Origin: a virus
Direction: 5' to 3' (one strand)
DNA: 64,000 bases
Virus record (IMG/VR): IMGVR_UViG_3300042446_002107
Span: 28,298 to 92,297 of that record
This document shows, in pieces, positions 1-64,000 of the stretch. The notes below the pieces were generated by a model. The model was not told the DNA's origin. It did not search any database and worked only from the letters and a program-made list of their open reading frames with translations. The first letter of the stretch is position 1. Each line of letters begins with the position of its first letter. The translations under genes were made by a program, and so were the position numbers.

Positions 1-267
1 AGGCGGGATTGGTAATCCCCCAGCGTTCATTCGTAGCCATGTTTTTTCGTTGACTATTTCGTAGGCCCATGCATCCTGGGTATAGCCATGATTTGCAGGG
101 TGTGGTCGTCTGTCGATTAGTGACTTTAGAATTGCTCGCTCTTTGGTTTCTTCGATTGTCACAAACCATCTTTCTGCTGGGTCTGACGTATGCCATATGA
201 CGTAAACGACATCGTTCTCAATTCCTGCTTGTGTAAATTTTCCTATGGTTCCTTTATTGTTTGGCAT
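1..267 (-). CDS. hypothetical protein, C-terminus off the window edge
   Basis: An open frame of 89 codons runs from an ATG at 265-267 to base 1 without a stop, so the C-terminus lies outside the window. An AAAGG ribosome-binding site lies about five bases upstream of the ATG. The protein is rich in Trp and acidic residues (for example WHTSDPAERW near residue 25) and has no signal peptide or membrane segment. It follows the 277-633 gene on the same strand with a 9-base gap, so the two are probably co-transcribed. I do not recognise the family. Confidence 0.6.
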   Translation of the reverse strand, partial: MPNNKGTIGKFTQAGIENDVVYVIWHTSDPAERWFVTIEETKERAILKSLIDRRPHPANHGYTQDAWAYEIVNEKTWLRMNAGGLPIPP

Positions 268-276
268 TTTTACCTT

Positions 277-633
277 TCATAGTGCTTTCGATGGGGGTGA
301 GTATGTTCGCCAAGTCGCATGTATCTCAGGGTCACTATTTCCGTCCCAGTAGGTAGGGATTTCTCCGAGAATTGTTGCTGCGTCGTGTATGTCTGAATCC
401 ATCTTGGGGAGTTCTGTATCGAGAGTGTCAAGCCATCCAGCGGCCCAATAGTCTTGCGAGCGTGCACTCATCACTTCAGGCATCCAGATTTTGAGAAGAC
501 TTTTTAATTGTTCTGCTTCTTCTCTTGTTTGCGAGAGCTTTTCTTCAAGAGCGTGACAATGCTCAATCCAGAATCTGAGAGCTCTGCGCTCTTCTTCGCG
601 TTTTTGCTCTGGAGGTAGGTCAGGCATTTCCAT
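277..633 (-). CDS. hypothetical protein with N-terminal coiled coil
   Basis: 118 codons with an AAGGGA ribosome-binding site before the ATG. Residues about 9-50 are rich in Glu, Arg, Lys and Leu with heptad-like spacing (KREEERRALRFW, EEKLSQTREEAEQL), suggesting a coiled coil. The C-terminal half is acidic and aromatic (YWAAGWLDTLDTELP). No catalytic motif is visible. It lies downstream of the ribbon-helix-helix gene in the same leftward run. Function unknown. Confidence 0.6.
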   Translation of the reverse strand: MEMPDLPPEQKREEERRALRFWIEHCHALEEKLSQTREEAEQLKSLLKIWMPEVMSARSQDYWAAGWLDTLDTELPKMDSDIHDAATILGEIPTYWDGNSDPEIHATWRTYSPPSKAL

Positions 634-646
634 TTTTTATTCCCTT

Positions 647-805
647 TTATTTTTGATTGCTGTTTTTATCTAAGTACTCGTGTATTGCTTTTCTGAGAAG
701 CGAGCCTACTGATAGTTTTTCTTTTTCCGACACCAGTACTAGACGGTCGTGAAGCTCTCGCGATATGTGTAGTACTAGTTTTTCGTAATCTGTTAATTTT
801 TTCAT
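647..805 (-). CDS. small ribbon-helix-helix DNA-binding protein
   Basis: The ATG at 803-805 is chosen over the longer frame (to 853) because GAAGGA lies just upstream of it, and because the longer version would run into the tRNA-like element at 819-895. The 52-residue product begins MKKLTDYEKLVLHIS, a likely beta strand. Two helices follow with a turn at KLSVGSLLRKAIHEYL. This is the layout of Arc/MetJ or CopG-type ribbon-helix-helix repressors, which bind DNA as dimers. It is probably a small phage regulator, and its operator is not identified. Confidence 0.6.
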   Translation of the reverse strand: MKKLTDYEKLVLHISRELHDRLVLVSEKEKLSVGSLLRKAIHEYLDKNSNQK

Positions 806-818
806 AATTCCTTCTTTG

Positions 819-895
819 TGCTGGAGGCGAGACTTGAACTCGCGTGTCACCATCTACCCTTTCTACACTTTATAAGAGTGAGGGGATACTCCAGC
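819..895 (-). tRNA. tRNA-like element, possible tRNA-Ile(UAU), abnormal D region
   Basis: On the minus strand a 7-bp acceptor stem forms between 889-895 (GCTGGAG) and 820-826 (CTCCAGC), with A as discriminator at 819. U8 and A9 follow. The T arm is canonical: stem GCGAG/CTCGC (827-831/839-843) around loop TTCAAGT. Total length is 77 nt, as for a normal tRNA. The middle is odd: a 4-bp stem CACT/AGTG closes the loop CTTATAA, which has U33, anticodon UAU and A37. It comes only six bases after position 9, so there is no ordinary D arm, and a 21-nt stretch follows before the T arm. No CCA is encoded. It could be a degenerate tRNA or an unusual one that reads AUA. Confidence 0.5.
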
Positions 896-910
896 CATCG
901 CTTTTTGTGG

Positions 911-1240
911 CTAAAGAGCGATGGCTATTCGAATGTTTTCTGTTAAGCGGCTTTTGCTGTAACCGCCCCTCGAAGGCACTAGTCCGCCGAATGCGCCGTC
1001 TTTAAACATTGCAAAAGCAGGAATTGACATTACGGAGTAACGCTTGCCAAATTCTGGAAACTCTTCTATGTCCATTTTTGCAAATATTACTTCTTCGGCC
1101 ATTTCTGTTGACAGTTCATCGATGAGTGGTGCAATTATTCTGCAAGGCCCACACCAGGGTGCCCAAAAGTCAACAATGACTGGTTTATCTGCGCTTTGGA
1201 TAAATTCATCAAAAGTGTTTGCGTTTAGTTCTTTTGTCAT
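911..1240 (-). CDS. trxA: thioredoxin
   Basis: 109 codons, the usual length for a bacterial thioredoxin. The redox-active WCGPC lies at residues 29-33 after strand VIVDFWAP. The cis-proline motif SIPAFAMF follows and the protein ends in a helix. It should reduce disulfides in the cytoplasm. Phages often pair thioredoxin or glutaredoxin with ribonucleotide reductase, and this window has a class II enzyme at 18476-20401 whose C-terminal Cys pair needs such a donor. Its physiological partner is inferred. A clear Shine-Dalgarno sequence is not evident. Confidence 0.92.
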
Positions 1241-1278
1241 TTTTTTAATACTGCTTTCGTGTCTTGATGTCTTTTAAT

Positions 1279-1728
1279 CTAGTCGTAGATTTGATTGATT
1301 AGCAAATCCTGAACGTGTTCTTTCATTAGAAGAAAACCACGAGCAGGATTGTCGTTTCCGCCAAGATTTATCTTGGTTGACTCGTTGAATGTTTCATGGT
1401 TTGCCCGCAGGTATCTTTTCACGCGAGCAACATCCACAACAACAAAGCCCTGAGACGGAGAAAATACATAGACCCACCATTTGGCCGTGGTTACATTTAT
1501 TCCACTTTTGTGCCAGATTCTGTTTCCGTCTGCGTCTGTTATGGCTCTAGGGTTCTGGTCGGTTTCTATGACCATTCTCCCATTTCGGTAGCGGTCTGTT
1601 TTTACCTCAAAGGAACCGTTAGACAAATCATCAAGAAACCCCTCTATCTCTTTTTCGCTTTGTAGCCCAAACTCTAAGTCTTTTTTGAAGTCAAAAGACC
1701 GGGCTGGGATATCGAATGATTCCTTCAT
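1279..1728 (-). CDS. possible PD-(D/E)XK nuclease-like protein
   Basis: 149 codons. The ATG overlaps the stop of the preceding gene by one base (TAATG) and has AGGA upstream, so translation is probably coupled. An N-terminal helix with Glu25/Glu28 is followed by FEVKTD (Glu41, Lys43) and a strand ending in Glu55. This order resembles the E...ExK core of the PD-(D/E)XK superfamily. Residues 85-110 are a strand-rich aromatic segment (KWWVYVFSP). The catalytic Asp is not obvious, so enzymatic function is a hypothesis. It could instead be a nuclease-fold structural protein. Confidence 0.45.
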   Translation of the reverse strand: MKESFDIPARSFDFKKDLEFGLQSEKEIEGFLDDLSNGSFEVKTDRYRNGRMVIETDQNPRAITDADGNRIWHKSGINVTTAKWWVYVFSPSQGFVVVDVARVKRYLRANHETFNESTKINLGGNDNPARGFLLMKEHVQDLLINQIYD

Positions 1729-1991
1729 TATCCTGCTACTAATTGATATTCTTCTGGTGTTTCACGGCTCATCGTTACGCTCATTTCACCCTTTTCATTG
1801 AGGCCATCATCAACAGTCAATCCAAGCATTCCTGCTATTAGTTCAGAGATGTCTTCAGCAGCCATTTGTGTTTCACGAGCCTCTTCCGGACTAGCTGATT
1901 CTAGCCCCATAAAGTTAGATATTGTTTCGGCAAATAGGTCTATGAGGGAGAGTCTAAGTTCTGTTCCGTTTTTTGAATTCATGGTTGACAT
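1728..1991 (-). CDS. hypothetical acidic protein
   Basis: The frame is open from 2051, but a start there would leave only 18 bases to the divergent ssb ATG. The ATG at 1989-1991 (MSTMNSKNG, 87 residues) or the one at 1980-1982 is more plausible, although neither has a clear ribosome-binding site. The product is acidic and helical (LIDLFAETISNFMGLE, AAEDISELIAGMLGL). Its stop overlaps the start of the next gene. Function unknown. Confidence 0.5.
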   Translation of the reverse strand: MSTMNSKNGTELRLSLIDLFAETISNFMGLESASPEEARETQMAAEDISELIAGMLGLTVDDGLNEKGEMSVTMSRETPEEYQLVAG

Positions 1992-2013
1992 ACTAGCGCA
2001 GGACGTGTATCGT
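1985..2013 (+). promoter_or_regulatory. candidate sigma-70-type promoter for ssb
   Basis: A perfect TTGACA -35 lies at 1985-1990. A 17-base spacer separates it from TATCGT at 2008-2013, which matches four of six -10 positions. It lies about 57 bases before the ssb ATG and overlaps the start region of the divergent leftward gene. Confidence 0.45.
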
Positions 2014-2069
2014 GTGCTTGTCCAGGAATGACCCATTCCGAGGGCAACCATATAGAAAAGAGATAACCC

Positions 2070-2546
2070 ATGAATTTGGCCCCAATTACAGTGGTCGGGA
2101 ACCTGACAGCAGACCCCGAACTCACCTACACAACATCAGGACAAGCAAAACTGAGCTTTTCCGTAGCATCTACACATGTTTGGTATGACCAAGCTGGAGA
2201 GAAGCAAGAGAAGACAAGCTACTTCAACATCGCCGCTTGGCGTTACTTGGCTGAGAACTCAGCTCGCACTCTCGAAAAGGGAATTGGCGTCATCGTGTAT
2301 GGCCGCCTAGAGCAGCGTTCATACGAAGACAAAGAAGGCATCAAGCGTTCAGCAGTTGAACTCGTAGCAGAAGAAGTTGCTATTTCAACAAAGTCACTTG
2401 AGACCATTGAGCGTCGTCAGCGAAGCGAGAATGCCCAGTCAGCAGCCCCTCGTGGACAATCAGACCAACAGCGCAGAACCCGCCCAAATACCGCAAAGGT
2501 ACCTGCTGGCGGCCTTCTTGAGGAAATTGACTCAGACCCGTTTTAG
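2070..2546 (+). CDS. ssb: single-stranded DNA-binding protein
   Basis: 158 codons. The N-terminal ~105 residues form an OB fold of SSB type (ITVVGNLTADPELTYT, YFNIAAWRYLAENSA, VIVYGRLEQRSYED). A Gln/Arg/Pro-rich linker follows. The acidic tip ends EEIDSDPF, like the C-terminal tail that recruits partner proteins in bacterial SSBs. It coats ssDNA during phage replication and recombination and probably works with the primase-helicase (14344-16185) and the Rad52-like protein (52603-53295). It is transcribed divergently from its left neighbours, with its own promoter and terminator. Confidence 0.95.
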   Translation: MNLAPITVVGNLTADPELTYTTSGQAKLSFSVASTHVWYDQAGEKQEKTSYFNIAAWRYLAENSARTLEKGIGVIVYGRLEQRSYEDKEGIKRSAVELVAEEVAISTKSLETIERRQRSENAQSAAPRGQSDQQRRTRPNTAKVPAGGLLEEIDSDPF

Positions 2547-2596
2547 TCCGCTCACGGGCGCACTGAGCGTCTGAGAACGGTTTACAGAACCAACAG

Positions 2597-2642
2597 AACA
2601 CCCAGCTGGCGAGATTTTCTCAAAGGCTGGGTGTTTTGTTTT
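2597..2642 (+). terminator. rho-independent terminator after ssb
   Basis: A 10-bp inverted repeat pairs 2597-2606 (AACACCCAGC) with 2626-2635. A T-rich tail, TTTTGTTTT, follows. It begins 50 bases after the ssb stop and should end the ssb transcript. Confidence 0.8.
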
Positions 2643-2689
2643 GTCCAAGCTTACATAGATATATATTTTTAAAAAATGTTTGAAATATG

Positions 2690-2718
2690 TTGCAAAAAAC
2701 CAAAACCTTGTTTATGAT
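2690..2718 (+). promoter_or_regulatory. promoter for the 82-residue basic protein gene
   Basis: TTGCAA at 2690-2695 and TATGAT at 2713-2718 (five of six -10 positions) are separated by 17 bases in a very AT-rich stretch. It lies 39 bases upstream of the ATG at 2758, and GGGAG at 2747-2751 serves as ribosome-binding site. Confidence 0.6.
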
Positions 2719-2757
2719 TTCCTTACCCATCCACCTACATAAAACTGGGAGTCAATA

Positions 2758-3006
2758 ATGTCAGAATATAGCAAGCTTCGCGAAAAGGGAATCAACCGAG
2801 GTCGGCCTAAGCACAGTCCGGAACAAAAGGCTGAATCACAAATGCGCAACTCGGTCCGACAGGAAGCACGTCGGAGGGCTCATATGGTTCTCAAGGCACG
2901 TCATGCCGAAGAATTCAATGCAATTTATGAGGCAGAGATGAAAGACCTCGTTAAAGAGCTTTCGACAGCTCAAAAAAACGCACCGAAGAAGTCCGCAAAA
3001 AACTAG
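2758..3006 (+). CDS. small highly basic protein
   Basis: 82 codons with GGGAG seven bases before the ATG and its own promoter at 2690-2718. The N-terminal half is very rich in Arg, Lys and Gln (INRGRPKHSPEQKAES, RQEARRRAHMVLKARH) and resembles an AT-hook-like GRPK element followed by a long helix. The C-terminus is Lys-rich. It probably binds nucleic acid (inference from charge). It ends tail to tail with the leftward gene 3003-3230, overlapping by four bases. Being expressed apart from its neighbours suggests an early or regulatory role. Confidence 0.6.
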   Translation: MSEYSKLREKGINRGRPKHSPEQKAESQMRNSVRQEARRRAHMVLKARHAEEFNAIYEAEMKDLVKELSTAQKNAPKKSAKN

Positions 3007-3230
3007 TCTTCTGTTTCGGCTTCTTTTTTGGCATTCCTGTAGGAGTGTTCTAGGACGGCTATCAAATCGAGTCCTCTTTCTTCTCCGTCATGATTTCTTT
3101 TTGAGTCAATGGCGTTTAAGTCAGCAAGGAGTTTTATGTCTGCGTCGATTCCGGGGAAAGTCATATCAGGAGTCCTTGTCTTTGTGATTTTTAGTATTTC
3201 TTTTGAGTACTTTTTTCTTTGAGGAACCAT
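3003..3230 (-). CDS. hypothetical protein
   Basis: 75 codons. The N-terminus is basic (VPQRKKYSKEILKITKTR), and the middle has an acidic and hydrophobic stretch (PGIDADIKLLADLNAID). The end is helical and charged. The start lies inside the upstream leftward gene (65-base overlap), so a shorter start is possible. No family recognised. Confidence 0.45.
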   Translation of the reverse strand: MVPQRKKYSKEILKITKTRTPDMTFPGIDADIKLLADLNAIDSKRNHDGEERGLDLIAVLEHSYRNAKKEAETED

Positions 3231-3351
3231 AGCTTATTTCTAGCCAGTCGTCAAAGTCCTCGTAAGTTCCAACACTGTGCTGTACGTATCTTTCGTATTG
3301 AAACAAGAGGCTTAAGTACTCTTCATTGTTTTCATCAAAACGTGATGGCAT
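3166..3351 (-). CDS. small acidic-aromatic hypothetical protein
   Basis: 61 codons. The first 42 residues are rich in Asp, Glu and Tyr (EEYLSLLFQYERYVQH, YEDFDDWLEISYG), and a Lys-rich tail follows. It overlaps the downstream gene by 65 bases and lies 12 bases after the 161-residue gene. Both overlapping frames have phage-like composition, so both are kept with modest confidence. Confidence 0.4.
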   Translation of the reverse strand: MPSRFDENNEEYLSLLFQYERYVQHSVGTYEDFDDWLEISYGSSKKKVLKRNTKNHKDKDS

Positions 3352-3363
3352 AGGAATACCTTA

Positions 3364-3849
3364 TTATCTTTTTCTTGCTTTTTTAGCAGCTTCAGTGTTT
3401 GAAACGAACTGGCTACCTTTTCGGCTGCCAAGTATTTTTTTCCTGTTTGTCGCAGCTCTTTGTGCTGGCGTCAGTTTTGCCCACGCCTTTGCTGGAAGAT
3501 ACCTACGGGTTCCGCCCTTACGTATCGCTGGCTTGCCATCTGACGTGCTCCATTTCTCACGAGTCCACGTCTTTAATGAGCGCTGCGCCTTACGTGGAGC
3601 CCCTCTGTAGCCTCCACCGGCCTTCCTGTACTCCATAGCCAGTAACTGAGCCTTGCGGGCGCTCCACTGTCCAGGTTTGCCACCTTTGGAGCCAGCCATT
3701 ATTCTATTTTTTATCCGTTCACGCACGTCTGGTTTCGTGTAGGACATCTTTGCTGTTTTTTCAAGAACATCTGGCGCTCCGTCTGTAAAAACAGATGCGG
3801 CCTCTTCGACCCATGCTGGTGAATCTGGGGAATTTTTATGGTCTCTCAT
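3364..3849 (-). CDS. conserved basic phage protein, DUF5872-like
   Basis: 161 codons. Residues about 38-105 carry the block TKPDVRERIKNRIMAGSKGG, then GQWSARKAQLLA, YRKAGGGYRGAP and KAQRSLKTWTREKW. This closely matches what I remember of the DUF5872 family found in large aquatic viruses and some bacteria. A glycine- and basic-rich C-terminal part follows (GTRRYLPAKAW, GSRKGSQFVSNT). Function is unknown. The high positive charge suggests contact with nucleic acid or packaged DNA. The start overlaps the stop of the preceding gene by four bases, implying coupled translation. Confidence 0.65.
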   Translation of the reverse strand: MRDHKNSPDSPAWVEEAASVFTDGAPDVLEKTAKMSYTKPDVRERIKNRIMAGSKGGKPGQWSARKAQLLAMEYRKAGGGYRGAPRKAQRSLKTWTREKWSTSDGKPAIRKGGTRRYLPAKAWAKLTPAQRAATNRKKILGSRKGSQFVSNTEAAKKARKR

Positions 3850-4100
3850 TTTTCATTTTCTTTAATCGCTTTTTCCGCTTCACCTATTATCCATGCAGTT
3901 TCGGCGTTTAACGTGTAAAGCCATGGATGGGATTTTGCGAAGTCAACGATTACCTGTGAGCCGTCTTCCCCGCTGAAGTCAATCCCTACGAATCTAAGCA
4001 CGTCATAGATGCTTTCAACACCAGGGATGTCTATCTGTCGATACTTGGCCCAGTCTGCGTTCTCTTGGGAATCGTCAATGTTTACTCTATTCGTCGCCAT
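3846..4100 (-). CDS. hypothetical acidic protein
   Basis: 84 codons, acidic, with a mixed alpha/beta character (IPGVESIYDVLRFVGIDFSG, SQVIVDFAKSHPWLYTL, AWIIGEAEKAIKE). Its stop overlaps the start of the 161-residue gene, and its start overlaps the end of the gene upstream (4087-4320) by 14 bases. It belongs to a tightly packed leftward operon directly downstream of the 3009-codon polyprotein gene. No family recognised. Confidence 0.5.
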   Translation of the reverse strand: MATNRVNIDDSQENADWAKYRQIDIPGVESIYDVLRFVGIDFSGEDGSQVIVDFAKSHPWLYTLNAETAWIIGEAEKAIKENEK

Positions 4101-4320
4101 CTTTTTTCTTTCGAGTCTTGAGTGGCTTGACGTATCTGGATGGCATCGGGGTATTTAAAGACGGTATGTCCAGGAAAGAGGGTTTGCTCTCTTCTGGTTC
4201 GGGCTTTGATTTATTTTTCCCAGTTGTGCGTCTTTTTACAGTAGGCAGCCCTCTGGCCCCTATTTGGTTCAGTTCTAAGCTAAAAACTTTTTTCTGGTCT
4301 TCTTTTTTACCAAGGGCCAT
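4087..4320 (-). CDS. small basic low-complexity protein
   Basis: 77 codons, rich in Lys, Pro and Ser, probably disordered (TVKRRTTGKNKSKPEPEESK, RYVKPLKTRKKKDGDE). The start overlaps the end of the 3009-codon gene by 14 bases, so the two are probably translationally coupled. No family recognised. Confidence 0.5.
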   Translation of the reverse strand: MALGKKEDQKKVFSLELNQIGARGLPTVKRRTTGKNKSKPEPEESKPSFLDIPSLNTPMPSRYVKPLKTRKKKDGDE

Positions 4321-7300
4321 AGTGTTCGTTTTCTATCATGTTTGCTTCTGCTTCCTTAATGTCGTATCTACTTACGTCTGCTTCTTCAATATTTCCAATG
4401 CCATAGTAGAGAATCTGTGGAAACTCTACTCTGTTGCCGTTTGAGTAATCCCGTACCCACACCAGACCGTCTCTCTCGAACTCTGTCCATGCATGTGGGA
4501 ATCTGAGCCCTTCTGCTTCTCCTCCGGTACCAAGAGGATAGCCATGTACTATTTTTACATTTTCGTAGGCATCGGCCAGTTTTCTAGCCTGCTGTATTGC
4601 TTCACTAAAGCAGTCACCCTCTCCATCGGGGACTTTTTGATTAAACTTTTTCTCAAATTCGTCATCGTGAAGCTGAACGCTCTTTGGCTTTGCTTTCTTT
4701 GAAGGATTTTTGCCAGAGGATAATCTCGTGCTGTTTTCTCCGTCGGTTTTGAGAACTAGAGCACCCTTTTCTTGTGGGTCAAAAGCACCAACTTGGCGAA
4801 GCGTGATTATTTCTTTGTAAGTCTTTGTTGGGTCTGGATTTACGCTAACAACTTCAAGTCTTCCTCCAGAAACGTATTCACGTGGAGTCATTCCTGTTTC
4901 CTCGTCTTCCATAGCGAGGTAATAATCTTCGTGGTCTTCAGGCAGTGACTCACCTTCCCATTCAAGCTTTATGGTTTCATTCCCCACTTCATCCAGCGTG
5001 TCTTTTATGTCTGTTTTTAGTTGTCGTCTCTCTGCCGGGTCTCTGGACTTTTGATAATCATCAACAAGTTTTATAAGCCTGTTAGCAAACTCGGTATCGT
5101 TCTCAATATTCTCTTCGTCAGAGACTCCGTTTTCTATATCAGCCAATATTGCTTCTGCAAATTCATTGACGTTGTAAAGAGTGTCGCTTTCATACCTGCT
5201 AGAGAAGACTGGCTCAAATGTTCCGCCCGTTTGATATGACCCAGGGAAGTCTTCTAGCACCAAGAGAGCGTCGTTGCCGAATCTTGTCAAGAAATGGTCC
5301 CCACTAGGAGATGGACCTATTTCAACAAAAGCAAGTAACGGTATATCTACCTGATTACCGACCTTCATTGTGTCGAAGAACTGTTTTCCTTCTTCTGGAG
5401 ACGAAAACGCCATTGCTCTATATAGATAAGGCTGTTTTTCGTATCTTGCTTTGTTCGTTAAAGAATCGACAATGCTTGCCATAAGATAGCGGGCTTGTTC
5501 GGTTCTCTTTTCGGGAGAAATAGCTGTGTCAAATCTTGAGTTTCCAAAGAACCCACCACTTTGAGTGATATTTGGGTCTCGTTCTGAGTACTCGTCTATT
5601 CCAGCAAGTTCGTATGCGGCTGTTCTTATTTCGCGACATGGGTCCCATTGCATCCAGTCTCCACCAACAGACTCTTTGACTATATCGTCTCTGTCTTCTT
5701 CGCTATCATCAGGAGATGCTCCAAGAACTTCAAAATCAACAATCTCTTCAACTGTTTTCCATTCTGGAGTGTGTGATTTCTTGCCTGAAGAAAGTTTTTG
5801 GACCGATTCAGAGGACTGGTTATCGGCCGTGACGTATCCCTCGGGCATTATTGCATCAGTGAGGTTTGCACCAGTCAGGTTTGCCGCTTCAAGGTTTGCG
5901 CCAGTGAGGTTTGCTTGGGTTAGGTCTGCGCCAGTCAAGTCTGCGCCCGTTAAGTCCACCTCAGTGAGGTTTGCTATTCTTAGGTCTGCACCACTTAGGT
6001 TTGCACCACTTAGGTTTGCACGAGTCAGGTCTGTATCAGCCATGTCTGCAGAAGACAGATTTGCGCCAGTCAGGTTTGCTTTATTCAGCTTCGCACCCAT
6101 TAGGTTTGCAGAACTCAATTCTGTACCGCTCAGGTTTGTATCAGTCAAGTTTGCATTCATAAGGAATCCAGCAGTAAAGTTTGCATTGGTCAGGTCAGCA
6201 CCACTCAGGTTTATATTGTGGCCGTTTGCACCAGTGAGGTCTGCGTCAGTCAAGTTTGTACCAGACAGGTCTACGCTACCCAGTCTTACGTTTTCAAGTC
6301 TTGCGCCTTCCAGGTTTGCATTTGAGAGGTCAGCATCTATTAGGTTTGCACCCGTCAGGTCTGCACCGGACAGGTCTGCGCCACCCAGGTTTGCACCACG
6401 CAAGTCTGCACGAGACAAGTCTGCGCCAATCAGATTTGAGTCAGACAGGTTTGCGTTATTCAGCTTTGCGTTTGTTAAGTTTGCGCCAGACAGGTTGGAA
6501 CCAACCAGGCTTGCGCCGGATAAGTTTGCTTCAGTGAGGTCTGCACTGCGTAGGTCTGCGTCTTCTATGTCTAGGTCGCTTCCGTCTATGAATGACAAAT
6601 CTGAACCAGGCTTTATAAGCTCTTCAATATTTGAAGTAGTTAATTTAGACGCTCTCCCTTCTCCGGCAATAGCTGACATCGATGCGTTTTTTAATCTGTT
6701 TCTAGCACGTGTTGCTTCCTCACTGTCGTACGCGAGAATCGCAAAAGCCTTGACCGGCTTGCCAATAACAACTACTTCATCTTCAGAAAGACACCCAAAC
6801 CCGCTCAATGGGTGTGAAAATATATCTTCAACGGGAACAAAAGCTTTAAGCAGTGTAGGCTCCAAAGGTCCACCTACTTCTCCTCCAGAATTACTAAAAC
6901 CCAAAGCGACTCCCGAGCTCGTGCTCCATGAAGATAGTGGCCGCATTGTTGTTTCTATCGGTGAAATAACTCCCGGGGTTAAATCTATATTATTCTGAGA
7001 AAATCCTCTGTATATGGGTACGTGTGTAACCCCTTTTGTTTTGTAATAAAGCTGAGTAGCATCATATATATTTTGGAGAATCGGTCTAATCATTGCTGAT
7101 TGAGCATCCGTCAATTCGGGAGCTCCGTCAAATTCGTGAGCCGACATTTCCTCCCTTTCTTCCGGGAGAAGAGCTTTAAGCGGCCAAGTTGACCAACCCA
7201 CGGCTTCGGTCAATCCAAACATCTTTCTTATTTCATGCTGAACTGCAAGAGCAACCGGGTTTGCGTTGTTGGCCGAGATTGCCCAAGTATGAATAAGGTC

Positions 7301-10300
7301 GGAAATCAGAGATTCTCGAACAAGTCGTTTTCCTTCGGTTGTCTCTAAATCAAAGAACACAACTCCCGTTTTGTTTGTGTAGCTTTCCCGCTTTGATTCA
7401 AAATTTCCAGCTCTAGAACGTACGTTTGCTACTAGATGCTCTTTTAGTGCTTTTTTAATTTCTGGCGAATCAATGTTTGAACTATCTATTTTAAGCAAAC
7501 CCGAGTCGCGTATTTTCATGAGTTTTTCTGCCGTTAGCCAACCTTTAAACTCAGACATAATATCTGCAAATTTTTGACCATAATCTTCATCACTAATATC
7601 AAGAGACGACATTGCATCCATGACGCCCATGTTTACTCCACGACCCAGTAATGAAATTACTTCATAATCGCGTTCTCCCGTGTTGGGATTTATTTCCCCT
7701 ATTCTGGCAAGCCCGAAAGCTTTACTTTCTTGTAGTTCAACTGCTTCGATAAGGCGGTTTAAAAGTCCACGCCGTGGCTCTATCTCTTCTAGAAACTCTC
7801 TTCTAATATCGTCAGTTCCAAGTTTCGTCATTAAATAAGGGGTAAAAAGTGATTTTTCGCTACCGTCTGTAGCCATTAATTCATCAAAAGAGGAGCCAAA
7901 AAGTTCGTCAAAGTTTTCTTTTTCTAGCCTGTCTAATATTTCGTCGTAATATCGTGCTCTACCAAGAATGTCGTCATGTATTTTTGCCGAAATAATACGT
8001 CCGCTTTTTGTATCAAAAGCACCCCTAGCAGCCGTTCTTCTTTCCGTGCTCGCAGCATCTGCTGGTAGGTTTTTTACAGTTTCGTACATTTTTTGTACTG
8101 CTTTAAAAGTTTCCGTACTGTGAAAACCGAAACGGTCGTTGCCTGCAGAAAAAACTTTAATAAAATCTTCAACATCAAAATCTACCGAGCGAGACAGGTT
8201 TGCGGTAATTGCTTTCTTGGCAATAATAGAAGCTCTTGAACCCATCCCTATCGAGTCAATACTTCCATAGGCTCCTTTGTCGAATTCCAACGCTATAGAC
8301 TGTACGTCTTTTAGTAACTCGTTCTTTAAGGTGTCTTCATCAGGTATTGGTAAGGCTTTAAGCAATTCTTCTGACGGTTCGGTAGCGAACGAAACCAGGC
8401 CTTCAGGTCTCTCCACTACTGGAGGTTTCCTTTTTTCCTCAACGGTTGCTTCTTCAGTTTCTTCTTTTCTGAATCTTGAGAAAATTGTTTTGCGTTTGTC
8501 TTTTTTGGCACCCGATGAAAGGCGATTTTCCGAGCCAGCTTTAGAATCGCTCCATGGAAGGTTTTTTTCGTCAACGCCAATTAGCGTATAAATGTCTTTT
8601 CTGAGTTTCTTGCTCAGGGTCTTTTCTGGCATTTCCTTGTTTGGATGCATTATTGCAACAAAGGCTTCTGCCATGGCCTCTCTTTTGTTTATGTTTCCGT
8701 AAGAGGTGGATAGGAGAGGCTCATCGGGGTGGGCTCTGAACATTTCTTCAGGGCTTCTTCCAGTCAGGTCGATGAACTGCGAATAGATTTCTATTCTCTT
8801 GTCGTCAGTTTCGTAGTCACCGTATTCTTCTGCAACATCAAGCGAAGCTACGTATCTTGGGTCAGAAAGCTTTCCAGTTCCATAATATGAGCGCATTTTT
8901 CCTGAAGCGCCGTTTGTTTCCGTATCCCAAAGCGCTCTGTGATGTATCCAGTGTCCAAACTCGTGAACGAGTGTTCCTTCTAGGGACCTATCTATGTGAG
9001 CATCTCGTGGTGCCGGAACCCGGTCTGGGTCTAAACTTATTGGGTAAACACCCTTGTCGTCATTAAGTAACGATTCTCTATCTATCAGGGCTCGTGGAGA
9101 AATACCTATAGACCCCAAGGAACGATTTGCAAGTCCGCTAACAAATGGGATTTTTTCTGTTCCGCGTTGCTTGGCAAGAAGCTCTAGTCGTTCTTTCATG
9201 TCTGGACTGTTTTCGTAAGCGTCCATTCCTTCGCGAGTGAACGGAACAATCAATGGTGCTCCGAAGTTTTGCATTACCCACATAACAGAAGGGGAAGAAT
9301 CCAGCAGGTCTTTTACTAATTTCTGGGTAGCAGCTATTGATTCTGGAGAATAATCAACAGGAATATTAGTTGAGTCTTTTTGTAGCTCCTCATAGTAGTT
9401 CTTGATGAATTTTTGCTGTTTTTTACTGGCTCGCCAGTTTGGTCCAGCAATATCGTCAGCCCACATCTCGAAATGCTCATCAGCATTGACAGGAACAACA
9501 ACCTTAGAAATTTCATCAGAACTCAAACCGGAAAGCCACGTTGAGGAATACCTACTAATCAAATTTCCTGAAGAGTCTTGAGTTCTGTAGCCAGTAGCAC
9601 CAGTTCCTTTTCGCTCCTTTGACGGAGCATTCATTGGTATTAATTCGCGCTGTCTGCCGGAAGAAAGACGATTTGAATTCTTTGAGGGAACAGGTCCAAT
9701 ATTGTCTATTGCGTTGTCGTACGAATCTATTGTTGAACGATATTTTCCTTTTTTTAAGATTTCTAGAATTTCACTATCGCTCATTCCGTCTATTGAGATT
9801 CTCTCATTATCTATGAAGTCTCGAAACCTTGAGAAATGCTCACCTATTTCGTCGGATATTTCCCTGCCGCTAGTATGTCTTGATTCGTATAATTCCTCTG
9901 CATCACGGTTTCTAATTTGAAGATACGTACGAACAACATCTGCATCTGACATTTCTGATTCTCTATAGAATCTCCCTACTTCTTTCCTAATTTCAGATAT
10001 CGGCGGAATGCTTCTTTTGGCTCTAGCTCCAGAAGAAAGCCTTGTGCTTTCCTCTTCTTTCTGGGCTGAAACAAAAGACTCTTTGTCTGATTCAAACTTT
10101 TCAATATCTGCGTTAAATTTATCGTTGTCTGCTTTTAGTTTTGCGTCTCTTTTTTCTTTATCCAAGACGTCAGTGGACCATCCGTTCTCAATGGCTCTAT
10201 CGATTATCTTCTGCATAACCTGACTGGTTGCGAAAGCGTCGGCATCGGCGTTGTGGTGACCCTCACCTAATTCAACATCCAAATATTCGGTTATTGCAGC

Positions 10301-13300
10301 AAGACTGCTGGATGGTTTTTTATTTCCGTCTCTATCGGTTATATAGGGACCTTCTGGGCTCTCTTCGCTCCATACAGGCAAGGTCATTGCACTTATGTCT
10401 CTTGTGTCAAGATAGCCAGAAGGACGCCAATCTATGCCGTCTCTTTCTAACGCATCTTCAAGCACTCTCTTATCAAACGTTGCATTCTGTACACCAATGA
10501 TTGCGTCTGGTCCAATAAACTCAGCAACTTGTCTATGGGCTTCCGCCATTGGCATTTGCGTAGCAAGCCATTCGTTGGTTATTGGATTACCATCTGCATC
10601 TTTAAGGTTTGCTAAAGACCATTCACCAAGAGGCTGTTCGGGGTTCATGAAAAGATTTAAACGGCCTATTTCTTTGCCGTTCTTCATTCTTACAAGACCA
10701 ATTTGCGTTGGGTTACCGTTTGTGGTTGCTTTACCGAATTCGTCGAAATCTAATCCGGTTGTTTCGTAGTCAAGAAATACCATTTCGGTTTCGGCATAGC
10801 GCTCCTTGAACTCCTCCCAGGAATCAACGCCTTCAAATCTTTCTTGCGCTCCTTCAAGGAAAGCACCCAGCGTTGGTTCGCGCGGGTATCGAGGAGCTCT
10901 ACCACTGGAAAGCCTTGCTGAACCGCTACTTCCAGAAGAAGCCCCAGCCAGCTCTCTTAGTGGTCTTGAGTAGAAGAATTGAGCATTTGCATTAGAAAAA
11001 ACTTCGTCTGCTTTAGGAAAATCTACAAACTCTTCTGCCGTGGCTTCCGTCTCAAACAATCCAGTATCGTTATTTTTTCTGTACAGGGAAGATATCTTTT
11101 TTCTATCTTCTTCAGAAAACATTTCTGGAGTATTGACGATTGCCTCATCAATTAATTTTATAAAATCCTGCTTATCTTTCTCTCCTGCCCAAGAGAAACC
11201 ATTTTTTGGCCAATGAACAGCACCGGTTGAACCACTGCCGGAATTACCCCAAGTAATTATGGAACGAACATCAAGTTCGTTGTATAATTTTTCATTTCTA
11301 GCATTAAAAACAGACCCAATTCCTTGACCTTGGGCACGATTGTTGATGTAAAAAGAATCGTGAGAGACAATTCGAACGTCTTTGTCATCTCCAGACACCT
11401 GAATGAATGTTCTGTATCCCGTCGCAAGAGCCGGTGTACCGTCTTCTCTGGAAATGTATCTTTTTCCATCTTCATCATTAAATATAGCCAAGAGTGCGTC
11501 GCTGTACTCAGGAAGTGGCTTAATCCTGAATTCAAGTTGCAGTTCTGTTACTAAGTCACCCTCTTTTATATTTTCTTCATACAGTCCTAATTCATCCTGT
11601 TCCGCAAGGTCTTTTTCAGAAGCCTTTTTTACCTTTATCGCTGGCGCATAGGAAGATTGCGGCATTATTTCTACTAGGACTTTTTTTCCTATGTTTAATT
11701 GTGTCCCGTCGTCAGCGGTGATGATGACGTCTTTGTCTAGGGTCATCTCGCCTTTAAATACTTCGGCTAACAAGTTGCGAACTCGTTCTTTTTCTAGAGT
11801 TCTTTTTTCATCGTCTTTAAGTATTTGTCTCGGCTTTGGTTCTGGCATTCCGGGAGGCCTTGGTGGCGTCGGACCGGTATCAAGCACATAAATATCTTCT
11901 TTTTGAAATTCTTCTGACACAATATCATCAAGAAAATTAGCTATCGATTGTTTTTTATCTTCGCTTAACGATGGCTGGGAATCAACTATCTCCTGATATT
12001 TTTTTCCAGAAGAAAGCCTTGAGCCGGAGTCTCCCTGCTCTCCTTTGCGTGGTGAAAAGAGACCTTCTTGCGTTTGTGTAGCTTTTTCTGCTTTTATTGG
12101 TCCATCCCCACCAGTAACCGAACGCCACCAGTCTCCACCTTCGTCGGTGGTGCCACCAGGGCTTATCTCGTAGTCGGGATTTTCTGTCACAAAAGAATCA
12201 AGAAGGGCTTCGGCTATTCCTTGACGACGATATTCTTCATCGGTGAAAACCATTGCCACAACGGCTTTCTTGTTTTCTGTATCCATATTGTAGTCGATGT
12301 ATGCAACGTTTTTATCCTCGTCGAACGCAGAGATGTAACCGTTGTACATGTCTCTGCCGGGAGAGTCTCCACCACGAGAAATCTCAAACACTTTGCCGTC
12401 AATTTCAAAAGACGATACCTGCGCGTATTCGTCGTCTTTTCCATAGCGCGTAACGTTTAGCTTTGTATTACGTCCTTTGCCAGAGGAAAGTTTTGCCGAT
12501 ACGGAGACAGTGGGAGTCGCGTCGGCAAAAGCCCTACCGTCATCAGTCAACGCGTCGCTATGTTGGAGGTCTTGGTCGGGAAATACTTCACGATGAAAGT
12601 TAAACATCTCTGTTGCTAATCCACGACGGCGGTGTTTTTCTCTTGTTTCTATTCCGAAAACTTCAATGCCTTTGCCGGATAGGTAGACCTGCATTCCTGC
12701 TGATGGTTTAATTTTTCGCTGGTCATCGAGCAGTCCTCTTAGTACATCCCGGTCATCAATGTCCTTCAATGCAAGGGGGGCTTCTTTGTTTGTAAAAGGA
12801 TTTTTGCCTAGCTCGTTAAATCTGTCGAGAAGGTTGTTTCTTTCTTTCTCAATGTCTGAATCAAGAAATGCGGCTACGGTTCCCGATGTCGTTATGACTA
12901 TTCTGTATTCTCCGCCTTTGCCTTTGACGTCTTTCGCTTGAACTTTTTTTGACGCCACAAGAGCGCCATAGTCGTGCCGCTCTGTTGGTGAAAGTTGCAC
13001 CATGCCACTAGAAAGACGAGCAACAGTATTTGGCTTACCTGCTTGACTCTCGGTGCCGACCCATACTGGCTTGGTGGTTCCCTCGTCTGCCCAGCCATCG
13101 CCGTCAACGTCTCTTCTCGAACCGGTAGGGTTTCTTTGGCCTGGCTTGCCGCCAGTGGGAAGCTCGATATTGCCGCTTCTTCTTTTTTTGCGCCCTTCGC
13201 CGATTGTCGGTCTATTAACTCCGCGAGAAGCTAAATACTGACCAAGTCGCCCTACGGCCGCTTTTTCCTCTTGGTTAGCCGCCAGACCGCGTCTGGACTC

Positions 13301-13336
13301 CTCGAAAGGGATGGGGAATTCATTATCGGAAGACAT
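4307..13336 (-). CDS. giant polyvalent polyprotein 1 (GNAT x3, DnaQ, zincin, ART + pentapeptide, ART-like, Cys-His-Asp)
   Basis: A single uninterrupted 3009-codon frame. Nine copies of [R/K]LSSG start at residues 107, 282, 440, 808, 1099, 1223, 1605, 2514 and 2871, and each lies at a domain boundary. Domains in order: a Ca-loop-like DVDGDGWADEG (about 76-86); GNAT-like (107-281); GNAT-like (282-439); GNAT-like (440-807); DEDDh exonuclease (808-1098, Asp856/Glu858); unknown helical (1099-1222); zincin (1223-1604, HEFGH at 1458-1462); ADP-ribosyltransferase (Arg2110, Glu2185/Glu2187) with pentapeptide repeats to about 2497; ART-like (2514-2870); Cys2909/His2948/Asp2963 domain. Such domain sets are known from 'polyvalent proteins' of phages and conjugative elements, thought to be delivered with the DNA. 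Processing at the LSSG sites is my inference. It is not a tape measure: it has enzymes and no long coiled-coil or membrane repeat pattern. Confidence 0.9.
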   Translation of the reverse strand: MSSDNEFPIPFEESRRGLAANQEEKAAVGRLGQYLASRGVNRPTIGEGRKKRRSGNIELPTGGKPGQRNPTGSRRDVDGDGWADEGTTKPVWVGTESQAGKPNTVARLSSGMVQLSPTERHDYGALVASKKVQAKDVKGKGGEYRIVITTSGTVAAFLDSDIEKERNNLLDRFNELGKNPFTNKEAPLALKDIDDRDVLRGLLDDQRKIKPSAGMQVYLSGKGIEVFGIETREKHRRRGLATEMFNFHREVFPDQDLQHSDALTDDGRAFADATPTVSVSAKLSSGKGRNTKLNVTRYGKDDEYAQVSSFEIDGKVFEISRGGDSPGRDMYNGYISAFDEDKNVAYIDYNMDTENKKAVVAMVFTDEEYRRQGIAEALLDSFVTENPDYEISPGGTTDEGGDWWRSVTGGDGPIKAEKATQTQEGLFSPRKGEQGDSGSRLSSGKKYQEIVDSQPSLSEDKKQSIANFLDDIVSEEFQKEDIYVLDTGPTPPRPPGMPEPKPRQILKDDEKRTLEKERVRNLLAEVFKGEMTLDKDVIITADDGTQLNIGKKVLVEIMPQSSYAPAIKVKKASEKDLAEQDELGLYEENIKEGDLVTELQLEFRIKPLPEYSDALLAIFNDEDGKRYISREDGTPALATGYRTFIQVSGDDKDVRIVSHDSFYINNRAQGQGIGSVFNARNEKLYNELDVRSIITWGNSGSGSTGAVHWPKNGFSWAGEKDKQDFIKLIDEAIVNTPEMFSEEDRKKISSLYRKNNDTGLFETEATAEEFVDFPKADEVFSNANAQFFYSRPLRELAGASSGSSGSARLSSGRAPRYPREPTLGAFLEGAQERFEGVDSWEEFKERYAETEMVFLDYETTGLDFDEFGKATTNGNPTQIGLVRMKNGKEIGRLNLFMNPEQPLGEWSLANLKDADGNPITNEWLATQMPMAEAHRQVAEFIGPDAIIGVQNATFDKRVLEDALERDGIDWRPSGYLDTRDISAMTLPVWSEESPEGPYITDRDGNKKPSSSLAAITEYLDVELGEGHHNADADAFATSQVMQKIIDRAIENGWSTDVLDKEKRDAKLKADNDKFNADIEKFESDKESFVSAQKEEESTRLSSGARAKRSIPPISEIRKEVGRFYRESEMSDADVVRTYLQIRNRDAEELYESRHTSGREISDEIGEHFSRFRDFIDNERISIDGMSDSEILEILKKGKYRSTIDSYDNAIDNIGPVPSKNSNRLSSGRQRELIPMNAPSKERKGTGATGYRTQDSSGNLISRYSSTWLSGLSSDEISKVVVPVNADEHFEMWADDIAGPNWRASKKQQKFIKNYYEELQKDSTNIPVDYSPESIAATQKLVKDLLDSSPSVMWVMQNFGAPLIVPFTREGMDAYENSPDMKERLELLAKQRGTEKIPFVSGLANRSLGSIGISPRALIDRESLLNDDKGVYPISLDPDRVPAPRDAHIDRSLEGTLVHEFGHWIHHRALWDTETNGASGKMRSYYGTGKLSDPRYVASLDVAEEYGDYETDDKRIEIYSQFIDLTGRSPEEMFRAHPDEPLLSTSYGNINKREAMAEAFVAIMHPNKEMPEKTLSKKLRKDIYTLIGVDEKNLPWSDSKAGSENRLSSGAKKDKRKTIFSRFRKEETEEATVEEKRKPPVVERPEGLVSFATEPSEELLKALPIPDEDTLKNELLKDVQSIALEFDKGAYGSIDSIGMGSRASIIAKKAITANLSRSVDFDVEDFIKVFSAGNDRFGFHSTETFKAVQKMYETVKNLPADAASTERRTAARGAFDTKSGRIISAKIHDDILGRARYYDEILDRLEKENFDELFGSSFDELMATDGSEKSLFTPYLMTKLGTDDIRREFLEEIEPRRGLLNRLIEAVELQESKAFGLARIGEINPNTGERDYEVISLLGRGVNMGVMDAMSSLDISDEDYGQKFADIMSEFKGWLTAEKLMKIRDSGLLKIDSSNIDSPEIKKALKEHLVANVRSRAGNFESKRESYTNKTGVVFFDLETTEGKRLVRESLISDLIHTWAISANNANPVALAVQHEIRKMFGLTEAVGWSTWPLKALLPEEREEMSAHEFDGAPELTDAQSAMIRPILQNIYDATQLYYKTKGVTHVPIYRGFSQNNIDLTPGVISPIETTMRPLSSWSTSSGVALGFSNSGGEVGGPLEPTLLKAFVPVEDIFSHPLSGFGCLSEDEVVVIGKPVKAFAILAYDSEEATRARNRLKNASMSAIAGEGRASKLTTSNIEELIKPGSDLSFIDGSDLDIEDADLRSADLTEANLSGASLVGSNLSGANLTNAKLNNANLSDSNLIGADLSRADLRGANLGGADLSGADLTGANLIDADLSNANLEGARLENVRLGSVDLSGTNLTDADLTGANGHNINLSGADLTNANFTAGFLMNANLTDTNLSGTELSSANLMGAKLNKANLTGANLSSADMADTDLTRANLSGANLSGADLRIANLTEVDLTGADLTGADLTQANLTGANLEAANLTGANLTDAIMPEGYVTADNQSSESVQKLSSGKKSHTPEWKTVEEIVDFEVLGASPDDSEEDRDDIVKESVGGDWMQWDPCREIRTAAYELAGIDEYSERDPNITQSGGFFGNSRFDTAISPEKRTEQARYLMASIVDSLTNKARYEKQPYLYRAMAFSSPEEGKQFFDTMKVGNQVDIPLLAFVEIGPSPSGDHFLTRFGNDALLVLEDFPGSYQTGGTFEPVFSSRYESDTLYNVNEFAEAILADIENGVSDEENIENDTEFANRLIKLVDDYQKSRDPAERRQLKTDIKDTLDEVGNETIKLEWEGESLPEDHEDYYLAMEDEETGMTPREYVSGGRLEVVSVNPDPTKTYKEIITLRQVGAFDPQEKGALVLKTDGENSTRLSSGKNPSKKAKPKSVQLHDDEFEKKFNQKVPDGEGDCFSEAIQQARKLADAYENVKIVHGYPLGTGGEAEGLRFPHAWTEFERDGLVWVRDYSNGNRVEFPQILYYGIGNIEEADVSRYDIKEAEANMIENEHYGPW
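4310..4726 (-). other. polyprotein 1 segment 10: Cys-His-Asp domain (papain/transglutaminase-like)
   Basis: Residues 2871-3009 start at RLSSG (4712-4726). GDCFSEAIQQA (Cys2909), FPHAWTEF (His2948) and VRDYSNG (Asp2963) have the order and spacing of a papain- or transglutaminase-like triad. Activity is not established. Confidence 0.55.
4727..5797 (-). other. polyprotein 1 segment 9: possible second ADP-ribosyltransferase
   Basis: Residues 2514-2870 start at KLSSG (5783-5797). YLYRAMAF could supply the ART Arg and YVSGGRLEVVSV the C-terminal strand, with a possible Glu in PREYV. The central Ser motif is not clear, so the call is tentative. Confidence 0.4.
5798..8524 (-). other. polyprotein 1 segment 8: ADP-ribosyltransferase plus pentapeptide repeat
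   Basis: Residues 1605-2513 start at RLSSG (8510-8524). A long helical region leads to an R-S-E type ART: VPIYRGF (Arg2110), SSWSTSSGVALGF and SEDEVVVIG (Glu2185, Glu2187). The pentapeptide helix follows directly. The target of ADP-ribosylation is unknown. Confidence 0.7.
5846..6580 (-). repeat. pentapeptide repeat domain (about 48 units)
   Basis: Roughly residues 2254-2497 of polyprotein 1 repeat A(D/N)Lxx (DADLRSADLTEANLSGASL and so on) almost without a break. This gives a 15-base periodicity in the DNA. Such repeats fold into a right-handed quadrilateral beta-helix, and some mimic DNA (Qnr, MfpA). The repeat also keeps an antisense frame open (5565-6998, plus strand), which I do not regard as a gene. 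Confidence 0.9.
8525..9670 (-). other. polyprotein 1 segment 7: zincin metallopeptidase
   Basis: Residues 1223-1604 start at RLSSG (9656-9670). TLVHEFGHWIHH holds the zinc motif HExxH (His1458, Glu1459, His1462). A downstream REAMAEAFVAIM could give the third ligand, as in the gluzincin-like peptidases of polyvalent proteins. Confidence 0.75.
9671..10042 (-). other. polyprotein 1 segment 6: unknown helical segment
   Basis: Residues 1099-1222 start at RLSSG (10028-10042). They form a charged helical segment of 124 residues (ISEIRKEVGRFYRESEM, DEIGEHFSRFRDFID). No fold recognised. Confidence 0.5.
10043..10915 (-). other. polyprotein 1 segment 5: DnaQ-like 3'-5' exonuclease
   Basis: Residues 808-1098 start at RLSSG (10901-10915). 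Exo I is FLDYETTGLD (Asp856, Glu858), Exo II is NATFDKRVL, and Exo III is HHNADADAFAT near 1027-1037. All DEDDh residues appear present, so an active exonuclease is likely. Confidence 0.85.
10916..12019 (-). other. polyprotein 1 segment 4: GNAT-like domain with N-terminal extension
   Basis: Residues 440-807 start at RLSSG (12005-12019). A proline-rich stretch (TGPTPPRPPGMPEPKPR) and a beta-rich region precede the GNAT-like loop INNRAQGQGIGSVFN, and WGNSGSGSTGAVHWPKNGF follows. The first 200 residues are unassigned. Confidence 0.5.
12020..12493 (-). other. polyprotein 1 segment 3: GNAT-like acetyltransferase
   Basis: Residues 282-439 start at KLSSG (12479-12493). A strand VVAMVFTDEEYRRQGIAEAL gives the beta4 and acetyl-CoA loop of a GNAT fold. 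It is probably a diverged paralogue of segment 2. Confidence 0.6.
12494..13018 (-). other. polyprotein 1 segment 2: GNAT-like acetyltransferase
   Basis: Residues 107-281 start at RLSSG (13004-13018). The acetyl-CoA loop pattern is EKHRRRGLATEMFNF (Q/R-x-x-G-x-A). The end, HSDALTDDGRAFADA, is like that of the next segment. The substrate is unknown. Confidence 0.6.
13019..13336 (-). other. polyprotein 1 segment 1: N-terminal leader
   Basis: Residues 1-106, before the first RLSSG. It is basic and probably disordered (GEGRKKRRSGN) and has an EF-hand-like DVDGDGWADEG at 13082-13111. A leader of this kind may target the polyprotein to the prohead (inference). Confidence 0.5.
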
Positions 13337-13371
13337 TTAGTTAAATAATACCATTAGAAGATATGCGTAAA

Positions 13372-13698
13372 CTAAAGGCGGTTGCCGCATTTGGTGCATA
13401 TCTTGGCCCAAGGATAGAAACGCATCATTTCCATTGGGTGGTCGCATTCAAGCAGTCTCTTGGCTTCGGAATTAAGAATGTTTCTAATCCACGCAGAAAG
13501 GGTTACCTGCTCTATATTGGCAGCTTCTTTCCATCTGCCTCTTTCGTAGTCGTTGGTACGAATAAGGACCTGTTTGTCTGCTGGACCGTCTGAAGCGTCA
13601 ATTAAAGGCGAGATGGTGGGTGTCAAGGTTTCTGCAACCTTGTCCATAGCTACGCGAATATTGTCAAGTTCTTCATTTTCATTGTTCGATATCATCAT
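13372..13698 (-). CDS. ribbon-helix-helix-like protein with C-terminal zinc-binding motif
   Basis: The ATG at 13696-13698 is preferred because AGGGA lies upstream and it reduces the overlap with the small-terminase-like gene; the frame is open to 13725. The product is 108 residues. QVLIRTNDYERGRWKEAANI and VTLSAWIRNILNSEAKRLL look like a ribbon-helix-helix unit. CDHP...CTKCGN at the end has a Cys-His/Cys-Cys arrangement suited to zinc. It is probably a DNA-binding regulator. Confidence 0.6.
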   Translation of the reverse strand: MMISNNENEELDNIRVAMDKVAETLTPTISPLIDASDGPADKQVLIRTNDYERGRWKEAANIEQVTLSAWIRNILNSEAKRLLECDHPMEMMRFYPWAKICTKCGNRL

Positions 13699-14347
13699 CG
13701 CTTGGGTCCCTGTAGTTTGGCTCATCCGTTGAGTCAGATACTACTTCAGCGTCGATAATTAAACCTTCATCTTCTTGGTTTTTTCTAAGAATTGCATAAA
13801 CAGTCTCCTCTGGCAACACTCCAGAAATTGCCATCAATTCCAACAGTTTTCTTGCTTCTGATTCGGCGTCGAAACCAACTGCAGGCATAGTTACGCCTGG
13901 TTGTCCAGCAATAGTTGCGCGAACTGTCTGGTTCAGTGTTCCGTCAACGTTTACGTTCACGTTTGTCTGCTCCATGCCAAGCAATTTCGTTCTTCTGTCC
14001 ATTATGGAAAGAACTTGCTGTATCGCCTTCAGGTCCGGCTCTATCTGCATTTCTGTTCCATCGTCACCGACTATGCGTCTGTGTTGCGTCATGGGCCATA
14101 TTGCTTGCTGTAGGTTGTCTAAACGCTCCAGCTCCATTCTCAGTACCTCAGGGTAGGCAAGGATGGCTTCCTTGTTCATCTTTTCAAGTTGGCGCTGAAT
14201 AGACCTAGACACCGAGGCTGAGGAAACGCCAAATCTTCTGGCTATTTCATTTACGGAAGTTCCTGCTTGACGCATTTTGAAAATGCGCATGTCTCTCTCG
14301 TTCAGAAACTCTTTAGTAGTAATTGGTTTTGATTTTTCGTCACTCAT
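13679..14347 (-). CDS. terminase small subunit-like protein
   Basis: 222 codons. The N-terminal helix-turn-helix (KMRQAGTSVNEIARRFGVSSASVSRSI split over residues 25-51) is followed by a long helical part (MELERLDNLQQAIWP, DLKAIQQVLSIMDRRTKLLG) typical of small terminase or packaging recognition proteins, and by an acidic tail (SDDDIEQ). Small terminases form rings that bind the packaging site and stimulate the large subunit. It lies 37 kb from terL (50727), which is unusual, so an ordinary HTH regulator remains possible. It overlaps the primase-helicase stop by four bases. Confidence 0.6.
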   Translation of the reverse strand: MSDEKSKPITTKEFLNERDMRIFKMRQAGTSVNEIARRFGVSSASVSRSIQRQLEKMNKEAILAYPEVLRMELERLDNLQQAIWPMTQHRRIVGDDGTEMQIEPDLKAIQQVLSIMDRRTKLLGMEQTNVNVNVDGTLNQTVRATIAGQPGVTMPAVGFDAESEARKLLELMAISGVLPEETVYAILRKNQEDEGLIIDAEVVSDSTDEPNYRDPSDDDIEQ

Positions 14348-16185
14348 TTAACAGCCTTAGACCACTCGACGACCTCAAATGGAAATCTGACGCCTCTCTT
14401 TATTTTAGTAGGCCATTGGCGCTCGTCACGAGCACCTCTGAAATGGCGTACATCATAAACGTAGCCTCCTAATGCCGTTGGGTCTGGCTGGAGAGAAATA
14501 CCGAACTCTGGCCACCTAGACCAGACCGCTGAACCAAACGGACGCAGGTCTCTACTTGTCATGCTTGTCCCAAGTGGAGCGTGATGCTCAATCCAGAGAG
14601 CGCATTTATAGATGGTTCTAATCGTGTCCAAGTATTTTGCAACTTCTAACGCTATTGACTCAGAAGTTCTGCCACCTGGGTCTAGAAACGCTTTATAAAG
14701 AGGACCTATAACCAAAAGCTCAGGCTTGACCGTATCAAGCGCTTCTTCAAGAATCGCCCTATCGCTCGCCTTGAGTAAATCCATACCAGACGGACGAGTT
14801 AACAATTCGGCGTTCAGGCGAGACACGCGACCCTGCGACATGGCTTGAAGCGCTATGGAGCGACCAGTTCTTCTAATGATTCTGTCTGGGTTTTCAAGGT
14901 CAACAGTAAGTGTTGTGATTGGTTTCATGGGCTGAAACGAAAACGGATGTATTCCAGCCGCTGAAAGAAGCGCAACCTGTCTAGCCAACATTGTTTTACC
15001 GACACCTTCGGCAGCAACAACAATAACTCTTTCTCCTTTTTCAATAAGGCCAGGTATAGCCCAATCGTAAGTGTCACCATCGGACTCGTTGATGAAATCG
15101 TTCCAGTGAACAAGACGACCAGTGTCTAATGTGAAAGACACGGTAGCCGTTGCGAGAATAAGGCCACTCTTTGCTATTTTTTGTTTATTATTCAGGTCGC
15201 TTCTGTCTAAGATTTCTTGAATTTTGGTTAGAGCCAAATCTTCAGGAGAAAGTTCGTCTGTAATCTTTGATTCAGAAACGACTACTTCATTAAATCCATC
15301 TGCAGAAGTTTGTTGCGGTTCCTCTTCTTCCGGAATATACGGAATCAGCTCGTCAATGGCTCTACCAGCCTGAAGATGGTCTGTTATGTCCTTGTGTTCT
15401 GGACATACCCACACTTGAGCGTCGCATCCCACTGCCTTAAGTTTTTTACAAACATCTAAAGCGTGTTTTAATCCAACCTCGTCTTTGTCGGCGATTATTT
15501 CTACAACTAAACCAGCAAGTGGTTCGGTATGAATATCAAGCCATTTCCCAGCACCACCAGGCATGGTTGTAGCAATATAACCAGCGTCAGTCAACGTGTC
15601 TACATCTTTTTCGCCCTCCACAACCCATACAGGAGCATCGAACTGCTTTGAGTTTACAACTGCGGGAAGATTATAGAGAACCTTAGGAATGTCGCCGAGA
15701 CTGTACTCCCAGCCACCCCTGGAGTCTGGCTTTCGCTGACTAAATGTTTTCTTACCATTCTCGTCTACGTATCGAAGCTTTTGAAATATCAGCTTTCCGT
15801 TTTCGTCCGTGTAGTCATAGGTTGCTACTAATGTTTGTTTTGTTGAGGGTGTAGATTTTGCGACCACTGGCTTTTTCTGCTGTTCTGAGCTTTTTGGTGG
15901 AGAAACTGGACGATAATCTTTGTTCTGTAGATAGTCAGAATCGTCTTTTCGTGGCATCAAATCAGCAACACTTAAACCAACGGCAGTGCATATCTCTTCT
16001 ACGTTGCAGGACATTCCTCGATGACAGGTAACGAGAACTCTGCCGTCCATTCCTTGTCCAACAGAGAGAGACGGGTTGGCGTCATCGTTTCTGCATGGGC
16101 AGCGTGCAATCCATCCAGAGCCAGCCTTGCGAACACCGTCCAATAAGGCTAGAAAATTTTCAGTTTCTAAAGAAGGATTTGTCAT
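14344..16185 (-). CDS. primase-helicase (zinc finger, TOPRIM, RecA-like ATPase)
   Basis: 613 codons. A CHC2-like zinc module spans residues 25-75 (Cys29, Cys31, Cys54, Cys60). A TOPRIM domain follows, with VVEGEKDVDTL (Glu190) and IIADKDEVG. A RecA/RepA-type (AAA_25-like) ATPase has Walker A EGVGKTML (Lys397), TTLTVDLENPD, ELLVIGPLYKAF and ALWIEHHAPLG. This is the plan of phage primase-helicases that unwind the fork and make primers. A canonical primase catalytic domain between the zinc finger and TOPRIM looks short, so priming activity is uncertain. It works with ssb (2070-2546). The next gene overlaps it by four bases. Confidence 0.85.
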   Translation of the reverse strand: MTNPSLETENFLALLDGVRKAGSGWIARCPCRNDDANPSLSVGQGMDGRVLVTCHRGMSCNVEEICTAVGLSVADLMPRKDDSDYLQNKDYRPVSPPKSSEQQKKPVVAKSTPSTKQTLVATYDYTDENGKLIFQKLRYVDENGKKTFSQRKPDSRGGWEYSLGDIPKVLYNLPAVVNSKQFDAPVWVVEGEKDVDTLTDAGYIATTMPGGAGKWLDIHTEPLAGLVVEIIADKDEVGLKHALDVCKKLKAVGCDAQVWVCPEHKDITDHLQAGRAIDELIPYIPEEEEPQQTSADGFNEVVVSESKITDELSPEDLALTKIQEILDRSDLNNKQKIAKSGLILATATVSFTLDTGRLVHWNDFINESDGDTYDWAIPGLIEKGERVIVVAAEGVGKTMLARQVALLSAAGIHPFSFQPMKPITTLTVDLENPDRIIRRTGRSIALQAMSQGRVSRLNAELLTRPSGMDLLKASDRAILEEALDTVKPELLVIGPLYKAFLDPGGRTSESIALEVAKYLDTIRTIYKCALWIEHHAPLGTSMTSRDLRPFGSAVWSRWPEFGISLQPDPTALGGYVYDVRHFRGARDERQWPTKIKRGVRFPFEVVEWSKAVK

Positions 16186-16193
16186 CTAGATGG

Positions 16194-16517
16194 TCACCGA
16201 GGCAGGAGTAGGTTGACGGGGACTTTAGGAATCATAATGATGTTTAGTTTTCTTCTCATTTGATGCCTCTCACGTTCTGACGCTCCACCCCATATACCAA
16301 AAGATTCGTGATACAAGCCGTAAGACAAACACTCTAAACGAACGGAACAATCTTTGCAAATGCTCTTCGCGAGCACAGCATCTTTTTTTGCTTTGCGATA
16401 ATTGTCTGAGAATTTTCCTGGCTGAGATTTGTCCGCCATGGGAAACCACATATTGAGGTCTTTTCCGGTGCAACTACCACCTTCGGGAATACTGTCTATA
16501 CGTTCAATATTGTTCAC
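16194..16517 (-). CDS. WhiB-family Fe-S transcription regulator
   Basis: 107 codons. Four cysteines, Cys16, Cys54, Cys57 and Cys63, match the WhiB C-xn-C-x2-C-x5-C pattern that holds a 4Fe-4S cluster. Then comes GIWGG (74-78) followed by the basic ERERHQMRRK DNA-contact region. WhiB/Wbl proteins are confined to Actinobacteria and their phages, where they bind the primary sigma factor and change transcription. Here it probably redirects host transcription or blocks superinfection (inference). It precedes the primase-helicase in the same leftward unit with an 8-base gap. This is the strongest host clue in the window. Confidence 0.93.
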   Translation of the reverse strand: MNNIERIDSIPEGGSCTGKDLNMWFPMADKSQPGKFSDNYRKAKKDAVLAKSICKDCSVRLECLSYGLYHESFGIWGGASERERHQMRRKLNIIMIPKVPVNLLLPR

Positions 16518-16547
16518 TAGTAAACCCTGTCTTGCCGTGAAGCGAAA

Positions 16548-16958
16548 TTATTCTCCTGCGATACGGATTACATCGCGTGATGAAAGATACACGACTGCGC
16601 TGCGAATCACAAGTTGACCATTGATATCTTCTGAAGCAACATCTACTGCTTCCATTGGAACACCTATTCTAGAAGCAATCGCTGCTCTGGTTTTTTCTAT
16701 CCGAGTTTCTTGTTCTGCTAAATCGTCATCGTAAAAAACGTTTGAAGGAGAAGGTGCGGTAAAAGACTTGAGCTCTACTTGTTTTTCTTTAGCGCGCAAG
16801 CACCACATGCACGCAATATCACTCGATGAAGCTTTGCGTTTTCTAACATCAATATGACCACAAGAAAGCTTGTGCTGATACGTTAGTTGTCCCCATGCTC
16901 CTATTTTTTCAATAGAAACAATGGCCCTACGTGGGGCTTTTCGTCGTTCTGTTGTCAT
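16548..16958 (-). CDS. hypothetical protein with Cys-His zinc motif
   Basis: 136 codons. An N-terminal beta-rich part contains YQHKLSCGHIDVRKRK and then IACMWCLRAKEK, giving a CGH...CxxC metal-binding pattern (residues about 32-53). A helical acidic middle and a beta C-terminus (GQLVIRSAVVYLSSRDVI) follow. Similar small CGH/CxxC proteins occur in actinophages, without known function. It is in the WhiB transcription unit. Confidence 0.6.
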   Translation of the reverse strand: MTTERRKAPRRAIVSIEKIGAWGQLTYQHKLSCGHIDVRKRKASSSDIACMWCLRAKEKQVELKSFTAPSPSNVFYDDDLAEQETRIEKTRAAIASRIGVPMEAVDVASEDINGQLVIRSAVVYLSSRDVIRIAGE

Positions 16959-16985
16959 TTGGGCGAAGCTTTCCTCTCGGAAAGA

Positions 16986-17312
16986 CTAACGCTTAAACAG
17001 TTTTGAGAAGATTCTCTTCAGGGTGCCAACGCGAGCAGGGGCTTCCTTTTTCACAAGGTCTTTAATCTCGTTTGTAGTGGATGAAATGAAATCTTTGAAT
17101 TCAGATGTTCCATCAACAAAATTAATTTTAATCGTTTCCAATTCGTGCAATGCTTCATGAATTGCTGCTGCTTCAACGGCAGGCTTAACGCTCTTCTTCT
17201 TTGGAGCCGCAGCTTTCTTAGCGGGAGCCTTCTTGGCCGGAGCCTTTTTCTTGGCTACAGCCTTCTTGACTGGTGCTTTTTTTGATGATGTTTTTTTCTT
17301 GCTATCGCTCAT
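16986..17312 (-). CDS. histone H1-like Lys/Ala-rich protein
   Basis: 108 codons. Residues 1-45 are Lys, Ala and Pro repeats (KKAVAKKKAPAKKAPAKKAA), as in histone H1 tails and the C-terminus of actinobacterial HU. Residues 50-95 are an amphipathic acidic helix region, and the end is basic (TLKRIFSKLFKR). It probably binds and condenses DNA or neutralises packaged DNA. It is the first gene of the leftward unit and faces the divergent gene at 17405. Confidence 0.65.
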   Translation of the reverse strand: MSDSKKKTSSKKAPVKKAVAKKKAPAKKAPAKKAAAPKKKSVKPAVEAAAIHEALHELETIKINFVDGTSEFKDFISSTTNEIKDLVKKEAPARVGTLKRIFSKLFKR

Positions 17313-17327
17313 GGCTAAAACAATAGC

Positions 17328-17382
17328 GTACGGGTATGTCGTACAGGGTAAAACAACTTTATTTGTTTACCCGGATTCCGGG
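17328..17382. promoter_or_regulatory. two inverted repeats in a divergent intergenic region
   Basis: The 92-base gap between the divergent genes holds GTACG-7-CGTAC (17328-17344) and the perfect palindrome CCCGGA-T-TCCGGG (17370-17382). Both have the size of repressor operators. No convincing -35/-10 pair is visible beside them. Confidence 0.4.
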
Positions 17383-17404
17383 GGTCATTGACTAAGATTT
17401 TTTC

Positions 17405-18043
17405 GTGGAGCAATATGTAAATGATTTTAGTAAAATGGCACTGGCATTGACCTCGGCCCAAATGGCCAAGGATGAAGCAGTCAGTGAACATGGACTAGGA
17501 GAAGAGCTCTCGATTCATTTTTTAGCATGGCTAGATAACACCCTCATAGCGATTTGCCAAATGAATGGGGAAACTGGCAAGCTTGACCCTGAAACTAGAT
17601 TTAATAGATGTAAAGAGTTATGCAAAGTCCTCAGGACGGACATGTGGTCAACTGCGATAACTATGGTTTCAGAAGGATATTGCTCCCTGGACTCTTATAA
17701 GACCAAGAACATGGACCTTGCCACCGCTTTTGCTGACCAAAGTCTCCCGGTTTACGAATGCATAACCGTTAGCCACACGTCCATTGATGAAGATACTGAC
17801 CACGTTTCTCCCGTTTCAATGGTTGCAGCGCCGTACAAGATTGAAGTAGGCAGAAAAGTGAGCTGGAAAGAGGTGTTGGTTTATCCAGAAAAAGCCGACG
17901 AATACACTCGCCAGACCAAGTACCCGACCATGCTCCGCAGGGTTTTGCAGATGGACCCAGACGATTCCGTCATTGGAGACAATCTAACCACAGCAACATC
18001 TAAGATTTCCGACCTAGGTTTTATAATGCAGAGATTAATTTAA
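17405..18043 (+). CDS. hypothetical protein
   Basis: 212 codons from a GTG; the first in-frame ATG is at 17435. No Shine-Dalgarno sequence precedes either, so a leaderless start is possible. The N-terminal half is helical (KMALALTSAQMAKDEAV, LSIHFLAWLDNTLIAICQM) and the C-terminal half is mixed. It has two conserved-looking acidic/aromatic motifs (WSTAITMVSEGYC, DQSLPVYECITVSH). It is the first gene of the rightward unit leading to the reductase. Function unknown. Confidence 0.6.
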   Translation: MEQYVNDFSKMALALTSAQMAKDEAVSEHGLGEELSIHFLAWLDNTLIAICQMNGETGKLDPETRFNRCKELCKVLRTDMWSTAITMVSEGYCSLDSYKTKNMDLATAFADQSLPVYECITVSHTSIDEDTDHVSPVSMVAAPYKIEVGRKVSWKEVLVYPEKADEYTRQTKYPTMLRRVLQMDPDDSVIGDNLTTATSKISDLGFIMQRLI

Positions 18044-18056
18044 GTAAACTTATATT

Positions 18057-18386
18057 ATGTCTGAATTTTATAACAGCGCTGGATTTGGCGAATCATCGCT
18101 CTTTAGAAACGACTCCTCCGGAATAGATATCCACAGGGCAGACAGACAACCATGTCCGGTCTGTGGTCACCCTACTGGGGACTGCGTAGGAGATACTCCC
18201 GCTCCGGAGACAATATGGGGATACAACACTTCATCTTCGTTAGACAACTCGTTAACTTTTTATATTGAAGAAGATTATTTTGAAGAACGTGAAATTGCAC
18301 CCGGCATAATTACGAAGATTCTTGTCTTTAAAAAGGGAAAAAACATTCCTTTGACCACCGCAAAAGAATACGGTTTCATAAAATAA
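18057..18386 (+). CDS. hypothetical protein with zinc-knuckle-like motif
   Basis: 109 codons. The centre has PCPVCGHPTGDC (Cys33, Cys36, Cys43), a compact Cys cluster. The C-terminal half is beta-rich (IIEDYFEEREIAPG-type strand, IITKILVFKKGKNIPLTTA). It lies 13 bases after the previous gene and 89 bases before the ribonucleotide reductase. I know proteins of this look from actinophages but no function. Confidence 0.6.
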   Translation: MSEFYNSAGFGESSLFRNDSSGIDIHRADRQPCPVCGHPTGDCVGDTPAPETIWGYNTSSSLDNSLTFYIEEDYFEEREIAPGIITKILVFKKGKNIPLTTAKEYGFIK

Positions 18387-18475
18387 ATTTCATCGTCTCT
18401 CGACTTTTTCTTTATTCGTTTTTGCGCTACACTCATTTACTCACAGTTATTAAGTGACCTACCTGACAGGAAATT

Positions 18476-20401
18476 ATGAACCTCATTGACGATGAATTTA
18501 TTGCTTCATACGCGAACAAGCAAGTCCCTTGGGGCTTTAACGGAATGGGAGAAATCGTTTTTTTGCGCACCTATGGTCGCTTGAAAGAGAATGGAAACAT
18601 AGAAACATGGGCTGAAACAATTCAGCGAGTTGTCAATGGAGCAGTTGCTATCGGCGTTCCTTACACTAGAGAAGAAGCCGAAGAACTTTTTGACCACATG
18701 TATCACTTGAGGTGCTCAGTAAGCGGTAGGGCGCTTTGGCAGCTTGGAACCCCAATGGTTGAATCTTTTGGCGGAGCATCCTTGAACAACTGCTACTTCA
18801 CAAACATTGAAAAGATAGATGACTTTGAGTTTCTTTTCAATTACTTGATGCTTGGCGGCGGAGTTGGTTTTTCAGTAGAGCGTTCAAAGATTCACGACCT
18901 TCCAAAGGTCAAATCTGGCGTTGTTATCTCGCACGAAAGAACAAACGATGCAAATATTATTGTTCCAGACTCACGAGAGGGCTGGAGCCGTCTACTACAT
19001 GCCGTATTGAAGTCATACTTTGATACTGGTAAGTCTTTTACTTATTCAACAATTCTTGTACGAGAGTACGGAGCAAAGTTGAGCAAGATGGGCGGAACCG
19101 CATCGGGTCCTGGCGCTCTTATTGAGGGCGTGGAGGATATCTGCAAGGTTCTGGAAAACAGAGTAGGAAAGAAGCTTCGGTCTATCGATGTTTTGGATAT
19201 TTGTAACATTATTGGTCGCGTTGTTGTTTCCGGCTCGTCGCGTCGGTCGGCGCAAATAGCCGCAGGTGACCCTGACGACGTTCTTTTCCAGCGTGCCAAG
19301 AACTGGGGAAGTGGAAACATTCCTGCATGGCGAGCAAACAGCAACAACTCTATCTATGCCGATGGTTGGGACGAGATTCCTGCTGAGATTTGGAAGGGTT
19401 ACGACGGTTCTGGCGAACCATACGGATTCCTTAACAGAAAGCTTGCAAGAGCCGTTGGTCGACTTGGCGAAAAGAACGTTGACAACTCAATTGAAGGCTT
19501 TAATCCATGCGCTGAAATTGGCCTAGCAGATGGAGAGTCGTGCAACTTGTCCACAATCTTCCTGCCGAACGTAGAGTCCGTAAAACAGTTGATGTCTATC
19601 TCTCGTCTTCTTTATATGACACAAAAGCAGATAACACGACTTTCTTACCCGTTTGAAAAGACAACCAAGATTGTTCGCAAGAACGCCAGAATTGGACAAA
19701 GCGTCACAGGAGTGCTTCAAGCCTCCGAACAGCAGGTTTCTTGGCTCTCCACGACATACGACTACCTTCGTGACCTTGACGCCGAGTACTCAGCAGAAAA
19801 AGGCTTTCCGAAGTCCATCCGTCTTACCACCGTACAGCCCTCTGGGACGCTCTCTCTGCTCCCTGGAGTCACTCCGGGCATACATCCGGCCTTTGCAGCC
19901 TATTACACCCGTAGGGTCCGTTTTGGCTCGAACGACCCGCTCGTAGAAGCCTGTCGCAAGAGGGGTTACAAGGTCGTCTGGGATATTGGCATCGATGGAC
20001 GAGAAGACCACACCCGTTATGTTGTTGAGTTCCCTTGTGAATCACCGCAGGGGTCAATTTTGGTCAGCGAAATGACAGCAGTTCAGCAATTGGAGTGGGT
20101 CAAGAAGCTTCAGACAGAATGGGCAGACAATGCCGTCTCGGTAACTGTGTATTACAGAAAAGAAGAACTTGAAGAAATCAAGCAATGGCTTTCAAAGAAT
20201 TACAACGACAGCGTTAAGTCTGTTTCATTCCTTCTTCACACAGACCATAACTTCGTTCTTCCTCCATACGAGGAAATTACAAAAGAAGAATATGAAAAGA
20301 CTGTCGCAAAGATTGATTTCACTATTCCACTTGTTCAGTCAAAGTTTGACGGAGAAATTGACATGGAAGATTGCGCAACAGGAGCCTGCCCAGTAAAGTA
20401 G
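18476..20401 (+). CDS. nrdJ: adenosylcobalamin-dependent (class II) ribonucleotide reductase
   Basis: 641 codons with AGGAAATT before the ATG. The length and the absence of an ATP cone match the monomeric class II triphosphate reductases. Visible are the first active-site Cys region SLNNCYF, the loop LMLGGGVGFSVERS, NPCAEIGL..GESCNL (catalytic Cys and Glu), the phosphate-binding PSGTLSLLPGVTPGIHP, and a C-terminal redox pair in DCATGACPVK (Cys633, Cys638). It reduces ribonucleotides to deoxyribonucleotides using coenzyme B12, and thioredoxin (911-1240) is a likely reductant. The 89-base gap upstream is too short for a cobalamin riboswitch. Confidence 0.95.
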   Translation: MNLIDDEFIASYANKQVPWGFNGMGEIVFLRTYGRLKENGNIETWAETIQRVVNGAVAIGVPYTREEAEELFDHMYHLRCSVSGRALWQLGTPMVESFGGASLNNCYFTNIEKIDDFEFLFNYLMLGGGVGFSVERSKIHDLPKVKSGVVISHERTNDANIIVPDSREGWSRLLHAVLKSYFDTGKSFTYSTILVREYGAKLSKMGGTASGPGALIEGVEDICKVLENRVGKKLRSIDVLDICNIIGRVVVSGSSRRSAQIAAGDPDDVLFQRAKNWGSGNIPAWRANSNNSIYADGWDEIPAEIWKGYDGSGEPYGFLNRKLARAVGRLGEKNVDNSIEGFNPCAEIGLADGESCNLSTIFLPNVESVKQLMSISRLLYMTQKQITRLSYPFEKTTKIVRKNARIGQSVTGVLQASEQQVSWLSTTYDYLRDLDAEYSAEKGFPKSIRLTTVQPSGTLSLLPGVTPGIHPAFAAYYTRRVRFGSNDPLVEACRKRGYKVVWDIGIDGREDHTRYVVEFPCESPQGSILVSEMTAVQQLEWVKKLQTEWADNAVSVTVYYRKEELEEIKQWLSKNYNDSVKSVSFLLHTDHNFVLPPYEEITKEEYEKTVAKIDFTIPLVQSKFDGEIDMEDCATGACPVK

Positions 20402-20405
20402 ACAC

Positions 20406-21038
20406 ATGGCAGGAAGAAAACCAATACCAGAAGAAGAACGTTTCTGGGAGAAGGTAGACAAATCTGGACCTAATCCAGATTATCCAGACTGTTGGGAATG
20501 GACTGGCTATGTTGTGAAAAAATATGGTCACTTTGCAATCAAGCAAGATGGGGTAAACAAGAAACTTGGTGCCCATGTTTATAGCTGGCAAAAAGCAAAT
20601 GGCAAGCGAGTCCCAGAAGGGCGCGAAGTTTGCCATACATGTAACAACCCTCCATGTGTTCGTCCGGACCATTTAGAAGCTGAGACCCGTTCTCACAATC
20701 AGCGCTATTCGGTTACGCACGGGAATCATAAAGAGAGCAGAAAGACGCACTGCAAACACGGTCATCTCTATGATGAGGAAAACACAATCCACAGAATCAG
20801 CAAACATACCGGTTTTGTCACACGGGATTGTAAGGCTTGTCACAAAAGATGGAAGAAAGAGCGACTTGCGCGCAGACGCGAGGAAAAGGGAATAGAGCCT
20901 AAAAAACTAAACCACTGTAGAAAAGGTCATGACTTTAGTGTTTATGGGGAGAAGTGGTTCGTGAAAAAAAGTGGGCGAAAGTATCGGACGTGCGCGGAGT
21001 GTATGCGAATTAGAAACGAAAAGAAAAAAAATGGCTAA
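20406..21038 (+). CDS. HNH homing endonuclease
   Basis: 210 codons. The N-terminal FWEKVDKSGPNPDYPDCWEW module is followed by AHVYSWQKANGKRVPEG and the HNH core EVCHTCNNPPCVRPDHLEAETRSHN. A C-terminal part has two zinc clusters (THCKHGHLYD...CKACHK and NHCRKGHDF...CAECMR). This is the layout of free-standing HNH_3 endonucleases in phages. It starts four bases after nrdJ. Such genes often sit beside nucleotide-metabolism genes and spread by cutting alleles that lack them. Confidence 0.88.
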   Translation: MAGRKPIPEEERFWEKVDKSGPNPDYPDCWEWTGYVVKKYGHFAIKQDGVNKKLGAHVYSWQKANGKRVPEGREVCHTCNNPPCVRPDHLEAETRSHNQRYSVTHGNHKESRKTHCKHGHLYDEENTIHRISKHTGFVTRDCKACHKRWKKERLARRREEKGIEPKKLNHCRKGHDFSVYGEKWFVKKSGRKYRTCAECMRIRNEKKKNG

Positions 21039-21600
21039 GAATATGCCTCTCATTGAAAGATTTTTTCAGAAGGTCGATAAGTCTGGTAACGATAAATTTC
21101 CAGATTGCTGGATTTGGACTGGCGCACCAACGAGTAAGGGGTATGGTTCGTTCAAGTACTACCAAGACAGGCCGGCGATTGGGGCTCATGTTTCAAGCTA
21201 CCTTTTTCATATAGGTGAAGTACCAAAGGGCCTACTTGTCTGCCACCATTGCGACAACCCGCCGTGCGTTAACCCCGAACATCTTTTTCTAGATACAAAT
21301 TCAGGAAACATGAAGGACATGTTCAAAAAAGGAAGAAATCCCCCTCAGACGAAAAAACAGACTCACTGTAAAAAGGGTCATTCTTTTGAGGAGTTCGAAC
21401 CTCTTGTATATGTAAAGAAACAGGGCAGGCAAATTGGTGAAGAATATAGGGTCTGCAGGGAATGCAAACGAATCAATGACTTAAAAAGGAAAGGGAAAAA
21501 CATTGAGTCCATGAAGGAGTACAACCGCGTGAACCGGGACAAACTGAACGAACAAAAGAGAAACCTGTATCATTCTCGCAAGAACAAACCAACCCTCTAG
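21031..21600 (+). CDS. HNH homing endonuclease, paralogue of the preceding gene
   Basis: 190 codons from the ATG at 21031, which overlaps the preceding stop by eight bases; the frame is open from 20971, but an earlier start would overlap more. FFQKVDKSGNDKFPDCWIW, then LVCHHCDNPPCVNPEHLFLDT and a CKKGHSFEE...CRECKR cluster repeat the architecture of the upstream gene, so the pair probably arose by duplication or serial invasion. The C-terminus is basic and probably disordered. Confidence 0.85.
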   Translation: MAKNMPLIERFFQKVDKSGNDKFPDCWIWTGAPTSKGYGSFKYYQDRPAIGAHVSSYLFHIGEVPKGLLVCHHCDNPPCVNPEHLFLDTNSGNMKDMFKKGRNPPQTKKQTHCKKGHSFEEFEPLVYVKKQGRQIGEEYRVCRECKRINDLKRKGKNIESMKEYNRVNRDKLNEQKRNLYHSRKNKPTL

Positions 21601-21636
21601 CGTCGGTGGCCCAAGGGATAAGGCAACAGACTTCTA
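21600..21636 (+). pseudogene. 5' half of a tRNA-Arg(UCU)-like gene, cut at the anticodon loop
   Basis: From 21600 the sequence reads as a tRNA 5' half: GCGTCGG acceptor strand, U8, a D arm with GCC...GGC around AAGGGATAA, and the anticodon-loop sequence CTTCTAA (anticodon UCU, A37). The anticodon stem 3' strand, T arm and acceptor 3' strand are missing, and an HNH frame begins ten bases later. The loop is identical to that of the complete tRNA-Arg at 22099. Confidence 0.45.
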
Positions 21637-21645
21637 AAAGTAACA

Positions 21646-22113
21646 ATGGTCAGAATCCCAAATGTGTACAATTTAAATATGACCAAAGAATGCCCATCGT
21701 GCAAAACCGTAAAACCTAAAAATTGTTTTGCTAAAAATGTAGGAAAAAAAGATGGGTTACAAAGCTCCTGTAGGGAGTGTAGGAAGGTTTATTTTAAGAC
21801 GCATTATGAAGAAAATAAAAAATACTATATCGACAAAGCGTACGATAGAAAATTAAGGATTCAAAAAGAATTCATTGAATGGTTAGCAGATAAATCATGT
21901 ATGGACTGCGGAAATAGTGATATCCGTGTTTTAGAATTTGACCATCGTGGGGAAAAAGAGTACAATGTGTCTCACTTGGTAAATACTGGAAGAGACAAAG
22001 CGGCATACGAAGAAATTAAAAAATGCGATATTGTATGTGCAAATTGTCATAAAATTAGAACGGCACAACAATTTAACTGGGCAAAGCACTCATATCGGGC
22101 CCCATTAACTTAG
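21646..22113 (+). CDS. HNH endonuclease between tRNA sequences
   Basis: 155 codons from 21646; an internal ATG at 21679 (MTKECPSC) is an alternative start. An N-terminal zinc module CPSCKTVKP...CRECRK precedes a basic helical linker and the HNH core CMDCGNSDIRVLEFDHRG...VCANCHKIRTAQQ. The 3' end overlaps the start of the intact tRNA-Arg by 15 bases. The gene lies exactly between a truncated and a complete tRNA-Arg, suggesting that it moved with or into a tRNA gene. Confidence 0.82.
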   Translation: MVRIPNVYNLNMTKECPSCKTVKPKNCFAKNVGKKDGLQSSCRECRKVYFKTHYEENKKYYIDKAYDRKLRIQKEFIEWLADKSCMDCGNSDIRVLEFDHRGEKEYNVSHLVNTGRDKAAYEEIKKCDIVCANCHKIRTAQQFNWAKHSYRAPLT

Positions 22114-22173
22114 TGGATAAAGTCAATGCCTTCTAAGCATTTTACGGGAGTTCGATTCTCTCATGGGGCACCA
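22099..22173 (+). tRNA. tRNA-Arg(UCU) with encoded CCA
   Basis: Acceptor GCCCCAT (22099-22105) pairs with ATGGGGC (22163-22169), A is the discriminator and CCA is encoded (22171-22173). The D loop has AGTGGATAA. Anticodon stem AATGC/GCATT encloses CTTCTAA (anticodon UCU). The T arm is GGGAG-TTCGATT-CTCTC. It reads AGA/AGG, which are frequent codons in this window and usually rare in actinobacterial hosts. Confidence 0.93.
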
Positions 22174-22226
22174 AATCTTACAAAGCCTAAGCCCTGCCCG
22201 ACGCGCAACGAGTATAGGATTTAGCC

Positions 22227-22610
22227 ATGAATATCAACATAGGTTCAGACCCGGATTTCCAAAACATCCTTGACCGTTTTGCTGACGGCATACCGGCAAC
22301 CATTGACTGTGGTTATGGCTGGGCGGAATTAATAAGGAAATGCGATACTGTTTTATTTACGCAGGACCCGAATTACACGATTGTGCAAATAAAAGAAAAG
22401 TTTGGTGGACTACGTTTTTACTTCAATCTTTCAAACATGGAAGAATATAGTAAAGTCAATTCACTGATTCTTACTATCGAGCAGGATTCTTTCAGCGTAT
22501 GTGAGAAATGCGGTGAACCAGGATATCCACGCAAGGTGGAGACATCAGGAATGCGTTATACGTCTTGCGACGAGCACGAAATTCATTCCCACATTTCAGG
22601 GTTGGGGTGA
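22227..22610 (+). CDS. conserved phage hypothetical protein with C-terminal zinc ribbon
   Basis: 127 codons. The motif DCGYGWAELI, then YTIVQIKEKFGGLRFYFN, and a C-terminal SVCEKCGEPGYPRK...CDEHE (Cys-x2-Cys and Cys/His) give a recognisable family seen in various phages and bacteria, with no known role. It is the last gene of the rightward reductase unit. Its 3' end overlaps the leftward small membrane protein gene by 28 bases. Confidence 0.65.
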   Translation: MNINIGSDPDFQNILDRFADGIPATIDCGYGWAELIRKCDTVLFTQDPNYTIVQIKEKFGGLRFYFNLSNMEEYSKVNSLILTIEQDSFSVCEKCGEPGYPRKVETSGMRYTSCDEHEIHSHISGLG

Positions 22611-22708
22611 CTCACTGCTTTTTTCATCTTTATAGCTGTTCTTGCCACAACAACGGCTGAAACAATTGCCGCTAGCCAGTTAATGACGTTATTTATCTTT
22701 TTCTTCAC
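22583..22708 (-). CDS. small single-span membrane protein
   Basis: 41 codons from a GTG at 22706-22708, chosen because a perfect GGAGG (22717-22721) lies eight bases upstream; the longer frame to 22777 would overlap the preceding gene by 89 bases. The only hydrophobic stretch is VINWLAAIVSAVVVARTAI, one transmembrane helix with basic residues on both sides. It could be a holin- or antiholin-like or superinfection-exclusion peptide, but nothing in the sequence decides this. Confidence 0.5.
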   Translation of the reverse strand: MKKKINNVINWLAAIVSAVVVARTAIKMKKAVSHPNPEMWE

Positions 22709-23147
22709 GTATTGGTCCTCCGGTGACCCAGGCGCGACAAGTTCTCTTAGAAGCGCACTTAAAGTCGAATGCTTCACAGTATCCTAGTTCACCAGCTTCG
22801 TCTATTGCTTCCCATTCGTCTTTTCTATCGTCTCCGACAAGTCCGCCTTGTATGCATGACTTCATTTGTGGGGTGACAATAAAAACTGCGCAATTGCCGC
22901 ATTTCTGTTTCTTAGCCTCTTCGGTGCTTACTTCCCACTCGTCGGCAAGCTTGGACCAGAACTCTTCGTTTTTCTCTTCTGGATTAAGCGGGCCGTAGTC
23001 AGCAACAGCGATTGCCTTTTTGCGATTAAGCAGGTTTACCGAAACGTCTTTTGTTGCCGTAGGGCATTTAGCGGATTCGTCTGCTTTCACTTCTATGCGA
23101 AGGCCTTTTATGGGTCCTTTATAGGAACCCCATGTATTGTCGTTCAT
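22689..23147 (-). CDS. hypothetical Cys-rich protein (HiPIP-like or zinc cluster)
   Basis: 152 codons. The C-terminal half holds KCGNCAVFIVTPQMKSCIQGG, then LGYCEAFDFKCASKRTCRAWVTGGP. This gives at least six cysteines in a CxxC...C...C...C...C order, reminiscent of high-potential iron-sulfur or zinc cluster proteins seen near phage head genes. The N-terminal half is Lys/Glu-rich. Related Cys patterns occur in polyprotein 3 (KCANCVFYQGGDSC). The start overlaps the SNase stop by four bases. Confidence 0.6.
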   Translation of the reverse strand: MNDNTWGSYKGPIKGLRIEVKADESAKCPTATKDVSVNLLNRKKAIAVADYGPLNPEEKNEEFWSKLADEWEVSTEEAKKQKCGNCAVFIVTPQMKSCIQGGLVGDDRKDEWEAIDEAGELGYCEAFDFKCASKRTCRAWVTGGPIREEKDK

Positions 23148-23545
23148 TTTTTAAATTCTTCCCAAGTTTTATCCCCTTGGCCGTAGTACTCACGAGCGTA
23201 GCCCGATGAAACTATGTCCTGATTAAGGCATGCAGTTAATTCGGACTTGACGTCCTTGTCGGAATATATTTGAGCCAAGACTCTTCCGTACTTGTCATCC
23301 TTGCCGGCGATTGTCTTTAAAAAGACAATAGAGTGCCGTGTTGTCCAGTCTGAAGTAAAACTCTTTGCCTTTAGACCCATTTCCTTTTCAGCCAAATCCT
23401 TTGTACGGGATTCTGGAGTGTTTACTCCATAGAGCCTCACTCTGGCTTTGTGGTGAATACTGAACCCTAGGTCTATCATGACGTCGAGAGTGTCTCCGTC
23501 TATTACCTTGAGTACTTTTGCTGTGTACCAGTATTGCTCAGCCAT
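23144..23545 (-). CDS. staphylococcal nuclease-like (SNase) endonuclease
   Basis: 133 codons, the size of a single SNase (thermonuclease) domain. KVIDGDTLDVMIDLGF (Asp16, Asp18), ARVRLYGVNTPES (Arg37, Glu45) and DDKYGRVLAQIY provide the calcium and catalytic positions of the OB-fold nuclease. It should cut DNA or RNA to 3'-phosphates. No signal peptide is visible, so it is either cytoplasmic or packaged. It lies between head-linked genes. Confidence 0.88.
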   Translation of the reverse strand: MAEQYWYTAKVLKVIDGDTLDVMIDLGFSIHHKARVRLYGVNTPESRTKDLAEKEMGLKAKSFTSDWTTRHSIVFLKTIAGKDDKYGRVLAQIYSDKDVKSELTACLNQDIVSSGYAREYYGQGDKTWEEFKK

Positions 23546-24359
23546 TTTTTTGCTTAGCCTTACGACGCTGTTTCATCATTTTTGCTGCCTTAGACATTCT
23601 TTTTAGTTCTTCTGAATCTTCTGAAATATAAGACTGTGATGCGGTTTTGGACGAAGGCGCTAGTTCGGAGACACTTCTCCGAAGAGATGCGCGTATCGCT
23701 TGCTGCTCTTCGGACATGGATTCATTTAAGAACAACATTCCATCAGGAGGGATAAGTCCTTTAAGTTCTTCTGAATTAATAAATTCGTTATAACTATCTG
23801 GCGAAAACTTATTAAAGTAGTCGTAAGAAAAATGTGATTTCTTAGATTTAGAATTCTGGTATCTTTCCAGCATTCTTCTTCCTTTTGCTGCAAGCTTTTT
23901 GGCGTCTTCGATATTTTGAGGTACTGGTTCGCCCCAGGCTGCAGCCGATAGAGCCAATCTAGTTGCTCTGCCCTTTTCGTCTTTCATAGGGCCTGATGGG
24001 TTTGTGAAGAAACGAGTCAAGAAAGAACCTTTTCTTCTCATCTTTTCAGGAGTATCGGCAGCCCCCTTTACTCCTGGCTTCAAGCTAGCTCCTTCTTTTC
24101 TTTTGAAGTAAGCTCGTCCGGCAGCAGTCAGGCCACCCTTTGGGTCTTTAAGTACTGGTTTTTTTGAACCTTTGACTAGTACTTCTTGGAAAACAAAAGA
24201 ACCGTAATATTCATCGAATATTGGGTGCATTTCAATATGCTTCAGCTCAATCATGGACTGGTTAGCTATTTGCTCAAGGGCTAGTTCTACCTCTATTTGG
24301 TCAGATAAGCCCTGAAGTTCTTCAAACGTTTTTTCGATGTCATCAAATGGATTAGTCAT
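23538..24359 (-). CDS. DUF6321-like phage protein
   Basis: 273 codons. Residues about 74-170 read DPKGGLTAAGRAYFKRKEG, KPGVKGAADTPEKMRRKGSF and ATRLALSAAAWGEPVPQN, which I recall as the DUF6321 family of aquatic phages. The N-terminus is acidic and helical. The last 60 residues are Ser- and Lys-rich (MKQRRKAKQKNG). It is the first gene after the capsid terminator and overlaps the SNase start by eight bases. Function unknown. The basic conserved core suggests contact with nucleic acid. Confidence 0.6.
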   Translation of the reverse strand: MTNPFDDIEKTFEELQGLSDQIEVELALEQIANQSMIELKHIEMHPIFDEYYGSFVFQEVLVKGSKKPVLKDPKGGLTAAGRAYFKRKEGASLKPGVKGAADTPEKMRRKGSFLTRFFTNPSGPMKDEKGRATRLALSAAAWGEPVPQNIEDAKKLAAKGRRMLERYQNSKSKKSHFSYDYFNKFSPDSYNEFINSEELKGLIPPDGMLFLNESMSEEQQAIRASLRRSVSELAPSSKTASQSYISEDSEELKRMSKAAKMMKQRRKAKQKNG

Positions 24360-24397
24360 ATAAGATATCTTCTCATAGTTTTTGGGTTATAAAAGGC

Positions 24398-24437
24398 AAA
24401 AACCCCGCCCGTACCGTTCGAAGGTACAGGCGGGGTT
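24398..24437 (-). terminator. rho-independent terminator after the capsid gene
   Basis: Stem AACCCCGCC (24401-24409) pairs with 24429-24437, with an inner GTACC/GGTAC stem. On the minus strand it is followed by TTTTT and another T run. It begins 15 bases after the capsid stop and is the strongest terminator in the window. Confidence 0.9.
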
Positions 24438-24451
24438 CCGCTTAGTGCTTA

Positions 24452-25819
24452 TTAGGCTGGTGCGTTGTCGAAGGTTACTTCAACGAATGCTTCTGGACGC
24501 TTGACAGCAAGCGCAAGTCTTTGCTCTGCAAGGATAACGATTGCGTTACGGACGAAGAAGTCCGAATGCTGTTCGCTGATGCGGATGCTTGCTTCTTCAC
24601 GGTCGTACAACTGTGCTCCGGTACCGAAGGCTCCAACAAGTGCCTTACCTTCAGTCATTGCAGGAGTGTCAACGATTGGCATACGCCAGACGCGTGGCTC
24701 GCCACCCATTGCAACCGAAACTGCGATGAGGTACTGGCCTTGTGAGTCCTTAGTAAGTTCGATGTCTTCCCAGTCGTTCGGGTGAAGAACGATGCCGCTT
24801 GGCTCGTAGTAAGCAAGGAAGGAAAGGGTTGCCGCACGGCGAAGCGCGTCAGCCTTTGTGTCCTTCACTGGCAGAGTTGCACCGCTTGACCAGTTGTATG
24901 TCTGGATGTTTGGTGTGTTACGAACGCCCAACAAGTTTTCACCAGTACCGTTACCGTTAAGGATTTGGTTATCCTCAAGGAGACGGAGACCGTACATCAA
25001 TTCGTTGTCGATAATGCTTCGAAGCTGTGGCTCGTCTGCAAGAACGTTGCGGTGTGCTGCTTCCCAATGTGCAAGTGTGCGCACTGGAGCCTGCTCACCA
25101 ACGAAGGCGAATGAAGACTGTGGCTTGATACCGAATGCGGTATTGCCGGCGTTGCGCTCTGCAACTGATGATGCACTGTTTACGCCTGCTCCAGCCTGCA
25201 AGGTTGTGAAACCAAGCTGACGGAAGTATTCGATAACAGCAGCGTTTGTCTTGCGAACTGGGAACAAGTCACGAACACGCTTTGTACGTGTTGGTGGCAA
25301 TACCATTGGGTCACGCTGTACGGAACCAAATGAACCAAGACGGCTATCGGTTACTGCTGTTGTTGGCAGACCCGAGTAAACGTCCTTTACGTTGTAACCA
25401 GAAGTGTATGAAGTCAACGATGCAGCAATTTGCCATGGTGAAACCATGTTTGCTCCATTGCGGCCACCATTAAGTGCCTTGAACTCTGGTGAGTCAGTGA
25501 ACATTTGTCCAATTGACTTGATTTCACGTGAAGACAAGCTATTGAGGTCTGCTGCGGCGGCAGCATAAGCTGCTCCTGCAGAATCGCCTGATGGCTGTGA
25601 TGCCCAGTTGTCTACTTGGTTCATGGTCTCAAGGTCTCCGAGAAGGCCCTTGATTTCCTTGATGTCGCGCATGTTCTTGTCGAACGCTGACTTTTGCTCA
25701 GGAGTAACGACTACTGTGCCGTCCTCGATTTTGAATGAATCTGCGATGGTCTTATTGTCTGCCATCTTTGTGCGAAGAGCTGATTGAAGCTCTTCTGTAC
25801 GTGCCTTGTCTTCCGACAT
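24452..25819 (-). CDS. major capsid protein (HK97 fold)
   Basis: 455 codons with AGGAG upstream. Residues 1-100 are helical and charged, like an HK97 delta (scaffold) domain. The HK97 features follow: NGNGTGENLLGV, a P-domain LHPNDWEDIELTKDSQGQY, VWRMPIVDTPAMTEGKALVG, and the end VRNAIVILAEQRLALAVKRPEAFV. It forms the icosahedral shell. The prohead protease (start of 39450-48200) is expected to remove the delta domain. SLSSRE at 94-99 sits where such a cut would be expected and resembles the LSSG sites of the polyproteins. Its own strong terminator and long leader suggest high separate expression. Confidence 0.95.
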   Translation of the reverse strand: MSEDKARTEELQSALRTKMADNKTIADSFKIEDGTVVVTPEQKSAFDKNMRDIKEIKGLLGDLETMNQVDNWASQPSGDSAGAAYAAAAADLNSLSSREIKSIGQMFTDSPEFKALNGGRNGANMVSPWQIAASLTSYTSGYNVKDVYSGLPTTAVTDSRLGSFGSVQRDPMVLPPTRTKRVRDLFPVRKTNAAVIEYFRQLGFTTLQAGAGVNSASSVAERNAGNTAFGIKPQSSFAFVGEQAPVRTLAHWEAAHRNVLADEPQLRSIIDNELMYGLRLLEDNQILNGNGTGENLLGVRNTPNIQTYNWSSGATLPVKDTKADALRRAATLSFLAYYEPSGIVLHPNDWEDIELTKDSQGQYLIAVSVAMGGEPRVWRMPIVDTPAMTEGKALVGAFGTGAQLYDREEASIRISEQHSDFFVRNAIVILAEQRLALAVKRPEAFVEVTFDNAPA

Positions 25820-25980
25820 TGGGTTCTCCTCTTATGAGTTGGGTGGGGTTTGTTTATTGTTGGTTTTTCCAAGGCTTAGGTAAGCACCCAGCTCTTATGT
25901 ATAAACAAAAATAACAGATAATTGACACCTCTCGGTGTAACTAATAATATTTTGCAATTAAAGTACGTAAATAGATTACG
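25820..25980. promoter_or_regulatory. AT-rich capsid-gene leader with a small hairpin
   Basis: 161 bases between two leftward genes. ACACC-TCTC-GGTGT (25925-25938) forms a short hairpin without a proper T tract. AT-rich sequence follows towards the capsid gene, which probably has its promoter here, but no convincing -35/-10 pair is seen on the minus strand. Confidence 0.3.
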
Positions 25981-26652
25981 TTACTTACCAATGAGTTCTC
26001 GCGTGAGGGATGTTTTCCTTGCGACGCTTGACTTTGGTTTTTCGCGCAAGACGGTCCTGACAGCGTTTCTGGTTTCCCGTTCACGCCTCTTGCTGATGTT
26101 TCTTCTGCCTAAAGATGTTGAACCAGTTCTATTGGAATAATCAGTCATATTTGTACATGGCATCCACACCGTGCGTCCTGACTTGCTCACTCTTCTACTG
26201 ATTCCTATGCACCCAATCTGGCGAGAACGAGCCTTGGCTGATTCTGGGTCAATAAAGACGTCTACGTCGTTATCTCTTACGAACTCTGGGCCGACACCCT
26301 TTTCTTCGCAGCATTCAATAGATTTACCACTAAAGGAAGTAGACGAAACGATGCCTCCACCTTCCAGTGAGCCAATTCCCCGTATTGGCGCTTCCGTTAG
26401 GTTTTCCCAGCCGTCAGAGCGTCTTTTTTTCTTGTTTTTCCCAATACTTCTTTTTGTTCCCGCTTCTTTAGCTCCTGGAACGACACTTCTCCACCTTGAT
26501 GTCTCGGCAGTGTTTGAGATTCTTTCCATCTCTTCCATGGAAGCACAGGGCATCCATCTTCCTTCTGAATCCTTGTGTGCGCCGGAACACCCTATGTCTT
26601 GAGCAAGACGCAGAGCCAATGCTTTTGCTTTTGCTGGAGATTTACCTTGCAT
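25981..26652 (-). CDS. unknown basic head-module protein with duplicated Cys motif
   Basis: 223 codons. A module IGCSG-x6-GRWMPCASM (Cys22, Cys36) recurs as IGCIG...GRTVWMPCTNM (Cys148, Cys166), so the protein contains an internal duplication. A Cys114-Cys115 pair lies in KSIECCEEKG. SIGKNKKKRR is shared in form with ALGKNKKK of the 172-residue protein (29988-30506). Strongly basic C-terminus. The position upstream of the capsid gene suggests a minor virion protein. No family recognised. Confidence 0.55.
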   Translation of the reverse strand: MQGKSPAKAKALALRLAQDIGCSGAHKDSEGRWMPCASMEEMERISNTAETSRWRSVVPGAKEAGTKRSIGKNKKKRRSDGWENLTEAPIRGIGSLEGGGIVSSTSFSGKSIECCEEKGVGPEFVRDNDVDVFIDPESAKARSRQIGCIGISRRVSKSGRTVWMPCTNMTDYSNRTGSTSLGRRNISKRRERETRNAVRTVLREKPKSSVARKTSLTRELIGK

Positions 26653-27334
26653 GTTTTATTTCGTTTCTAGTGTAAGAAACCCGTGCTGAAATTGATTCCT
26701 TTTGGCCAGCCGTTGCTTCTCGGGTAATGCTTTCTAGAGTCTTGGCTCTGCGAGTCAATCGACGACTTGAAGAAGTTTCTGCCGTTTTTCTATTGGCTGT
26801 TTTTCTAATAAACCCTTGACCAAATTGTCCATATATGAGTTCTGTCTCTATTTGTCCAAACTGTGCTTTAGGATGAGATTTAACAGCGCGAGATTTTTCG
26901 TCAAAAAAAACTTTTCCTGACTTTATTCTTCTCTTGAATTCTGATTTTTTCTTAAGGTTTTTAAAGTTACTGGTCTTGAAAGAAATAGCGTTCAGTTTAT
27001 TGACCGCGGAGGAAAACGACCGGATTGGCGTATTTTCGATAGGGTCACGATTTGAGCTTCTCTCGTTTTTTACAGTAGTGATGTAGCGGTACGATTTTTT
27101 CTCAATTGCTTTAGAAACAGGCTCGTCCTCTGCTATTTCTGAGTTTTCGAAGAATCCGGTAAAAATAAATCCATCAGGCACTGTTGACTTAATGTTGTAA
27201 GCGTCAAAATTAAAATCAGAAACAATTGATTTGCCATATTCGGTAATTGCTTTTACCTGAATTTTTTCGTTGTTTGAAGTTGCCATAACATGAGGCATTC
27301 CTCCAAAAACATCCTTGATAAAACCGATTTTCAT
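26642..27334 (-). CDS. unknown head-module protein
   Basis: 230 codons. The N-terminal 80 residues are beta-rich (VFGGMPHVMATSNNEKIQVK, GFIFTGFFENSEI), and the rest is very basic (KNLKKKSEFKRRIKSGK, SSSRRLTRRAKTL). No cysteine is seen, unlike its neighbours. It overlaps the next gene by 11 bases and abuts the 675-residue gene by one base, so it is part of one leftward operon. Function unknown, possibly a DNA-contacting virion protein. Confidence 0.5.
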   Translation of the reverse strand: MKIGFIKDVFGGMPHVMATSNNEKIQVKAITEYGKSIVSDFNFDAYNIKSTVPDGFIFTGFFENSEIAEDEPVSKAIEKKSYRYITTVKNERSSNRDPIENTPIRSFSSAVNKLNAISFKTSNFKNLKKKSEFKRRIKSGKVFFDEKSRAVKSHPKAQFGQIETELIYGQFGQGFIRKTANRKTAETSSSRRLTRRAKTLESITREATAGQKESISARVSYTRNEIKHAR

Positions 27335-29361
27335 TATATAGCTCCACTAATTAATTTTTTAAGAGTATCTTTTCCAGCATTTAAGTTTTCTAGTCTTGCA
27401 TCAAACAGTTTGCCAAGAATATTTATATGTATTTTTTCACCCTCAGAAAGGCCGTATTTTGATAGAGATTTTTGAAACTCTAATGAGTTAAATTTTTTTG
27501 CTCTTTGAATCATTACGGACAAAAACTTCATAAATGCAACTCTTTGCTGCGCCTTGAGCGACTGATAATAGTCAGAATACGAAGGAGTGAGCTGTGTTGC
27601 GTAGAAATCATTTAAACGCAAATTCATACGTTTTGTAATTTCTATCTTGGACAAATCAACGAGTCCAGATGTTGCGTTTTGCCCTGCTATAAGTCTTCTT
27701 GCATCAGGAGTATCTATGGTGTAGATAGACGTAAGTGGGCGTTCTCTTTGGTCGGTCAGGTAGTCCGACACCATTAATGCAGCAACGTCAGAAGGCTCAA
27801 GCTCGTTGAACTTTATCTCTGGGTTGAAGACGCCACCAGGGATTGCGCTTGTAACCTCTTGTCGTAAGAATTTTCTTACTTCTCCTGGTTTGTCGGCAAA
27901 GATTACGTCTGGTGATTCCAGTCCTAGCTGCTGTTGAACGTCAGCAGCAAATCTTTCTCCAATATGCTGAAACCTGTTTGGCTTATTGTAAAGAAACAAA
28001 CGCTCTGTAGGGGTGGCGATAGCAACTATATTGTTGGCAAGCTTCTGTTTCTGAATCACGCCTGACTTGGATAAAACTTTGGACATAATTTTTGGGTCAA
28101 TATCTGACATTGAACCACCATTGATGAGATGCTGAACTGCTGAATCTACATTCGATATCAGCTTTCTACGTGGCCCAAAAGATTCTGTATCACGCGTAGA
28201 CGAAGACTGGGGTTGCGTCATCATGCGCTTTCCCCACACCTGTGATGCCCAGCTGATTCTGCCCTTGACTATTTCGTTTGGATTTTTAACTCCTACGAAA
28301 TCTTCGGAATAGAGCATGCCGTCACCAATGGCGTCAGCTAGTGCTTTGAGGCGTTTTGAAGGGTCTCTTGAGTTGTCGATTGCAATAACTTGATTTAGTG
28401 TTCTTCCAAGTTTTCTTCTTTCACCAACTTCTAGCGCTCTCGCTTTTTCTAGCGTGACAGACGAGCCGCCCGGGAGTACATAAATTAGAGAAGTCACTCC
28501 AGTGTTTGAAAGGAGGCCCAACTCTTCTCCTCCGATGTCTTTTGGAGAAAGGGCTGACATCACGAAATATGCTCCCTCCATGTCTCTGTTGTCAGGGATT
28601 GCTCTTAGTACTTTGTTAGGAACAACTGGTTCAAGTACAAAGCCGTCACGACGAATCATTCTTCTTACTTTTAAGCCCGATTCTTTATTGAACTTTCCTA
28701 TTGAGCTTATTTCTTCTTTTAGCCTACTTAGAGACGCACGACTGTTGAAGGCTCCAACCTTAGGTATTTGAGGTGCGCGAGACAGGATAATTGAGCTGTC
28801 GTAAGGTGACCCTGTTAGGTCTCTTCCACGTGTTTCTGAAGATATTCCGGAAGTAAGGGCTCCTCTGGCTGCCCCAATTGCTGCACCGAGAGCAGAGGGG
28901 ATTGCAAAGAGCTTTGCACCACAAGTAGAAAGCCTATTGTCTGTAAATCTTCCACCGTATTGATATCCCTCTGGGCATCGATGAGCCCTGTTTTGCCCAG
29001 GAAGTGAACCGCCACGACCCCCTGGGCGTCCTGGGGTTATTGTTCTGTAAATAGCAGAACGTACTGGTGAGCGCAGTGGGCCAGAATCTCCTGGGACCGC
29101 CACGCTTAACGCCGAACTTCCCAACTGTCGCAAAGCGTTCGCCTTAAACTGCATTCCACTAGATTGCTGATTACGCTGAATTCTTCTGGTGTTGCCAAAT
29201 TTTCTAGACAAAGCTTTGTAATCGGTAATTTCTTGAGTTAACGTTTTTGTCCCGCGGATATAGTCAATATTTTGTTTTTGAGCAGGGTTAAACAGTAAAA
29301 CCCTTGTTACTAGTATCTCATTCCCGCTACAGCAGTCGTTTGCGTTATCCACAGCACTCAT
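27334..29361 (-). CDS. unknown 675-residue head-module protein
   Basis: 675 codons. An N-terminal Cys10-Cys11 pair is followed by a region rich in Gly and Arg (TPGRPGGRGGSLPGQNR). The motif CPEG-x6-FTD-x3-S-x-C (28921-28977) is shared with polyprotein 2 at identical spacing. After a Gly/Ala segment (SALGAAIGAARGALTSG) the C-terminal 450 residues look like a globular mixed domain (TSLIYVLPGGSSVTLEKA, NIVAIATPTERLFLYNKPNR, DVAALMVSDYLTDQRERPL). The latter faintly resembles phage-encoded kinase-like folds (LMVSDYL...), but no catalytic set is evident. It is probably a virion or capsid-internal protein. Confidence 0.5.
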   Translation of the reverse strand: MSAVDNANDCCSGNEILVTRVLLFNPAQKQNIDYIRGTKTLTQEITDYKALSRKFGNTRRIQRNQQSSGMQFKANALRQLGSSALSVAVPGDSGPLRSPVRSAIYRTITPGRPGGRGGSLPGQNRAHRCPEGYQYGGRFTDNRLSTCGAKLFAIPSALGAAIGAARGALTSGISSETRGRDLTGSPYDSSIILSRAPQIPKVGAFNSRASLSRLKEEISSIGKFNKESGLKVRRMIRRDGFVLEPVVPNKVLRAIPDNRDMEGAYFVMSALSPKDIGGEELGLLSNTGVTSLIYVLPGGSSVTLEKARALEVGERRKLGRTLNQVIAIDNSRDPSKRLKALADAIGDGMLYSEDFVGVKNPNEIVKGRISWASQVWGKRMMTQPQSSSTRDTESFGPRRKLISNVDSAVQHLINGGSMSDIDPKIMSKVLSKSGVIQKQKLANNIVAIATPTERLFLYNKPNRFQHIGERFAADVQQQLGLESPDVIFADKPGEVRKFLRQEVTSAIPGGVFNPEIKFNELEPSDVAALMVSDYLTDQRERPLTSIYTIDTPDARRLIAGQNATSGLVDLSKIEITKRMNLRLNDFYATQLTPSYSDYYQSLKAQQRVAFMKFLSVMIQRAKKFNSLEFQKSLSKYGLSEGEKIHINILGKLFDARLENLNAGKDTLKKLISGAI

Positions 29362-30001
29362 CCTCTAGTGAAGACGTTTTCAGAACCTGAGAAAAGGATT
29401 TCTTTCCGGATTCGTCTTCACCCTCTATTTGCCAATTTTTGTCATTTCTTAAGAAGGTCACAAAATCTTTTTCCATCTCGCAAAACTCATTCAGAACCTT
29501 CATAGCGTGGAAAATATCCGACTCTGTTACGACCGAATTTTCGTTTGATTTAAAATCAGTATCTGGTTGTTCGTAAAAGAACAAATCAGAACCAAATGGT
29601 GAATCAGATTTTTCTCCAGAAGTCCTAATCATATTTTTAGGCTTTTTCCCCGAAAGGGAAGTATTGAACTGAGAGTCTGTCCAGTTGGTCAGTTTCCGGA
29701 GCTTCTTCCTGCAGTTCTTCATACCTGGATGATGGCAACCTTCGTTTGGCCAAAGACCAGTAGTTTCGTGATGCAACCAAGCACAGATATTGTTTAGTGG
29801 GTACAGTTCTGGATGGTTAACCAGAATGACCCGACACCTACGAAAGCCGCCTGGCTTCTTCATGATGGGACGCCAGTATCTGAGGAGGCGCTCAAGGTTT
29901 CCACGCCTTGGTCCTCTACCACGCAAGATGTCCCCAGTGACAAGCTCTTGGGGCAACAAACCGCCAAGAGGGTCTGCCTTGATTCCGTCACTGTTCATCA
30001 T
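29345..30001 (-). CDS. unknown head-module protein ending in a Cys pair
   Basis: 218 codons. The N-terminal 110 residues are basic with Trp, Cys and His (NHPELYPLNNICAWLHHETTG split by prolines, CHHPGMKNCRKKLRKL), perhaps a zinc-binding helical domain. The rest is acidic. It ends DECCG, with the Cys pair at 216-217. It overlaps both neighbours by 14-17 bases. No family recognised. Confidence 0.5.
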   Translation of the reverse strand: MMNSDGIKADPLGGLLPQELVTGDILRGRGPRRGNLERLLRYWRPIMKKPGGFRRCRVILVNHPELYPLNNICAWLHHETTGLWPNEGCHHPGMKNCRKKLRKLTNWTDSQFNTSLSGKKPKNMIRTSGEKSDSPFGSDLFFYEQPDTDFKSNENSVVTESDIFHAMKVLNEFCEMEKDFVTFLRNDKNWQIEGEDESGKKSFSQVLKTSSLEDECCG

Positions 30002-30506
30002 TTATGGCCTTTTCTATACTTCTCATAGTCTTAACTGAAAGCCACGCAAAGTCGCGTTCTTCTAGCGACTTAAAGGCGTAATCGTTTATGTTTAACTGTA
30101 CCACCTCGCTGCAGCACGAGTTGGAAAGCATGCGGCGAGTGATTTCGTCCAGTTGGAAAGACTTGACGGACTTTTTAGTTTTGTCTATCTTTTTTTTGTT
30201 TTTACCAAGCGCTGAATGCATTGGCATTGAGTCCATGAGTGAATCGTTTATTGGACGTGTTTTCTCAATAAAGGTTTCGTACCATGCTCCCGACAAGGGG
30301 TCTTTAGGGGAGTCCCATACGAACCTTTGAAAAGGAGTGTTTCGTAGTTTTGTAAGATTTCTAGCCGTACTTGACAAGTGCATTAAATCCATTTTTACAA
30401 CCGAGCCGTCAGCTTTCTCGACAGCCGCGTCCTTCTGGCCTCTTTTTGCGTCCACGTCATAATAAACACGTGAATCCCCAAGAAGTGCTACAAGTGCGGC
30501 TCTCAT
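29988..30506 (-). CDS. unknown head-module protein with Cys pair
   Basis: 172 codons. The N-terminal 100 residues include FQRFVWDSPKDPLSGAWYE, then a basic GKNKKKIDKTKKS patch. Cys131-Cys132 occur in LSNSCCSEVVQLNIND, a context like that of the Cys pairs in the adjacent genes. The C-terminus is helical. It overlaps the stop of the 2389-codon gene by four bases. Probably a small virion protein. Confidence 0.5.
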   Translation of the reverse strand: MRAALVALLGDSRVYYDVDAKRGQKDAAVEKADGSVVKMDLMHLSSTARNLTKLRNTPFQRFVWDSPKDPLSGAWYETFIEKTRPINDSLMDSMPMHSALGKNKKKIDKTKKSVKSFQLDEITRRMLSNSCCSEVVQLNINDYAFKSLEERDFAWLSVKTMRSIEKAINDEQ

Positions 30507-33500
30507 AGTTTTCCTCCGAATATAGATGTAACTTTTGGCTTGTTTGTTTTTTTCATTTCTTTGAGCAAGTCTTTCGCTGCTGCAATAATTTCCTCAGCTA
30601 TAGAGTCCTTGAGGGTTGACTCAACAGACTGGCCTGCTTTGGCGCTCTTAGAGTGAGAACGAGCGTCTTCAATATTGAAACCATTCGGGTGAGCAAACTT
30701 GACATTATTCAGACCACGCTTGGCAAAGTCGTCTTTCATCTTTTGTGACGCTCTGTATTTACGCAGCATAGACATGCTTGCTGTATCTAACGATTGTCCC
30801 CCGCCCATAGAGTAAAAGTATTCAATTTCTTCTTGAGAAAATCCGGCTTTTCTTAACTTGTCAGCAATCGATACGGCATCAACAACGTCGGAAATGTCTT
30901 CTTTCGCCGAGGCGGCCTCAATCTTGCTCAACGGAACGTTTATTTGTTCGATATCAGCAACGTCAAATCCGCCCAAAATCTGAGCCTCAAAAGGTTCCCT
31001 GGTGGAGCCTTCGGGTAGTTTCTTGTCGAACGAAGATGGCATTTTTCCACTAGAGCTTCTTGATGCGTTTGCGTTTGAAAAATCGTTATTCAAAGAAGAA
31101 GAGAGCATGTGTAAAAGGGCTTCTCGTTTTGTTTCTTCAGCGTTTACTCCGTCGGCATTAAGGATTGCGTCAGCTACGTCGTCCCTGTTACGTGAGTTAA
31201 GCATTACGGGCCTGTGAGCCGAAGTGAGAGCATTGCCTCGTCCGTAAGCGACCCGGTTTGACACTCCAGGGCGCAAAACTATTTCCATATCACCCAAGGC
31301 CGTTAGGCCGTCTCCAACTAAATCTTCGTCCCCTACTTCAAACACACCATCTGGTCTGAGATTTCCAGGCATTCCGCCTTTTGTAATCTGAGCACGTTTT
31401 GCATCTATGTGAGATTTATGAACGAGATATCCACTTACTGGCATCATGTCTGGGTCAAGAGAGCTTGGTAGACCTATTCTTGAATAATATTCGCTTGCGT
31501 AGTTTTTAGGAGACATTCCTACCGTCTTGCCTGAAGCGGGAGCATCGATAGTCTTTCCACTACTAAGTCTCTTTCCTTTACGCATTTTTGCCAATCTGCC
31601 AACAGATTCTCTTTCCGCGGGAGCATCTGGCGAACGTTGTCTCCCTGCATCACGAATGGCTGCATCAAGCTCTAGTTCACGAGCTCTTGCTGCTGGGCCG
31701 GGTCTTCTTGTCAGAGCACTAGTCTGTCTTTCCTTGGCTCGTGCTGCGTAGTCTGGATTGTTTGAAAGACCAATCGAGCCAAGCTGAACAAAATTTCCTT
31801 CTGCGTACTTTTCGTCCACAAGGGTGCCCACGTTTTTGGTCAAACCGTCCATGAGTTGAGATATTTCGTTTTTACTAATGTCGGTTATTTCTCCCTCTTT
31901 CCACTTGTTTTCAGCTCCAAGGCGCGCTTCTTTAATACCCCAAGCGTCTTGGAAGATTTTTCCTAGGGTCAAAGCTTCAATTATGTCCGTTTGTATTTCA
32001 TTAACATTCAAAGGGAGTCGTAATTCTTCCGAAAGTGAACTGTTTCCTACGTTTATTCCTGCCCACCTATGGTGACCGTCAACAATAAACCCATCACTTG
32101 CAGTAAGGATGGGCTGCATAAACCATTGCTTTTTCATTTCTTCTAGGTATTTTGTTCTAAAGTCTTCGTCCGATATTCCAGGATTATCAGCTCTTATGCC
32201 CTCGGCAACTTCTATGGCTTTTTCTTGTATTTGCCTAGCGGTACCGTCTACTTTTGATGCAACTAGCTGCTGCTGTGATGGAGCATAATCACCAGGATTT
32301 ACCTCTTTAAGGATTACCGAAGGTTCGCCGTTTTCTGGCTCAATAACTCCATTTAGCCATTCTATGAATGGTGTCTCCAAGTTTACTTCAGTGTCGTTCC
32401 AGTCAGTGTTTTCATATAGCCAATTTTTCGAAGCATCAGACATTTTGTCGTAAGAATCACCCTTGTGTTGTTCTTGTGTTTTGTCCCCAAATTGATTCCT
32501 TAATGAATGTTTTTCTGAAACTATCTCATAAAGTTTTTTTGAAATCTCTTCGTCTGTTAATTCTGGTTTACCCTTTTTGACTAGACCAGCGTTGGCTTTA
32601 ATTACTGCTGCATTAAGTTCTTCTGCGAACTCTGCGTCTACTGCAGCGTTTCTTTTTATAGTCTTTGCAGGTTCAAACTTTCCGGCGGCTTCTCCGGCTT
32701 TAAGCGCTCTTACCGCGACAGTATCGTAGCCTGCAGACCTTCCGTTTGTCTGAGGCATTTTTTCTCTATCAATACCGATATGCCCCGAGCACAGCAAGTT
32801 TTGTGCCGGACTATACAAAGCGCAAAGGTCTGCTTGATAGCTGTCTACGTAGTTCTTTTCCATTTCCTTGACAACTGCAGGGTCTCCATAGTCTAAATCT
32901 GGAGAATCTTTTTTATACTGTTCTTGATACTGAACCCATTTAGGGTGAGGGTTTTGGGCGTCAATATGTTTCTTTGCAGCATTTTTAACTTCTTCTTCAA
33001 ATGCTTTTTGTGATTGCTCGGTCAATCTTAGGTCCTGGTCTTTAACAGCAACGTGATGCCCCAACATCATTAACGCAATAGCTGTCGGCACGTCGTCCAC
33101 TTCATAAAGCGAGTCGTTTGTAGCACTTACTGATTTTCTCTTAGATTTCTTTACTTTCCCACCGAAAGACGCAGAGAGTTCTGCTTCGGACATGTCGTCT
33201 AAGTTTTTTCCGTCGGCGTTAAGGACTTTGTCAAATATTTCAAAAGCCTTAACTGCAACTTCTTTTTCTTGCCTTTTTCTTTCAGCTAAATTCTCTGAAG
33301 AATCAATAGTTCGGCCGGAAGACAGTCTTGAAGAGCGCTCGTCTGGACCCATTCCTGAGTATCTTTGCGCTCTGCGTGATGTTCTTTTTGCTTCATCGTC
33401 TGGAGAAGCAAACGGGGACCTTATGGAGCCCGTGGAAGAAAGTCTCTCAATGTCGTCATCTGTTGCGCGAACACGTACTCTTCTATCGAAACCTTCATGC

Positions 33501-36500
33501 ATTCTGTATGCAGTATTCTCGGCTCTTGCTAACAGGTCTTCTTCTGGAGTATCGGCGATTAAACGAGCAACGTCTGGGTGGATGTCACCCCTTGACAGTG
33601 GGTCAGCCGAGTCCCCCTGTCCTCCTCCAAGAATGGATTTAACTTCCCTAACCTGAGAAGACATTGACTTATTTCTTAATTCTGTTCTTTGCTTGCGCGT
33701 AGCGGGAGCGCCCAGTACGTCTTTCTTTCCAGAAGACAAGCGGGAACTTGAGTCATCAGACGACAAGTGAGGGGGTAGTTCGTCAAAACCTTCTCCGAAA
33801 GAACCACCAGCGTCCACAACCTCGTCTACAACTGTTTTGCTTGAGGTTTCTGAGACGGAATCGTAATCACTTCTTGAACCCGTAGATTCCTTACCTGATT
33901 CACGGCGCGAGTTAACGTACTTGTCTGCTACTGCTTTGATTTTTTTACCGTGGCTCTGCGCCCAAATTGCATCAGTTTTGTTTGTCTCCAAACTGTATGC
34001 CATGGAGTCAATGACCTCAACAGAGTCTTTTTGATAAGACAACTCTGCTCTTACTGTTCCGTCGGGGTCTATCCCCGTAATGCGAAGGCGTCCAGGTGGA
34101 GCAACAAAGCGTTGGTCGTCTTCTCCTGCTGAAGGAAAGAGGCCTCTGTCTCCCTCGCGAACCTGTACAACTACGCGGCGAGCGGTTTTCCCAGTTTCTT
34201 TGTCGCGAATTCCTTTTTCTGGCATGTCCAGCTTTTTTGTTTTCGTCGTCAGAACCTTGCCGGAAACAAATTGAGGCATTTCAATTTCTTTGCCTTCAAT
34301 TTTTCCTCGTAGAACTCCTGAATCGAAATCAATAACTGTTTCTATCTCGAACGGGTCAGCAATAGACGTTCCGTCGATTACTTCCATGACTGGAATTAGC
34401 AAATTTTGAACTTGCTGGACAACGTCGCCTTCTTCAGATGATTTTTCATCAACCGTAAGTCCCAATCTCTTTATTCTGGCGTTTCTTTTGTTTATTGCTC
34501 TTCCGGCCCTGGTCTGAGCCGCAGGGTCAAGCAGTTGTCCTACGTCCGAAGATGCAATGTCTCCGAGTTCTTTGACTGCTTTTTTCTGCTCTGCAGTTCC
34601 GCGAACCCGGCGACGTTCTTTTGTTGCGTGGTCTTTTGCTTCTTGCTTGCTCTTTAAGGACACGTTCTTTTTTGCTGGAGGAGAAATTAAATCCTTAACA
34701 CTCTGGTCTAGGTTTTTCTTTAATTTGGCAGTCGTCGACTTGTCTCCTGCGTCACGCATGTTTTGTACATACTGCTCTTTTATGACGTCAATCTTTTCAA
34801 TTAGGTTTTTAGCCTCGTCGGAAGATGGGTCAAGAGTGCTTAGGTATATTTCGTCATCAGCCAGGCGTCGAATTATCTTCTTCTCTGGCATTTTTTCTAC
34901 AGACTTACGAAGGTCGTCGAGAGCTGCTATTTTTGCAAGTTCTTCAATTTCAACATCATCAAACAGTCCTTCTCTTTCACGGACTGCCTTAACGGATTCT
35001 TTAAATCTGTCTTTTTCTCCTCTAGCTCCGATGCCGTACTTTTTTCTCCACGCTTTTGATGCTTCGTTGTATCTAGTGTCGTGGAAGTCCAATTCCATTT
35101 GCGTTTGCTTCTTAAGATTCTCTAGATATCCCCTTATTGACTCTTTCTCGTCTTCAGGCAGGGACGGGTCAATCTCGAAATCATTAAGTTTCTTTAACGT
35201 GTTATTTGAAGCATCTCTCTGAGATTCAATAATTGCAGCTTCTGAAATCATTTCATCTTCAGGAAGGTCTTTGAATCCCGTCTTGAATTGTTTTATTTCC
35301 TCACGAAGAGCAGAAGCAATGCGTTCGTCCCTGTCCCCTAGCGCTTCTGTTATGGATTCTTCCGGCATGCCGTCCGGAACGACGGAGTCTGGACGAATAG
35401 TGAACACGTCGTCCATGTCAACAAGCGCTGCGGTCTCGTCACCAAGAGCTCTGTCAATCGACGCTCTACTATCGCCTATGTCGTCCATAAAGGCTAAAGC
35501 TGCGTCAATGTCGTCTCCGTATATTATGCCTCTCGCGCGAAGGGCGTGTAGTTCTGCTGCTACTTCAAGAGCCCAAACCTCTGAGCCTTCTTTGTATGCA
35601 TCTCTTGGATACGCTCCAGCAAGAGGTGCCACAGATTTGATGCGCTCCATGGCGTCTTTTAAGGAATCCAGGTTTATGTCGTCCGCTACGTCGGTCATTA
35701 TCGCCATAACGTCATCGCCGGACAGTCTGTAGATTGAGTCTACGTTTCTTGTCCCTTTAACGATTCCGTTTCTGTCTACTATGGGAACAGATATGAAACC
35801 TTTGCTGTCTATCTGTTCTTGAATTTTCGCCATGAATACTTGAAGCTGAATACTATGTGCGTGCTCGTGAAGCATGATGTGACTAGAGAAAGAGTAGACA
35901 CCATCAATTAGTCCAGCCATTCCTCTTGCGGTATGGTCTACGTTGACAAGAAAATCTGCAACCGCTAAACGACCTTCGGCTTCGCTTCGTGCGCCAATCG
36001 CAGAAATTGCCAATCTTTCATCTGGTCCCATGTTTGGAAGCATTGTTTCTTGATTTTGTAGAATTTCTTTCATGTTTATATGAATAACGCTACGTAGTTC
36101 TCCGGGAACTTTGCCCATTACGGGGTTGCCGGCTTTGTCAAGAACTGGTGTTCCGTCTGGTTTTAATCGTGGAACAATAGAGGGGGCATCTCTGTACATT
36201 CCTGTTCCAGCTTCGTCATCAGATAAAAAGTTATATTCAACTCTTCCAAGCACTCTCGCTGTTGATGGATTTTGCATGAATTGGTCCAAGAGTGTTTCGA
36301 ACATTGCTCGTTCTGTCTCTTGATACCTTCTAATGTCAGAATCAATAAGTCTTTTTTGTTCTTCGTTTGATAAACGATTCCACCCTGAAACTGATTTAAG
36401 TCTTGCTTCAGTAAACTCTCTGACTTCTAAATCAGTTAGACGAGATGCGTCTCCACCAGAAGAAGTGTTTAAAATCTTTAAGTCCCATCCAGCAGCACCG

Positions 36501-37672
36501 TCACTATCAACATGCATCTTCTGTAATTTTTCGACAGCCTGGAAATGAGCATTTGGGTCACTGGGGTCGATTCCTAAAGCATCATAGATACGTACTGCTG
36601 AGGCTTTTTGTCTCGCAATATCGTCCTGTGCACGTATTGCTCCGTTTTTGAACAGACGAAGATTTTCTGTGACAGGGGTGTCGCGCCATGAAGGCGGCTT
36701 TAATTTGTCTCCATAAAGGTCTTCCCAGTATGCGCATCGGGAAATAAACTCTGGACTTGCAACGCCTCTTGCTTGTTGACTGCCGCCGTATAGGTAACCA
36801 AAAAAAGCATTAGCGTTTGTTCTCAACCCCTCGTATTCGCCTTCTGCCGTAAGTCTGGCTGCTTCCCTTGCTGCGAAACGTGAAAACTTTGAAGCACTAA
36901 AACCGAAGCAGTTGGAACCAGTTGCGTCAGTGAACTGATTTGCTGCCGGAGTTCCTGGAGGGCATCGAAACTTGTTGTTCTCGTCTCTCAGGATACCAAA
37001 AACAGCTGCTGCTCTACTTAAAAGAGAGCCTCCCGGAACTCGTGATTCAAGACTCGCGCCTGGAAGTCTTTTTTCTTCAGGATTATCGATTTGATATTTT
37101 CTTTGAGCATTTCGTCTTTCTTCCATGGTCATGCCGGAAGAAATAGCAAAAGGGTCAATTATCTTTTCTGACTCAGGGATTATGTCGTCAGTTTTTGGAT
37201 TTACTTTAAATTTTCGTAACTGAATCTGAGGTTCTGATTGAATTCTCGAAATCATTTCCTGAAAAGACTTTGGTTGATTTTCGTCTCTAGGAATCCAACC
37301 CACGTTCGGCATGGTTCCCATTCCCATGCGCGACGTATACGACGGGCTTATGACAAGACGAGAGCCTGGTTCCCACTTGGCTGATTTGTCCCAGCGATAG
37401 CCGAACTCATTTGAGGCAACACCGGGACGAGTGTCTCCAGTGAATTCTCTTTTTTTATTATCAGTATCTTCGGCTGTTTTTTTTCTTAAACTAAAAACGT
37501 CACCGACTGCTTTTAATGCAAGTTCTGGCTCTAGTCTTCCAGTAGATACAGAAGAATTTATTGACTGCCTAAAGCGAAGTGCTTTTTCGTTGAATCCACC
37601 GCAGCACGACAAAGGCACGATAAGCCGCGCCGAAACTACGATTCTTTCCCTATTTATAGGGGCATCCACCAT
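30503..37672 (-). CDS. giant polyvalent polyprotein 2 (zincin, ParB-like, unknown segments)
   Basis: An uninterrupted frame of 2389 codons. Exact RLSSG copies start at residues 1311, 1449 and 2035. Variants are RLSSTG at 1410 and RSSSG at 2205. N-terminal landmarks are a Cys23-Cys24 pair and CPPG-x6-FTD-x3-S-x-C. A zincin has LHEHAHSIQL (His602, Glu603, His606) and a downstream EVAAELHALRARG that may supply the third ligand. A long charged coiled region follows (about 800-1100). After 1449 comes a ParB-like domain with ILTASDGFIVDGHHRWAGI (Asp1865 to Arg1869). The last two segments are unknown. It belongs to the head operon between the 560-residue acidic protein and small head proteins. It is probably packaged and processed by the prohead protease (inference). 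Confidence 0.88.
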   Translation of the reverse strand: MVDAPINRERIVVSARLIVPLSCCGGFNEKALRFRQSINSSVSTGRLEPELALKAVGDVFSLRKKTAEDTDNKKREFTGDTRPGVASNEFGYRWDKSAKWEPGSRLVISPSYTSRMGMGTMPNVGWIPRDENQPKSFQEMISRIQSEPQIQLRKFKVNPKTDDIIPESEKIIDPFAISSGMTMEERRNAQRKYQIDNPEEKRLPGASLESRVPGGSLLSRAAAVFGILRDENNKFRCPPGTPAANQFTDATGSNCFGFSASKFSRFAAREAARLTAEGEYEGLRTNANAFFGYLYGGSQQARGVASPEFISRCAYWEDLYGDKLKPPSWRDTPVTENLRLFKNGAIRAQDDIARQKASAVRIYDALGIDPSDPNAHFQAVEKLQKMHVDSDGAAGWDLKILNTSSGGDASRLTDLEVREFTEARLKSVSGWNRLSNEEQKRLIDSDIRRYQETERAMFETLLDQFMQNPSTARVLGRVEYNFLSDDEAGTGMYRDAPSIVPRLKPDGTPVLDKAGNPVMGKVPGELRSVIHINMKEILQNQETMLPNMGPDERLAISAIGARSEAEGRLAVADFLVNVDHTARGMAGLIDGVYSFSSHIMLHEHAHSIQLQVFMAKIQEQIDSKGFISVPIVDRNGIVKGTRNVDSIYRLSGDDVMAIMTDVADDINLDSLKDAMERIKSVAPLAGAYPRDAYKEGSEVWALEVAAELHALRARGIIYGDDIDAALAFMDDIGDSRASIDRALGDETAALVDMDDVFTIRPDSVVPDGMPEESITEALGDRDERIASALREEIKQFKTGFKDLPEDEMISEAAIIESQRDASNNTLKKLNDFEIDPSLPEDEKESIRGYLENLKKQTQMELDFHDTRYNEASKAWRKKYGIGARGEKDRFKESVKAVREREGLFDDVEIEELAKIAALDDLRKSVEKMPEKKIIRRLADDEIYLSTLDPSSDEAKNLIEKIDVIKEQYVQNMRDAGDKSTTAKLKKNLDQSVKDLISPPAKKNVSLKSKQEAKDHATKERRRVRGTAEQKKAVKELGDIASSDVGQLLDPAAQTRAGRAINKRNARIKRLGLTVDEKSSEEGDVVQQVQNLLIPVMEVIDGTSIADPFEIETVIDFDSGVLRGKIEGKEIEMPQFVSGKVLTTKTKKLDMPEKGIRDKETGKTARRVVVQVREGDRGLFPSAGEDDQRFVAPPGRLRITGIDPDGTVRAELSYQKDSVEVIDSMAYSLETNKTDAIWAQSHGKKIKAVADKYVNSRRESGKESTGSRSDYDSVSETSSKTVVDEVVDAGGSFGEGFDELPPHLSSDDSSSRLSSGKKDVLGAPATRKQRTELRNKSMSSQVREVKSILGGGQGDSADPLSRGDIHPDVARLIADTPEEDLLARAENTAYRMHEGFDRRVRVRATDDDIERLSSTGSIRSPFASPDDEAKRTSRRAQRYSGMGPDERSSRLSSGRTIDSSENLAERKRQEKEVAVKAFEIFDKVLNADGKNLDDMSEAELSASFGGKVKKSKRKSVSATNDSLYEVDDVPTAIALMMLGHHVAVKDQDLRLTEQSQKAFEEEVKNAAKKHIDAQNPHPKWVQYQEQYKKDSPDLDYGDPAVVKEMEKNYVDSYQADLCALYSPAQNLLCSGHIGIDREKMPQTNGRSAGYDTVAVRALKAGEAAGKFEPAKTIKRNAAVDAEFAEELNAAVIKANAGLVKKGKPELTDEEISKKLYEIVSEKHSLRNQFGDKTQEQHKGDSYDKMSDASKNWLYENTDWNDTEVNLETPFIEWLNGVIEPENGEPSVILKEVNPGDYAPSQQQLVASKVDGTARQIQEKAIEVAEGIRADNPGISDEDFRTKYLEEMKKQWFMQPILTASDGFIVDGHHRWAGINVGNSSLSEELRLPLNVNEIQTDIIEALTLGKIFQDAWGIKEARLGAENKWKEGEITDISKNEISQLMDGLTKNVGTLVDEKYAEGNFVQLGSIGLSNNPDYAARAKERQTSALTRRPGPAARARELELDAAIRDAGRQRSPDAPAERESVGRLAKMRKGKRLSSGKTIDAPASGKTVGMSPKNYASEYYSRIGLPSSLDPDMMPVSGYLVHKSHIDAKRAQITKGGMPGNLRPDGVFEVGDEDLVGDGLTALGDMEIVLRPGVSNRVAYGRGNALTSAHRPVMLNSRNRDDVADAILNADGVNAEETKREALLHMLSSSLNNDFSNANASRSSSGKMPSSFDKKLPEGSTREPFEAQILGGFDVADIEQINVPLSKIEAASAKEDISDVVDAVSIADKLRKAGFSQEEIEYFYSMGGGQSLDTASMSMLRKYRASQKMKDDFAKRGLNNVKFAHPNGFNIEDARSHSKSAKAGQSVESTLKDSIAEEIIAAAKDLLKEMKKTNKPKVTSIFGGKL
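30506..31060 (-). other. polyprotein 2 segment 5: unknown C-terminal segment
   Basis: Residues 2205-2389 start at the variant RSSSG (31046-31060). Helical, with REPFEAQILGGFDVADIEQI and a basic end. Confidence 0.4.
31061..31570 (-). other. polyprotein 2 segment 4: unknown beta-rich segment
   Basis: Residues 2035-2204 start at RLSSG (31556-31570). MPVSGYLVHKSHIDAKRAQI and LGDMEIVLRPGVSNRVAYG look like a compact fold, but I cannot assign it. Confidence 0.5.
31571..33328 (-). other. polyprotein 2 segment 3: ParB-like domain
   Basis: Residues 1449-2034 start at RLSSG (33314-33328). The C-terminal half has the ParB/Srx motif IVDGHHRWAGINV. The first 300 residues are helical, with Cys in LCALYSPAQNLLCSGH. 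ParB-like domains occur widely in polyvalent proteins. Confidence 0.65.
33329..33742 (-). other. polyprotein 2 segment 2: short charged segment
   Basis: Residues 1311-1448 start at RLSSG (33728-33742) and contain RLSSTG at 1410 (33428-33445). Probably disordered and helical (SSQVREVKSILGGG, DLLARAENTAYRMH). Confidence 0.5.
33743..37672 (-). other. polyprotein 2 segment 1: leader, zincin, coiled region
   Basis: Residues 1-1310. They hold the Cys motifs, HEHAH zincin and long charged helices. This is the longest segment without an exact LSSG. A partial AISSG at 176 is not counted because it lacks the basic residue and leucine. Confidence 0.6.
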
Positions 37673-37687
37673 GGTGGTGCTCCCTTC

Positions 37688-39370
37688 CTAGATTTCGTCG
37701 ACTGAATCTTCAAGCAATTGAAACTCAACAAGGGAAGCCATGAACTCTGCATCGCTAACATCTTGACTCTTTTCGTCACTACCTGCTAACCAGTTACCAG
37801 GAATAAGACTTTCAAGCTTCAACGCCTGAGCTCGCTTCATGATGTGCTTCTTTGCTGCTTCTTTATCTTTTGCGCGGCCATAGGCTTGGATTGCGTTTCT
37901 TAGGTCAGTCTCTGTAGCGATTGGGTATGAACCGTCTTCAAGAGCGGTTCCTTCCTTGGCCATTTCCATACGACGTTCTTCAGAAAAGGCTTGCTTGATA
38001 GCTATCTCTGCAGCCTCTGCTTCAATGTCCTCAATCTCGTCTGCTTCGTACTTGTCGTAACCGAGAACTTCTCCGTCTAGTGCGACGAACACATCGTAGG
38101 ACTTGCCGTCAAATCCTTCTATTTCTACAGCGTAAGCATCAAAACCTTCGAACACGTCAGGCTCTACTGCGATAACTGTTCCGTCAATTGACTTAACTGC
38201 TATTTCTGCTGCTTCCGTGAAGTCAACAAGAGTGTACGCACCGACTTCTGATTTCTGCTCAAAGCTTGAAGAGTCAAGCTTGTGGAATCCAAGCATTTCT
38301 GCGCTGCTTCCGTCTACGAAAACTTCATTAATTGAACCATCTTTAACTTGCACGTCAATTACGAACATGTCTGCATCTGACGAGTATCCAGAATCTACAA
38401 CGACTCCGTCGAACATCTTTTCAGCCATTCCTTCAACGTGGAGAATTCCAGGCATTCCTTTTTCGGACACACAACCGCCAGGGCAGTCATCACAAACAGG
38501 AGAAGAACCACCATAAGCTTTACGCTCAAGAGCACAAAGATAACCAGAAACACCAACGTCAGAAGCTTTGAGGCCAAGCGACTTTATACGTGACTGACGA
38601 ATCATTTCCCATTCAGAATCGCGAGCAGAAAACGACTTAACACCTAGTTCTGCGTCTTCATCCTCTTCTTCTTCTTCTTCTTCATCATCTTCATCTTCAT
38701 CTTCAGGGTCCATGCCTTCTACAGCCATGTCTTCTTTGTCCAAGACTTCTTCTTCTTCTTCTTCGTCATCCATCATGGATGCACCCATGCCTTTTTTCTT
38801 TCTCTTCAAAGGCGTTTCTTCGTCTTCTGCGTAAGTTTCGTCAGGCATTATTCCCATACCCTTCATTTCTTCGTCCTCTTCGTCCTCTTCCATTACGGGG
38901 AGAGCTACGCCCATTCCTTTTTTCTTCTTAGGCATTGCATACATGCCCATCATCTTCTCTTCGTCTTCTTCTTCCAACATGGGTACATCCATGCCCTTTT
39001 TCTTCTTTGGCATGAAAGCGGCCATTTCGTCTTCGGTCATTTCTGGTTCGTCGGATTCGTCACCCATAGCAATAGGTGCTCCATTCGTTTTCTTTTTCAT
39101 TTTCTTAGCCATAGGAGCAGCCGTCATTGGCTCGTCGGTGTTCTCCATGTCTTCGTCTTCGGCGGGTTCGACTACTGGAACCATTTTCATTTCCACCGGC
39201 ATAGCGCCGCACTTACCGCAAAGCTCTGCACCCTTGACGTATCCGCATTCGGAAGTAGAGGCACCCTTGGCGCACTTAAGCACATCGCCGTTTCCGTCAA
39301 TGCTTACTGTAACTTTTTCGTCGTAATTCATACAACTCCTATTAGTGCAAAGGAATGACCGATAGACCAT
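37688..39370 (-). CDS. acidic capsid-associated protein with KKKKGM repeats and PepSY-like domains
   Basis: 560 codons. The N-terminus has Cys pairs (CTNRSCMN, ELCGKCGA) like a zinc ribbon. Residues about 75-240 alternate KKKKGM-type basic clusters with Glu/Asp runs and Met. Another Cys cluster (SSPVCDDCPGGC) follows. Then come PepSY-like strands (VGAYTLVDFTEAAEIAVKSI, YAVEIEGFDGKSYDVFVALD). The C-terminal domain (GSYPIATETDLRNAIQAYGR, KKHIMKRAQALKLESLIPG) is one I have seen fused to phage head proteases. No separate scaffold is seen, so this may be the scaffold or internal head protein (inference). A promoter with a perfect TATAAT lies upstream. Confidence 0.6.
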   Translation of the reverse strand: MVYRSFLCTNRSCMNYDEKVTVSIDGNGDVLKCAKGASTSECGYVKGAELCGKCGAMPVEMKMVPVVEPAEDEDMENTDEPMTAAPMAKKMKKKTNGAPIAMGDESDEPEMTEDEMAAFMPKKKKGMDVPMLEEEDEEKMMGMYAMPKKKKGMGVALPVMEEDEEDEEMKGMGIMPDETYAEDEETPLKRKKKGMGASMMDDEEEEEEVLDKEDMAVEGMDPEDEDEDDEEEEEEEDEDAELGVKSFSARDSEWEMIRQSRIKSLGLKASDVGVSGYLCALERKAYGGSSPVCDDCPGGCVSEKGMPGILHVEGMAEKMFDGVVVDSGYSSDADMFVIDVQVKDGSINEVFVDGSSAEMLGFHKLDSSSFEQKSEVGAYTLVDFTEAAEIAVKSIDGTVIAVEPDVFEGFDAYAVEIEGFDGKSYDVFVALDGEVLGYDKYEADEIEDIEAEAAEIAIKQAFSEERRMEMAKEGTALEDGSYPIATETDLRNAIQAYGRAKDKEAAKKHIMKRAQALKLESLIPGNWLAGSDEKSQDVSDAEFMASLVEFQLLEDSVDEI

Positions 39371-39389
39371 TAACCATTAAATGTCTCTA

Positions 39390-39418
39390 ATTATAACCTA
39401 TCACGCTATACGTGCGTG
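39390..39418 (-). promoter_or_regulatory. promoter and operator-like inverted repeat before the acidic head protein
   Basis: On the minus strand a perfect TATAAT -10 lies at 39390-39395. Just upstream, where a -35 would be, is CACGC-7-GCGTG (39402-39418), an inverted repeat. No TTGACA-like -35 is seen, so an activator or repressor may bind the repeat. It is the only gap in the stretch between polyprotein 3 and the capsid gene long enough to hold one, apart from the capsid leader. Confidence 0.5.
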
Positions 39419-39449
39419 AATTGGTAACAGTAGATAGTTCAATTAAATT

Positions 39450-42400
39450 TTAATCAGCCTGTTTTGGCTTTCTTTTTTTACCTGACAGCGTTTCGCCGTT
39501 TTCAATTCTGGTTTTAGCGTTTCTTAATTGCTCGGCGCTGAAAATGTCTTCAAGAGTATGGTCCGTTCCGAATATCTCGTTAAACCTGTCAACCATTGTT
39601 TGCATTTCAGAAACAGCGAACCTTGGCTCGTTGCCTTTCTTTGCACTCCAGGCTGAACCTTTTGCAGCAGCAGCATCGCGAAGTGCGGTACCCATATCTG
39701 TCGCGCCGACTATTTTGTTACGGTTTTCTTTGCTGTTGAGTCTGCTGTTCGGGAAGCTTCTGTCTATGAATTCGTTAAGGGCTTCATAAACCGCATACTT
39801 GGGTCTTTCCATCTCTTCGTCAAACAGTTTCCCTGCCTTGCCGTCCTTCCAGACGTCTGCCGCATTTGGCAGGACTCCTTTACGAATCATGTGAGCAATA
39901 GTTGCGGTTGGGATTCCCTGCTTTTCCCACTCAGGGTTGACTCCAGTACTATCGGTTCCAAACTTTTCAGAAAGAATTTCACTAAGTCTGGTTCTCCACT
40001 CTTTCTTATCTATTCCTAGATATTTAAGCAAAGGCTCAATCTCAAAGTCTTTTTTATCTGTTTTATCAAGTTTGATTATTTCATCATCGGCAGACAAGGA
40101 TGGAGGATTCTCAAGTTCGTCAAAGCTTTGTCCATAAAGGTCAATTTCGGCTTCAGAGTCGCCCTCAAATGGGTCATCGGGGGCAAATCGTCCTGTTGCA
40201 CGGAACTTCGCCCTCTCGTCGACCTCACCCAATTGAGAGTACTCGGCTGGACTAATGGCTTCTTCTTCATCTTGGTCGAACCAATGAGGGAAGGCGTCTT
40301 TGCCGAACGTTTCGATAATGAAACGGTCACGCATGTTTGCCCTACCGGCATTCTCCATTGCCATGTCCACTTGGGGGGTGATACTTTCCGTGTCTCCTGT
40401 TGGGGATGGAATTATCTTTCTGATTTCGTCTCTTGAAACCGGAGCAAAATAGCGCCAGCCTGCCAGCTCTGGTTGATTTCCAAGTTCAGCAACCAAAAGA
40501 CGAACTGCGTCGTGGTTTACTCCAGCATCGGAATTTTGAATCTTCTGCTTGTCCATTTCGCTCAAACCCAAAAGACTTGCTATCTCTTGTCGTGTCGCAG
40601 AACGAGAACGAAGGGATTCGCCCTGGCCATTAAAATCTTCTGGAATGCGAAGTTGCTCTGCGAGAGCGTCTACTGAGAGCATCCATGTTTCCGCCGAAGG
40701 ATTATCATTGCGCAAGTTGTCTCCAACTCGCCCAACCCGAACCCTGTTCTGACGAGCCTTCATGGCTTCGCCGACTTTTTTCATGGCGTTTTTTGTTTGT
40801 TCTCTTCCTTCGGCATTTATTTCGATACCTCTTTCCCTGAATCCAGCCCACGTCTGCATTGCATAATCCGTCTTGCGGCGGTTGTTGGGTGAATTGGGGT
40901 CTCCAAAGAGTCTTATTCCAGCAAGGTCTTGAGCACTTATGGCACCAGGGGTGACGCGACTACTGCTTCTTACGCCCATTCTTCTAGACAGACGGCGGCC
41001 AGGACCAGGGAAGTTTGAGGTTCCGCTAGAGAGGCGCATCTGACCATCAGAATCGTCTCCCATTTCGTCCGCATCAATCAAGTCATCTATGTCTACTTCT
41101 GATTCGTAATCACTTGGGTCACGAACGACATCGTTAATATCCTTATCCACGTCAAAGACGAGGTCGGGGTCAATTTCGATTTCTTTTTCATCAAGCGCTG
41201 CTCGGTCTGGAAGATTATTTTCATCTATATCGTCAGGACTCATCTTGTTTAATGCTGCATAGAACTTAGGAAGAGGAATACCGCCTTCGTCTCCAAAGGC
41301 CCCCTTGTCTAGTTCTGGCGGTATATGGCCGTCCTGTACTGCTTTCTTGATTGCTGCCCTGACGTCTTTTGTAGATTCGTCGTGGAGATAATACTTGAAC
41401 CCCTTCCAACCTGGGTCAATCATTTTTTTCGCACGAGAAAACGCCACATGGATGAGGTTTGTTTCCTCCATGAAGGCAAGTCCTGCTTGTCCTTGTGGAA
41501 TATTTGCAGCCAATGAATCGCTAGGGTCTCCCAAGTCTTCTGCTACTGCAACAAAATCTGACTCTCGGCCTTTTGAAAGCTGAATGGTCGTAATCTCAAC
41601 GTCTCCACCAGGGCCTTGAGCCGAATCTCTCATTGCTTGGCCAATGTCGTTTAATATTTTGGTTGATTCTTCAAGGTTTTCGCCCTCAATTACAAATCCG
41701 TCAAACGCTCTGCGCTTTCCTCCGGCTCGCGGGCCGCCCCTCTCTGCGTCTTGCATTATCTTTACCTTGTCGGATAAACCAAGATTCAAGATGACCTTTT
41801 CGAGGTCTCTTCTATAGCGACCGTTACCTACTCTTTGGTTGGGAGGTATGTTTCTTGCTTCGGAGCCGTCGGGGAGTGTTTGTGGTCTACCGGTATCCAC
41901 ACCGTCACCGGTAACGATAATGCGTCCGGATGGTTTTCCGGGTTTCTTTTCGTCTCCGCCTATAATTTCAAGTTGAGCATATACAGCACCTCGACCATCG
42001 GTTGAGGTGCTGGGTGGAGGAATTATTACAATTCTTTGTAGTTGAGATTCTTTAGCTTGAGGGGCGGATGCGGCTTTAGAAAATTTAGATATTGAGTCAA
42101 TTTCTTCTGGTTCTATTCTGAAATTCTCAAGCGTTACGCTTTTTCTTTCTGGAAGAATTGACGCAGGAATAACAGTAATTTTTTCTTTACCGGTTTTCGC
42201 ATCTATTTCTATTTTCTGTCTGCCCTGAAGAAGGGTTAACATTCCTGATATCCCAAGAGGCACGCCGCCGCCAGGAGGGGCCTGCATTATTAGTTTGTAT
42301 GCACTTCTGGCCTGCTGTCCTGAAGCCTGATTTATTACTCTCTTCAGTCCTCCCTGGTCGAAGATGGGTCCAATCCATCCCGATACTTCGGGGAGACCGC

Positions 42401-45400
42401 GCTTGCTTTTTTCTGCTTGAGGCATAAAGATGTACTCAAGATGTCTCGTAAACTTTAGAAGTTCTTCGTGCTTGCTTAAAGGAATGACTACTTCTGGCAG
42501 AATTGGCAACCCGTTATCATCTTTTTTCGCATTTGGACTATCGACGACAAGTTTAATGAACTTGAGAGTTTCGTTAATGATTTCTGCGTTGGTTCTGCAG
42601 AGAATCATGGTTGGGAGATTTGGAACTTCTTTATTTGCTTCCTCAACCCTGTCGACTATCTTCCCCGCTTTTGGCTCAAGAATGGAGTCTCTTAGTTCTC
42701 TTAATTTATCATCTTGCTCTTTGCGTGTTAATTTTTCTCCAGCTTTCTTTCCAACCGTATGTACAGAGAAATTCAAACGCTTTTCTGGAGTTGAAAACTT
42801 TTCTTCCAAGTCCTTAAGAAGGAACTCACGAGTCATATCGTCGATTTCGTCAACCGGCTCCAGACCTTTTCTATCTTTTTTAGGAAGCAATGGGTCGAAC
42901 AGTCTGTTTACTACAACCTGAGCTTTGCCTTTAACGTGTTTCCATGGCAACTGAGGGACGCCCTGTTTGTCAAGGTAAAGGTTTTGCATACCCAAGGCAA
43001 GGTTCGTTAAATGCCCAATTACTTCTCCGTATCTAAAAGATTCGGTAATTGTTAATTCATAGTCAGCGTTTAGGGATTCAAGGATGTTTTTCGCGTTACG
43101 AAACGCATAAACGGCTTGTCTATCATCTCCAACAACAACTATCGGAAGATTGGCTCTATTGTTGTCGAGCACTGTTTCAAGAATTTCATTTGAGTCTTGC
43201 GCCTCGTCAACAAAAAATGCACTGAGTGGTTTTTCTTCTGTCGCCATTCTCTTGGTTAGAGTAACTTGAACGTTTTTGCCTTTACTCTTTTTTCTTGTTT
43301 TGACTATCCATGTTTCGCCTTCAAGCTCATACGTGTCTCCAACCGCGTAGCTATCTGGAATAGTTTTTTTGCGCTCTTGAGACTCGGTATGCGTTATCAA
43401 GCCCGGGTCTGAGCGAAGGTCTGGCTCCGTAAGCATCCACAGTTTTGCGACAGAATCTCTTGGTGGAAGCATACTGCTATCCCCATCGGAAAATTTGTCT
43501 ATTGCTTCCTGCAAAGCTTCTACCCATTGAGCCGGAATATCTTTTTCATCTAAAATGGTGTCAACAGGGCTGATGTCCTTACCAGAACCGCGCGGCGTAT
43601 CTAGCTCTTGCGTTAGTATTGCGGGCTGCGTAAACATCCATGCTGACGCTTTTTCTTCTTTTGAAAGACTCCATCTAGTAAGGGCATTTTTAAAAAGGTC
43701 ACCGAATTGGTCTCGACTGACAAATGTTGAGCCCGCATCTGGAAGAATAAATCCAGACGAATCTTCCATTGTTGTTTGAATTTTTCCCTTAGCGTCTCTT
43801 ACTGGTTTTCCCTTATCGTCCAAGATGGGAACAGAAGTTGGTCTAGTTTCTTGACCCTTCCAGCGCTTCTCGTCTGCAAAATCTAAAAATTCTTTCCAAT
43901 CACTTCCAGTATCTAATCTTGTCCAACCAAGACTTCTGTATCCTGGTTCAATTCCATCAAAAGACTCGGTTGTTCCATCAAAGAGCTCCCGTACCTGCTG
44001 TGGCAATAGTCTTTCTGGTTCGTCAGGAGTTAGAGCTTCGCTGATGAATTTAGGATTCTTGGCTCCGGGATTATTTACTTTTCTGTCAGTAGGCGAAATC
44101 AATGCGAATTGCATTTTTCTGCGCATTCCTGTTCCGTATTTTTTGTCGCCTTGTCCTAGTTTTAGTGACCAGTACCAAATCTTGTCGGTTGTTGATACTC
44201 CGGTATTTCTTGGAAACTCCAATTCTGCTTCGAATTGATTTTTCTTGTTAAATACCGCATAGTAAAGATTGTTTATTGATTTTTCTTCAGCTAGTTTTTC
44301 TACAGATTCCTTAACCTGTTCCGCGGACATGCCAGAGAAATCAACGCCGTACCTATCTGAAAGGTATCTGAGTTGTTCTGGTCTCCGAAGGTCGCCTTCT
44401 GGCCATAGGTCGAATTCTCTCTGCAGACCCCATGCGATGCTCTTTAGCGTTGTGGTTTTACCAGTTCCAGCACCTGCAAGAATAGACAATATGCGCGGGT
44501 CTTTGTTTCTAATGAGATTCATGGCAACCGCCATGATGTCTCGCTGCTCTTCGGTTGGCTCGTTTGACAAACCAAATGCAAGCCTGAGCGCTACTGTCTC
44601 ATCTATGGGCTTTATTTCTGGCGCATTAGGGTTTTTGCCCTTGATTGGGCCTCTACCGCTAGAAAGTCTTCCAGACGGAGTAATGACGATTCCATCTTTG
44701 GTCTTTGTTGGTAGGTTTCGTGAAAGAGAACTCATCTCTCGTTCCGCAGTAGACGTTCTTCTAGCCTCTGGTGCGAAGTCCTGCGGGAACTCCACGTCCA
44801 GCATGTCTTCCATTGTGCCGCTTACGCCTGTTGTCGGCTTGATTCTTGGAGAGTCTTCGTATCCAGCAAGCATTGGCACTTCGAGCCACGCATTGTCTTT
44901 GCCTTTTCTTTCATCGTCCGGGATGCCAGCAAGTCTTCGCATTGTCGAGGAACGGTCTAGCAAGAAGTCGTTTGCTTGTTGGGCTGAAAGTATTGCCCTA
45001 TGCAAGGCAAGTGGGTCTGCTGTCAGTTTCTTCAACCATCCTGCTACATAAACAAGGTGATTGTCTCTAATTGTTGGCTCAATACCCATTGCGCCCAACG
45101 CGAACGCTGAACCTATCTCAGCGATTAGTTCTTCAAATGCGTATTGTTCATCGCCAAATTCTTTACCTAAAGTTCTGTTTAGGCGTGTTGGGTGAGAGGT
45201 CCAATGAACGGTTTCGTGCATTGCTGTCCCATAAAAAGCCGTAGCATCAACAAACTGTTCAAAAGCAGGCATGTGAATCTTGTCTGTTGATGGGCGATAA
45301 AAAGCATCCTCACCAAATGATTCTACGAAATCAGGACCAATTTCCTTAATAACGTTTTCTAAATCTTCAAGTCTTGTTTCTTGATTTATGTCCGCATCGA

Positions 45401-48200
45401 TAGGTTCATAAAATTTCTTTGGGAGGCCAGCTACTTCGGCTACGTTATAAACAGTTTGTACCTCGTAGTAGCGCCCCTCGACGACTTCCTTGCCGTTTAT
45501 GTCTGTGAAAGTGCGTCCTTCTCGTGGAACAAGAATAGAAACGCCCATCTTTCGTCCACCCGGCTTAAGTTTTCCACCAAGCTTTTTCCATTGACCTTCT
45601 CCGGCCCATCGAGGAAGTTCGTACCCGCGAGATTTTGCAACCAAGCCAAGAGTCATCTGGTTCATGCCTTGATACACGCGACCGCGCGTAGGGTTTCTTG
45701 CATAAAGCTCAGGGCGACGCCATGGAAGTTTCCAGTTTTTATCTTTATTTGGGTCGTTCATTAACTCCGTGAGCAACTTCACTACGTCTTCTGCCATCGC
45801 TTCGTAGAATTCTTTAAGCTGCGAGGAGCCTTCTGGAAGCTGAGCTTTGTCGGGAAGTTTCCCAGAAGAGAAACGTTCTACGCTTGTCATCGATTGACTA
45901 GCGATTGGTATACGCTGAGGCTTTATTCCTCTGGCAAGCTGAGTGTTTTCTCTGTTGAGAACCTGTGGTGCCTTGGGTTTTGTTGGACGCTTTTCGCGTT
46001 CCATGTCCCCTTCGACCGTTTTTTCAACACTCTTCATGTATTTATCGAGTTCAGCAATAGCTTGCTTTAGTCTCTTTATTTGGTCTTTGTCTGAAGCACC
46101 ATCAAGTACGCCTTGAAGCTCGTCTCTTTGTGACTCAGCGGAGCCGTATTTTGTCGCAGAATCTACATCAGGGTCGTCTATGCGTGGAACGTCAAACAGT
46201 TTTCCGCTACTTAGTTTTGAGCCGACAGGCTTGACTTTGCCGTCTCCAGCTCGGTCAAGAATCTCTGATTCAGGCTTGCGTACTTGAGCGCGGGATGGTT
46301 TTGGGTTGCGTATTGAACCAGGGCCATCCGGTGTTGGGTCTGGAGTGGCTAGAGCAACACCACGAAGGAATAAGCCTTCACCGACTATTCCGTTTAGGTT
46401 GGCATCACGCGCACTAAATGGGTCAAAATCTTCTGCTCCAATTGACGTAAAGAATCGACCGGCCGAACGGCCTCCACCAATATTTGGTTTATTTGTTAAA
46501 CGACCACCAATAGCACGACCAAGTCGGTAACTAGCAGCTTTCCATTCGATGTCATTTTGATTTATAGACTTTTTTTTTAGGTTATCAACAGCCGTATCTA
46601 CCGCATCAATTAAGTCATAACTGATGCCAGACGTCATTACAATTCCATCCACGTCTACAAAAGACTCAACGCCGTGATAGTCAAATATTGGGTCTAGGGC
46701 CTGCTTGACCATGAAGGCAAACTTTGGCACGACAGGCAACAGGTATGCCTTCTCTTCGGGCCAATCACTTTGCGAACCAAACTCGCTTAGCAACTTGAAC
46801 TTACGACGCTTTTTTCTACGTCTTCCGATAGCTCCACGCAGGGCTGCTATTGCTAACTCTCCAGGGTATTTTACTTCAAGGTCGGAAACGTAGTCTTCTT
46901 GAGTGAACTCTTCTTCGATTTCGTATGTCTTTTTGACTGTTGAATCACCTTTGACAACTCCATTAGGAATGACGGCAAAACGGCACTTTCCTTCTGATTC
47001 AACTTCCATGTCAATTATCTTGCAGCTATCGCCACCTTGATAAAAAACGCAGTTAGCACATTTTACGCCTATGCCAGCAATTGAGTTTTCGGCAGCTGGC
47101 GTGTATCCGGCCCAAACACCTTCTGAGTCTTGATTAAACTTGCCGTGACGTTTTGTTATCTTGAGAAGTGCGTCTCTTAGGTCTGCTTCTTCTTTGTCCA
47201 AGTTTGTTGGGTCAAATTCTTGAGTATCATCATCTTCGTACTCAACTGCTGGAAGCGCGATAATCTGAGGACCATTTTGTCCTGGTCTTATCGCAACAGG
47301 CATAGACATTGCTGGCGGACGCGTGGGGCGTTGAGGCTGATTCATCACCATTCCTGGAGACCCAATTGGCATCATTGGCATTCCGGGCATAGGCACTGAT
47401 GGTCTGCGTGGTGCAACAACCGTAATTGGCTCAGGTGCTCCAAACATGTATCGTCCGCGACCTCCGCTGAAATGGCACTTGTATCGGCCAACTTCACCGT
47501 TATCTGCACGACGAGCAAAGGTTAGCTCTTCTCCGTTTACGTCCATTAAGGAAACTTTTGCGCCGAGCATTAAGCCCAATTGCTTTTCAATTTCTGCGCG
47601 GTTTATGGTTTCTTCTTCGTCTTCTTCCATATAGGAAACTGGACCGGAATATCCACCTTCTTCTGACTTTACGGAAATAGTGCCAGTGAGCTGGTTTGCT
47701 CCGTGAAGAACAGGAGATACTTCGTACAGTTCAAGTTCGTAAATAACGTTTGCTTGCGACTTCTGGTCGAACTGGGCACGAAGCGTCTTATAGCCGATTG
47801 ACCATTCTTGTTCTTCACCAAAGAAGGCAACCATAGCGAATGCTTCTTTACCTTTTTCGGAATTAAGGTTGAACTGAACGCGAGCAAAAAGTCCACCGAT
47901 TCCTGCCATCTTCATCTTCAAAGGCAATCTTGGGTCCGTATTTGGTACTTCGTAAATCTCTAAAACTTTACCGATTGGGTCATTCCAGTTGTGGCCCCAA
48001 ACAACACGAGGCTTGCGGCGCTGAAGGCTTTTTGTGAACGCACCAGTAGTGACAATGTCTCCTACTGAGTCTTTGTTGCCTATTCCGGCTACGAAGCACT
48101 CAACCATTCCCTGAGCTTCATCTAGGTTGATGGAGCCACCCTTGGTCGCAAAGGAAGTTCCGAGCGTGGTTGACTTATATTCGTACAGTTCAGGCAACAT
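39450..48200 (-). CDS. giant polyprotein 3: prohead protease, ArdC-zincin, UvrD-like helicase
   Basis: An uninterrupted frame of 2916 codons. Residues 1-180 are an HK97-type prohead protease (peptidase U35/S78 like): VVWGHNW (His70), EWSIGYKTL (Ser134) and YELELYEVSPVLHGAN. A Pro/Met-rich stretch and a Cys4 motif (KCANCVFYQGGDSC...GKCRF) follow. KLSSG 662, RFSSG 776, RLSSG 1178 and RLSSG 2389 delimit the rest: a short helical linker, an ArdC-like antirestriction domain with zincin (HETVH 995-999), an SF1 helicase (Lys1248, Asp1665/Glu1666) and a 528-residue C-terminal segment. HK97-type proteases normally stand alone or are fused to a scaffold or capsid. A fusion to 2700 residues of effectors is unusual. 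The gene lies directly after the portal. Confidence 0.92.
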   Translation of the reverse strand: MLPELYEYKSTTLGTSFATKGGSINLDEAQGMVECFVAGIGNKDSVGDIVTTGAFTKSLQRRKPRVVWGHNWNDPIGKVLEIYEVPNTDPRLPLKMKMAGIGGLFARVQFNLNSEKGKEAFAMVAFFGEEQEWSIGYKTLRAQFDQKSQANVIYELELYEVSPVLHGANQLTGTISVKSEEGGYSGPVSYMEEDEEETINRAEIEKQLGLMLGAKVSLMDVNGEELTFARRADNGEVGRYKCHFSGGRGRYMFGAPEPITVVAPRRPSVPMPGMPMMPIGSPGMVMNQPQRPTRPPAMSMPVAIRPGQNGPQIIALPAVEYEDDDTQEFDPTNLDKEEADLRDALLKITKRHGKFNQDSEGVWAGYTPAAENSIAGIGVKCANCVFYQGGDSCKIIDMEVESEGKCRFAVIPNGVVKGDSTVKKTYEIEEEFTQEDYVSDLEVKYPGELAIAALRGAIGRRRKKRRKFKLLSEFGSQSDWPEEKAYLLPVVPKFAFMVKQALDPIFDYHGVESFVDVDGIVMTSGISYDLIDAVDTAVDNLKKKSINQNDIEWKAASYRLGRAIGGRLTNKPNIGGGRSAGRFFTSIGAEDFDPFSARDANLNGIVGEGLFLRGVALATPDPTPDGPGSIRNPKPSRAQVRKPESEILDRAGDGKVKPVGSKLSSGKLFDVPRIDDPDVDSATKYGSAESQRDELQGVLDGASDKDQIKRLKQAIAELDKYMKSVEKTVEGDMEREKRPTKPKAPQVLNRENTQLARGIKPQRIPIASQSMTSVERFSSGKLPDKAQLPEGSSQLKEFYEAMAEDVVKLLTELMNDPNKDKNWKLPWRRPELYARNPTRGRVYQGMNQMTLGLVAKSRGYELPRWAGEGQWKKLGGKLKPGGRKMGVSILVPREGRTFTDINGKEVVEGRYYEVQTVYNVAEVAGLPKKFYEPIDADINQETRLEDLENVIKEIGPDFVESFGEDAFYRPSTDKIHMPAFEQFVDATAFYGTAMHETVHWTSHPTRLNRTLGKEFGDEQYAFEELIAEIGSAFALGAMGIEPTIRDNHLVYVAGWLKKLTADPLALHRAILSAQQANDFLLDRSSTMRRLAGIPDDERKGKDNAWLEVPMLAGYEDSPRIKPTTGVSGTMEDMLDVEFPQDFAPEARRTSTAEREMSSLSRNLPTKTKDGIVITPSGRLSSGRGPIKGKNPNAPEIKPIDETVALRLAFGLSNEPTEEQRDIMAVAMNLIRNKDPRILSILAGAGTGKTTTLKSIAWGLQREFDLWPEGDLRRPEQLRYLSDRYGVDFSGMSAEQVKESVEKLAEEKSINNLYYAVFNKKNQFEAELEFPRNTGVSTTDKIWYWSLKLGQGDKKYGTGMRRKMQFALISPTDRKVNNPGAKNPKFISEALTPDEPERLLPQQVRELFDGTTESFDGIEPGYRSLGWTRLDTGSDWKEFLDFADEKRWKGQETRPTSVPILDDKGKPVRDAKGKIQTTMEDSSGFILPDAGSTFVSRDQFGDLFKNALTRWSLSKEEKASAWMFTQPAILTQELDTPRGSGKDISPVDTILDEKDIPAQWVEALQEAIDKFSDGDSSMLPPRDSVAKLWMLTEPDLRSDPGLITHTESQERKKTIPDSYAVGDTYELEGETWIVKTRKKSKGKNVQVTLTKRMATEEKPLSAFFVDEAQDSNEILETVLDNNRANLPIVVVGDDRQAVYAFRNAKNILESLNADYELTITESFRYGEVIGHLTNLALGMQNLYLDKQGVPQLPWKHVKGKAQVVVNRLFDPLLPKKDRKGLEPVDEIDDMTREFLLKDLEEKFSTPEKRLNFSVHTVGKKAGEKLTRKEQDDKLRELRDSILEPKAGKIVDRVEEANKEVPNLPTMILCRTNAEIINETLKFIKLVVDSPNAKKDDNGLPILPEVVIPLSKHEELLKFTRHLEYIFMPQAEKSKRGLPEVSGWIGPIFDQGGLKRVINQASGQQARSAYKLIMQAPPGGGVPLGISGMLTLLQGRQKIEIDAKTGKEKITVIPASILPERKSVTLENFRIEPEEIDSISKFSKAASAPQAKESQLQRIVIIPPPSTSTDGRGAVYAQLEIIGGDEKKPGKPSGRIIVTGDGVDTGRPQTLPDGSEARNIPPNQRVGNGRYRRDLEKVILNLGLSDKVKIMQDAERGGPRAGGKRRAFDGFVIEGENLEESTKILNDIGQAMRDSAQGPGGDVEITTIQLSKGRESDFVAVAEDLGDPSDSLAANIPQGQAGLAFMEETNLIHVAFSRAKKMIDPGWKGFKYYLHDESTKDVRAAIKKAVQDGHIPPELDKGAFGDEGGIPLPKFYAALNKMSPDDIDENNLPDRAALDEKEIEIDPDLVFDVDKDINDVVRDPSDYESEVDIDDLIDADEMGDDSDGQMRLSSGTSNFPGPGRRLSRRMGVRSSSRVTPGAISAQDLAGIRLFGDPNSPNNRRKTDYAMQTWAGFRERGIEINAEGREQTKNAMKKVGEAMKARQNRVRVGRVGDNLRNDNPSAETWMLSVDALAEQLRIPEDFNGQGESLRSRSATRQEIASLLGLSEMDKQKIQNSDAGVNHDAVRLLVAELGNQPELAGWRYFAPVSRDEIRKIIPSPTGDTESITPQVDMAMENAGRANMRDRFIIETFGKDAFPHWFDQDEEEAISPAEYSQLGEVDERAKFRATGRFAPDDPFEGDSEAEIDLYGQSFDELENPPSLSADDEIIKLDKTDKKDFEIEPLLKYLGIDKKEWRTRLSEILSEKFGTDSTGVNPEWEKQGIPTATIAHMIRKGVLPNAADVWKDGKAGKLFDEEMERPKYAVYEALNEFIDRSFPNSRLNSKENRNKIVGATDMGTALRDAAAAKGSAWSAKKGNEPRFAVSEMQTMVDRFNEIFGTDHTLEDIFSAEQLRNAKTRIENGETLSGKKRKPKQAD
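39453..41036 (-). other. polyprotein 3 segment 5: unknown C-terminal segment
   Basis: Residues 2389-2916 start at RLSSG (41022-41036). They are mostly helical and charged, and end ETLSGKKRKPKQAD. No domain recognised. Confidence 0.5.
41037..44669 (-). other. polyprotein 3 segment 4: UvrD/Rep-like SF1 helicase
   Basis: Residues 1178-2388 start at RLSSG (44655-44669). Motifs in order are Walker A LAGAGTGKTTTL (Lys1248), FFVDEAQDSNE (Asp1665), VVVGDDRQAVYAFRNA, ITESFRYG, TTIQLSKGRESDFVAV and NLIHVAFSRAKK. Large insertions between motifs make it longer than UvrD. Confidence 0.88.
44670..45875 (-). other. polyprotein 3 segment 3: ArdC-like antirestriction protein with zincin
   Basis: Residues 776-1177 start at RFSSG (45861-45875). 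The ssDNA-binding N-domain has WKLPWRRP, ARNPTRGRVYQGMNQMTLGL and GQWKKLGGKLKPGGRKMG. The peptidase half has FYGTAMHETVHWTSHPTRLN and FEELIAEIGSAFA. This is the full ArdC plan known from conjugative plasmids, where it protects incoming DNA from restriction. Confidence 0.85.
45876..46217 (-). other. polyprotein 3 segment 2: short coiled-coil linker
   Basis: Residues 662-775 start at KLSSG (46203-46217). SQRDELQGVLDGASDKDQIK and the next helix look like a small coiled coil. A basic Pro-rich stretch follows. Confidence 0.5.
46218..48200 (-). other. polyprotein 3 segment 1: prohead maturation protease with C-terminal extension
   Basis: Residues 1-661. The protease core has His70 and Ser134. The extension holds a beta-rich GRYKCHFSGGRGRYMFG, Pro/Met repeats, a Cys4 cluster, and a Ca-loop-like RDANLNGIVGEG (about 46376-46411). 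A cut at KLSSG 662 would free the protease from its cargo. Confidence 0.8.
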
Positions 48201-48284
48201 TCAGGAGACCCTTCGTCTTGTGTCTACTGAAAATAATAAGACATTAGGAAGTCTGTTCGGTGCAACTATGCTTATATATCCACT

Positions 48285-48332
48285 TTTAGTGAAATTATAT
48301 AAAAATCAAACAATCGTTTAGTGAAACTAAAC
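48285..48332 (-). promoter_or_regulatory. direct repeats and TATAAT before polyprotein 3
   Basis: TTTAGTGAAA occurs at 48285-48294 and 48317-48326, 32 bases apart (about three helical turns). A minus-strand TATAAT lies at 48294-48299. The second copy is part of a perfect hairpin GTTTAGT-GAA-ACTAAAC (48316-48332) over the portal stop codon, possibly an attenuator or weak terminator. It suggests separate control of polyprotein 3. Confidence 0.45.
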
Positions 48333-50381
48333 AGTTTGACCAAAGTTCCAAGCGGAACGAGCCTCGTTTTCGGCCAGCTGATATTGACCATAAGCGAAGA
48401 AGTCGGTGTACATTTCCACCAACCCATCTCTAAAGAACGAATATCGTCTTTCTTCGTCTGCGTATTCAAAAGATTTAATCATAAGTGAATTAATTTCTGA
48501 AAAATTCGCTTCATTTATTCTTTTAATTCTTGAAACGTGAGCATCAACCATCGCGCGAAGGTCCTTAACTGGGAGAGCTTTTACTTTTACTCCCTTTTCA
48601 GATGCTTCATTTACTCGCGACTCAAAAGAATCGCTAATAATAGAAGAAACGACCGGACGGATGTCTTCCTCTATCTGCTTATTCCATGTCTCAATTGACA
48701 AAACCGAGTCAACATCAAGGGTTCCGTGCATCAAGGCTTTTTTAGACTTTAAGCCGCTAGCTTTTTCAAGCACTACTCTTTGCTGTCTTTCCGCTACGCG
48801 CTCAACGCTTCTTGCAAGAATTTCGGTCCATCTTTCGATTGACTGTTCGCTCTTGTCAATCAGTTCTTTTACTTGAATTTGATTGCTAGGAGAAGACGCA
48901 ACAGTCATTGGCTGTGGAAGTCCACCAAGTGCCTCGGTAGGAATGGTGGTTTGAGCCAATTCTCCTCCCGCCATACCTGCTTCGGCCATTGCACCTTGCA
49001 TAGTATTTGTGTCCAAAGGAATGGTTTCTGCCATTGGAGGAACAGGAGTAGGCATTCCAGGTGGTACCCCTGGCATTTCTGGCATTCCCGGCATTCCCGG
49101 AGGAGCCCCAGGAGCCCCAGGAATCTGAGCCTGGCCTTCTTCCATCTTCTTTTTCGTGTTCGCAATAGGAATAAGGTTTGGATTCTGAAGAAGCGAGTCA
49201 GCCAAGTCGGCATCTACTTCCTTGCGTGACGAGCCAGTTCTGTACTCGTTCGCGCTAATCAATCCAGACTGGAATTCCTGTAGTAAATACTTGTCTCGCT
49301 CTTGCTTATAAAGCATGAGGATTGGAACTTCGGTCGTGTCAAAATCTAGATAGTACTTTTCATCAAGTTCGTCTAACGCTCTAGATATTGGCTCCAGATG
49401 GGGAAGCATTGTCTCCATCCAGAAAACACGAATCTCTTCTGAAGCGTTACTGAAGGTTCTGCCAGAGGCATTACCAATAACAGACTCAGGAACACCAAAT
49501 GCAGAAAGTATTTCTTCTTTAGTTATCTGTCGCATCTGGACGTAGGCAGCATCACGTGGGTTTGCAGAAGTGTCAACAAAGTCAACTCCGTCGTCTGCCG
49601 CAATGACCGTAGTGTGTCCAGCCCTTGCTAGGTTTCCTCTGAATCTGTTACGCAGTTCTTCTTTATCGTCTTCATCAATTTCACCCCTAACAACTAAAAG
49701 TCCACCCGGACGTCCGTCGTTAAGAAGGTAGTTTCTGTTGTAAATCTTGGCGAGGTTTTCGATTTCTATGGCCACACCTGCTGCCTCAAGAGGCGTAAGC
49801 GATAGGTAAGGGTCGATAGGGTGAGGGCGTCTAACCCAGCAAACATCTTCTGGCTTGAGTATTATTTTCTCACCATAAGGCATTTGCACTTCGTAGCCGG
49901 AAACAAACGTTTTAGGGTCTGGTATTGGTGCTGTTGACTGAGGTGGAAGAAGGTTGAGCCCAATGATTCCACCATCACGTCCACGTATCTTTTCTATAAA
50001 AGCTCCACGAGTACCCAGCATGAGCTGAGCAGAAAGCCTGTATCTAAAAATAAAAGAGTTTTCTCCGACATTGGCTTTATTATTTAAAATCTCCAGCAGG
50101 GGATTACGATTTGCTTCGCGCCCCTTGATAATTTCGCCATGTTTTGAATTGTCTTTTCTTAAAATCATCGGCAAGCGCGCTTGGTTTCCCGAGATTGCGT
50201 CAATACACCTATTGACCCAAGTGATTTTAGACATGCCTTCGCGGTAAGCGCGCTCTATGTCCCAAGAGTCACGATACGCCTTCCCAGCGAGGGACGGGTT
50301 CATGGATATGGGGGCTCCGTATCCTAGATTTTTGCTTGATTGTGAGCCCAAGCCTTTGTTTTGAGGCGCATTCCAGCCCAT
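48327..50381 (-). CDS. portal protein (HK97 type)
   Basis: 684 codons. The N-terminal 430 residues match HK97-family portals: KITWVNRCIDAISGNQARLP, LSAQLMLGTRGAFIEKI, PEDVCWVRRPHPIDPYLSLT, and RQITKEEILSAFGVPESVIG. A Pro/Gly/Met-rich linker (GAPGAPPGMPGMPEMPG) separates a 200-residue helical C-terminal extension (EQSIERWTEILARSVERVAE). The portal is the dodecameric DNA gate at one capsid vertex and binds the terminase. The extension is longer than usual and could contact internal proteins. The protease polyprotein follows immediately. Confidence 0.93.
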   Translation of the reverse strand: MGWNAPQNKGLGSQSSKNLGYGAPISMNPSLAGKAYRDSWDIERAYREGMSKITWVNRCIDAISGNQARLPMILRKDNSKHGEIIKGREANRNPLLEILNNKANVGENSFIFRYRLSAQLMLGTRGAFIEKIRGRDGGIIGLNLLPPQSTAPIPDPKTFVSGYEVQMPYGEKIILKPEDVCWVRRPHPIDPYLSLTPLEAAGVAIEIENLAKIYNRNYLLNDGRPGGLLVVRGEIDEDDKEELRNRFRGNLARAGHTTVIAADDGVDFVDTSANPRDAAYVQMRQITKEEILSAFGVPESVIGNASGRTFSNASEEIRVFWMETMLPHLEPISRALDELDEKYYLDFDTTEVPILMLYKQERDKYLLQEFQSGLISANEYRTGSSRKEVDADLADSLLQNPNLIPIANTKKKMEEGQAQIPGAPGAPPGMPGMPEMPGVPPGMPTPVPPMAETIPLDTNTMQGAMAEAGMAGGELAQTTIPTEALGGLPQPMTVASSPSNQIQVKELIDKSEQSIERWTEILARSVERVAERQQRVVLEKASGLKSKKALMHGTLDVDSVLSIETWNKQIEEDIRPVVSSIISDSFESRVNEASEKGVKVKALPVKDLRAMVDAHVSRIKRINEANFSEINSLMIKSFEYADEERRYSFFRDGLVEMYTDFFAYGQYQLAENEARSAWNFGQTV

Positions 50382-50388
50382 CTATTAC

Positions 50389-50655
50389 CTACTCAAGTCC
50401 CAAAAGAAAGCCAAAAATTCCACAGCCGACACCGGCAACCACCCAACCGGCAGGCATGAATATCATTCCTGCTCCAATACTAGTAAACAGTATAAAGCAA
50501 AACATCAGTACATTTGCGGACCTTGGTCTATTGACTTGTCTAGCGGCGAATACAAATGGCGCTTTAATAATTCTTACAAAGCTAGAGCCTTTTGTTTTTA
50601 CTCTTTTTATTAGCTTGGCTCTTCTGGTCTTTGTGTTCGATGACGCTGGGGGCAT
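50389..50655 (-). CDS. small two-span membrane protein
   Basis: 88 codons from the ATG at 50653-50655 (MPPASSNTK); the frame is open to 50676. A basic N-terminal half (TKTRRAKLIKRVKTKG) precedes two hydrophobic stretches (VLMFCFILFTSIGAGMIF and GWVVAGVGCGIFGFLLG). It resembles phage membrane proteins or holins in topology only. It is divergent from terL and lies seven bases before the portal gene in the leftward unit. Confidence 0.5.
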   Translation of the reverse strand: MPPASSNTKTRRAKLIKRVKTKGSSFVRIIKAPFVFAARQVNRPRSANVLMFCFILFTSIGAGMIFMPAGWVVAGVGCGIFGFLLGLE

Positions 50656-50726
50656 GTAACATACAGTAGCGCACAAATTGCCCCAAATGCACTAAGGGCT
50701 TTAATTGATTGGTCAATATATATCTC

Positions 50727-52040
50727 ATGGCTACAAAATCTAACTGGGATGAAGTACTTGAGTACCTGAGCCCAAAGCTGCCACCATTCTGTCCAGAAGA
50801 ACCCTCTATTAACCAAAAAGTATTTTTAAGAACCAATTCTATAGAGGCATTATTTGGAGGTGCGGCCGGAGGAGGAAAGTCCTCAGCCCTTCTGATGGCG
50901 GCACTGCAGTATGTAGACGTTCCTGGCTATTCAGCCCTTCTCTGTCGTAGAACGTTTGCTGACCTTTCCTTGCCTGGAGCCTTGATGGACCGATTCAGGG
51001 CGTGGATGAGCAACTATGATGACGTTCACTGGAACAACAATACTTTCGTTGCCACCTTCCCATCTGGGGCTCGTATCTCCTTCGGTTACCTAAACAACGT
51101 AAACGACTACCTGCGATACAAGGGTTCGGAATTCCAGTTCATAGGAATGGACGAAGTTACCGAAATTAGAGAATCTGACTATAGATACCTCTTCTCCCGT
51201 CTTCGTCGACCTGCCAGCGGTCCAATATCTCAGGTTCCACTAAGAATGAGGGCTGCATCCAACCCAGCCCCCAACTGGGTGCGACAGAGGTTTATCGTGG
51301 AAGGCAAAGAGACCGGGCGCGTATTCGTGCCATCTACGCTTAAGGATAACCCTGGAATTGACGCCGTTTCGTACCGTCAGGCCCTTTCAGAGCTGGACCC
51401 TGTTGAAAGACGACGCCTAGAAGAAGGAGACTGGTGGTCAACGACCCTTGGTAGCCTCTTTCAGCGCGAGGCCTTTCTTGTTATTGACCCAGAAGAGATA
51501 CCCGTCATAACCAACTCGGCCAGGGTGGTTCGGTTCTGGGACCTTGCCGCAACGGAGCCACATGCTGGATATCCGGACCCTGACTGGACCGTAGGAACTC
51601 TCATGATGTTTGACGGCGGCGTGGCCTATGTTCTTGACGTAAAAAAGGCCAGAGTCAGGGGTGAAAAGGTGGAGCAACTCATCGCCAAGACGGCAGAAGA
51701 AGACGGTTTTGGTGTTGCCATCAGAATGGAGCAGGAGCCCGGTTCTTCAGGCAAGGCCTTGGTTGACCAGTACGCCAGATACGTGATTCCTGGGTACGAC
51801 TTCGGGGCAATGCGTCCAACAGGGGACAAAGTCACGAGAGCTAGACCTTTTGCTGCTGCCGCTTCAAACGGGAACGTGAGACTAGTTCGTGCTTCGTGGT
51901 TGACAGATTGGTTGGATGAATTTTCTTCATTCCCGGAAGCCTCAAACCATGACGACCAAATAGACTCTGCAGTTGGAGCATTTACGTATCTAACCGGCCT
52001 GGGGTTGCCACAACGCAAACGAGCTTCTATACTCATCTAG
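50727..52040 (+). CDS. terL: terminase large subunit
   Basis: 437 codons from the ATG at 50727; a TTG at 50709 in frame is less likely. Walker A is GGAAGGGKSSAL (Lys51) and Walker B is FQFIGMDEVTE (Asp142, Glu143). The RNase H-like nuclease has FWDLAATE (Asp272), MEQEPGSSGKAL and NHDDQIDSAVGAF. It pumps DNA through the portal and cuts concatemers. It is divergent from the portal, and no Shine-Dalgarno sequence is seen. The small-subunit candidate lies far away at 13679. Confidence 0.96.
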   Translation: MATKSNWDEVLEYLSPKLPPFCPEEPSINQKVFLRTNSIEALFGGAAGGGKSSALLMAALQYVDVPGYSALLCRRTFADLSLPGALMDRFRAWMSNYDDVHWNNNTFVATFPSGARISFGYLNNVNDYLRYKGSEFQFIGMDEVTEIRESDYRYLFSRLRRPASGPISQVPLRMRAASNPAPNWVRQRFIVEGKETGRVFVPSTLKDNPGIDAVSYRQALSELDPVERRRLEEGDWWSTTLGSLFQREAFLVIDPEEIPVITNSARVVRFWDLAATEPHAGYPDPDWTVGTLMMFDGGVAYVLDVKKARVRGEKVEQLIAKTAEEDGFGVAIRMEQEPGSSGKALVDQYARYVIPGYDFGAMRPTGDKVTRARPFAAAASNGNVRLVRASWLTDWLDEFSSFPEASNHDDQIDSAVGAFTYLTGLGLPQRKRASILI

Positions 52041-52076
52041 TAAATCACCTATCTAAACTTAAATGAGGTACTAGTA

Positions 52077-52574
52077 ATGAGCTTGGAAAAAATCCAAGAG
52101 CTCCGCTCTTCTTTGGTCAACCTTGACAAAGAATTATCTTTATTTATATCGGGGGAGCCTTCACCTGAAGATGCCGGCCAAGGACTCGCAGAGTTGAATC
52201 TTTTAAAAAAAGACGTGGCGCTCGTCTATGATTCCTTTGCACACGCTCTGTCTGAAATCATGGGTTCAGTAGAAATCTTGTCCCTCTCTGACGGTACTAC
52301 TATTGAGAAAAAATCAGCCTACGACAGAAAAGGCTGGAAGCACTTGGAGCTTGGCTCGGCCGTCGCAGAACGTCTTGTAAAAATGTCTATCGACATGGAT
52401 ACCGGAGAAGTAACAAAGTCTCCAAAAGAAATAGCAGAGGAAATGCTTTCCTACTGTGCTCCTTCGTACTGGAGAATTAAAGAGCTAAACAAAATTGGTC
52501 TAAATGCTGATAACTTCAGTGAGACTGGCGAACTTAAAACAAGCATTATCGTTCGCAAACCTAAAAATACATAA
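52077..52574 (+). CDS. hypothetical protein upstream of the annealing protein
   Basis: 165 codons. An N-terminal helical half (KIQELRSSLVNLDKELSLF) precedes the conspicuous block AYDRKGWKHLELGSAVAERL and a C-terminal SYWRIKELNKIGLNADNF. I have seen similar proteins next to Rad52- or RecT-like genes in actinophages. Function is unknown, perhaps a recombination accessory. AGGTACTAGTA precedes the ATG. The next gene starts 28 bases downstream. Confidence 0.6.
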   Translation: MSLEKIQELRSSLVNLDKELSLFISGEPSPEDAGQGLAELNLLKKDVALVYDSFAHALSEIMGSVEILSLSDGTTIEKKSAYDRKGWKHLELGSAVAERLVKMSIDMDTGEVTKSPKEIAEEMLSYCAPSYWRIKELNKIGLNADNFSETGELKTSIIVRKPKNT

Positions 52575-52602
52575 ACATAATTAACTAAACAAGGAGACCT
52601 AC

Positions 52603-53295
52603 GTGTCGTCTATCAATATCAATAACTCTGAAAACATTTCGCGTCTTTTAGCAGAGCCTTTCTCGGAAGAAATGGAACGCACAAGAATCAAGGGTGGAAT
52701 TTCGCTCATCTATCTTCCGATAAGTGAAGTCATTAATCGTCTTAACAAAGTTTTGGGCGTTGACAACTGGTCGTTTGAAATCGTTTCCGTTCGCCGTGAC
52801 GATGTAGATACGGATGAGATTGTTGCTCACGTATCGTTAACTGCCACCATAGGTGATTTAACCGTCATTAAGCACGGTTTCGGTGGTTCCTCAGTGAAGC
52901 GTCAGAAGAAAGACAATAAGCCACTTGACCTCGGAAACGACTTTAAAGGTGCTGTCTCTGATGCTCTTAAAAAGGCTGCTCAGCTATTGGGTGTCGGCCT
53001 ATACCTCGCACGCTCTGCAGACGCCTTAGACGCCGAATACGCATCGTCTATGCCAGCGCCACAGGCAGAAGCACCATCAGAGATTGATGAAAAATGGACC
53101 AACTTTGTTTCAGTTGCAAAAACACTGACGCAAGAGCAAAAAGACTCATTGAACGCTTTTTGGACCAGTCATTCAAATGGAAAAGCAAAGCCAACTCGCG
53201 CAACCGTAACTGAAGAAGACATTGACACCCTCGTTGTTGAGGCAATGCGTTTATCGTTTGGTGCAACTCTTGTTGCAAAAACAGATGACAACTGA
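52603..53295 (+). CDS. Rad52/22-like single-strand annealing protein
   Basis: 230 codons from GTG, with a strong AAGGAG upstream. ISLIYLPISEVINRLNKVLG, NWSFEIVSV and GNDFKGAVSDALKKAAQLLGVGLYLA match the Rad52_Rad22 family core (about residues 10-140). A disordered linker and a C-terminal helical part follow. It should anneal complementary ssDNA coated by SSB during phage recombination. It is coupled to the nuclease gene, whose start overlaps its end by 11 bases, a typical annealase-exonuclease pairing. Confidence 0.85.
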   Translation: MSSININNSENISRLLAEPFSEEMERTRIKGGISLIYLPISEVINRLNKVLGVDNWSFEIVSVRRDDVDTDEIVAHVSLTATIGDLTVIKHGFGGSSVKRQKKDNKPLDLGNDFKGAVSDALKKAAQLLGVGLYLARSADALDAEYASSMPAPQAEAPSEIDEKWTNFVSVAKTLTQEQKDSLNAFWTSHSNGKAKPTRATVTEEDIDTLVVEAMRLSFGATLVAKTDDN

Positions 53296-54064
53296 CCAAG
53301 ACGGGCTCATGCAGGCCCCAGAACTGCTTTCCCCTTCTTCAATATCTACATTCCAGCAATGTCCTATGAAGTTTAAGTACAGCAAGATTGATGGACTTAG
53401 GGATTCTCCGACAGAAGCAACAATGCTTGGCAACTTTGTTCATGAAATCCTAGAAACAATGTACGCTCTTCCTTCCGAACAAAGAACCCAAGAAACCGCT
53501 CGCCAACTGGCGCGAGATTTATGGGCTGCAAAATGGGAAGCAGAAGTTACCACGTTAATCCGTGGGGAAAAAGAACTGCGTCTCTTTAGGTGGTCTGCTT
53601 GGTGGTGTGTTGAAAACCTCTGGATGCTGGAGCAGCCGCAAGAGGTTGAGCCATGGGGTATTGAAGAGCATGTGGAAGGCGAGATATCCGGAATCAAACT
53701 TCATGGATTCATAGACCGTCTACATCTAGATGGTGATACCGCAAAAGTTTCTGATTACAAAACAGGCAAAACACCAAAAAAGAATTACATTGAAGATAAG
53801 TATTTTCAGCTAATTATCTATACTCAGCTCCTCAAAAGCCTCGGCATAGAGGCCAAGAAGTTTGAGATAGAGCTTCTATACCTAAAAGATGGGGTTAGGT
53901 TCGCAAAAGAAGTAACCGCAGAAGATGTGCAGAAAGTTGCTTCAGTGATTGCAGAAGTAAGAGCAGGCATAGAAGAGCGCTGCAAGAATGGATATTTTGA
54001 ACCCAACAAAACCATTCTATGTAACTGGTGTGGATTTAAGAAAATATGCCCTGCGTGGCAGTGA
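53285..54064 (+). CDS. RecB/Cas4-like PD-(D/E)XK exonuclease with Fe-S cysteines
   Basis: 259 codons from the ATG at 53285; the frame is open from 53222 and another ATG is at 53309. LSPSSISTFQQCPMKFKYSK supplies the first Cys. The nuclease core is GNFVHEILE, LHGFIDRLHLDGDTAKVSDYKTGK (His, Asp, ExK-like DYK in two blocks) and QLIIYTQLLK. The C-terminal CNWCGFKKICPAW gives three more Cys. This is the PDDEXK_1/Cas4-AddB plan with a 4Fe-4S cluster. It probably resects DNA ends for the Rad52-like partner. Confidence 0.88.
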   Translation: MTTDQDGLMQAPELLSPSSISTFQQCPMKFKYSKIDGLRDSPTEATMLGNFVHEILETMYALPSEQRTQETARQLARDLWAAKWEAEVTTLIRGEKELRLFRWSAWWCVENLWMLEQPQEVEPWGIEEHVEGEISGIKLHGFIDRLHLDGDTAKVSDYKTGKTPKKNYIEDKYFQLIIYTQLLKSLGIEAKKFEIELLYLKDGVRFAKEVTAEDVQKVASVIAEVRAGIEERCKNGYFEPNKTILCNWCGFKKICPAWQ

Positions 54065-54076
54065 CCCAAAAAATAT

Positions 54077-54592
54077 ATGAACTCAAGATGGAATGATGAC
54101 ACTTTTGCTCGCATGGTCGCCGAAGAGGTAAAAAACAAAGTTAACCCTTTGGAGCGCGCGGAGCTCAGGCTGGTCGAAAACTGGGATAGATGGAAAAGAG
54201 CCTTGCTCGCCCTATCCGAAAACCTTCAAAGACAAATAGAGAGTATTGAGGCAGATAGTGAATCTGACCAGAAACGATACTCGTCGCTGGACTTCAAGTT
54301 TAAAAAACTTAACGACGAAACACAGCGCTATTACAATGAAAAAGCAACACGAATAAACAGGTTTAAGTACCACGTTGACCGTCGGCTTGACGAAGTCTGC
54401 GTAATGATTGAGACTGGCGAATCCACCCTAGAAGACGGGTGGAAGGAAGTCGATTTCTATAGAAGAGCAATCATTGCTCACAGAACACTAATGAGAGACT
54501 TTGACCTGGAAGATACGGCAATTGACCGTTCTTTGTGGGAATGCCTTGACAGTAAGTGGACTTTTGATTCTATAAACAACGACAACCTCTAG
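54077..54592 (+). CDS. hypothetical coiled-coil protein
   Basis: 171 codons, almost all helical and highly charged (LSENLQRQIESIEADSESDQ, DETQRYYNEKATRINRFKYH), with an acidic end. It lies between two nuclease genes in the recombination operon, 12 bases after the RecB-like gene. Function unknown. Confidence 0.6.
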   Translation: MNSRWNDDTFARMVAEEVKNKVNPLERAELRLVENWDRWKRALLALSENLQRQIESIEADSESDQKRYSSLDFKFKKLNDETQRYYNEKATRINRFKYHVDRRLDEVCVMIETGESTLEDGWKEVDFYRRAIIAHRTLMRDFDLEDTAIDRSLWECLDSKWTFDSINNDNL

Positions 54593-54612
54593 TGCTGTAT
54601 TCTTTAGCTTAG

Positions 54613-54981
54613 ATGAAGCCAAGGAAACCACTAAAGCGAACACCGTTAAAACGAACCTCACTAAACCGAGGGACTAAACCAATCCCAAAAAGAAGCAAAA
54701 AAACGGAACAGGTTTATGTTGAGAGACGCAAAATAGTTTCTTCTATGCTTGCCGAGTTTCCTCTTTGCTTTGCGTGTCCAGTTTTTGCCAAACATGACGG
54801 CTTGACAACATTTATTCACAAAAACAGCGTTGATGTGCATGAGCTAATAAGAAGGTCTCAAGGCGGGTCAATACTTGACGAAGAAAACTTGGTAACAGTC
54901 TGCAGAGCGTGTCATACCAGGATTGGTGAAGAGCCTTCTTTAGCTTTTTCCTTAGGACTAGCAAAACATTCATGGGAATGA
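54613..54981 (+). CDS. HNH endonuclease
   Basis: 122 codons. A basic N-terminal tail (KPRKPLKRTPLKRTSLNR) precedes CFACPVFAK and the core VDVHELIRRSQGGSILDEENLVTVCRACHTRIGE, with the His, Asn and His of the HNH fold and a CxxC/CxxCH zinc site. Stand-alone HNH proteins near terL often assist packaging, but this resembles NinG/HNH nucleases of recombination regions. A terminator follows. Confidence 0.85.
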   Translation: MKPRKPLKRTPLKRTSLNRGTKPIPKRSKKTEQVYVERRKIVSSMLAEFPLCFACPVFAKHDGLTTFIHKNSVDVHELIRRSQGGSILDEENLVTVCRACHTRIGEEPSLAFSLGLAKHSWE

Positions 54982-55036
54982 ATGTATTATTTAATCACTC
55001 CTTAGAATCGCTACCTGGGGACATTATAGGTACATG

Positions 55037-55080
55037 GGCAGGCTGGCGCGGCAATAACGCGACTGCCTGCCTTTGTATTT
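55037..55080 (+). terminator. terminator closing the terL-HNH operon
   Basis: GGCAGGC (55037-55043) pairs with GCCTGCC (55065-55071). An inner CGCG/CGCG stem (55047-55050/55058-55061) adds stability. TTTGTATTT follows. A promoter for the next unit begins directly after it. Confidence 0.7.
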
Positions 55081-55083
55081 CTT

Positions 55084-55092
55084 TGCTATAGT
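55084..55092 (+). promoter_or_regulatory. extended -10 promoter (TGCTATAGT) before the resolvase gene
   Basis: TG-C-TATAGT matches the extended -10 element (TATAGT has five of six). There is no -35, as is common for this class. A start about seven bases downstream would be near 55099, just before the ATG at 55103. Confidence 0.55.
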
Positions 55093-55102
55093 CAGATTTA
55101 TT

Positions 55103-55618
55103 ATGCGCCTCATGGGTCTCGACCTCTCCCTGACATCCACGGGCATATCTATGAACGGAACGACTAGTGTTATCCGTCCCAAGACACGAGGTGCGGAGCG
55201 TTTGTCTGATGTTACGAAGGAAGTATTGCATCAGTGCTTGGAAAACGAAATTGCTTGCGTTCTGATTGAGGGTTACTCGTTTGCTTCCCGAAGTGGACAA
55301 GCATTCAGTATTGGCGAACTCGGTGGTTGCATCCGGATGACGCTGTTTGAATGCAATATTCCTATTGTTGAAATCCCGCCCACCTGTCGTGCAAAGTTTG
55401 CAACTGGAAGAGGAAATGCATCAAAGGGAGAAGTCATTTCTGCCATCTCAGCAAAGACTGGAATCATCTTCAGTGGAGCCTCCGGCAATGACGAATGTGA
55501 TGCGTGGGTTCTTGAACGAATGGGTATGGTTCGCCTAGGAATAGATTCACAATGGGACTGGACAAAAGAGCAACTTTCTGCACTTGACAAAGTAGACTGG
55601 TCTCCACTAGAAGAATAG
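55103..55618 (+). CDS. RuvC-like Holliday junction resolvase
   Basis: 171 codons from the ATG at 55103; an ATG at 55112 is also possible, and the frame is open from 55073. RLMGLDLSLTSTGIS (Asp7), ACVLIEGYSFASRSG, KGEVISAISAKTG and GNDECDAWVLERMGM give the four acidic positions of the RNase H-fold RuvC nuclease. It should resolve branched DNA before packaging. The promoter sits so close that the mRNA may be leaderless, a normal start mode in Actinobacteria. Confidence 0.85.
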   Translation: MRLMGLDLSLTSTGISMNGTTSVIRPKTRGAERLSDVTKEVLHQCLENEIACVLIEGYSFASRSGQAFSIGELGGCIRMTLFECNIPIVEIPPTCRAKFATGRGNASKGEVISAISAKTGIIFSGASGNDECDAWVLERMGMVRLGIDSQWDWTKEQLSALDKVDWSPLEE

Positions 55619-55620
55619 GT

Positions 55621-55968
55621 GTGAATAAAAATATGAGAAATTCCCCAATAAGCCAAGTTGACATTGAACAAGAATTGATTCGTTTAATGGACTCTTTGGA
55701 AGAGGAAACAGAACAGTTTGAATCTCTGTCCATGGACATGGCCAAAAAGGAAGCTTTTTACAAAGCTAACTGGGCACGAGAATACCTGTCAGCTAAGGGT
55801 TCAATCAAAGAGCGCGAAGCATGGGCTGATTACAAATTAGACCAAGAGCATTTTGAATACAAGTGTGCCGAGGCTCTGGTTAAATCTAAAAGAGAAAAAC
55901 TGTTCTCCGTTCGTGCATCAATGGATGCAATAAGAACGCTTAACGCTAACGTAAGGTCTCAGGTATAA
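55621..55968 (+). CDS. conserved phage hypothetical protein
   Basis: 115 codons from GTG at 55621; an ATG at 55633 is an alternative. All helical and charged. The block AREYLSAKGSIKEREAWADY and the C-terminal SKREKLFSVRASMDAIRTLN are highly characteristic of a small protein seen in many phages near recombination genes. No biochemical function is known to me. It lies two bases after the resolvase stop and two bases before the ParB-like gene. Confidence 0.7.
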   Translation: MNKNMRNSPISQVDIEQELIRLMDSLEEETEQFESLSMDMAKKEAFYKANWAREYLSAKGSIKEREAWADYKLDQEHFEYKCAEALVKSKREKLFSVRASMDAIRTLNANVRSQV

Positions 55969-55970
55969 GC

Positions 55971-56834
55971 ATGGCTAATGGAATACACGAATCCTTAACT
56001 TCTCTAGCTTTTGATATAAATCTTCTAGAGTCCCTTCATAACAATCCACGCAGAGGAGACGTTAATGCGATTATGGCTTCGTACGCCGAGTTCGGTCAAA
56101 TTAAGCCAATAGTGATAAGACCCAACAAGGACGGTACAGCAACCGTAATAGCTGGTAACCATCAGCTAGAAGCAGCAAAACTGCTTGGGTGGGACAAAAT
56201 AGCCGCTGTCCAGTATGACGTTGATGACACTAGGGCTATGGCTTTTGCTATCGCTGACAACCGAACAATGGAACTCGGATACACCGAGCCAGAACTTCTT
56301 GAAGAGTTTGTTTTAGAAATGGTCGACTTCTATCCAGAACTTTTAACCGGACTGGGTTGGGATGAATTCTCAACAGCCGAAATCGAACAACGCTTTATCA
56401 GAGAAGACAATCGGGTTATTGAGCCCGGAGCAGGATTTATGGCCCCTGTAATTAATTCCGACTACGGGAACGGATTCAGTTCTCGACTTGACAAGTTTTC
56501 CGACTATGAAGATTCTGATGAAGATGTTCCAGTTAAGGACGCACCAGAAATGGACAGAAATGTTGTTTCGGTAACCCAAACAGGAGACGGGAAACAAAGA
56601 ATCGACATAATGCCAGGCATGAATCAAAACGATGCTGTCATTAGGGGCTCAACAACAATAGCCCCTGGGTCCGCACCAAGAGCTGTTGTTCAGTACACAA
56701 TCGTGTTTGACAATACAGACCAACAAGCACGATGGTATGAATTCATGAAATGGCTCAAGGCTGACCCAGCTATTGCTGGCGTAACAATGGCTGAAAAACT
56801 AATCGACTTCATAGACCAACACATAGAAATATAG
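55971..56834 (+). CDS. ParB/Sulfiredoxin-like protein
   Basis: 287 codons. Residues 8-110 hold the ParB N-domain: NPRRGDVNAIMASYAEFGQI, TVIAGNHQLEAAKLLGW and DVDDTRAMAFAIADNRT. An acidic linker and a C-terminal domain (VVQYTIVFDNTDQQARWYEF, PAIAGVTMAEKLIDFID) follow. Such domains bind CTP or act as nucleases and modifiers. Together with the PAPS-reductase-like gene 0.2 kb downstream it recalls IbrA/IbrB-type pairs and phage DNA-modification loci. It could act in DNA modification or regulation. Confidence 0.8.
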   Translation: MANGIHESLTSLAFDINLLESLHNNPRRGDVNAIMASYAEFGQIKPIVIRPNKDGTATVIAGNHQLEAAKLLGWDKIAAVQYDVDDTRAMAFAIADNRTMELGYTEPELLEEFVLEMVDFYPELLTGLGWDEFSTAEIEQRFIREDNRVIEPGAGFMAPVINSDYGNGFSSRLDKFSDYEDSDEDVPVKDAPEMDRNVVSVTQTGDGKQRIDIMPGMNQNDAVIRGSTTIAPGSAPRAVVQYTIVFDNTDQQARWYEFMKWLKADPAIAGVTMAEKLIDFIDQHIEI

Positions 56835-56842
56835 GATTACCA

Positions 56843-57046
56843 ATGGAACAGACCATAGAACAAAAATGCAGATACCTTCTCGGCAAAGGAAAAGTATCGC
56901 CGGCTGAGTGCGCTGAAGTTTTGGAGGCGCTCGATACTCGCATCTCTGAGGCCACGTACTGGAAAGGCGTAGCCGAAAACATGATGCGCGAGAACAACGA
57001 GCTTCGTGCCGAGGTATCACGCCTCACTCAAATCGCAAGATACTAA
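56843..57046 (+). CDS. small helical hypothetical protein
   Basis: 67 codons. Helical with a C-terminal coiled coil (ENMMRENNELRAEVSRLTQI). It is squeezed between the ParB-like and PAPS-reductase-like genes, and its stop directly abuts the next ATG (TAA-ATG), so it is probably translated with them. Function unknown. Confidence 0.55.
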   Translation: MEQTIEQKCRYLLGKGKVSPAECAEVLEALDTRISEATYWKGVAENMMRENNELRAEVSRLTQIARY

Positions 57047-58186
57047 ATGACTCGTCAGCGCCTATTTCTTGATATGTCCTGCGTTGACGCTGCAAGACAG
57101 AGAATACGGCACGTCTACGACACTTTCGACACTGTCTGCGTACAGTTCTCTGGAGGGAAAGACTCCACTGCGATTCTGTATCTAGCAAAAGAAATACATG
57201 AAGAGCGAGGCCTTGGTCCGGTAAAGGTAATCTTTCGAGACGAAGAGATGGTCAGTCCCACTGTCGTAAAGTACGTGGAAAAGGTTCGCAACTACGACTG
57301 GGTGGATATGGAGTGGTACTGCCTTCCTTATCCTGCAGAGATATGGTTTTTGGGTCATAGGCTTACTACTATTTTGTGGAGCCAGCAAAGATTCGAACAA
57401 GATAGATGGGTTAGGCCGATGCCTCCATGGGCTATTAGTGGTAAGCATTTTGGTTTAACTCATGAAGTTTCTCTTCCTGAACAGACGGACTATTACACAA
57501 TGCAGGGAAAAAGGGGGAACGTAGCTTTCCTGACTGGTGTTAGAGCCAGTGAATCAATGGTTCGTTATCGCTCCGTGGTTCAAAAGCTTCATGAGAACTA
57601 CATCAATATCCCATATAAGTTGAAAAAGGGAATCCCGTTAAAGTTTGCAAAAATAATATATGACTGGAATACAAATGATGTATTTAAGTTCATTATTGAA
57701 GAGCATGACGCTGAGTATTGCGAGTACTACGACCTGGCCGTAACCACAGGGAGCAATACGAGGGTCGGTATTCCACTTCATGCTACGGCAATTCGCAGAA
57801 TAGGTGATGTGGTTGCTACTGAACCGGAATTTTATGACAGACTGTTTGATTGCTTTCCTTACATAGACGCTCAAAGACGCTTATGGGCTGATTTCGATTC
57901 AGAAAAACTCATAGAAAGTTATGCGCGAAGAGGATTTGATGGGGCGTCTGCGTTTATCGACAAGTACCTGATAGGTGATAGGCGAAAGACGGAGGCTCGT
58001 GTTTATGTTTCAAAATTTAGAAAAAAACATCTTGGTGACCCTCATGGATATCCAGTCAGCTGGTTGATAAGAAACTTAATGCTTAATGATATTGACGTTA
58101 ATTCACCGACCCCTGTGGGTCCCAAAACTCGCGCTCATGCTGTGCGAGCGCTAGAACTAGAAAGAGCAGATATCTATGAATATTAA
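57047..58186 (+). CDS. PAPS reductase-like PP-loop ATPase (IbrA/DndC-type)
   Basis: 379 codons. The PP-loop SGGKDST lies at residues 35-41 after TVCVQFSG. KVIFRDEEMVSPTVVKYVEK and FLTGVRASESMVRYRSV follow, typical of the phosphoadenosine-phosphosulfate reductase/DUF3440-like branch. Proteins of this kind adenylate a substrate and include DndC/SspD (phosphorothioation) and IbrA. A typical catalytic C-terminal Cys of sulfate-assimilation enzymes is absent, arguing against assimilatory reduction. Flanking ParB-like genes favour a role in DNA or nucleotide modification or gene regulation. Confidence 0.85.
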   Translation: MTRQRLFLDMSCVDAARQRIRHVYDTFDTVCVQFSGGKDSTAILYLAKEIHEERGLGPVKVIFRDEEMVSPTVVKYVEKVRNYDWVDMEWYCLPYPAEIWFLGHRLTTILWSQQRFEQDRWVRPMPPWAISGKHFGLTHEVSLPEQTDYYTMQGKRGNVAFLTGVRASESMVRYRSVVQKLHENYINIPYKLKKGIPLKFAKIIYDWNTNDVFKFIIEEHDAEYCEYYDLAVTTGSNTRVGIPLHATAIRRIGDVVATEPEFYDRLFDCFPYIDAQRRLWADFDSEKLIESYARRGFDGASAFIDKYLIGDRRKTEARVYVSKFRKKHLGDPHGYPVSWLIRNLMLNDIDVNSPTPVGPKTRAHAVRALELERADIYEY

Positions 58187-58733
58187 AATCGAATACGTTG
58201 AACCGTCCCTGCTTTCTGTTCCTGAATGGAAAGCTACCTACACCCTGCGTCCAGAGATGCTTGTTATCTCTGCCTCCTTGTCTCAGTTTGGCTTCATTCA
58301 GCCGATACACGTCAGGCTTGCCACTGGGGAAATAATCGACGGCTCGGAAAGATACTTGCTGGCAACAAATATTCCGCAAATTCTTGCTATGAGCGATGGA
58401 AAAATACCGGTCGTGTACCACGACGTTGACAAAATGGACGCCATGATGATGCACCTTCGGCTCAATAGGGGACACTCCCATGTGTTGGCTCCTAAAACAT
58501 CAGACATAATCCGAACACTTAGACGTTCTGGTAAATACGGTATTTCAGATTTTGAAGACATGCTTTGCATGCGTTCGGAAGAACTCTCTCTAATGCTTGA
58601 CGGAAGTCTCTATAAAGTGAGAAAAATTAAAGAGCACAATTACGCCAGAGCATGGATTCCTATTGAGGCTCCGCCTGGCTCACTAGAGTCATCTACGGTC
58701 TCTATCGAAAGACCCCCCAATCCTGACAGATAA
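58176..58733 (+). CDS. second ParB-like protein
   Basis: 185 codons, overlapping the PP-loop gene by 11 bases. EYVEPSLLSVPEWKATYTLR, SQFGFIQPIHVRLATGEIID and IDGSERYLLATNIPQI follow the ParB N-domain order, with ERYLLA in place of HHR. VVYHDVDKMDAMMMHLRLNR and a helical part follow. It is about 100 residues shorter than the first ParB gene, as it lacks the C-terminal domain. Its tight coupling indicates a complex or shared substrate with the PP-loop enzyme. Confidence 0.75.
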   Translation: MNIKIEYVEPSLLSVPEWKATYTLRPEMLVISASLSQFGFIQPIHVRLATGEIIDGSERYLLATNIPQILAMSDGKIPVVYHDVDKMDAMMMHLRLNRGHSHVLAPKTSDIIRTLRRSGKYGISDFEDMLCMRSEELSLMLDGSLYKVRKIKEHNYARAWIPIEAPPGSLESSTVSIERPPNPDR

Positions 58734-58749
58734 ATATTTCTGGTATATT
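58723..58749 (+). promoter_or_regulatory. candidate promoter before the 258-residue basic protein
   Basis: CTGACA (58723-58728) lies 15 bases before TATATT, which is preceded by TGG, forming the extended -10 TGGTATATT (58741-58749). AAGGA follows upstream of the ATG at 58778. Confidence 0.45.
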
Positions 58750-58777
58750 TGTAAAAAGACTTTAAGTAAGGAACATT

Positions 58778-59554
58778 ATGCCAGGAGTACGTTACGGCCC
58801 AGACATATCCGACGATGCGGCCTACTTTGTTGACAAGGTTAAGGAAATTCAAGCCAACATTCGTTTAGGGAAAAAACCGAACGCTGGAGAACGAACAACC
58901 CTGGCAAATGCTGCAGAATTGGCTAATAAAGTTTTTGGTGTCAGTAAAGCAAATTTCGATAAAGGTAAACTTGGCGAAATGGCTGAGATGGCACGATACG
59001 GTGGCTCCAAGGCATTAAGTCGACGAGCAAAAGACTCTCGAGACGGTTCGTCGATGACGAAGTCTGTAGCAGAAGAGTTGCTGGACAGGTCTACTGGCAG
59101 AAACAGTCGTGGCAGTAGAACGAAGCCTGCAGAAGGAACTTACTACGAAGGACGTACTCGCTCGAAGAGATTCCGTGAGCTTGAAGCAAAAGCAACCAAG
59201 CGTTTGAACAGGAACGGAGTGGAGATAGGCAAAAGGTCGATAAAGAAAGGCGGAATCAATTCGTCAAACTTTAAAGATAGAGTCGACGGGCTGCAAATTA
59301 CTAAAGCAAGAGGCGGCAAGAAAGACACGGCACGGGGAGCGGCTAGTTCCGACTTGATGAACCGAGTAAGAGGAGACTCTGCCGTCACGAAGCCAGGAAT
59401 AGGTATCCGTCCTCGATTGGCGAGGTCTCAGCAAAGAGCAGAGCAACGTAAGAAAAAAGTTTCAGGACCCAAAACACCTGCGAGCGCAACAAGAGCCAAA
59501 AGTGGTCAGGCGAAAACAAAAACAACAGTCCAAAGAGCCGGAAAAAATAAGTAA
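58778..59554 (+). CDS. basic, probably DNA-binding hypothetical protein
   Basis: 258 codons with AAGGA upstream. Residues 1-75 are a helical domain (DISDDAAYFVDKVKEIQANI, LANAAELANKVFGVSKANF). The rest is very rich in Arg, Lys, Gly and Ser, probably disordered (RTRSKRFRELEAKATKRLNR, ARSQQRAEQRKKKVSGPK). It has its own candidate promoter and ends the rightward unit, facing the leftward pair at 59567-60319. Possibly a head or DNA-packaging accessory. Function unknown. Confidence 0.55.
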   Translation: MPGVRYGPDISDDAAYFVDKVKEIQANIRLGKKPNAGERTTLANAAELANKVFGVSKANFDKGKLGEMAEMARYGGSKALSRRAKDSRDGSSMTKSVAEELLDRSTGRNSRGSRTKPAEGTYYEGRTRSKRFRELEAKATKRLNRNGVEIGKRSIKKGGINSSNFKDRVDGLQITKARGGKKDTARGAASSDLMNRVRGDSAVTKPGIGIRPRLARSQQRAEQRKKKVSGPKTPASATRAKSGQAKTKTTVQRAGKNK

Positions 59555-59566
59555 AAAGATAAATTT

Positions 59567-60004
59567 CTAAAGGGTTGTAATCTCGTCCTCTTCGTCCCCT
59601 AGAACTTCTTTCTCATCCATCAGCCTCCAACTATGCAGTCCTAGTCCGGCATCCGGTTCAGCATCCTCTAGAAAATCTTCATAGTAATAATCATTTTCCT
59701 GTCCGAAGTCTTTTTCCAGTAAAAATTGCTTTACAGACTCTACTGGTTCAAAAGTGGCTAAATATCTTCCAGTTGAGCTTTCTGTTCCAATAATTCTTAA
59801 TCCGCACATGGCCATAAGGGTAGTTGCAACCTGCCACATGTAATCGCCCAACTCTACTTTTATGTCGTCATCTTCTATTTCAGGCTCATGCTCGGTGTAG
59901 TAGTAAAATAATCCCTGATGAAGCCTGTCCACAATGTTTACAGTCGCGGCTCTTCTTGCGTTTTGGTCCGCAAACAAAGTGCCCTTAATTTCTTGTTCTG
60001 ACAT
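59567..60004 (-). CDS. hypothetical protein, paralogue of the adjacent gene
   Basis: 145 codons. VNIVDRLHQGLFYYYTEHEP, YMWQVATTLMAMCGLRIIG and GRYLATFEPVESVKQFLLEK align with the same positions of the protein at 60017-60319. It has an additional acidic C-terminus (LGDEEDEITTL). The two genes are 12 bases apart on the same strand and are a tandem duplication. Function unknown. Confidence 0.6.
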   Translation of the reverse strand: MSEQEIKGTLFADQNARRAATVNIVDRLHQGLFYYYTEHEPEIEDDDIKVELGDYMWQVATTLMAMCGLRIIGTESSTGRYLATFEPVESVKQFLLEKDFGQENDYYYEDFLEDAEPDAGLGLHSWRLMDEKEVLGDEEDEITTL

Positions 60005-60016
60005 ATTTATCCTTCT

Positions 60017-60319
60017 TTATTGAATATTGTTTTTAATAGCAAAGTCACTAAAGGACTTATAGGGCTTGAACCGTGCAACATAATCGCCGTCGATGTTTTC
60101 CCCAACAATGCTCATTCCCGCAACTGCCATGACTACAGTGGCCATTTCAAAAGACTGATTTGCTAAATCGTCAATTTCGTCAGGAGACTCAATTCCGCCC
60201 TCCGGCATAAATAATGCAAATAACGCTTGAGTGACCCTATCTAAAACGCTCATATTGGCTTCAGATATCTCTTTGTTGTCGAATTCAACAGTTGGATTAA
60301 ATTTTGATGAATCGCTCAT
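60017..60319 (-). CDS. hypothetical protein, paralogue of the adjacent gene
   Basis: 100 codons. MSVLDRVTQALFALFMPEGG, SFEMATVVMAVAGMSIVG and GDYVARFKPYKSFSDFAIK align with its downstream neighbour. It lacks the neighbour's acidic tail. It is divergent from the neck gene at 60438, and the 118-base gap should hold both promoters, although no clear pair is seen. Function unknown. Confidence 0.6.
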   Translation of the reverse strand: MSDSSKFNPTVEFDNKEISEANMSVLDRVTQALFALFMPEGGIESPDEIDDLANQSFEMATVVMAVAGMSIVGENIDGDYVARFKPYKSFSDFAIKNNIQ

Positions 60320-60437
60320 CTCCGTAATCTACACCGGAATCACCTTGCGAGCAACCCCAGTGTTCGGCCAGGTCATTACTAGGTGTTAGAATTTGATACA
60401 ACATTTATTTGCAACATCGCTTTAACCGGGAGCCGCC

Positions 60438-61082
60438 ATGATTGTCTCAGTCAACGACATTAAGACATATATGGACATCAAATTGTCCGCTCGCCAAGAA
60501 GACGCTGCAGAAATAATTCTGGCTGGCCTTCAAAGTGAAATGGAAGCTTTCCTTAAGCGACCAATAGAAGTCCAAGAATTTACCGAAGAAATACGTCTTG
60601 ACTCCAATCACACAGGAGTGCCAATGGGTTCGTTTTTGACATCAAACGACAACACGTACAACTCTTCATATACGTCAAGCCCAAGCAACGACACAACGAC
60701 TTGGGCCACTCCTCCACCAACCGTCTATCTAAAAAATACTCCTATAGTTTCGGTTGACGAAGTAAAAGTAAAACCGCTTTTTGGAGCAGAAAAAGTTCTC
60801 CAAGAAGAGGTCGATTACATCACTAGAAAATATGGAATTGATTACTACTACGGATGGTCCGACGATTTAGTGACAATAACTTATACCGCCGGCCTAGACG
60901 GAACATCAATACCTATCTTTAGGCTCTTAATCATCAGAGCGGCTTCACGTGAAATGCAGAATATGTACGACGACGTTGTTGGCGTAAAAGACTTAAATAC
61001 GCGTGGTACTGGCCCTCTTGTGACTGGATTCCTTGATAGCGAGCTTGGTTCGATTAGGAAATATAGACGAGTTCGGGTATAA
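60438..61082 (+). CDS. head-tail connector protein (gp6/adaptor-like)
   Basis: 214 codons with GGGAG upstream. The start VSVNDIKTYMDIKLSARQED, then the helix LAGLQSEMEAFLKRPIE, and the later beta part (LKNTPIVSVDEVKVKPLFG, DLVTITYTAGLDG) followed by IFRLLIIRAASREMQNMY fit the adaptor family of head-tail connectors. These form a ring below the portal. The internal Ser/Thr-rich insert is likely a loop. Its place before the other neck genes and the sheath supports the call. Confidence 0.75.
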   Translation: MIVSVNDIKTYMDIKLSARQEDAAEIILAGLQSEMEAFLKRPIEVQEFTEEIRLDSNHTGVPMGSFLTSNDNTYNSSYTSSPSNDTTTWATPPPTVYLKNTPIVSVDEVKVKPLFGAEKVLQEEVDYITRKYGIDYYYGWSDDLVTITYTAGLDGTSIPIFRLLIIRAASREMQNMYDDVVGVKDLNTRGTGPLVTGFLDSELGSIRKYRRVRV

Positions 61083-61086
61083 CGAC

Positions 61087-61587
61087 GTGGCCTCAAGAAA
61101 CGTTTTAGTAACAGTCACGGACGTTGACTGGCAGGGCAAAGATACTGTAGACAGACTGCAAAACATGCGAGACAGAGCCAATGACATGAGGCCGGTTTTG
61201 CAATGGGGAAAAGACTACTTACAAAGAGCTTATTCAAAAAACTTTACAACGATGGGTGCGATGTCTGCAAAGGCGATGTTAAAGGGGGCATGGCCTCCTC
61301 TTGATGATGACTATGCGTTTCAAAAAGCCGAACGTTATCCTGGCGCTCCGATGATGATGATAACTGGAGAACTTTTTAGAAGCGTTGCCAATATGGCGTC
61401 TAGTTCAAAAAATGTAATAACCGAGATGGAGGGGACTTTTGTTATCGACAGTCCCATAGCCAGGTTTCATCAATACGGAACCCGAGACATGCCAGCAAGA
61501 AAAATACTTTTTATTCCTCGAGATTTTGACAGAGACATAAATAAAAAAACACTCCAATACGTTGTTCAGGGAAGTAAATTAATATGA
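61087..61587 (+). CDS. neck / tail-completion protein (HK97 gp10 or Mu gpG-like)
   Basis: 167 codons from GTG at 61087, four bases after the previous stop; the longer frame from 61033 would overlap the connector gene by 50 bases. WGKDYLQRAYSKNFTTMG, GELFRSVANMASSSKNV, FVIDSPIARFHQYGTRDMPA and KILFIPRDFDRDI match virion morphogenesis (gpG/gp10-like) proteins. The HQYGT-PARKILF block is the family signature. It forms part of the neck between head and tail. Confidence 0.75.
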   Translation: MASRNVLVTVTDVDWQGKDTVDRLQNMRDRANDMRPVLQWGKDYLQRAYSKNFTTMGAMSAKAMLKGAWPPLDDDYAFQKAERYPGAPMMMITGELFRSVANMASSSKNVITEMEGTFVIDSPIARFHQYGTRDMPARKILFIPRDFDRDINKKTLQYVVQGSKLI

Positions 61588-62192
61588 CGGCTTTAATGAA
61601 TGGTTCTCATTTTGCAAAGAAATATGTCAATGATTACTTGACACAGGACCTACCAATAAGATTAATCCGCTACAGAAATGGCTGGAACCTGGACAGCACT
61701 TTGCTGCCAGACCCTGGTCAGTACATAGCTTACGAACCACTAGCCATAGATGAATGGCCCTCAATCATCACCGTAACGACTGCCATGAATGGATTAGAGC
61801 GAATAGGCTTCGATGGTGCAGACCCTCTTTACAGGGTCTCCTACAGCATGAGAACGTACATTTGGGTCCGCGACGAAGGCAATGAGCCAACGACGGTAAT
61901 GAGAGACAGACTAACCACTGTCGTTAGAAGCGCGCTTCTTGACTACCCCTGCCTAAAGGCCTACGACTCTAGAACCTCATTTAGGGCGATAATAGGCGAA
62001 AACAGCATTCGTGAAGAATATTCAGATATCTCTCTACTAAAAGGCGAGAGAATGATGGCTGGTGCATACATCTCCTACATCCTCGAAATAGACGAAGTTG
62101 TCACAAGAGAGCCTCTCGGAGTTGTGGATTCAATAGAAATAGAAACAGTTACCGCAGGAACTGCAGAAGAAATGCCGTCACTTGATAATTAG
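61584..62192 (+). CDS. probable tail terminator / neck protein
   Basis: 202 codons, start overlapping the previous stop by four bases. IRLIRYRNGWNLDSTLLPDP, RVSYSMRTYIWVRDEGNEPT and VMRDRLTTVVRSALLDYP resemble the alpha/beta fold of tail terminators, which cap the tube and sheath. Assignment rests on weak pattern and position, just before the sheath gene. Confidence 0.55.
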   Translation: MTALMNGSHFAKKYVNDYLTQDLPIRLIRYRNGWNLDSTLLPDPGQYIAYEPLAIDEWPSIITVTTAMNGLERIGFDGADPLYRVSYSMRTYIWVRDEGNEPTTVMRDRLTTVVRSALLDYPCLKAYDSRTSFRAIIGENSIREEYSDISLLKGERMMAGAYISYILEIDEVVTREPLGVVDSIEIETVTAGTAEEMPSLDN

Positions 62193-62303
62193 TTTTTATA
62201 TTTTTAAAGTTCAATTCATAGTTGCACAGAATAATACATACCCCTCTGTACAATTGAAATCACAATCACAAACGGGATTCCCAATGCGAAACAGTGAGGT
62301 CCT

Positions 62304-63758
62304 ATGCCTGGCGTAGTTATATCAACTTCAGTAAGAACCGGTCCTTCGACCACAACAGTACGCGAGTCGTCACAGTTGTTTGTCGTAGGCCTGACAGAGA
62401 GAGGCCCTTCAGACGAGCCTGTACTCATCCAAAACCTGGGAGAGTTCGAGGACGTGTTTGGAGGCTACCTAGCCGGTACCTACACTCACTCAACCCTAGA
62501 AACATTTTTTGAAGAAGGTGGTACACGGGCTTACGTTGCAAGAGCCGTTGGAGCATCTGCGACAGTGGGAAGCCTTACGCTTTACGACAGTGCAGAACCC
62601 GTTATCACTCTTACCGCAAACGGAGCGGGCCCATGGAGCGCAGATGTTGAAATCGTAGTCACTCAGCCTACGGTAACTACGTTTAAAATTGACATCTGGT
62701 ACGACGGAGCACAAAAGTACTCAACAGGAACAGTGTCTACGTCATCCCAGGCAGCGGGAAGAATAAATCTCAGCGCAATAGCCCAAAGATACGTAAACGC
62801 AACAGTAAACAGCACGACCCTCATCCCGGACGCTGTTGGTTTAACCCCTCTCACTACGGGGGTATCAAACAATAACCTAGTTAACCAATCTGCCTATGAA
62901 TCAAAATTGGGGCTCTTTAATGACGCTCTTGGTTCTGGTGCAGTAGTTTGTCCAGAAAATTCCAGCGACGCAATGTCGGCTGCTTTAATTACGCATGCAA
63001 ATACATACAGCAGAATTGCTCTTTTGTTCGCTGGAGAAAACGACTCTGTTGCTACGGTCAAAACAACAGCACTTACGCTCCAAGCTGAAGACGGTGCAGA
63101 ACACGCAGCCCTGTACTACCCATGGGTAGAGGTTCCAACTAGTGTTCCAGGAGTTACTCGATTTATTCCACCAGTGGGATATGTTGCCGGCAAGCGGGCG
63201 GTTGCTCACAACCAAACTGGCCCACACCTTCCTGCAGCTGGTCTCATTTCTGCAGCTGGATTCGTGGTTGGCTTAAGTGCTGACATCAACAAATCAGTTG
63301 GTGACGACTTGGATGCCAATAACGTAAACCCAATCAGAATCATTCAAAACACAATAAGAATATACGGTGCACGTTCACTGTCGTCTGACATTGACAACTT
63401 CCGCTACATCACCCAGCAGGACGTTGTAAATACAATCGTTACAGAGTGTTACCGTTCTATTGAAGATGTTGTATTCAGTTCCATCGACGGCAGAAATACT
63501 ATTTTTGCTAACATTGAGTCGCGATTAATATCAATTTTGTCGGTCATGCGTGGCATTGGGGCTCTTTACCCAGCTTTTGATGCCAATGGCCGCCAACTTG
63601 ATAACGGTTATGTTGTGAAGTGCGATTCTTCGCTTAACCCAACATTGCAGTTGTCTGAAGGATTGGTCAAAGCGAAAGTTGGCGTTCGCGTCAGCAGCGT
63701 CGGTGACAGAATCGAAATCGATATTGTCAAGTCAAACCTAACCTCAACAGTGGTTTAA
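62304..63758 (+). CDS. contractile tail sheath protein
   Basis: 484 codons with GAGG upstream. PGVVISTSVRTGPSTTTVRE, LFVVGLTERGPSDEPVLIQN, FEEGGTRAYVARAVGASA, PPVGYVAGKRAVAHNQTGPH and NPIRIIQNTIRIYGARSLSS follow the order of phage tail sheath (PF04984-type) proteins. A beta-rich insert (about 105-200) is common. It assembles around the tube and contracts during infection, so the phage is a myovirus. Confidence 0.95.
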   Translation: MPGVVISTSVRTGPSTTTVRESSQLFVVGLTERGPSDEPVLIQNLGEFEDVFGGYLAGTYTHSTLETFFEEGGTRAYVARAVGASATVGSLTLYDSAEPVITLTANGAGPWSADVEIVVTQPTVTTFKIDIWYDGAQKYSTGTVSTSSQAAGRINLSAIAQRYVNATVNSTTLIPDAVGLTPLTTGVSNNNLVNQSAYESKLGLFNDALGSGAVVCPENSSDAMSAALITHANTYSRIALLFAGENDSVATVKTTALTLQAEDGAEHAALYYPWVEVPTSVPGVTRFIPPVGYVAGKRAVAHNQTGPHLPAAGLISAAGFVVGLSADINKSVGDDLDANNVNPIRIIQNTIRIYGARSLSSDIDNFRYITQQDVVNTIVTECYRSIEDVVFSSIDGRNTIFANIESRLISILSVMRGIGALYPAFDANGRQLDNGYVVKCDSSLNPTLQLSEGLVKAKVGVRVSSVGDRIEIDIVKSNLTSTVV

Positions 63759-63774
63759 ACAGAGGAAGTTACCC

Positions 63775-64000
63775 ATGTCAAAAGTAGCGCAAAGACAAGT
63801 ACTGGCAACAATAGTTCCAAGCACTTTCAGCGATAATGCCAAACAGCAAACCAACGTGCAGGCCAACCTGCCGAAGTGGGAAGGATTCCGCTTTGCTCAG
63901 GTTTCAGGTGGCGAGATAACAGCATCCGTAGAGAAAATCTACGAAGGCGGAAAGTCTAGACCGACAGTCCTGTGTGCCCCTTCAGAAATAGGCGACATCA
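63775..64000 (+). CDS. probable tail tube protein, cut by the window edge
   Basis: 75 codons are visible from the ATG at 63775, with AGAGGA upstream, and the frame runs off the end. LPKWEGFRFAQVSGGEITAS, then VEKIYEGGKSRPTVLCAPSE and the final GDI fit the start of a T4 gp19-like tube protein. The position right after the sheath is where the tube gene is usual. The C-terminus is unseen. Confidence 0.7.
   Translation, partial: MSKVAQRQVLATIVPSTFSDNAKQQTNVQANLPKWEGFRFAQVSGGEITASVEKIYEGGKSRPTVLCAPSEIGDI

Follow-up and report, generated by a model that had tools for sequence, protein, structure and literature searches.

The African swine fever virus protein pp220 is a large virion polyprotein that is cut at a shared short motif in assembly. 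Processing by embedded peptidases and an analogy with polyproteins are also proposed for the polyvalent proteins (Iyer et al. 2017, PMC5512222), i.e. multidomain proteins of mobile elements carrying ArdC-N, MPTase, GNAT and other effector-type domains; the same article describes some other members as packaged or transferred without processing, a point that counts against cleavage. In SPN3US, a single head protease, gp245, acts at one short motif (AXE) on several substrates of head or ejection type, and the cleavages identified (PMC10052503), the protease's own aside, remove N-terminal propeptides; the word polyprotein does not occur in the main text of that article.

The locus compared here with these systems comes from a virus record of 92,297 bases, 64 kb of which were analysed (hereinafter the window). 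It encodes three giant proteins, A, B and C (Table 1), and the original prediction held that copies of [RK]LSSG divide them into single-domain segments, most simply released by proteolysis. Giant A combines a GNAT match (residues 332-381), a DnaQ-type exonuclease (853-1040), an HEFGH zincin motif at 1458 and pentapeptide repeats, and giant C an S78 protease, ArdC-N with MPTase-PolyVal (Pfam E 8.4e-39) and UvrD/SF1 helicase matches, so both carry several disparate effector-type domains per polypeptide, as polyvalent proteins do; giant B has no family match in Pfam or PHROGs. A peptidase within the chain is present in giant C (MPTase-PolyVal and S78), giants A and B having HExxH motifs only. Giant A lies ~11 kb away from the capsid gene and giants B and C sit between the portal and capsid genes, a place from which we infer that these two are packaged in the virion and transferred to the host. 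The host suggested by a WhiB gene in the window is actinobacterial. To the left of the window in the same record (L271, 4822-8173), MRVDN opens three called ORFs and MRVDK occurs near the beginning of a fourth, a hint of a DNA element repeated where genes start.

Table 1. Giant proteins, motif sites and neighbouring genes, in window coordinates
Feature	Position	Strand	Remark
Giant A	4307..13336	-	3009 aa; 9 exact sites, 10 segments
Giant B	30503..37672	-	2389 aa; 3 exact sites and RLSSTG
Giant C	39450..48200	-	2916 aa; 3 exact sites and RFSSG
Major capsid protein	24452..25819	-	Context gene; no clear motif copy
Portal protein	48327..50381	-	Context gene
Terminase	50709-52040		Context gene
S78 (HK97-type) head-maturation protease, C residues 32-175	47676..48107	-	PF04586 E 4.7e-11; phrog_80 E 9.6e-26
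Zincin-like region of B (residues 395-772; HEHAH at 602)	35357..36490	-	Candidate processing protease
Site A107 RLSSG	13004..13018	-	Exact motif
Site A282 KLSSG	12479..12493	-	Exact motif
Site A440 RLSSG	12005..12019	-	Low-confidence stretch, start of modelled piece
Site A808 RLSSG	10901..10915	-	Sole internal low-confidence stretch of model; last residue just past it
Site A1099 RLSSG	10028..10042	-	Low-confidence stretch, end of modelled piece
Site A1223 RLSSG	9656..9670	-	Exact motif
Site A1605 RLSSG	8510..8524	-	C-termini of two separate ORFs (A7) from relatives map 12 and 18 residues away
Site A2514 KLSSG	5783..5797	-	Exact motif
Site A2871 RLSSG	4712..4726	-	N-terminus of a relative's separate ORF (A10) maps 10 residues away
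Site B1311 RLSSG	33728..33742	-	Exact motif
Variant B1410 RLSSTG	33428..33445	-	Probable site; four close relatives have RLSSG, RLASG or KLASG
Site B1449 RLSSG	33314..33328	-	Exact motif
Site B2035 RLSSG	31556..31570	-	N-terminus of a relative's separate ORF (B5) maps 4 residues away
B2205 RSSSG	31046..31060	-	No site, by comparison with relatives
Site C662 KLSSG	46203..46217	-	Closes protease-bearing segment
Site C776 RFSSG	45861..45875	-	LSSG in most aligned relatives
Site C1178 RLSSG	44655..44669	-	Of seven aligned relatives, four LASG and one FASG
Site C2389 RLSSG	41022..41036	-	Exact motif

Recounting agrees with the predicted 15 exact copies of [RK]LSSG, distributed as nine, three and three among giants A, B and C. 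Chance or composition as their source is ruled out by 2000 shuffles (mean 0.048, maximum 2), and LSSG is the most frequent 4-mer in the giants (15 copies, the best shuffled 4-mer reaching at most 5 in 300 shuffles). Its confinement to the giants was likewise reproduced: LSSG does not occur in 11,795 aa of other ORFs of the window, nor in 7,127 aa encoded by the remaining 28.4 kb of the record (simple caller, ORFs of at least 90 aa); and the next residue is, as predicted, mostly Lys or Arg (11 of 15 sites). The codons differ among the copies, so selection acts on the peptide and a DNA-level repeat is ruled out; an internal translation start, thinkable for the one motif type ending in Met, is ruled out by the other types, which lack it. 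Concerning the three predicted variants, RFSSG in giant C aligns with LSSG sites of relatives and is retained, RLSSTG probably belongs with the sites judging by four close relatives (Table 1), five distant ones having nothing similar, and RSSSG was dropped, the aligned position in four close relatives being RGSKG, RGKKG or RGKNG. The segments between sites span 38 to 1315 residues, and the idea of one domain per segment had to be given up: C1 (1-666) holds the S78 protease together with a module encoded elsewhere as a separate gene, and A8, of 909 residues, contains a long pentapeptide region.

The relatives were collected by capsid and protease searches of IMG/VR (best 80 of 438 and best 80 of 541 matches, respectively). 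Fourteen related records were studied, ten read whole and four (G001, G003, G005 and G006) in part; from the remainder of the 18 records searched, i.e. G007, G009, G016 and G018, just the loci already in the set were used. An ORF of at least 900 aa is found around the capsid gene in 67 loci (13 of the 80 capsid loci, without such an ORF, were set aside); with LASG and FASG included as sites, 49 of the 67 exceed all 100 shuffles in the number of sites and seven have none in the stretch around the capsid gene, L029 lacking them even at the aligned positions. Both L029 and L091 have a large ORF near the capsid gene with no recognisable site, L091 retaining the zincin of giant B, and the system may have been lost in them, or its code may go unrecognised.

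The motif exists in several lineage-specific types—RLSSG (the window, L146, L161), S-LSSG (L138, L150, L160), G-LSSG (L045, L047, L049), RFSSG (L054, L055, L059) and [IV][ST]G[RKA]M (L071, L073, L081, L082). Sequence logos, their core being set by the search pattern, read, in percent, [R65 K19]-L-S-S-G-[K26 R22 A20] for 99 sites of six phages, S80-L-S-S-G-A50 for 20 sites of G004, R61-F-S-S-G-[A30 R21] for 42 sites of three phages, and I96-S96-G-R93-M-[G55 S31] for 29 sites of two phages. Throughout these 14 records it is mainly in the ORFs of at least 1000 aa (all 59 counted, tape-measure-like and tail ORFs included) that the dominant motif occurs. Thus LSSG occurs 19 times in 10,035 aa of such ORFs versus 0 in 36,623 aa elsewhere in G002, 20 times in 12,015 aa versus once in 38,561 aa in G004, and 22 times in 10,491 aa versus 0 in 14,338 aa in the partial record G003; the ISG[RK]M type of G014 gives 15 in 11,082 aa versus 0 in 20,685 aa. 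The weakest LSSG contrasts are those of G001 (partial; 18 in 8,188 aa versus 3 in 11,168 aa) and G013 (20 in 14,730 aa versus 2 in 18,166 aa).

The giants of one phage tend to use the same type. The core letters agree between them at 0.866 compared with 0.540 after shuffling (maximum 0.800 of 2000), and the full type at 0.587 compared with 0.255 (maximum 0.417), as calculated for 44 of 45 giants, one with a single site being left out. Mixed phages do exist, G003, G006 and G017 with regard to the preceding residue and G010-G012 in having L with F. Placed on a tree of the S78 protease, the motif type needs 11 changes versus 19.7 when shuffled (none of 200 shuffles was as low), F forming two separate groups and ISG[RK]M a single one; the subtypes are not clearly clustered (S-L 5 changes versus 6.7, other-L 3 versus 3.0). 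Any phage gene would cluster somewhat, so this tree does not single out S78. Its G rows were labelled using all giants and its L rows using only giant C; long branches, those of G012 and a second row, meet those of G014 and a further row. It should be pointed out here that, since the site pattern was fixed after inspecting the same sequences, and phages as well as overlapping alignments are non-independent, all p-values in this study are descriptive.

That the motif would stay at boundaries while the domains change among homologues had been set beforehand as a test, and the homology breaks indeed cluster at the sites. With 266 sites of 45 head-region giants and circular shifts of the sites as the null (the alignments being mutually non-independent), 996 ends of diverged alignments (<70% identity) fall within 20 aa of a site versus 234.9 ± 36.5 expected (maximum 353 of 1000), and 824 alignments span a site versus 1527.5 ± 58.9 (minimum 1327); from this test as well as from the concordance test, 14 of the 59 ORFs of at least 1000 aa (tape-measure-like or tail, picked by their first residues) were left out. 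The window giants taken by themselves yield 71 alignment ends near sites versus 15.6 (maximum 60 of 2000) and 80 site-spanning alignments versus 115.1 (p 0.0005). Modules have been gained, lost, reordered or split off in the giants of the 14 related records, G017 presenting the modules of giant A in a permuted order. The DnaQ-type exonuclease module A5, present in 14 other records, has a family site within 25 aa of both ends in ten of them and of one end in the other four: in G003, G006 and G013 one flank is without a site in the range inspected, whereas the right site of G014 is 44 residues off. These flanks follow the local type, e.g. RLSSG/RLSSG in G008, SLSSG/SLSSG in G004, RFSSG/RFSSG in G012 and SISGRM/LISGRM in G015, and depart from the main one on the left in G010 (RLSSG in an FSSG phage with some LSSG) and G011 (RMSSG).

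Certain relatives encode some modules (A7, the zincin module; A10, the C-terminal one; B5-B6) in separate small genes free of the motif, and the ends of A7, A10 and B5 fall near window sites (Table 1). When all separate-ORF termini are mapped into giants, 27 of 110 are no farther than 30 aa from a site (null 12.0 ± 6.2, p 0.021), which is a modest boundary signal. Three of the 27 come from G004, where the C-terminal end of the protease-segment module coincides with LSSG (residue 411). By our own count from the list, 70 of the 83 misses fall into two situations, one being the module inside the protease segment of giant C, the other the N-terminal portions of the two largest giants with ISG[RK]M.

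The region A430-1120 was modelled with AlphaFold from a 22-row alignment (mean pLDDT 86). The model matches PDB structures of DnaQ and RNase T and has just three stretches with pLDDT below 50—A430-444, A796-811 and A1097-1120—and all three sites of this region (A440-444, A808-812 and A1099-1103) are located in them, in agreement with the prediction that the motif lies outside folds. The first and third stretches are ends of the modelled piece and therefore weak evidence; A796-811 is, according to the model, a true inter-domain linker. As in viral polyproteins, a shared recognition-like sequence is thus found between modules and outside folds, the latter for one region with one internal site.

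Based on the above results, the motif is real; it is positioned between modules, and its behaviour resembles that of a recognition sequence read by a lineage-varying trans-acting factor. The boundary position, together with a type change across separate giants that a plain linker does not predict, makes processing the best model, and the motif is probably a proteolytic site and the giants polyproteins. The original proposal of proteolysis is thus favoured by these two lines, having shed RSSSG and the strict one-domain segments. The seven loci without a site, the modest share of ORF termini near sites and the loose clustering of the subtypes on the S78 tree weigh against it. The three translation products would be long chains of separately folded cargo or effector modules, which a trans-acting phage protease would cut between modules, most likely in virion assembly, the products then being packaged and injected; the cut at the motif, its enzyme and bond, and the packaging and injection of the products are what we infer from the comparisons given above. 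Whether one phage protease cuts all the giants and the tape measure, its specificity and the sites drifting together into a code per lineage (RLSSG, SLSSG, GLSSG, RFSSG or ISGRM) and incoming modules acquiring the local code at their ends, appears an evenly balanced proposition.

The leading, albeit tentative, candidate for the enzyme, with a probability slightly short of even, is the S78 head-maturation protease, with which giant C begins (a feature absent from the original prediction), so that the head protease is itself part of a giant. It has both the family profile and the conserved His and Ser of an HK97-type protease; H70 and S134, which we take to be the catalytic residues, do not vary across the S78 alignment (41 of 41 rows), which includes four cultured relatives. 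S78 was found in 15 of 15 phages; in 13 it is fused to giant C, and the two ISG[RK]M phages encode it on its own, in a version still 56-57% identical to that of the window, which counts against it. Among the other giants C with the fusion, nine of 12 have a site no more than 90 aa from where the protease-segment match ends (the exceptions are G008, G011 and G013), and the separate S78 protein of G014 contains a site-like NPSSGRMGG. A DUF6321 gene (window 23538-24359) is separate here, and a similar stretch is seen by eye after S78 inside that G014 protein. The capsid protein shows no clear motif copy and its likely maturation region does not follow the motif type, so S78 would have two kinds of site to cut. 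The lack of a recurrent motif in stretches of four cultured S78 phages likewise counts against it. A QLSSRE in the N-terminal part of the capsid protein was rejected as a motif; it does not vary with the type and may cap a helix.

That giant B's zincin-like metallopeptidase, or the zincins carried by most giants, and not S78, would cut the sites seems unlikely, even though HExxH is present in 37 of 37 giants of the 13 LSSG/FSSG phages. The HMM of the B zincin recognises 13 of 13 B giants of these phages (the same giants it was built from), and its HExxH is invariant in an alignment of 11 rows. The region, possibly a new peptidase family, has no match in Pfam, PDB sequences or PDB folds and, among viral models, a single one with E <0.001, to a phage protein without a name. 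In favour of the zincins also speak the stretches of four cultured relatives, from which both the B zincin and a recurrent motif are missing, as well as the proposal of zincin processing for polyvalent proteins by Iyer et al. (PMC5512222). Against them stand the two ISG[RK]M phages, where the B-zincin profile finds nothing and the site-richest giants (3927 and 3462 aa) have no HExxH, so that cutting there, if any, must be in trans; L091, too, has the B zincin and no motif in the stretch examined. Autoprocessing exclusively in cis by a built-in zincin is, as a general rule, ruled out by the same HExxH-free giants.

Restriction to the head giants, noted originally for the window, is not a rule, since sites occur also in tape-measure-like proteins of the relatives (e.g. 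L203:8998-13782 and L239:13795-18903), the label being our own, with one weak tape-measure match when three such proteins were compared with PHROGs. Ten of the 11 long enough to judge have a site at residues 528-826, G014 being the miss, and nine of these ten share their core type with head giants of the same phage. The tenth, from G004 (L213:12600-17543), has VSGRM at residue 528 instead of LSSG, though its giants use S-LSSG; recent transfer or chance could account for it. Another copy, near residue 36-39 in eight tape-measure-like proteins (one a fragment), is independent of the type and may be fortuitous. The code would thereby extend to a tail protein, which fits poorly with a protease confined to the prohead and also argues against a head-packaging tag. 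The latter bears on the reading of the motif as an uncut docking or encapsidation signal that binds a scaffold, packaging or ejection factor: such a signal would equally predict trans recognition and lineage-wide change, and a copy adjoins many modules, but it has no need of copies on both sides of a module or at homology breaks, and the same modules occur motif-free as separate genes. We regard it as rather improbable. The tape-measure-like sites would suit a host protease or an unrecognised phage protease better, and yet this variant of cleavage is quite improbable, since a dedicated protease is encoded in the same gene, 29 further window proteins have no peptidase family match in Pfam, and the motif type differs among phages with capsids more than 70% identical to that of the window, which would require proteases of different hosts. 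A flexible linker or recombination seam copied along in module exchange, to which the position at module junctions and the predicted disorder around the sole internal modelled site would conform, is very improbable, because the differing codons leave no shared DNA seam and a linker gives no reason for several genes to keep an exact core of 4-5 residues and to switch it in concert from LSSG to FSSG to ISG[RK]M.

Concerning cultured phages, none covers 80% of giant A or C among the matches listed (40 of 151 and 15 of 457, respectively), and giant B has no match. The stretches of Gordonia GMA6, ScarletRaider, Brevibacterium Cantare and Streptomyces Gilgamesh, scanned on one strand for ORFs of at least 400 aa, contain single motif-like matches, none of them recurrent, such as FSSG in the ScarletRaider capsid protein and LSSG in the GMA6 tape measure. 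In the former (L167:15946-17383), FSSG at residue 160 lies, by eye, near the part aligning with KDVYSGL of the window, and a link between capsid maturation and the motif is possible. Streptomyces phage Gilgamesh (MN234216.1, 31978-45852) has, near its head protease, a 13.9-kb gene of unassigned function, the scanned part of which (in L169) shows no repeat of this motif; the gene may be a counterpart of the giants in a cultured phage.

The polyvalent proteins and head proteases serve as precedents; a lineage-specific cut code common to several giants was not found in the literature searched, which lay outside most subscription journals and all bioRxiv preprints and held nothing on this motif or on a phage cargo polyprotein code. 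If the reading of the giants as polyproteins is true, tailed phages have evolved the polyprotein strategy of eukaryotic viruses, carrying and releasing a kit of effectors; the motif would be a practical rule for dividing giant phage proteins that lack annotation into their functional units, and the lineage codes a natural series of protease-site pairs for testing the joint change of a protease and many sites.

The giants thus resemble polyvalent proteins in their repertoire of domains and differ from them in the lineage-varying code common to several giants, a shared cleavage motif not being mentioned in the accessible part of the article (PMC5512222), according to which, moreover, assemblin-like peptidases are always C-terminal, whereas S78 is N-terminal here. 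With SPN3US gp245 they would share the logic of one head protease, one short motif and several substrates, and the sites would separate modules instead of removing N-terminal propeptides (PMC10052503). The protease itself is like the HK97-type head-maturation enzyme (PF04586) in its domain, its place beside the portal and capsid genes and its conserved His and Ser, and unlike it in being fused to a chain of ~2900 residues; the two ISG[RK]M phages and four cultured relatives have it as a separate gene. Finally, the parallel with pp220 of African swine fever virus is one between unrelated viruses and unrelated proteases, and several parts of the giants are, in contrast to that polyprotein, enzyme-like.
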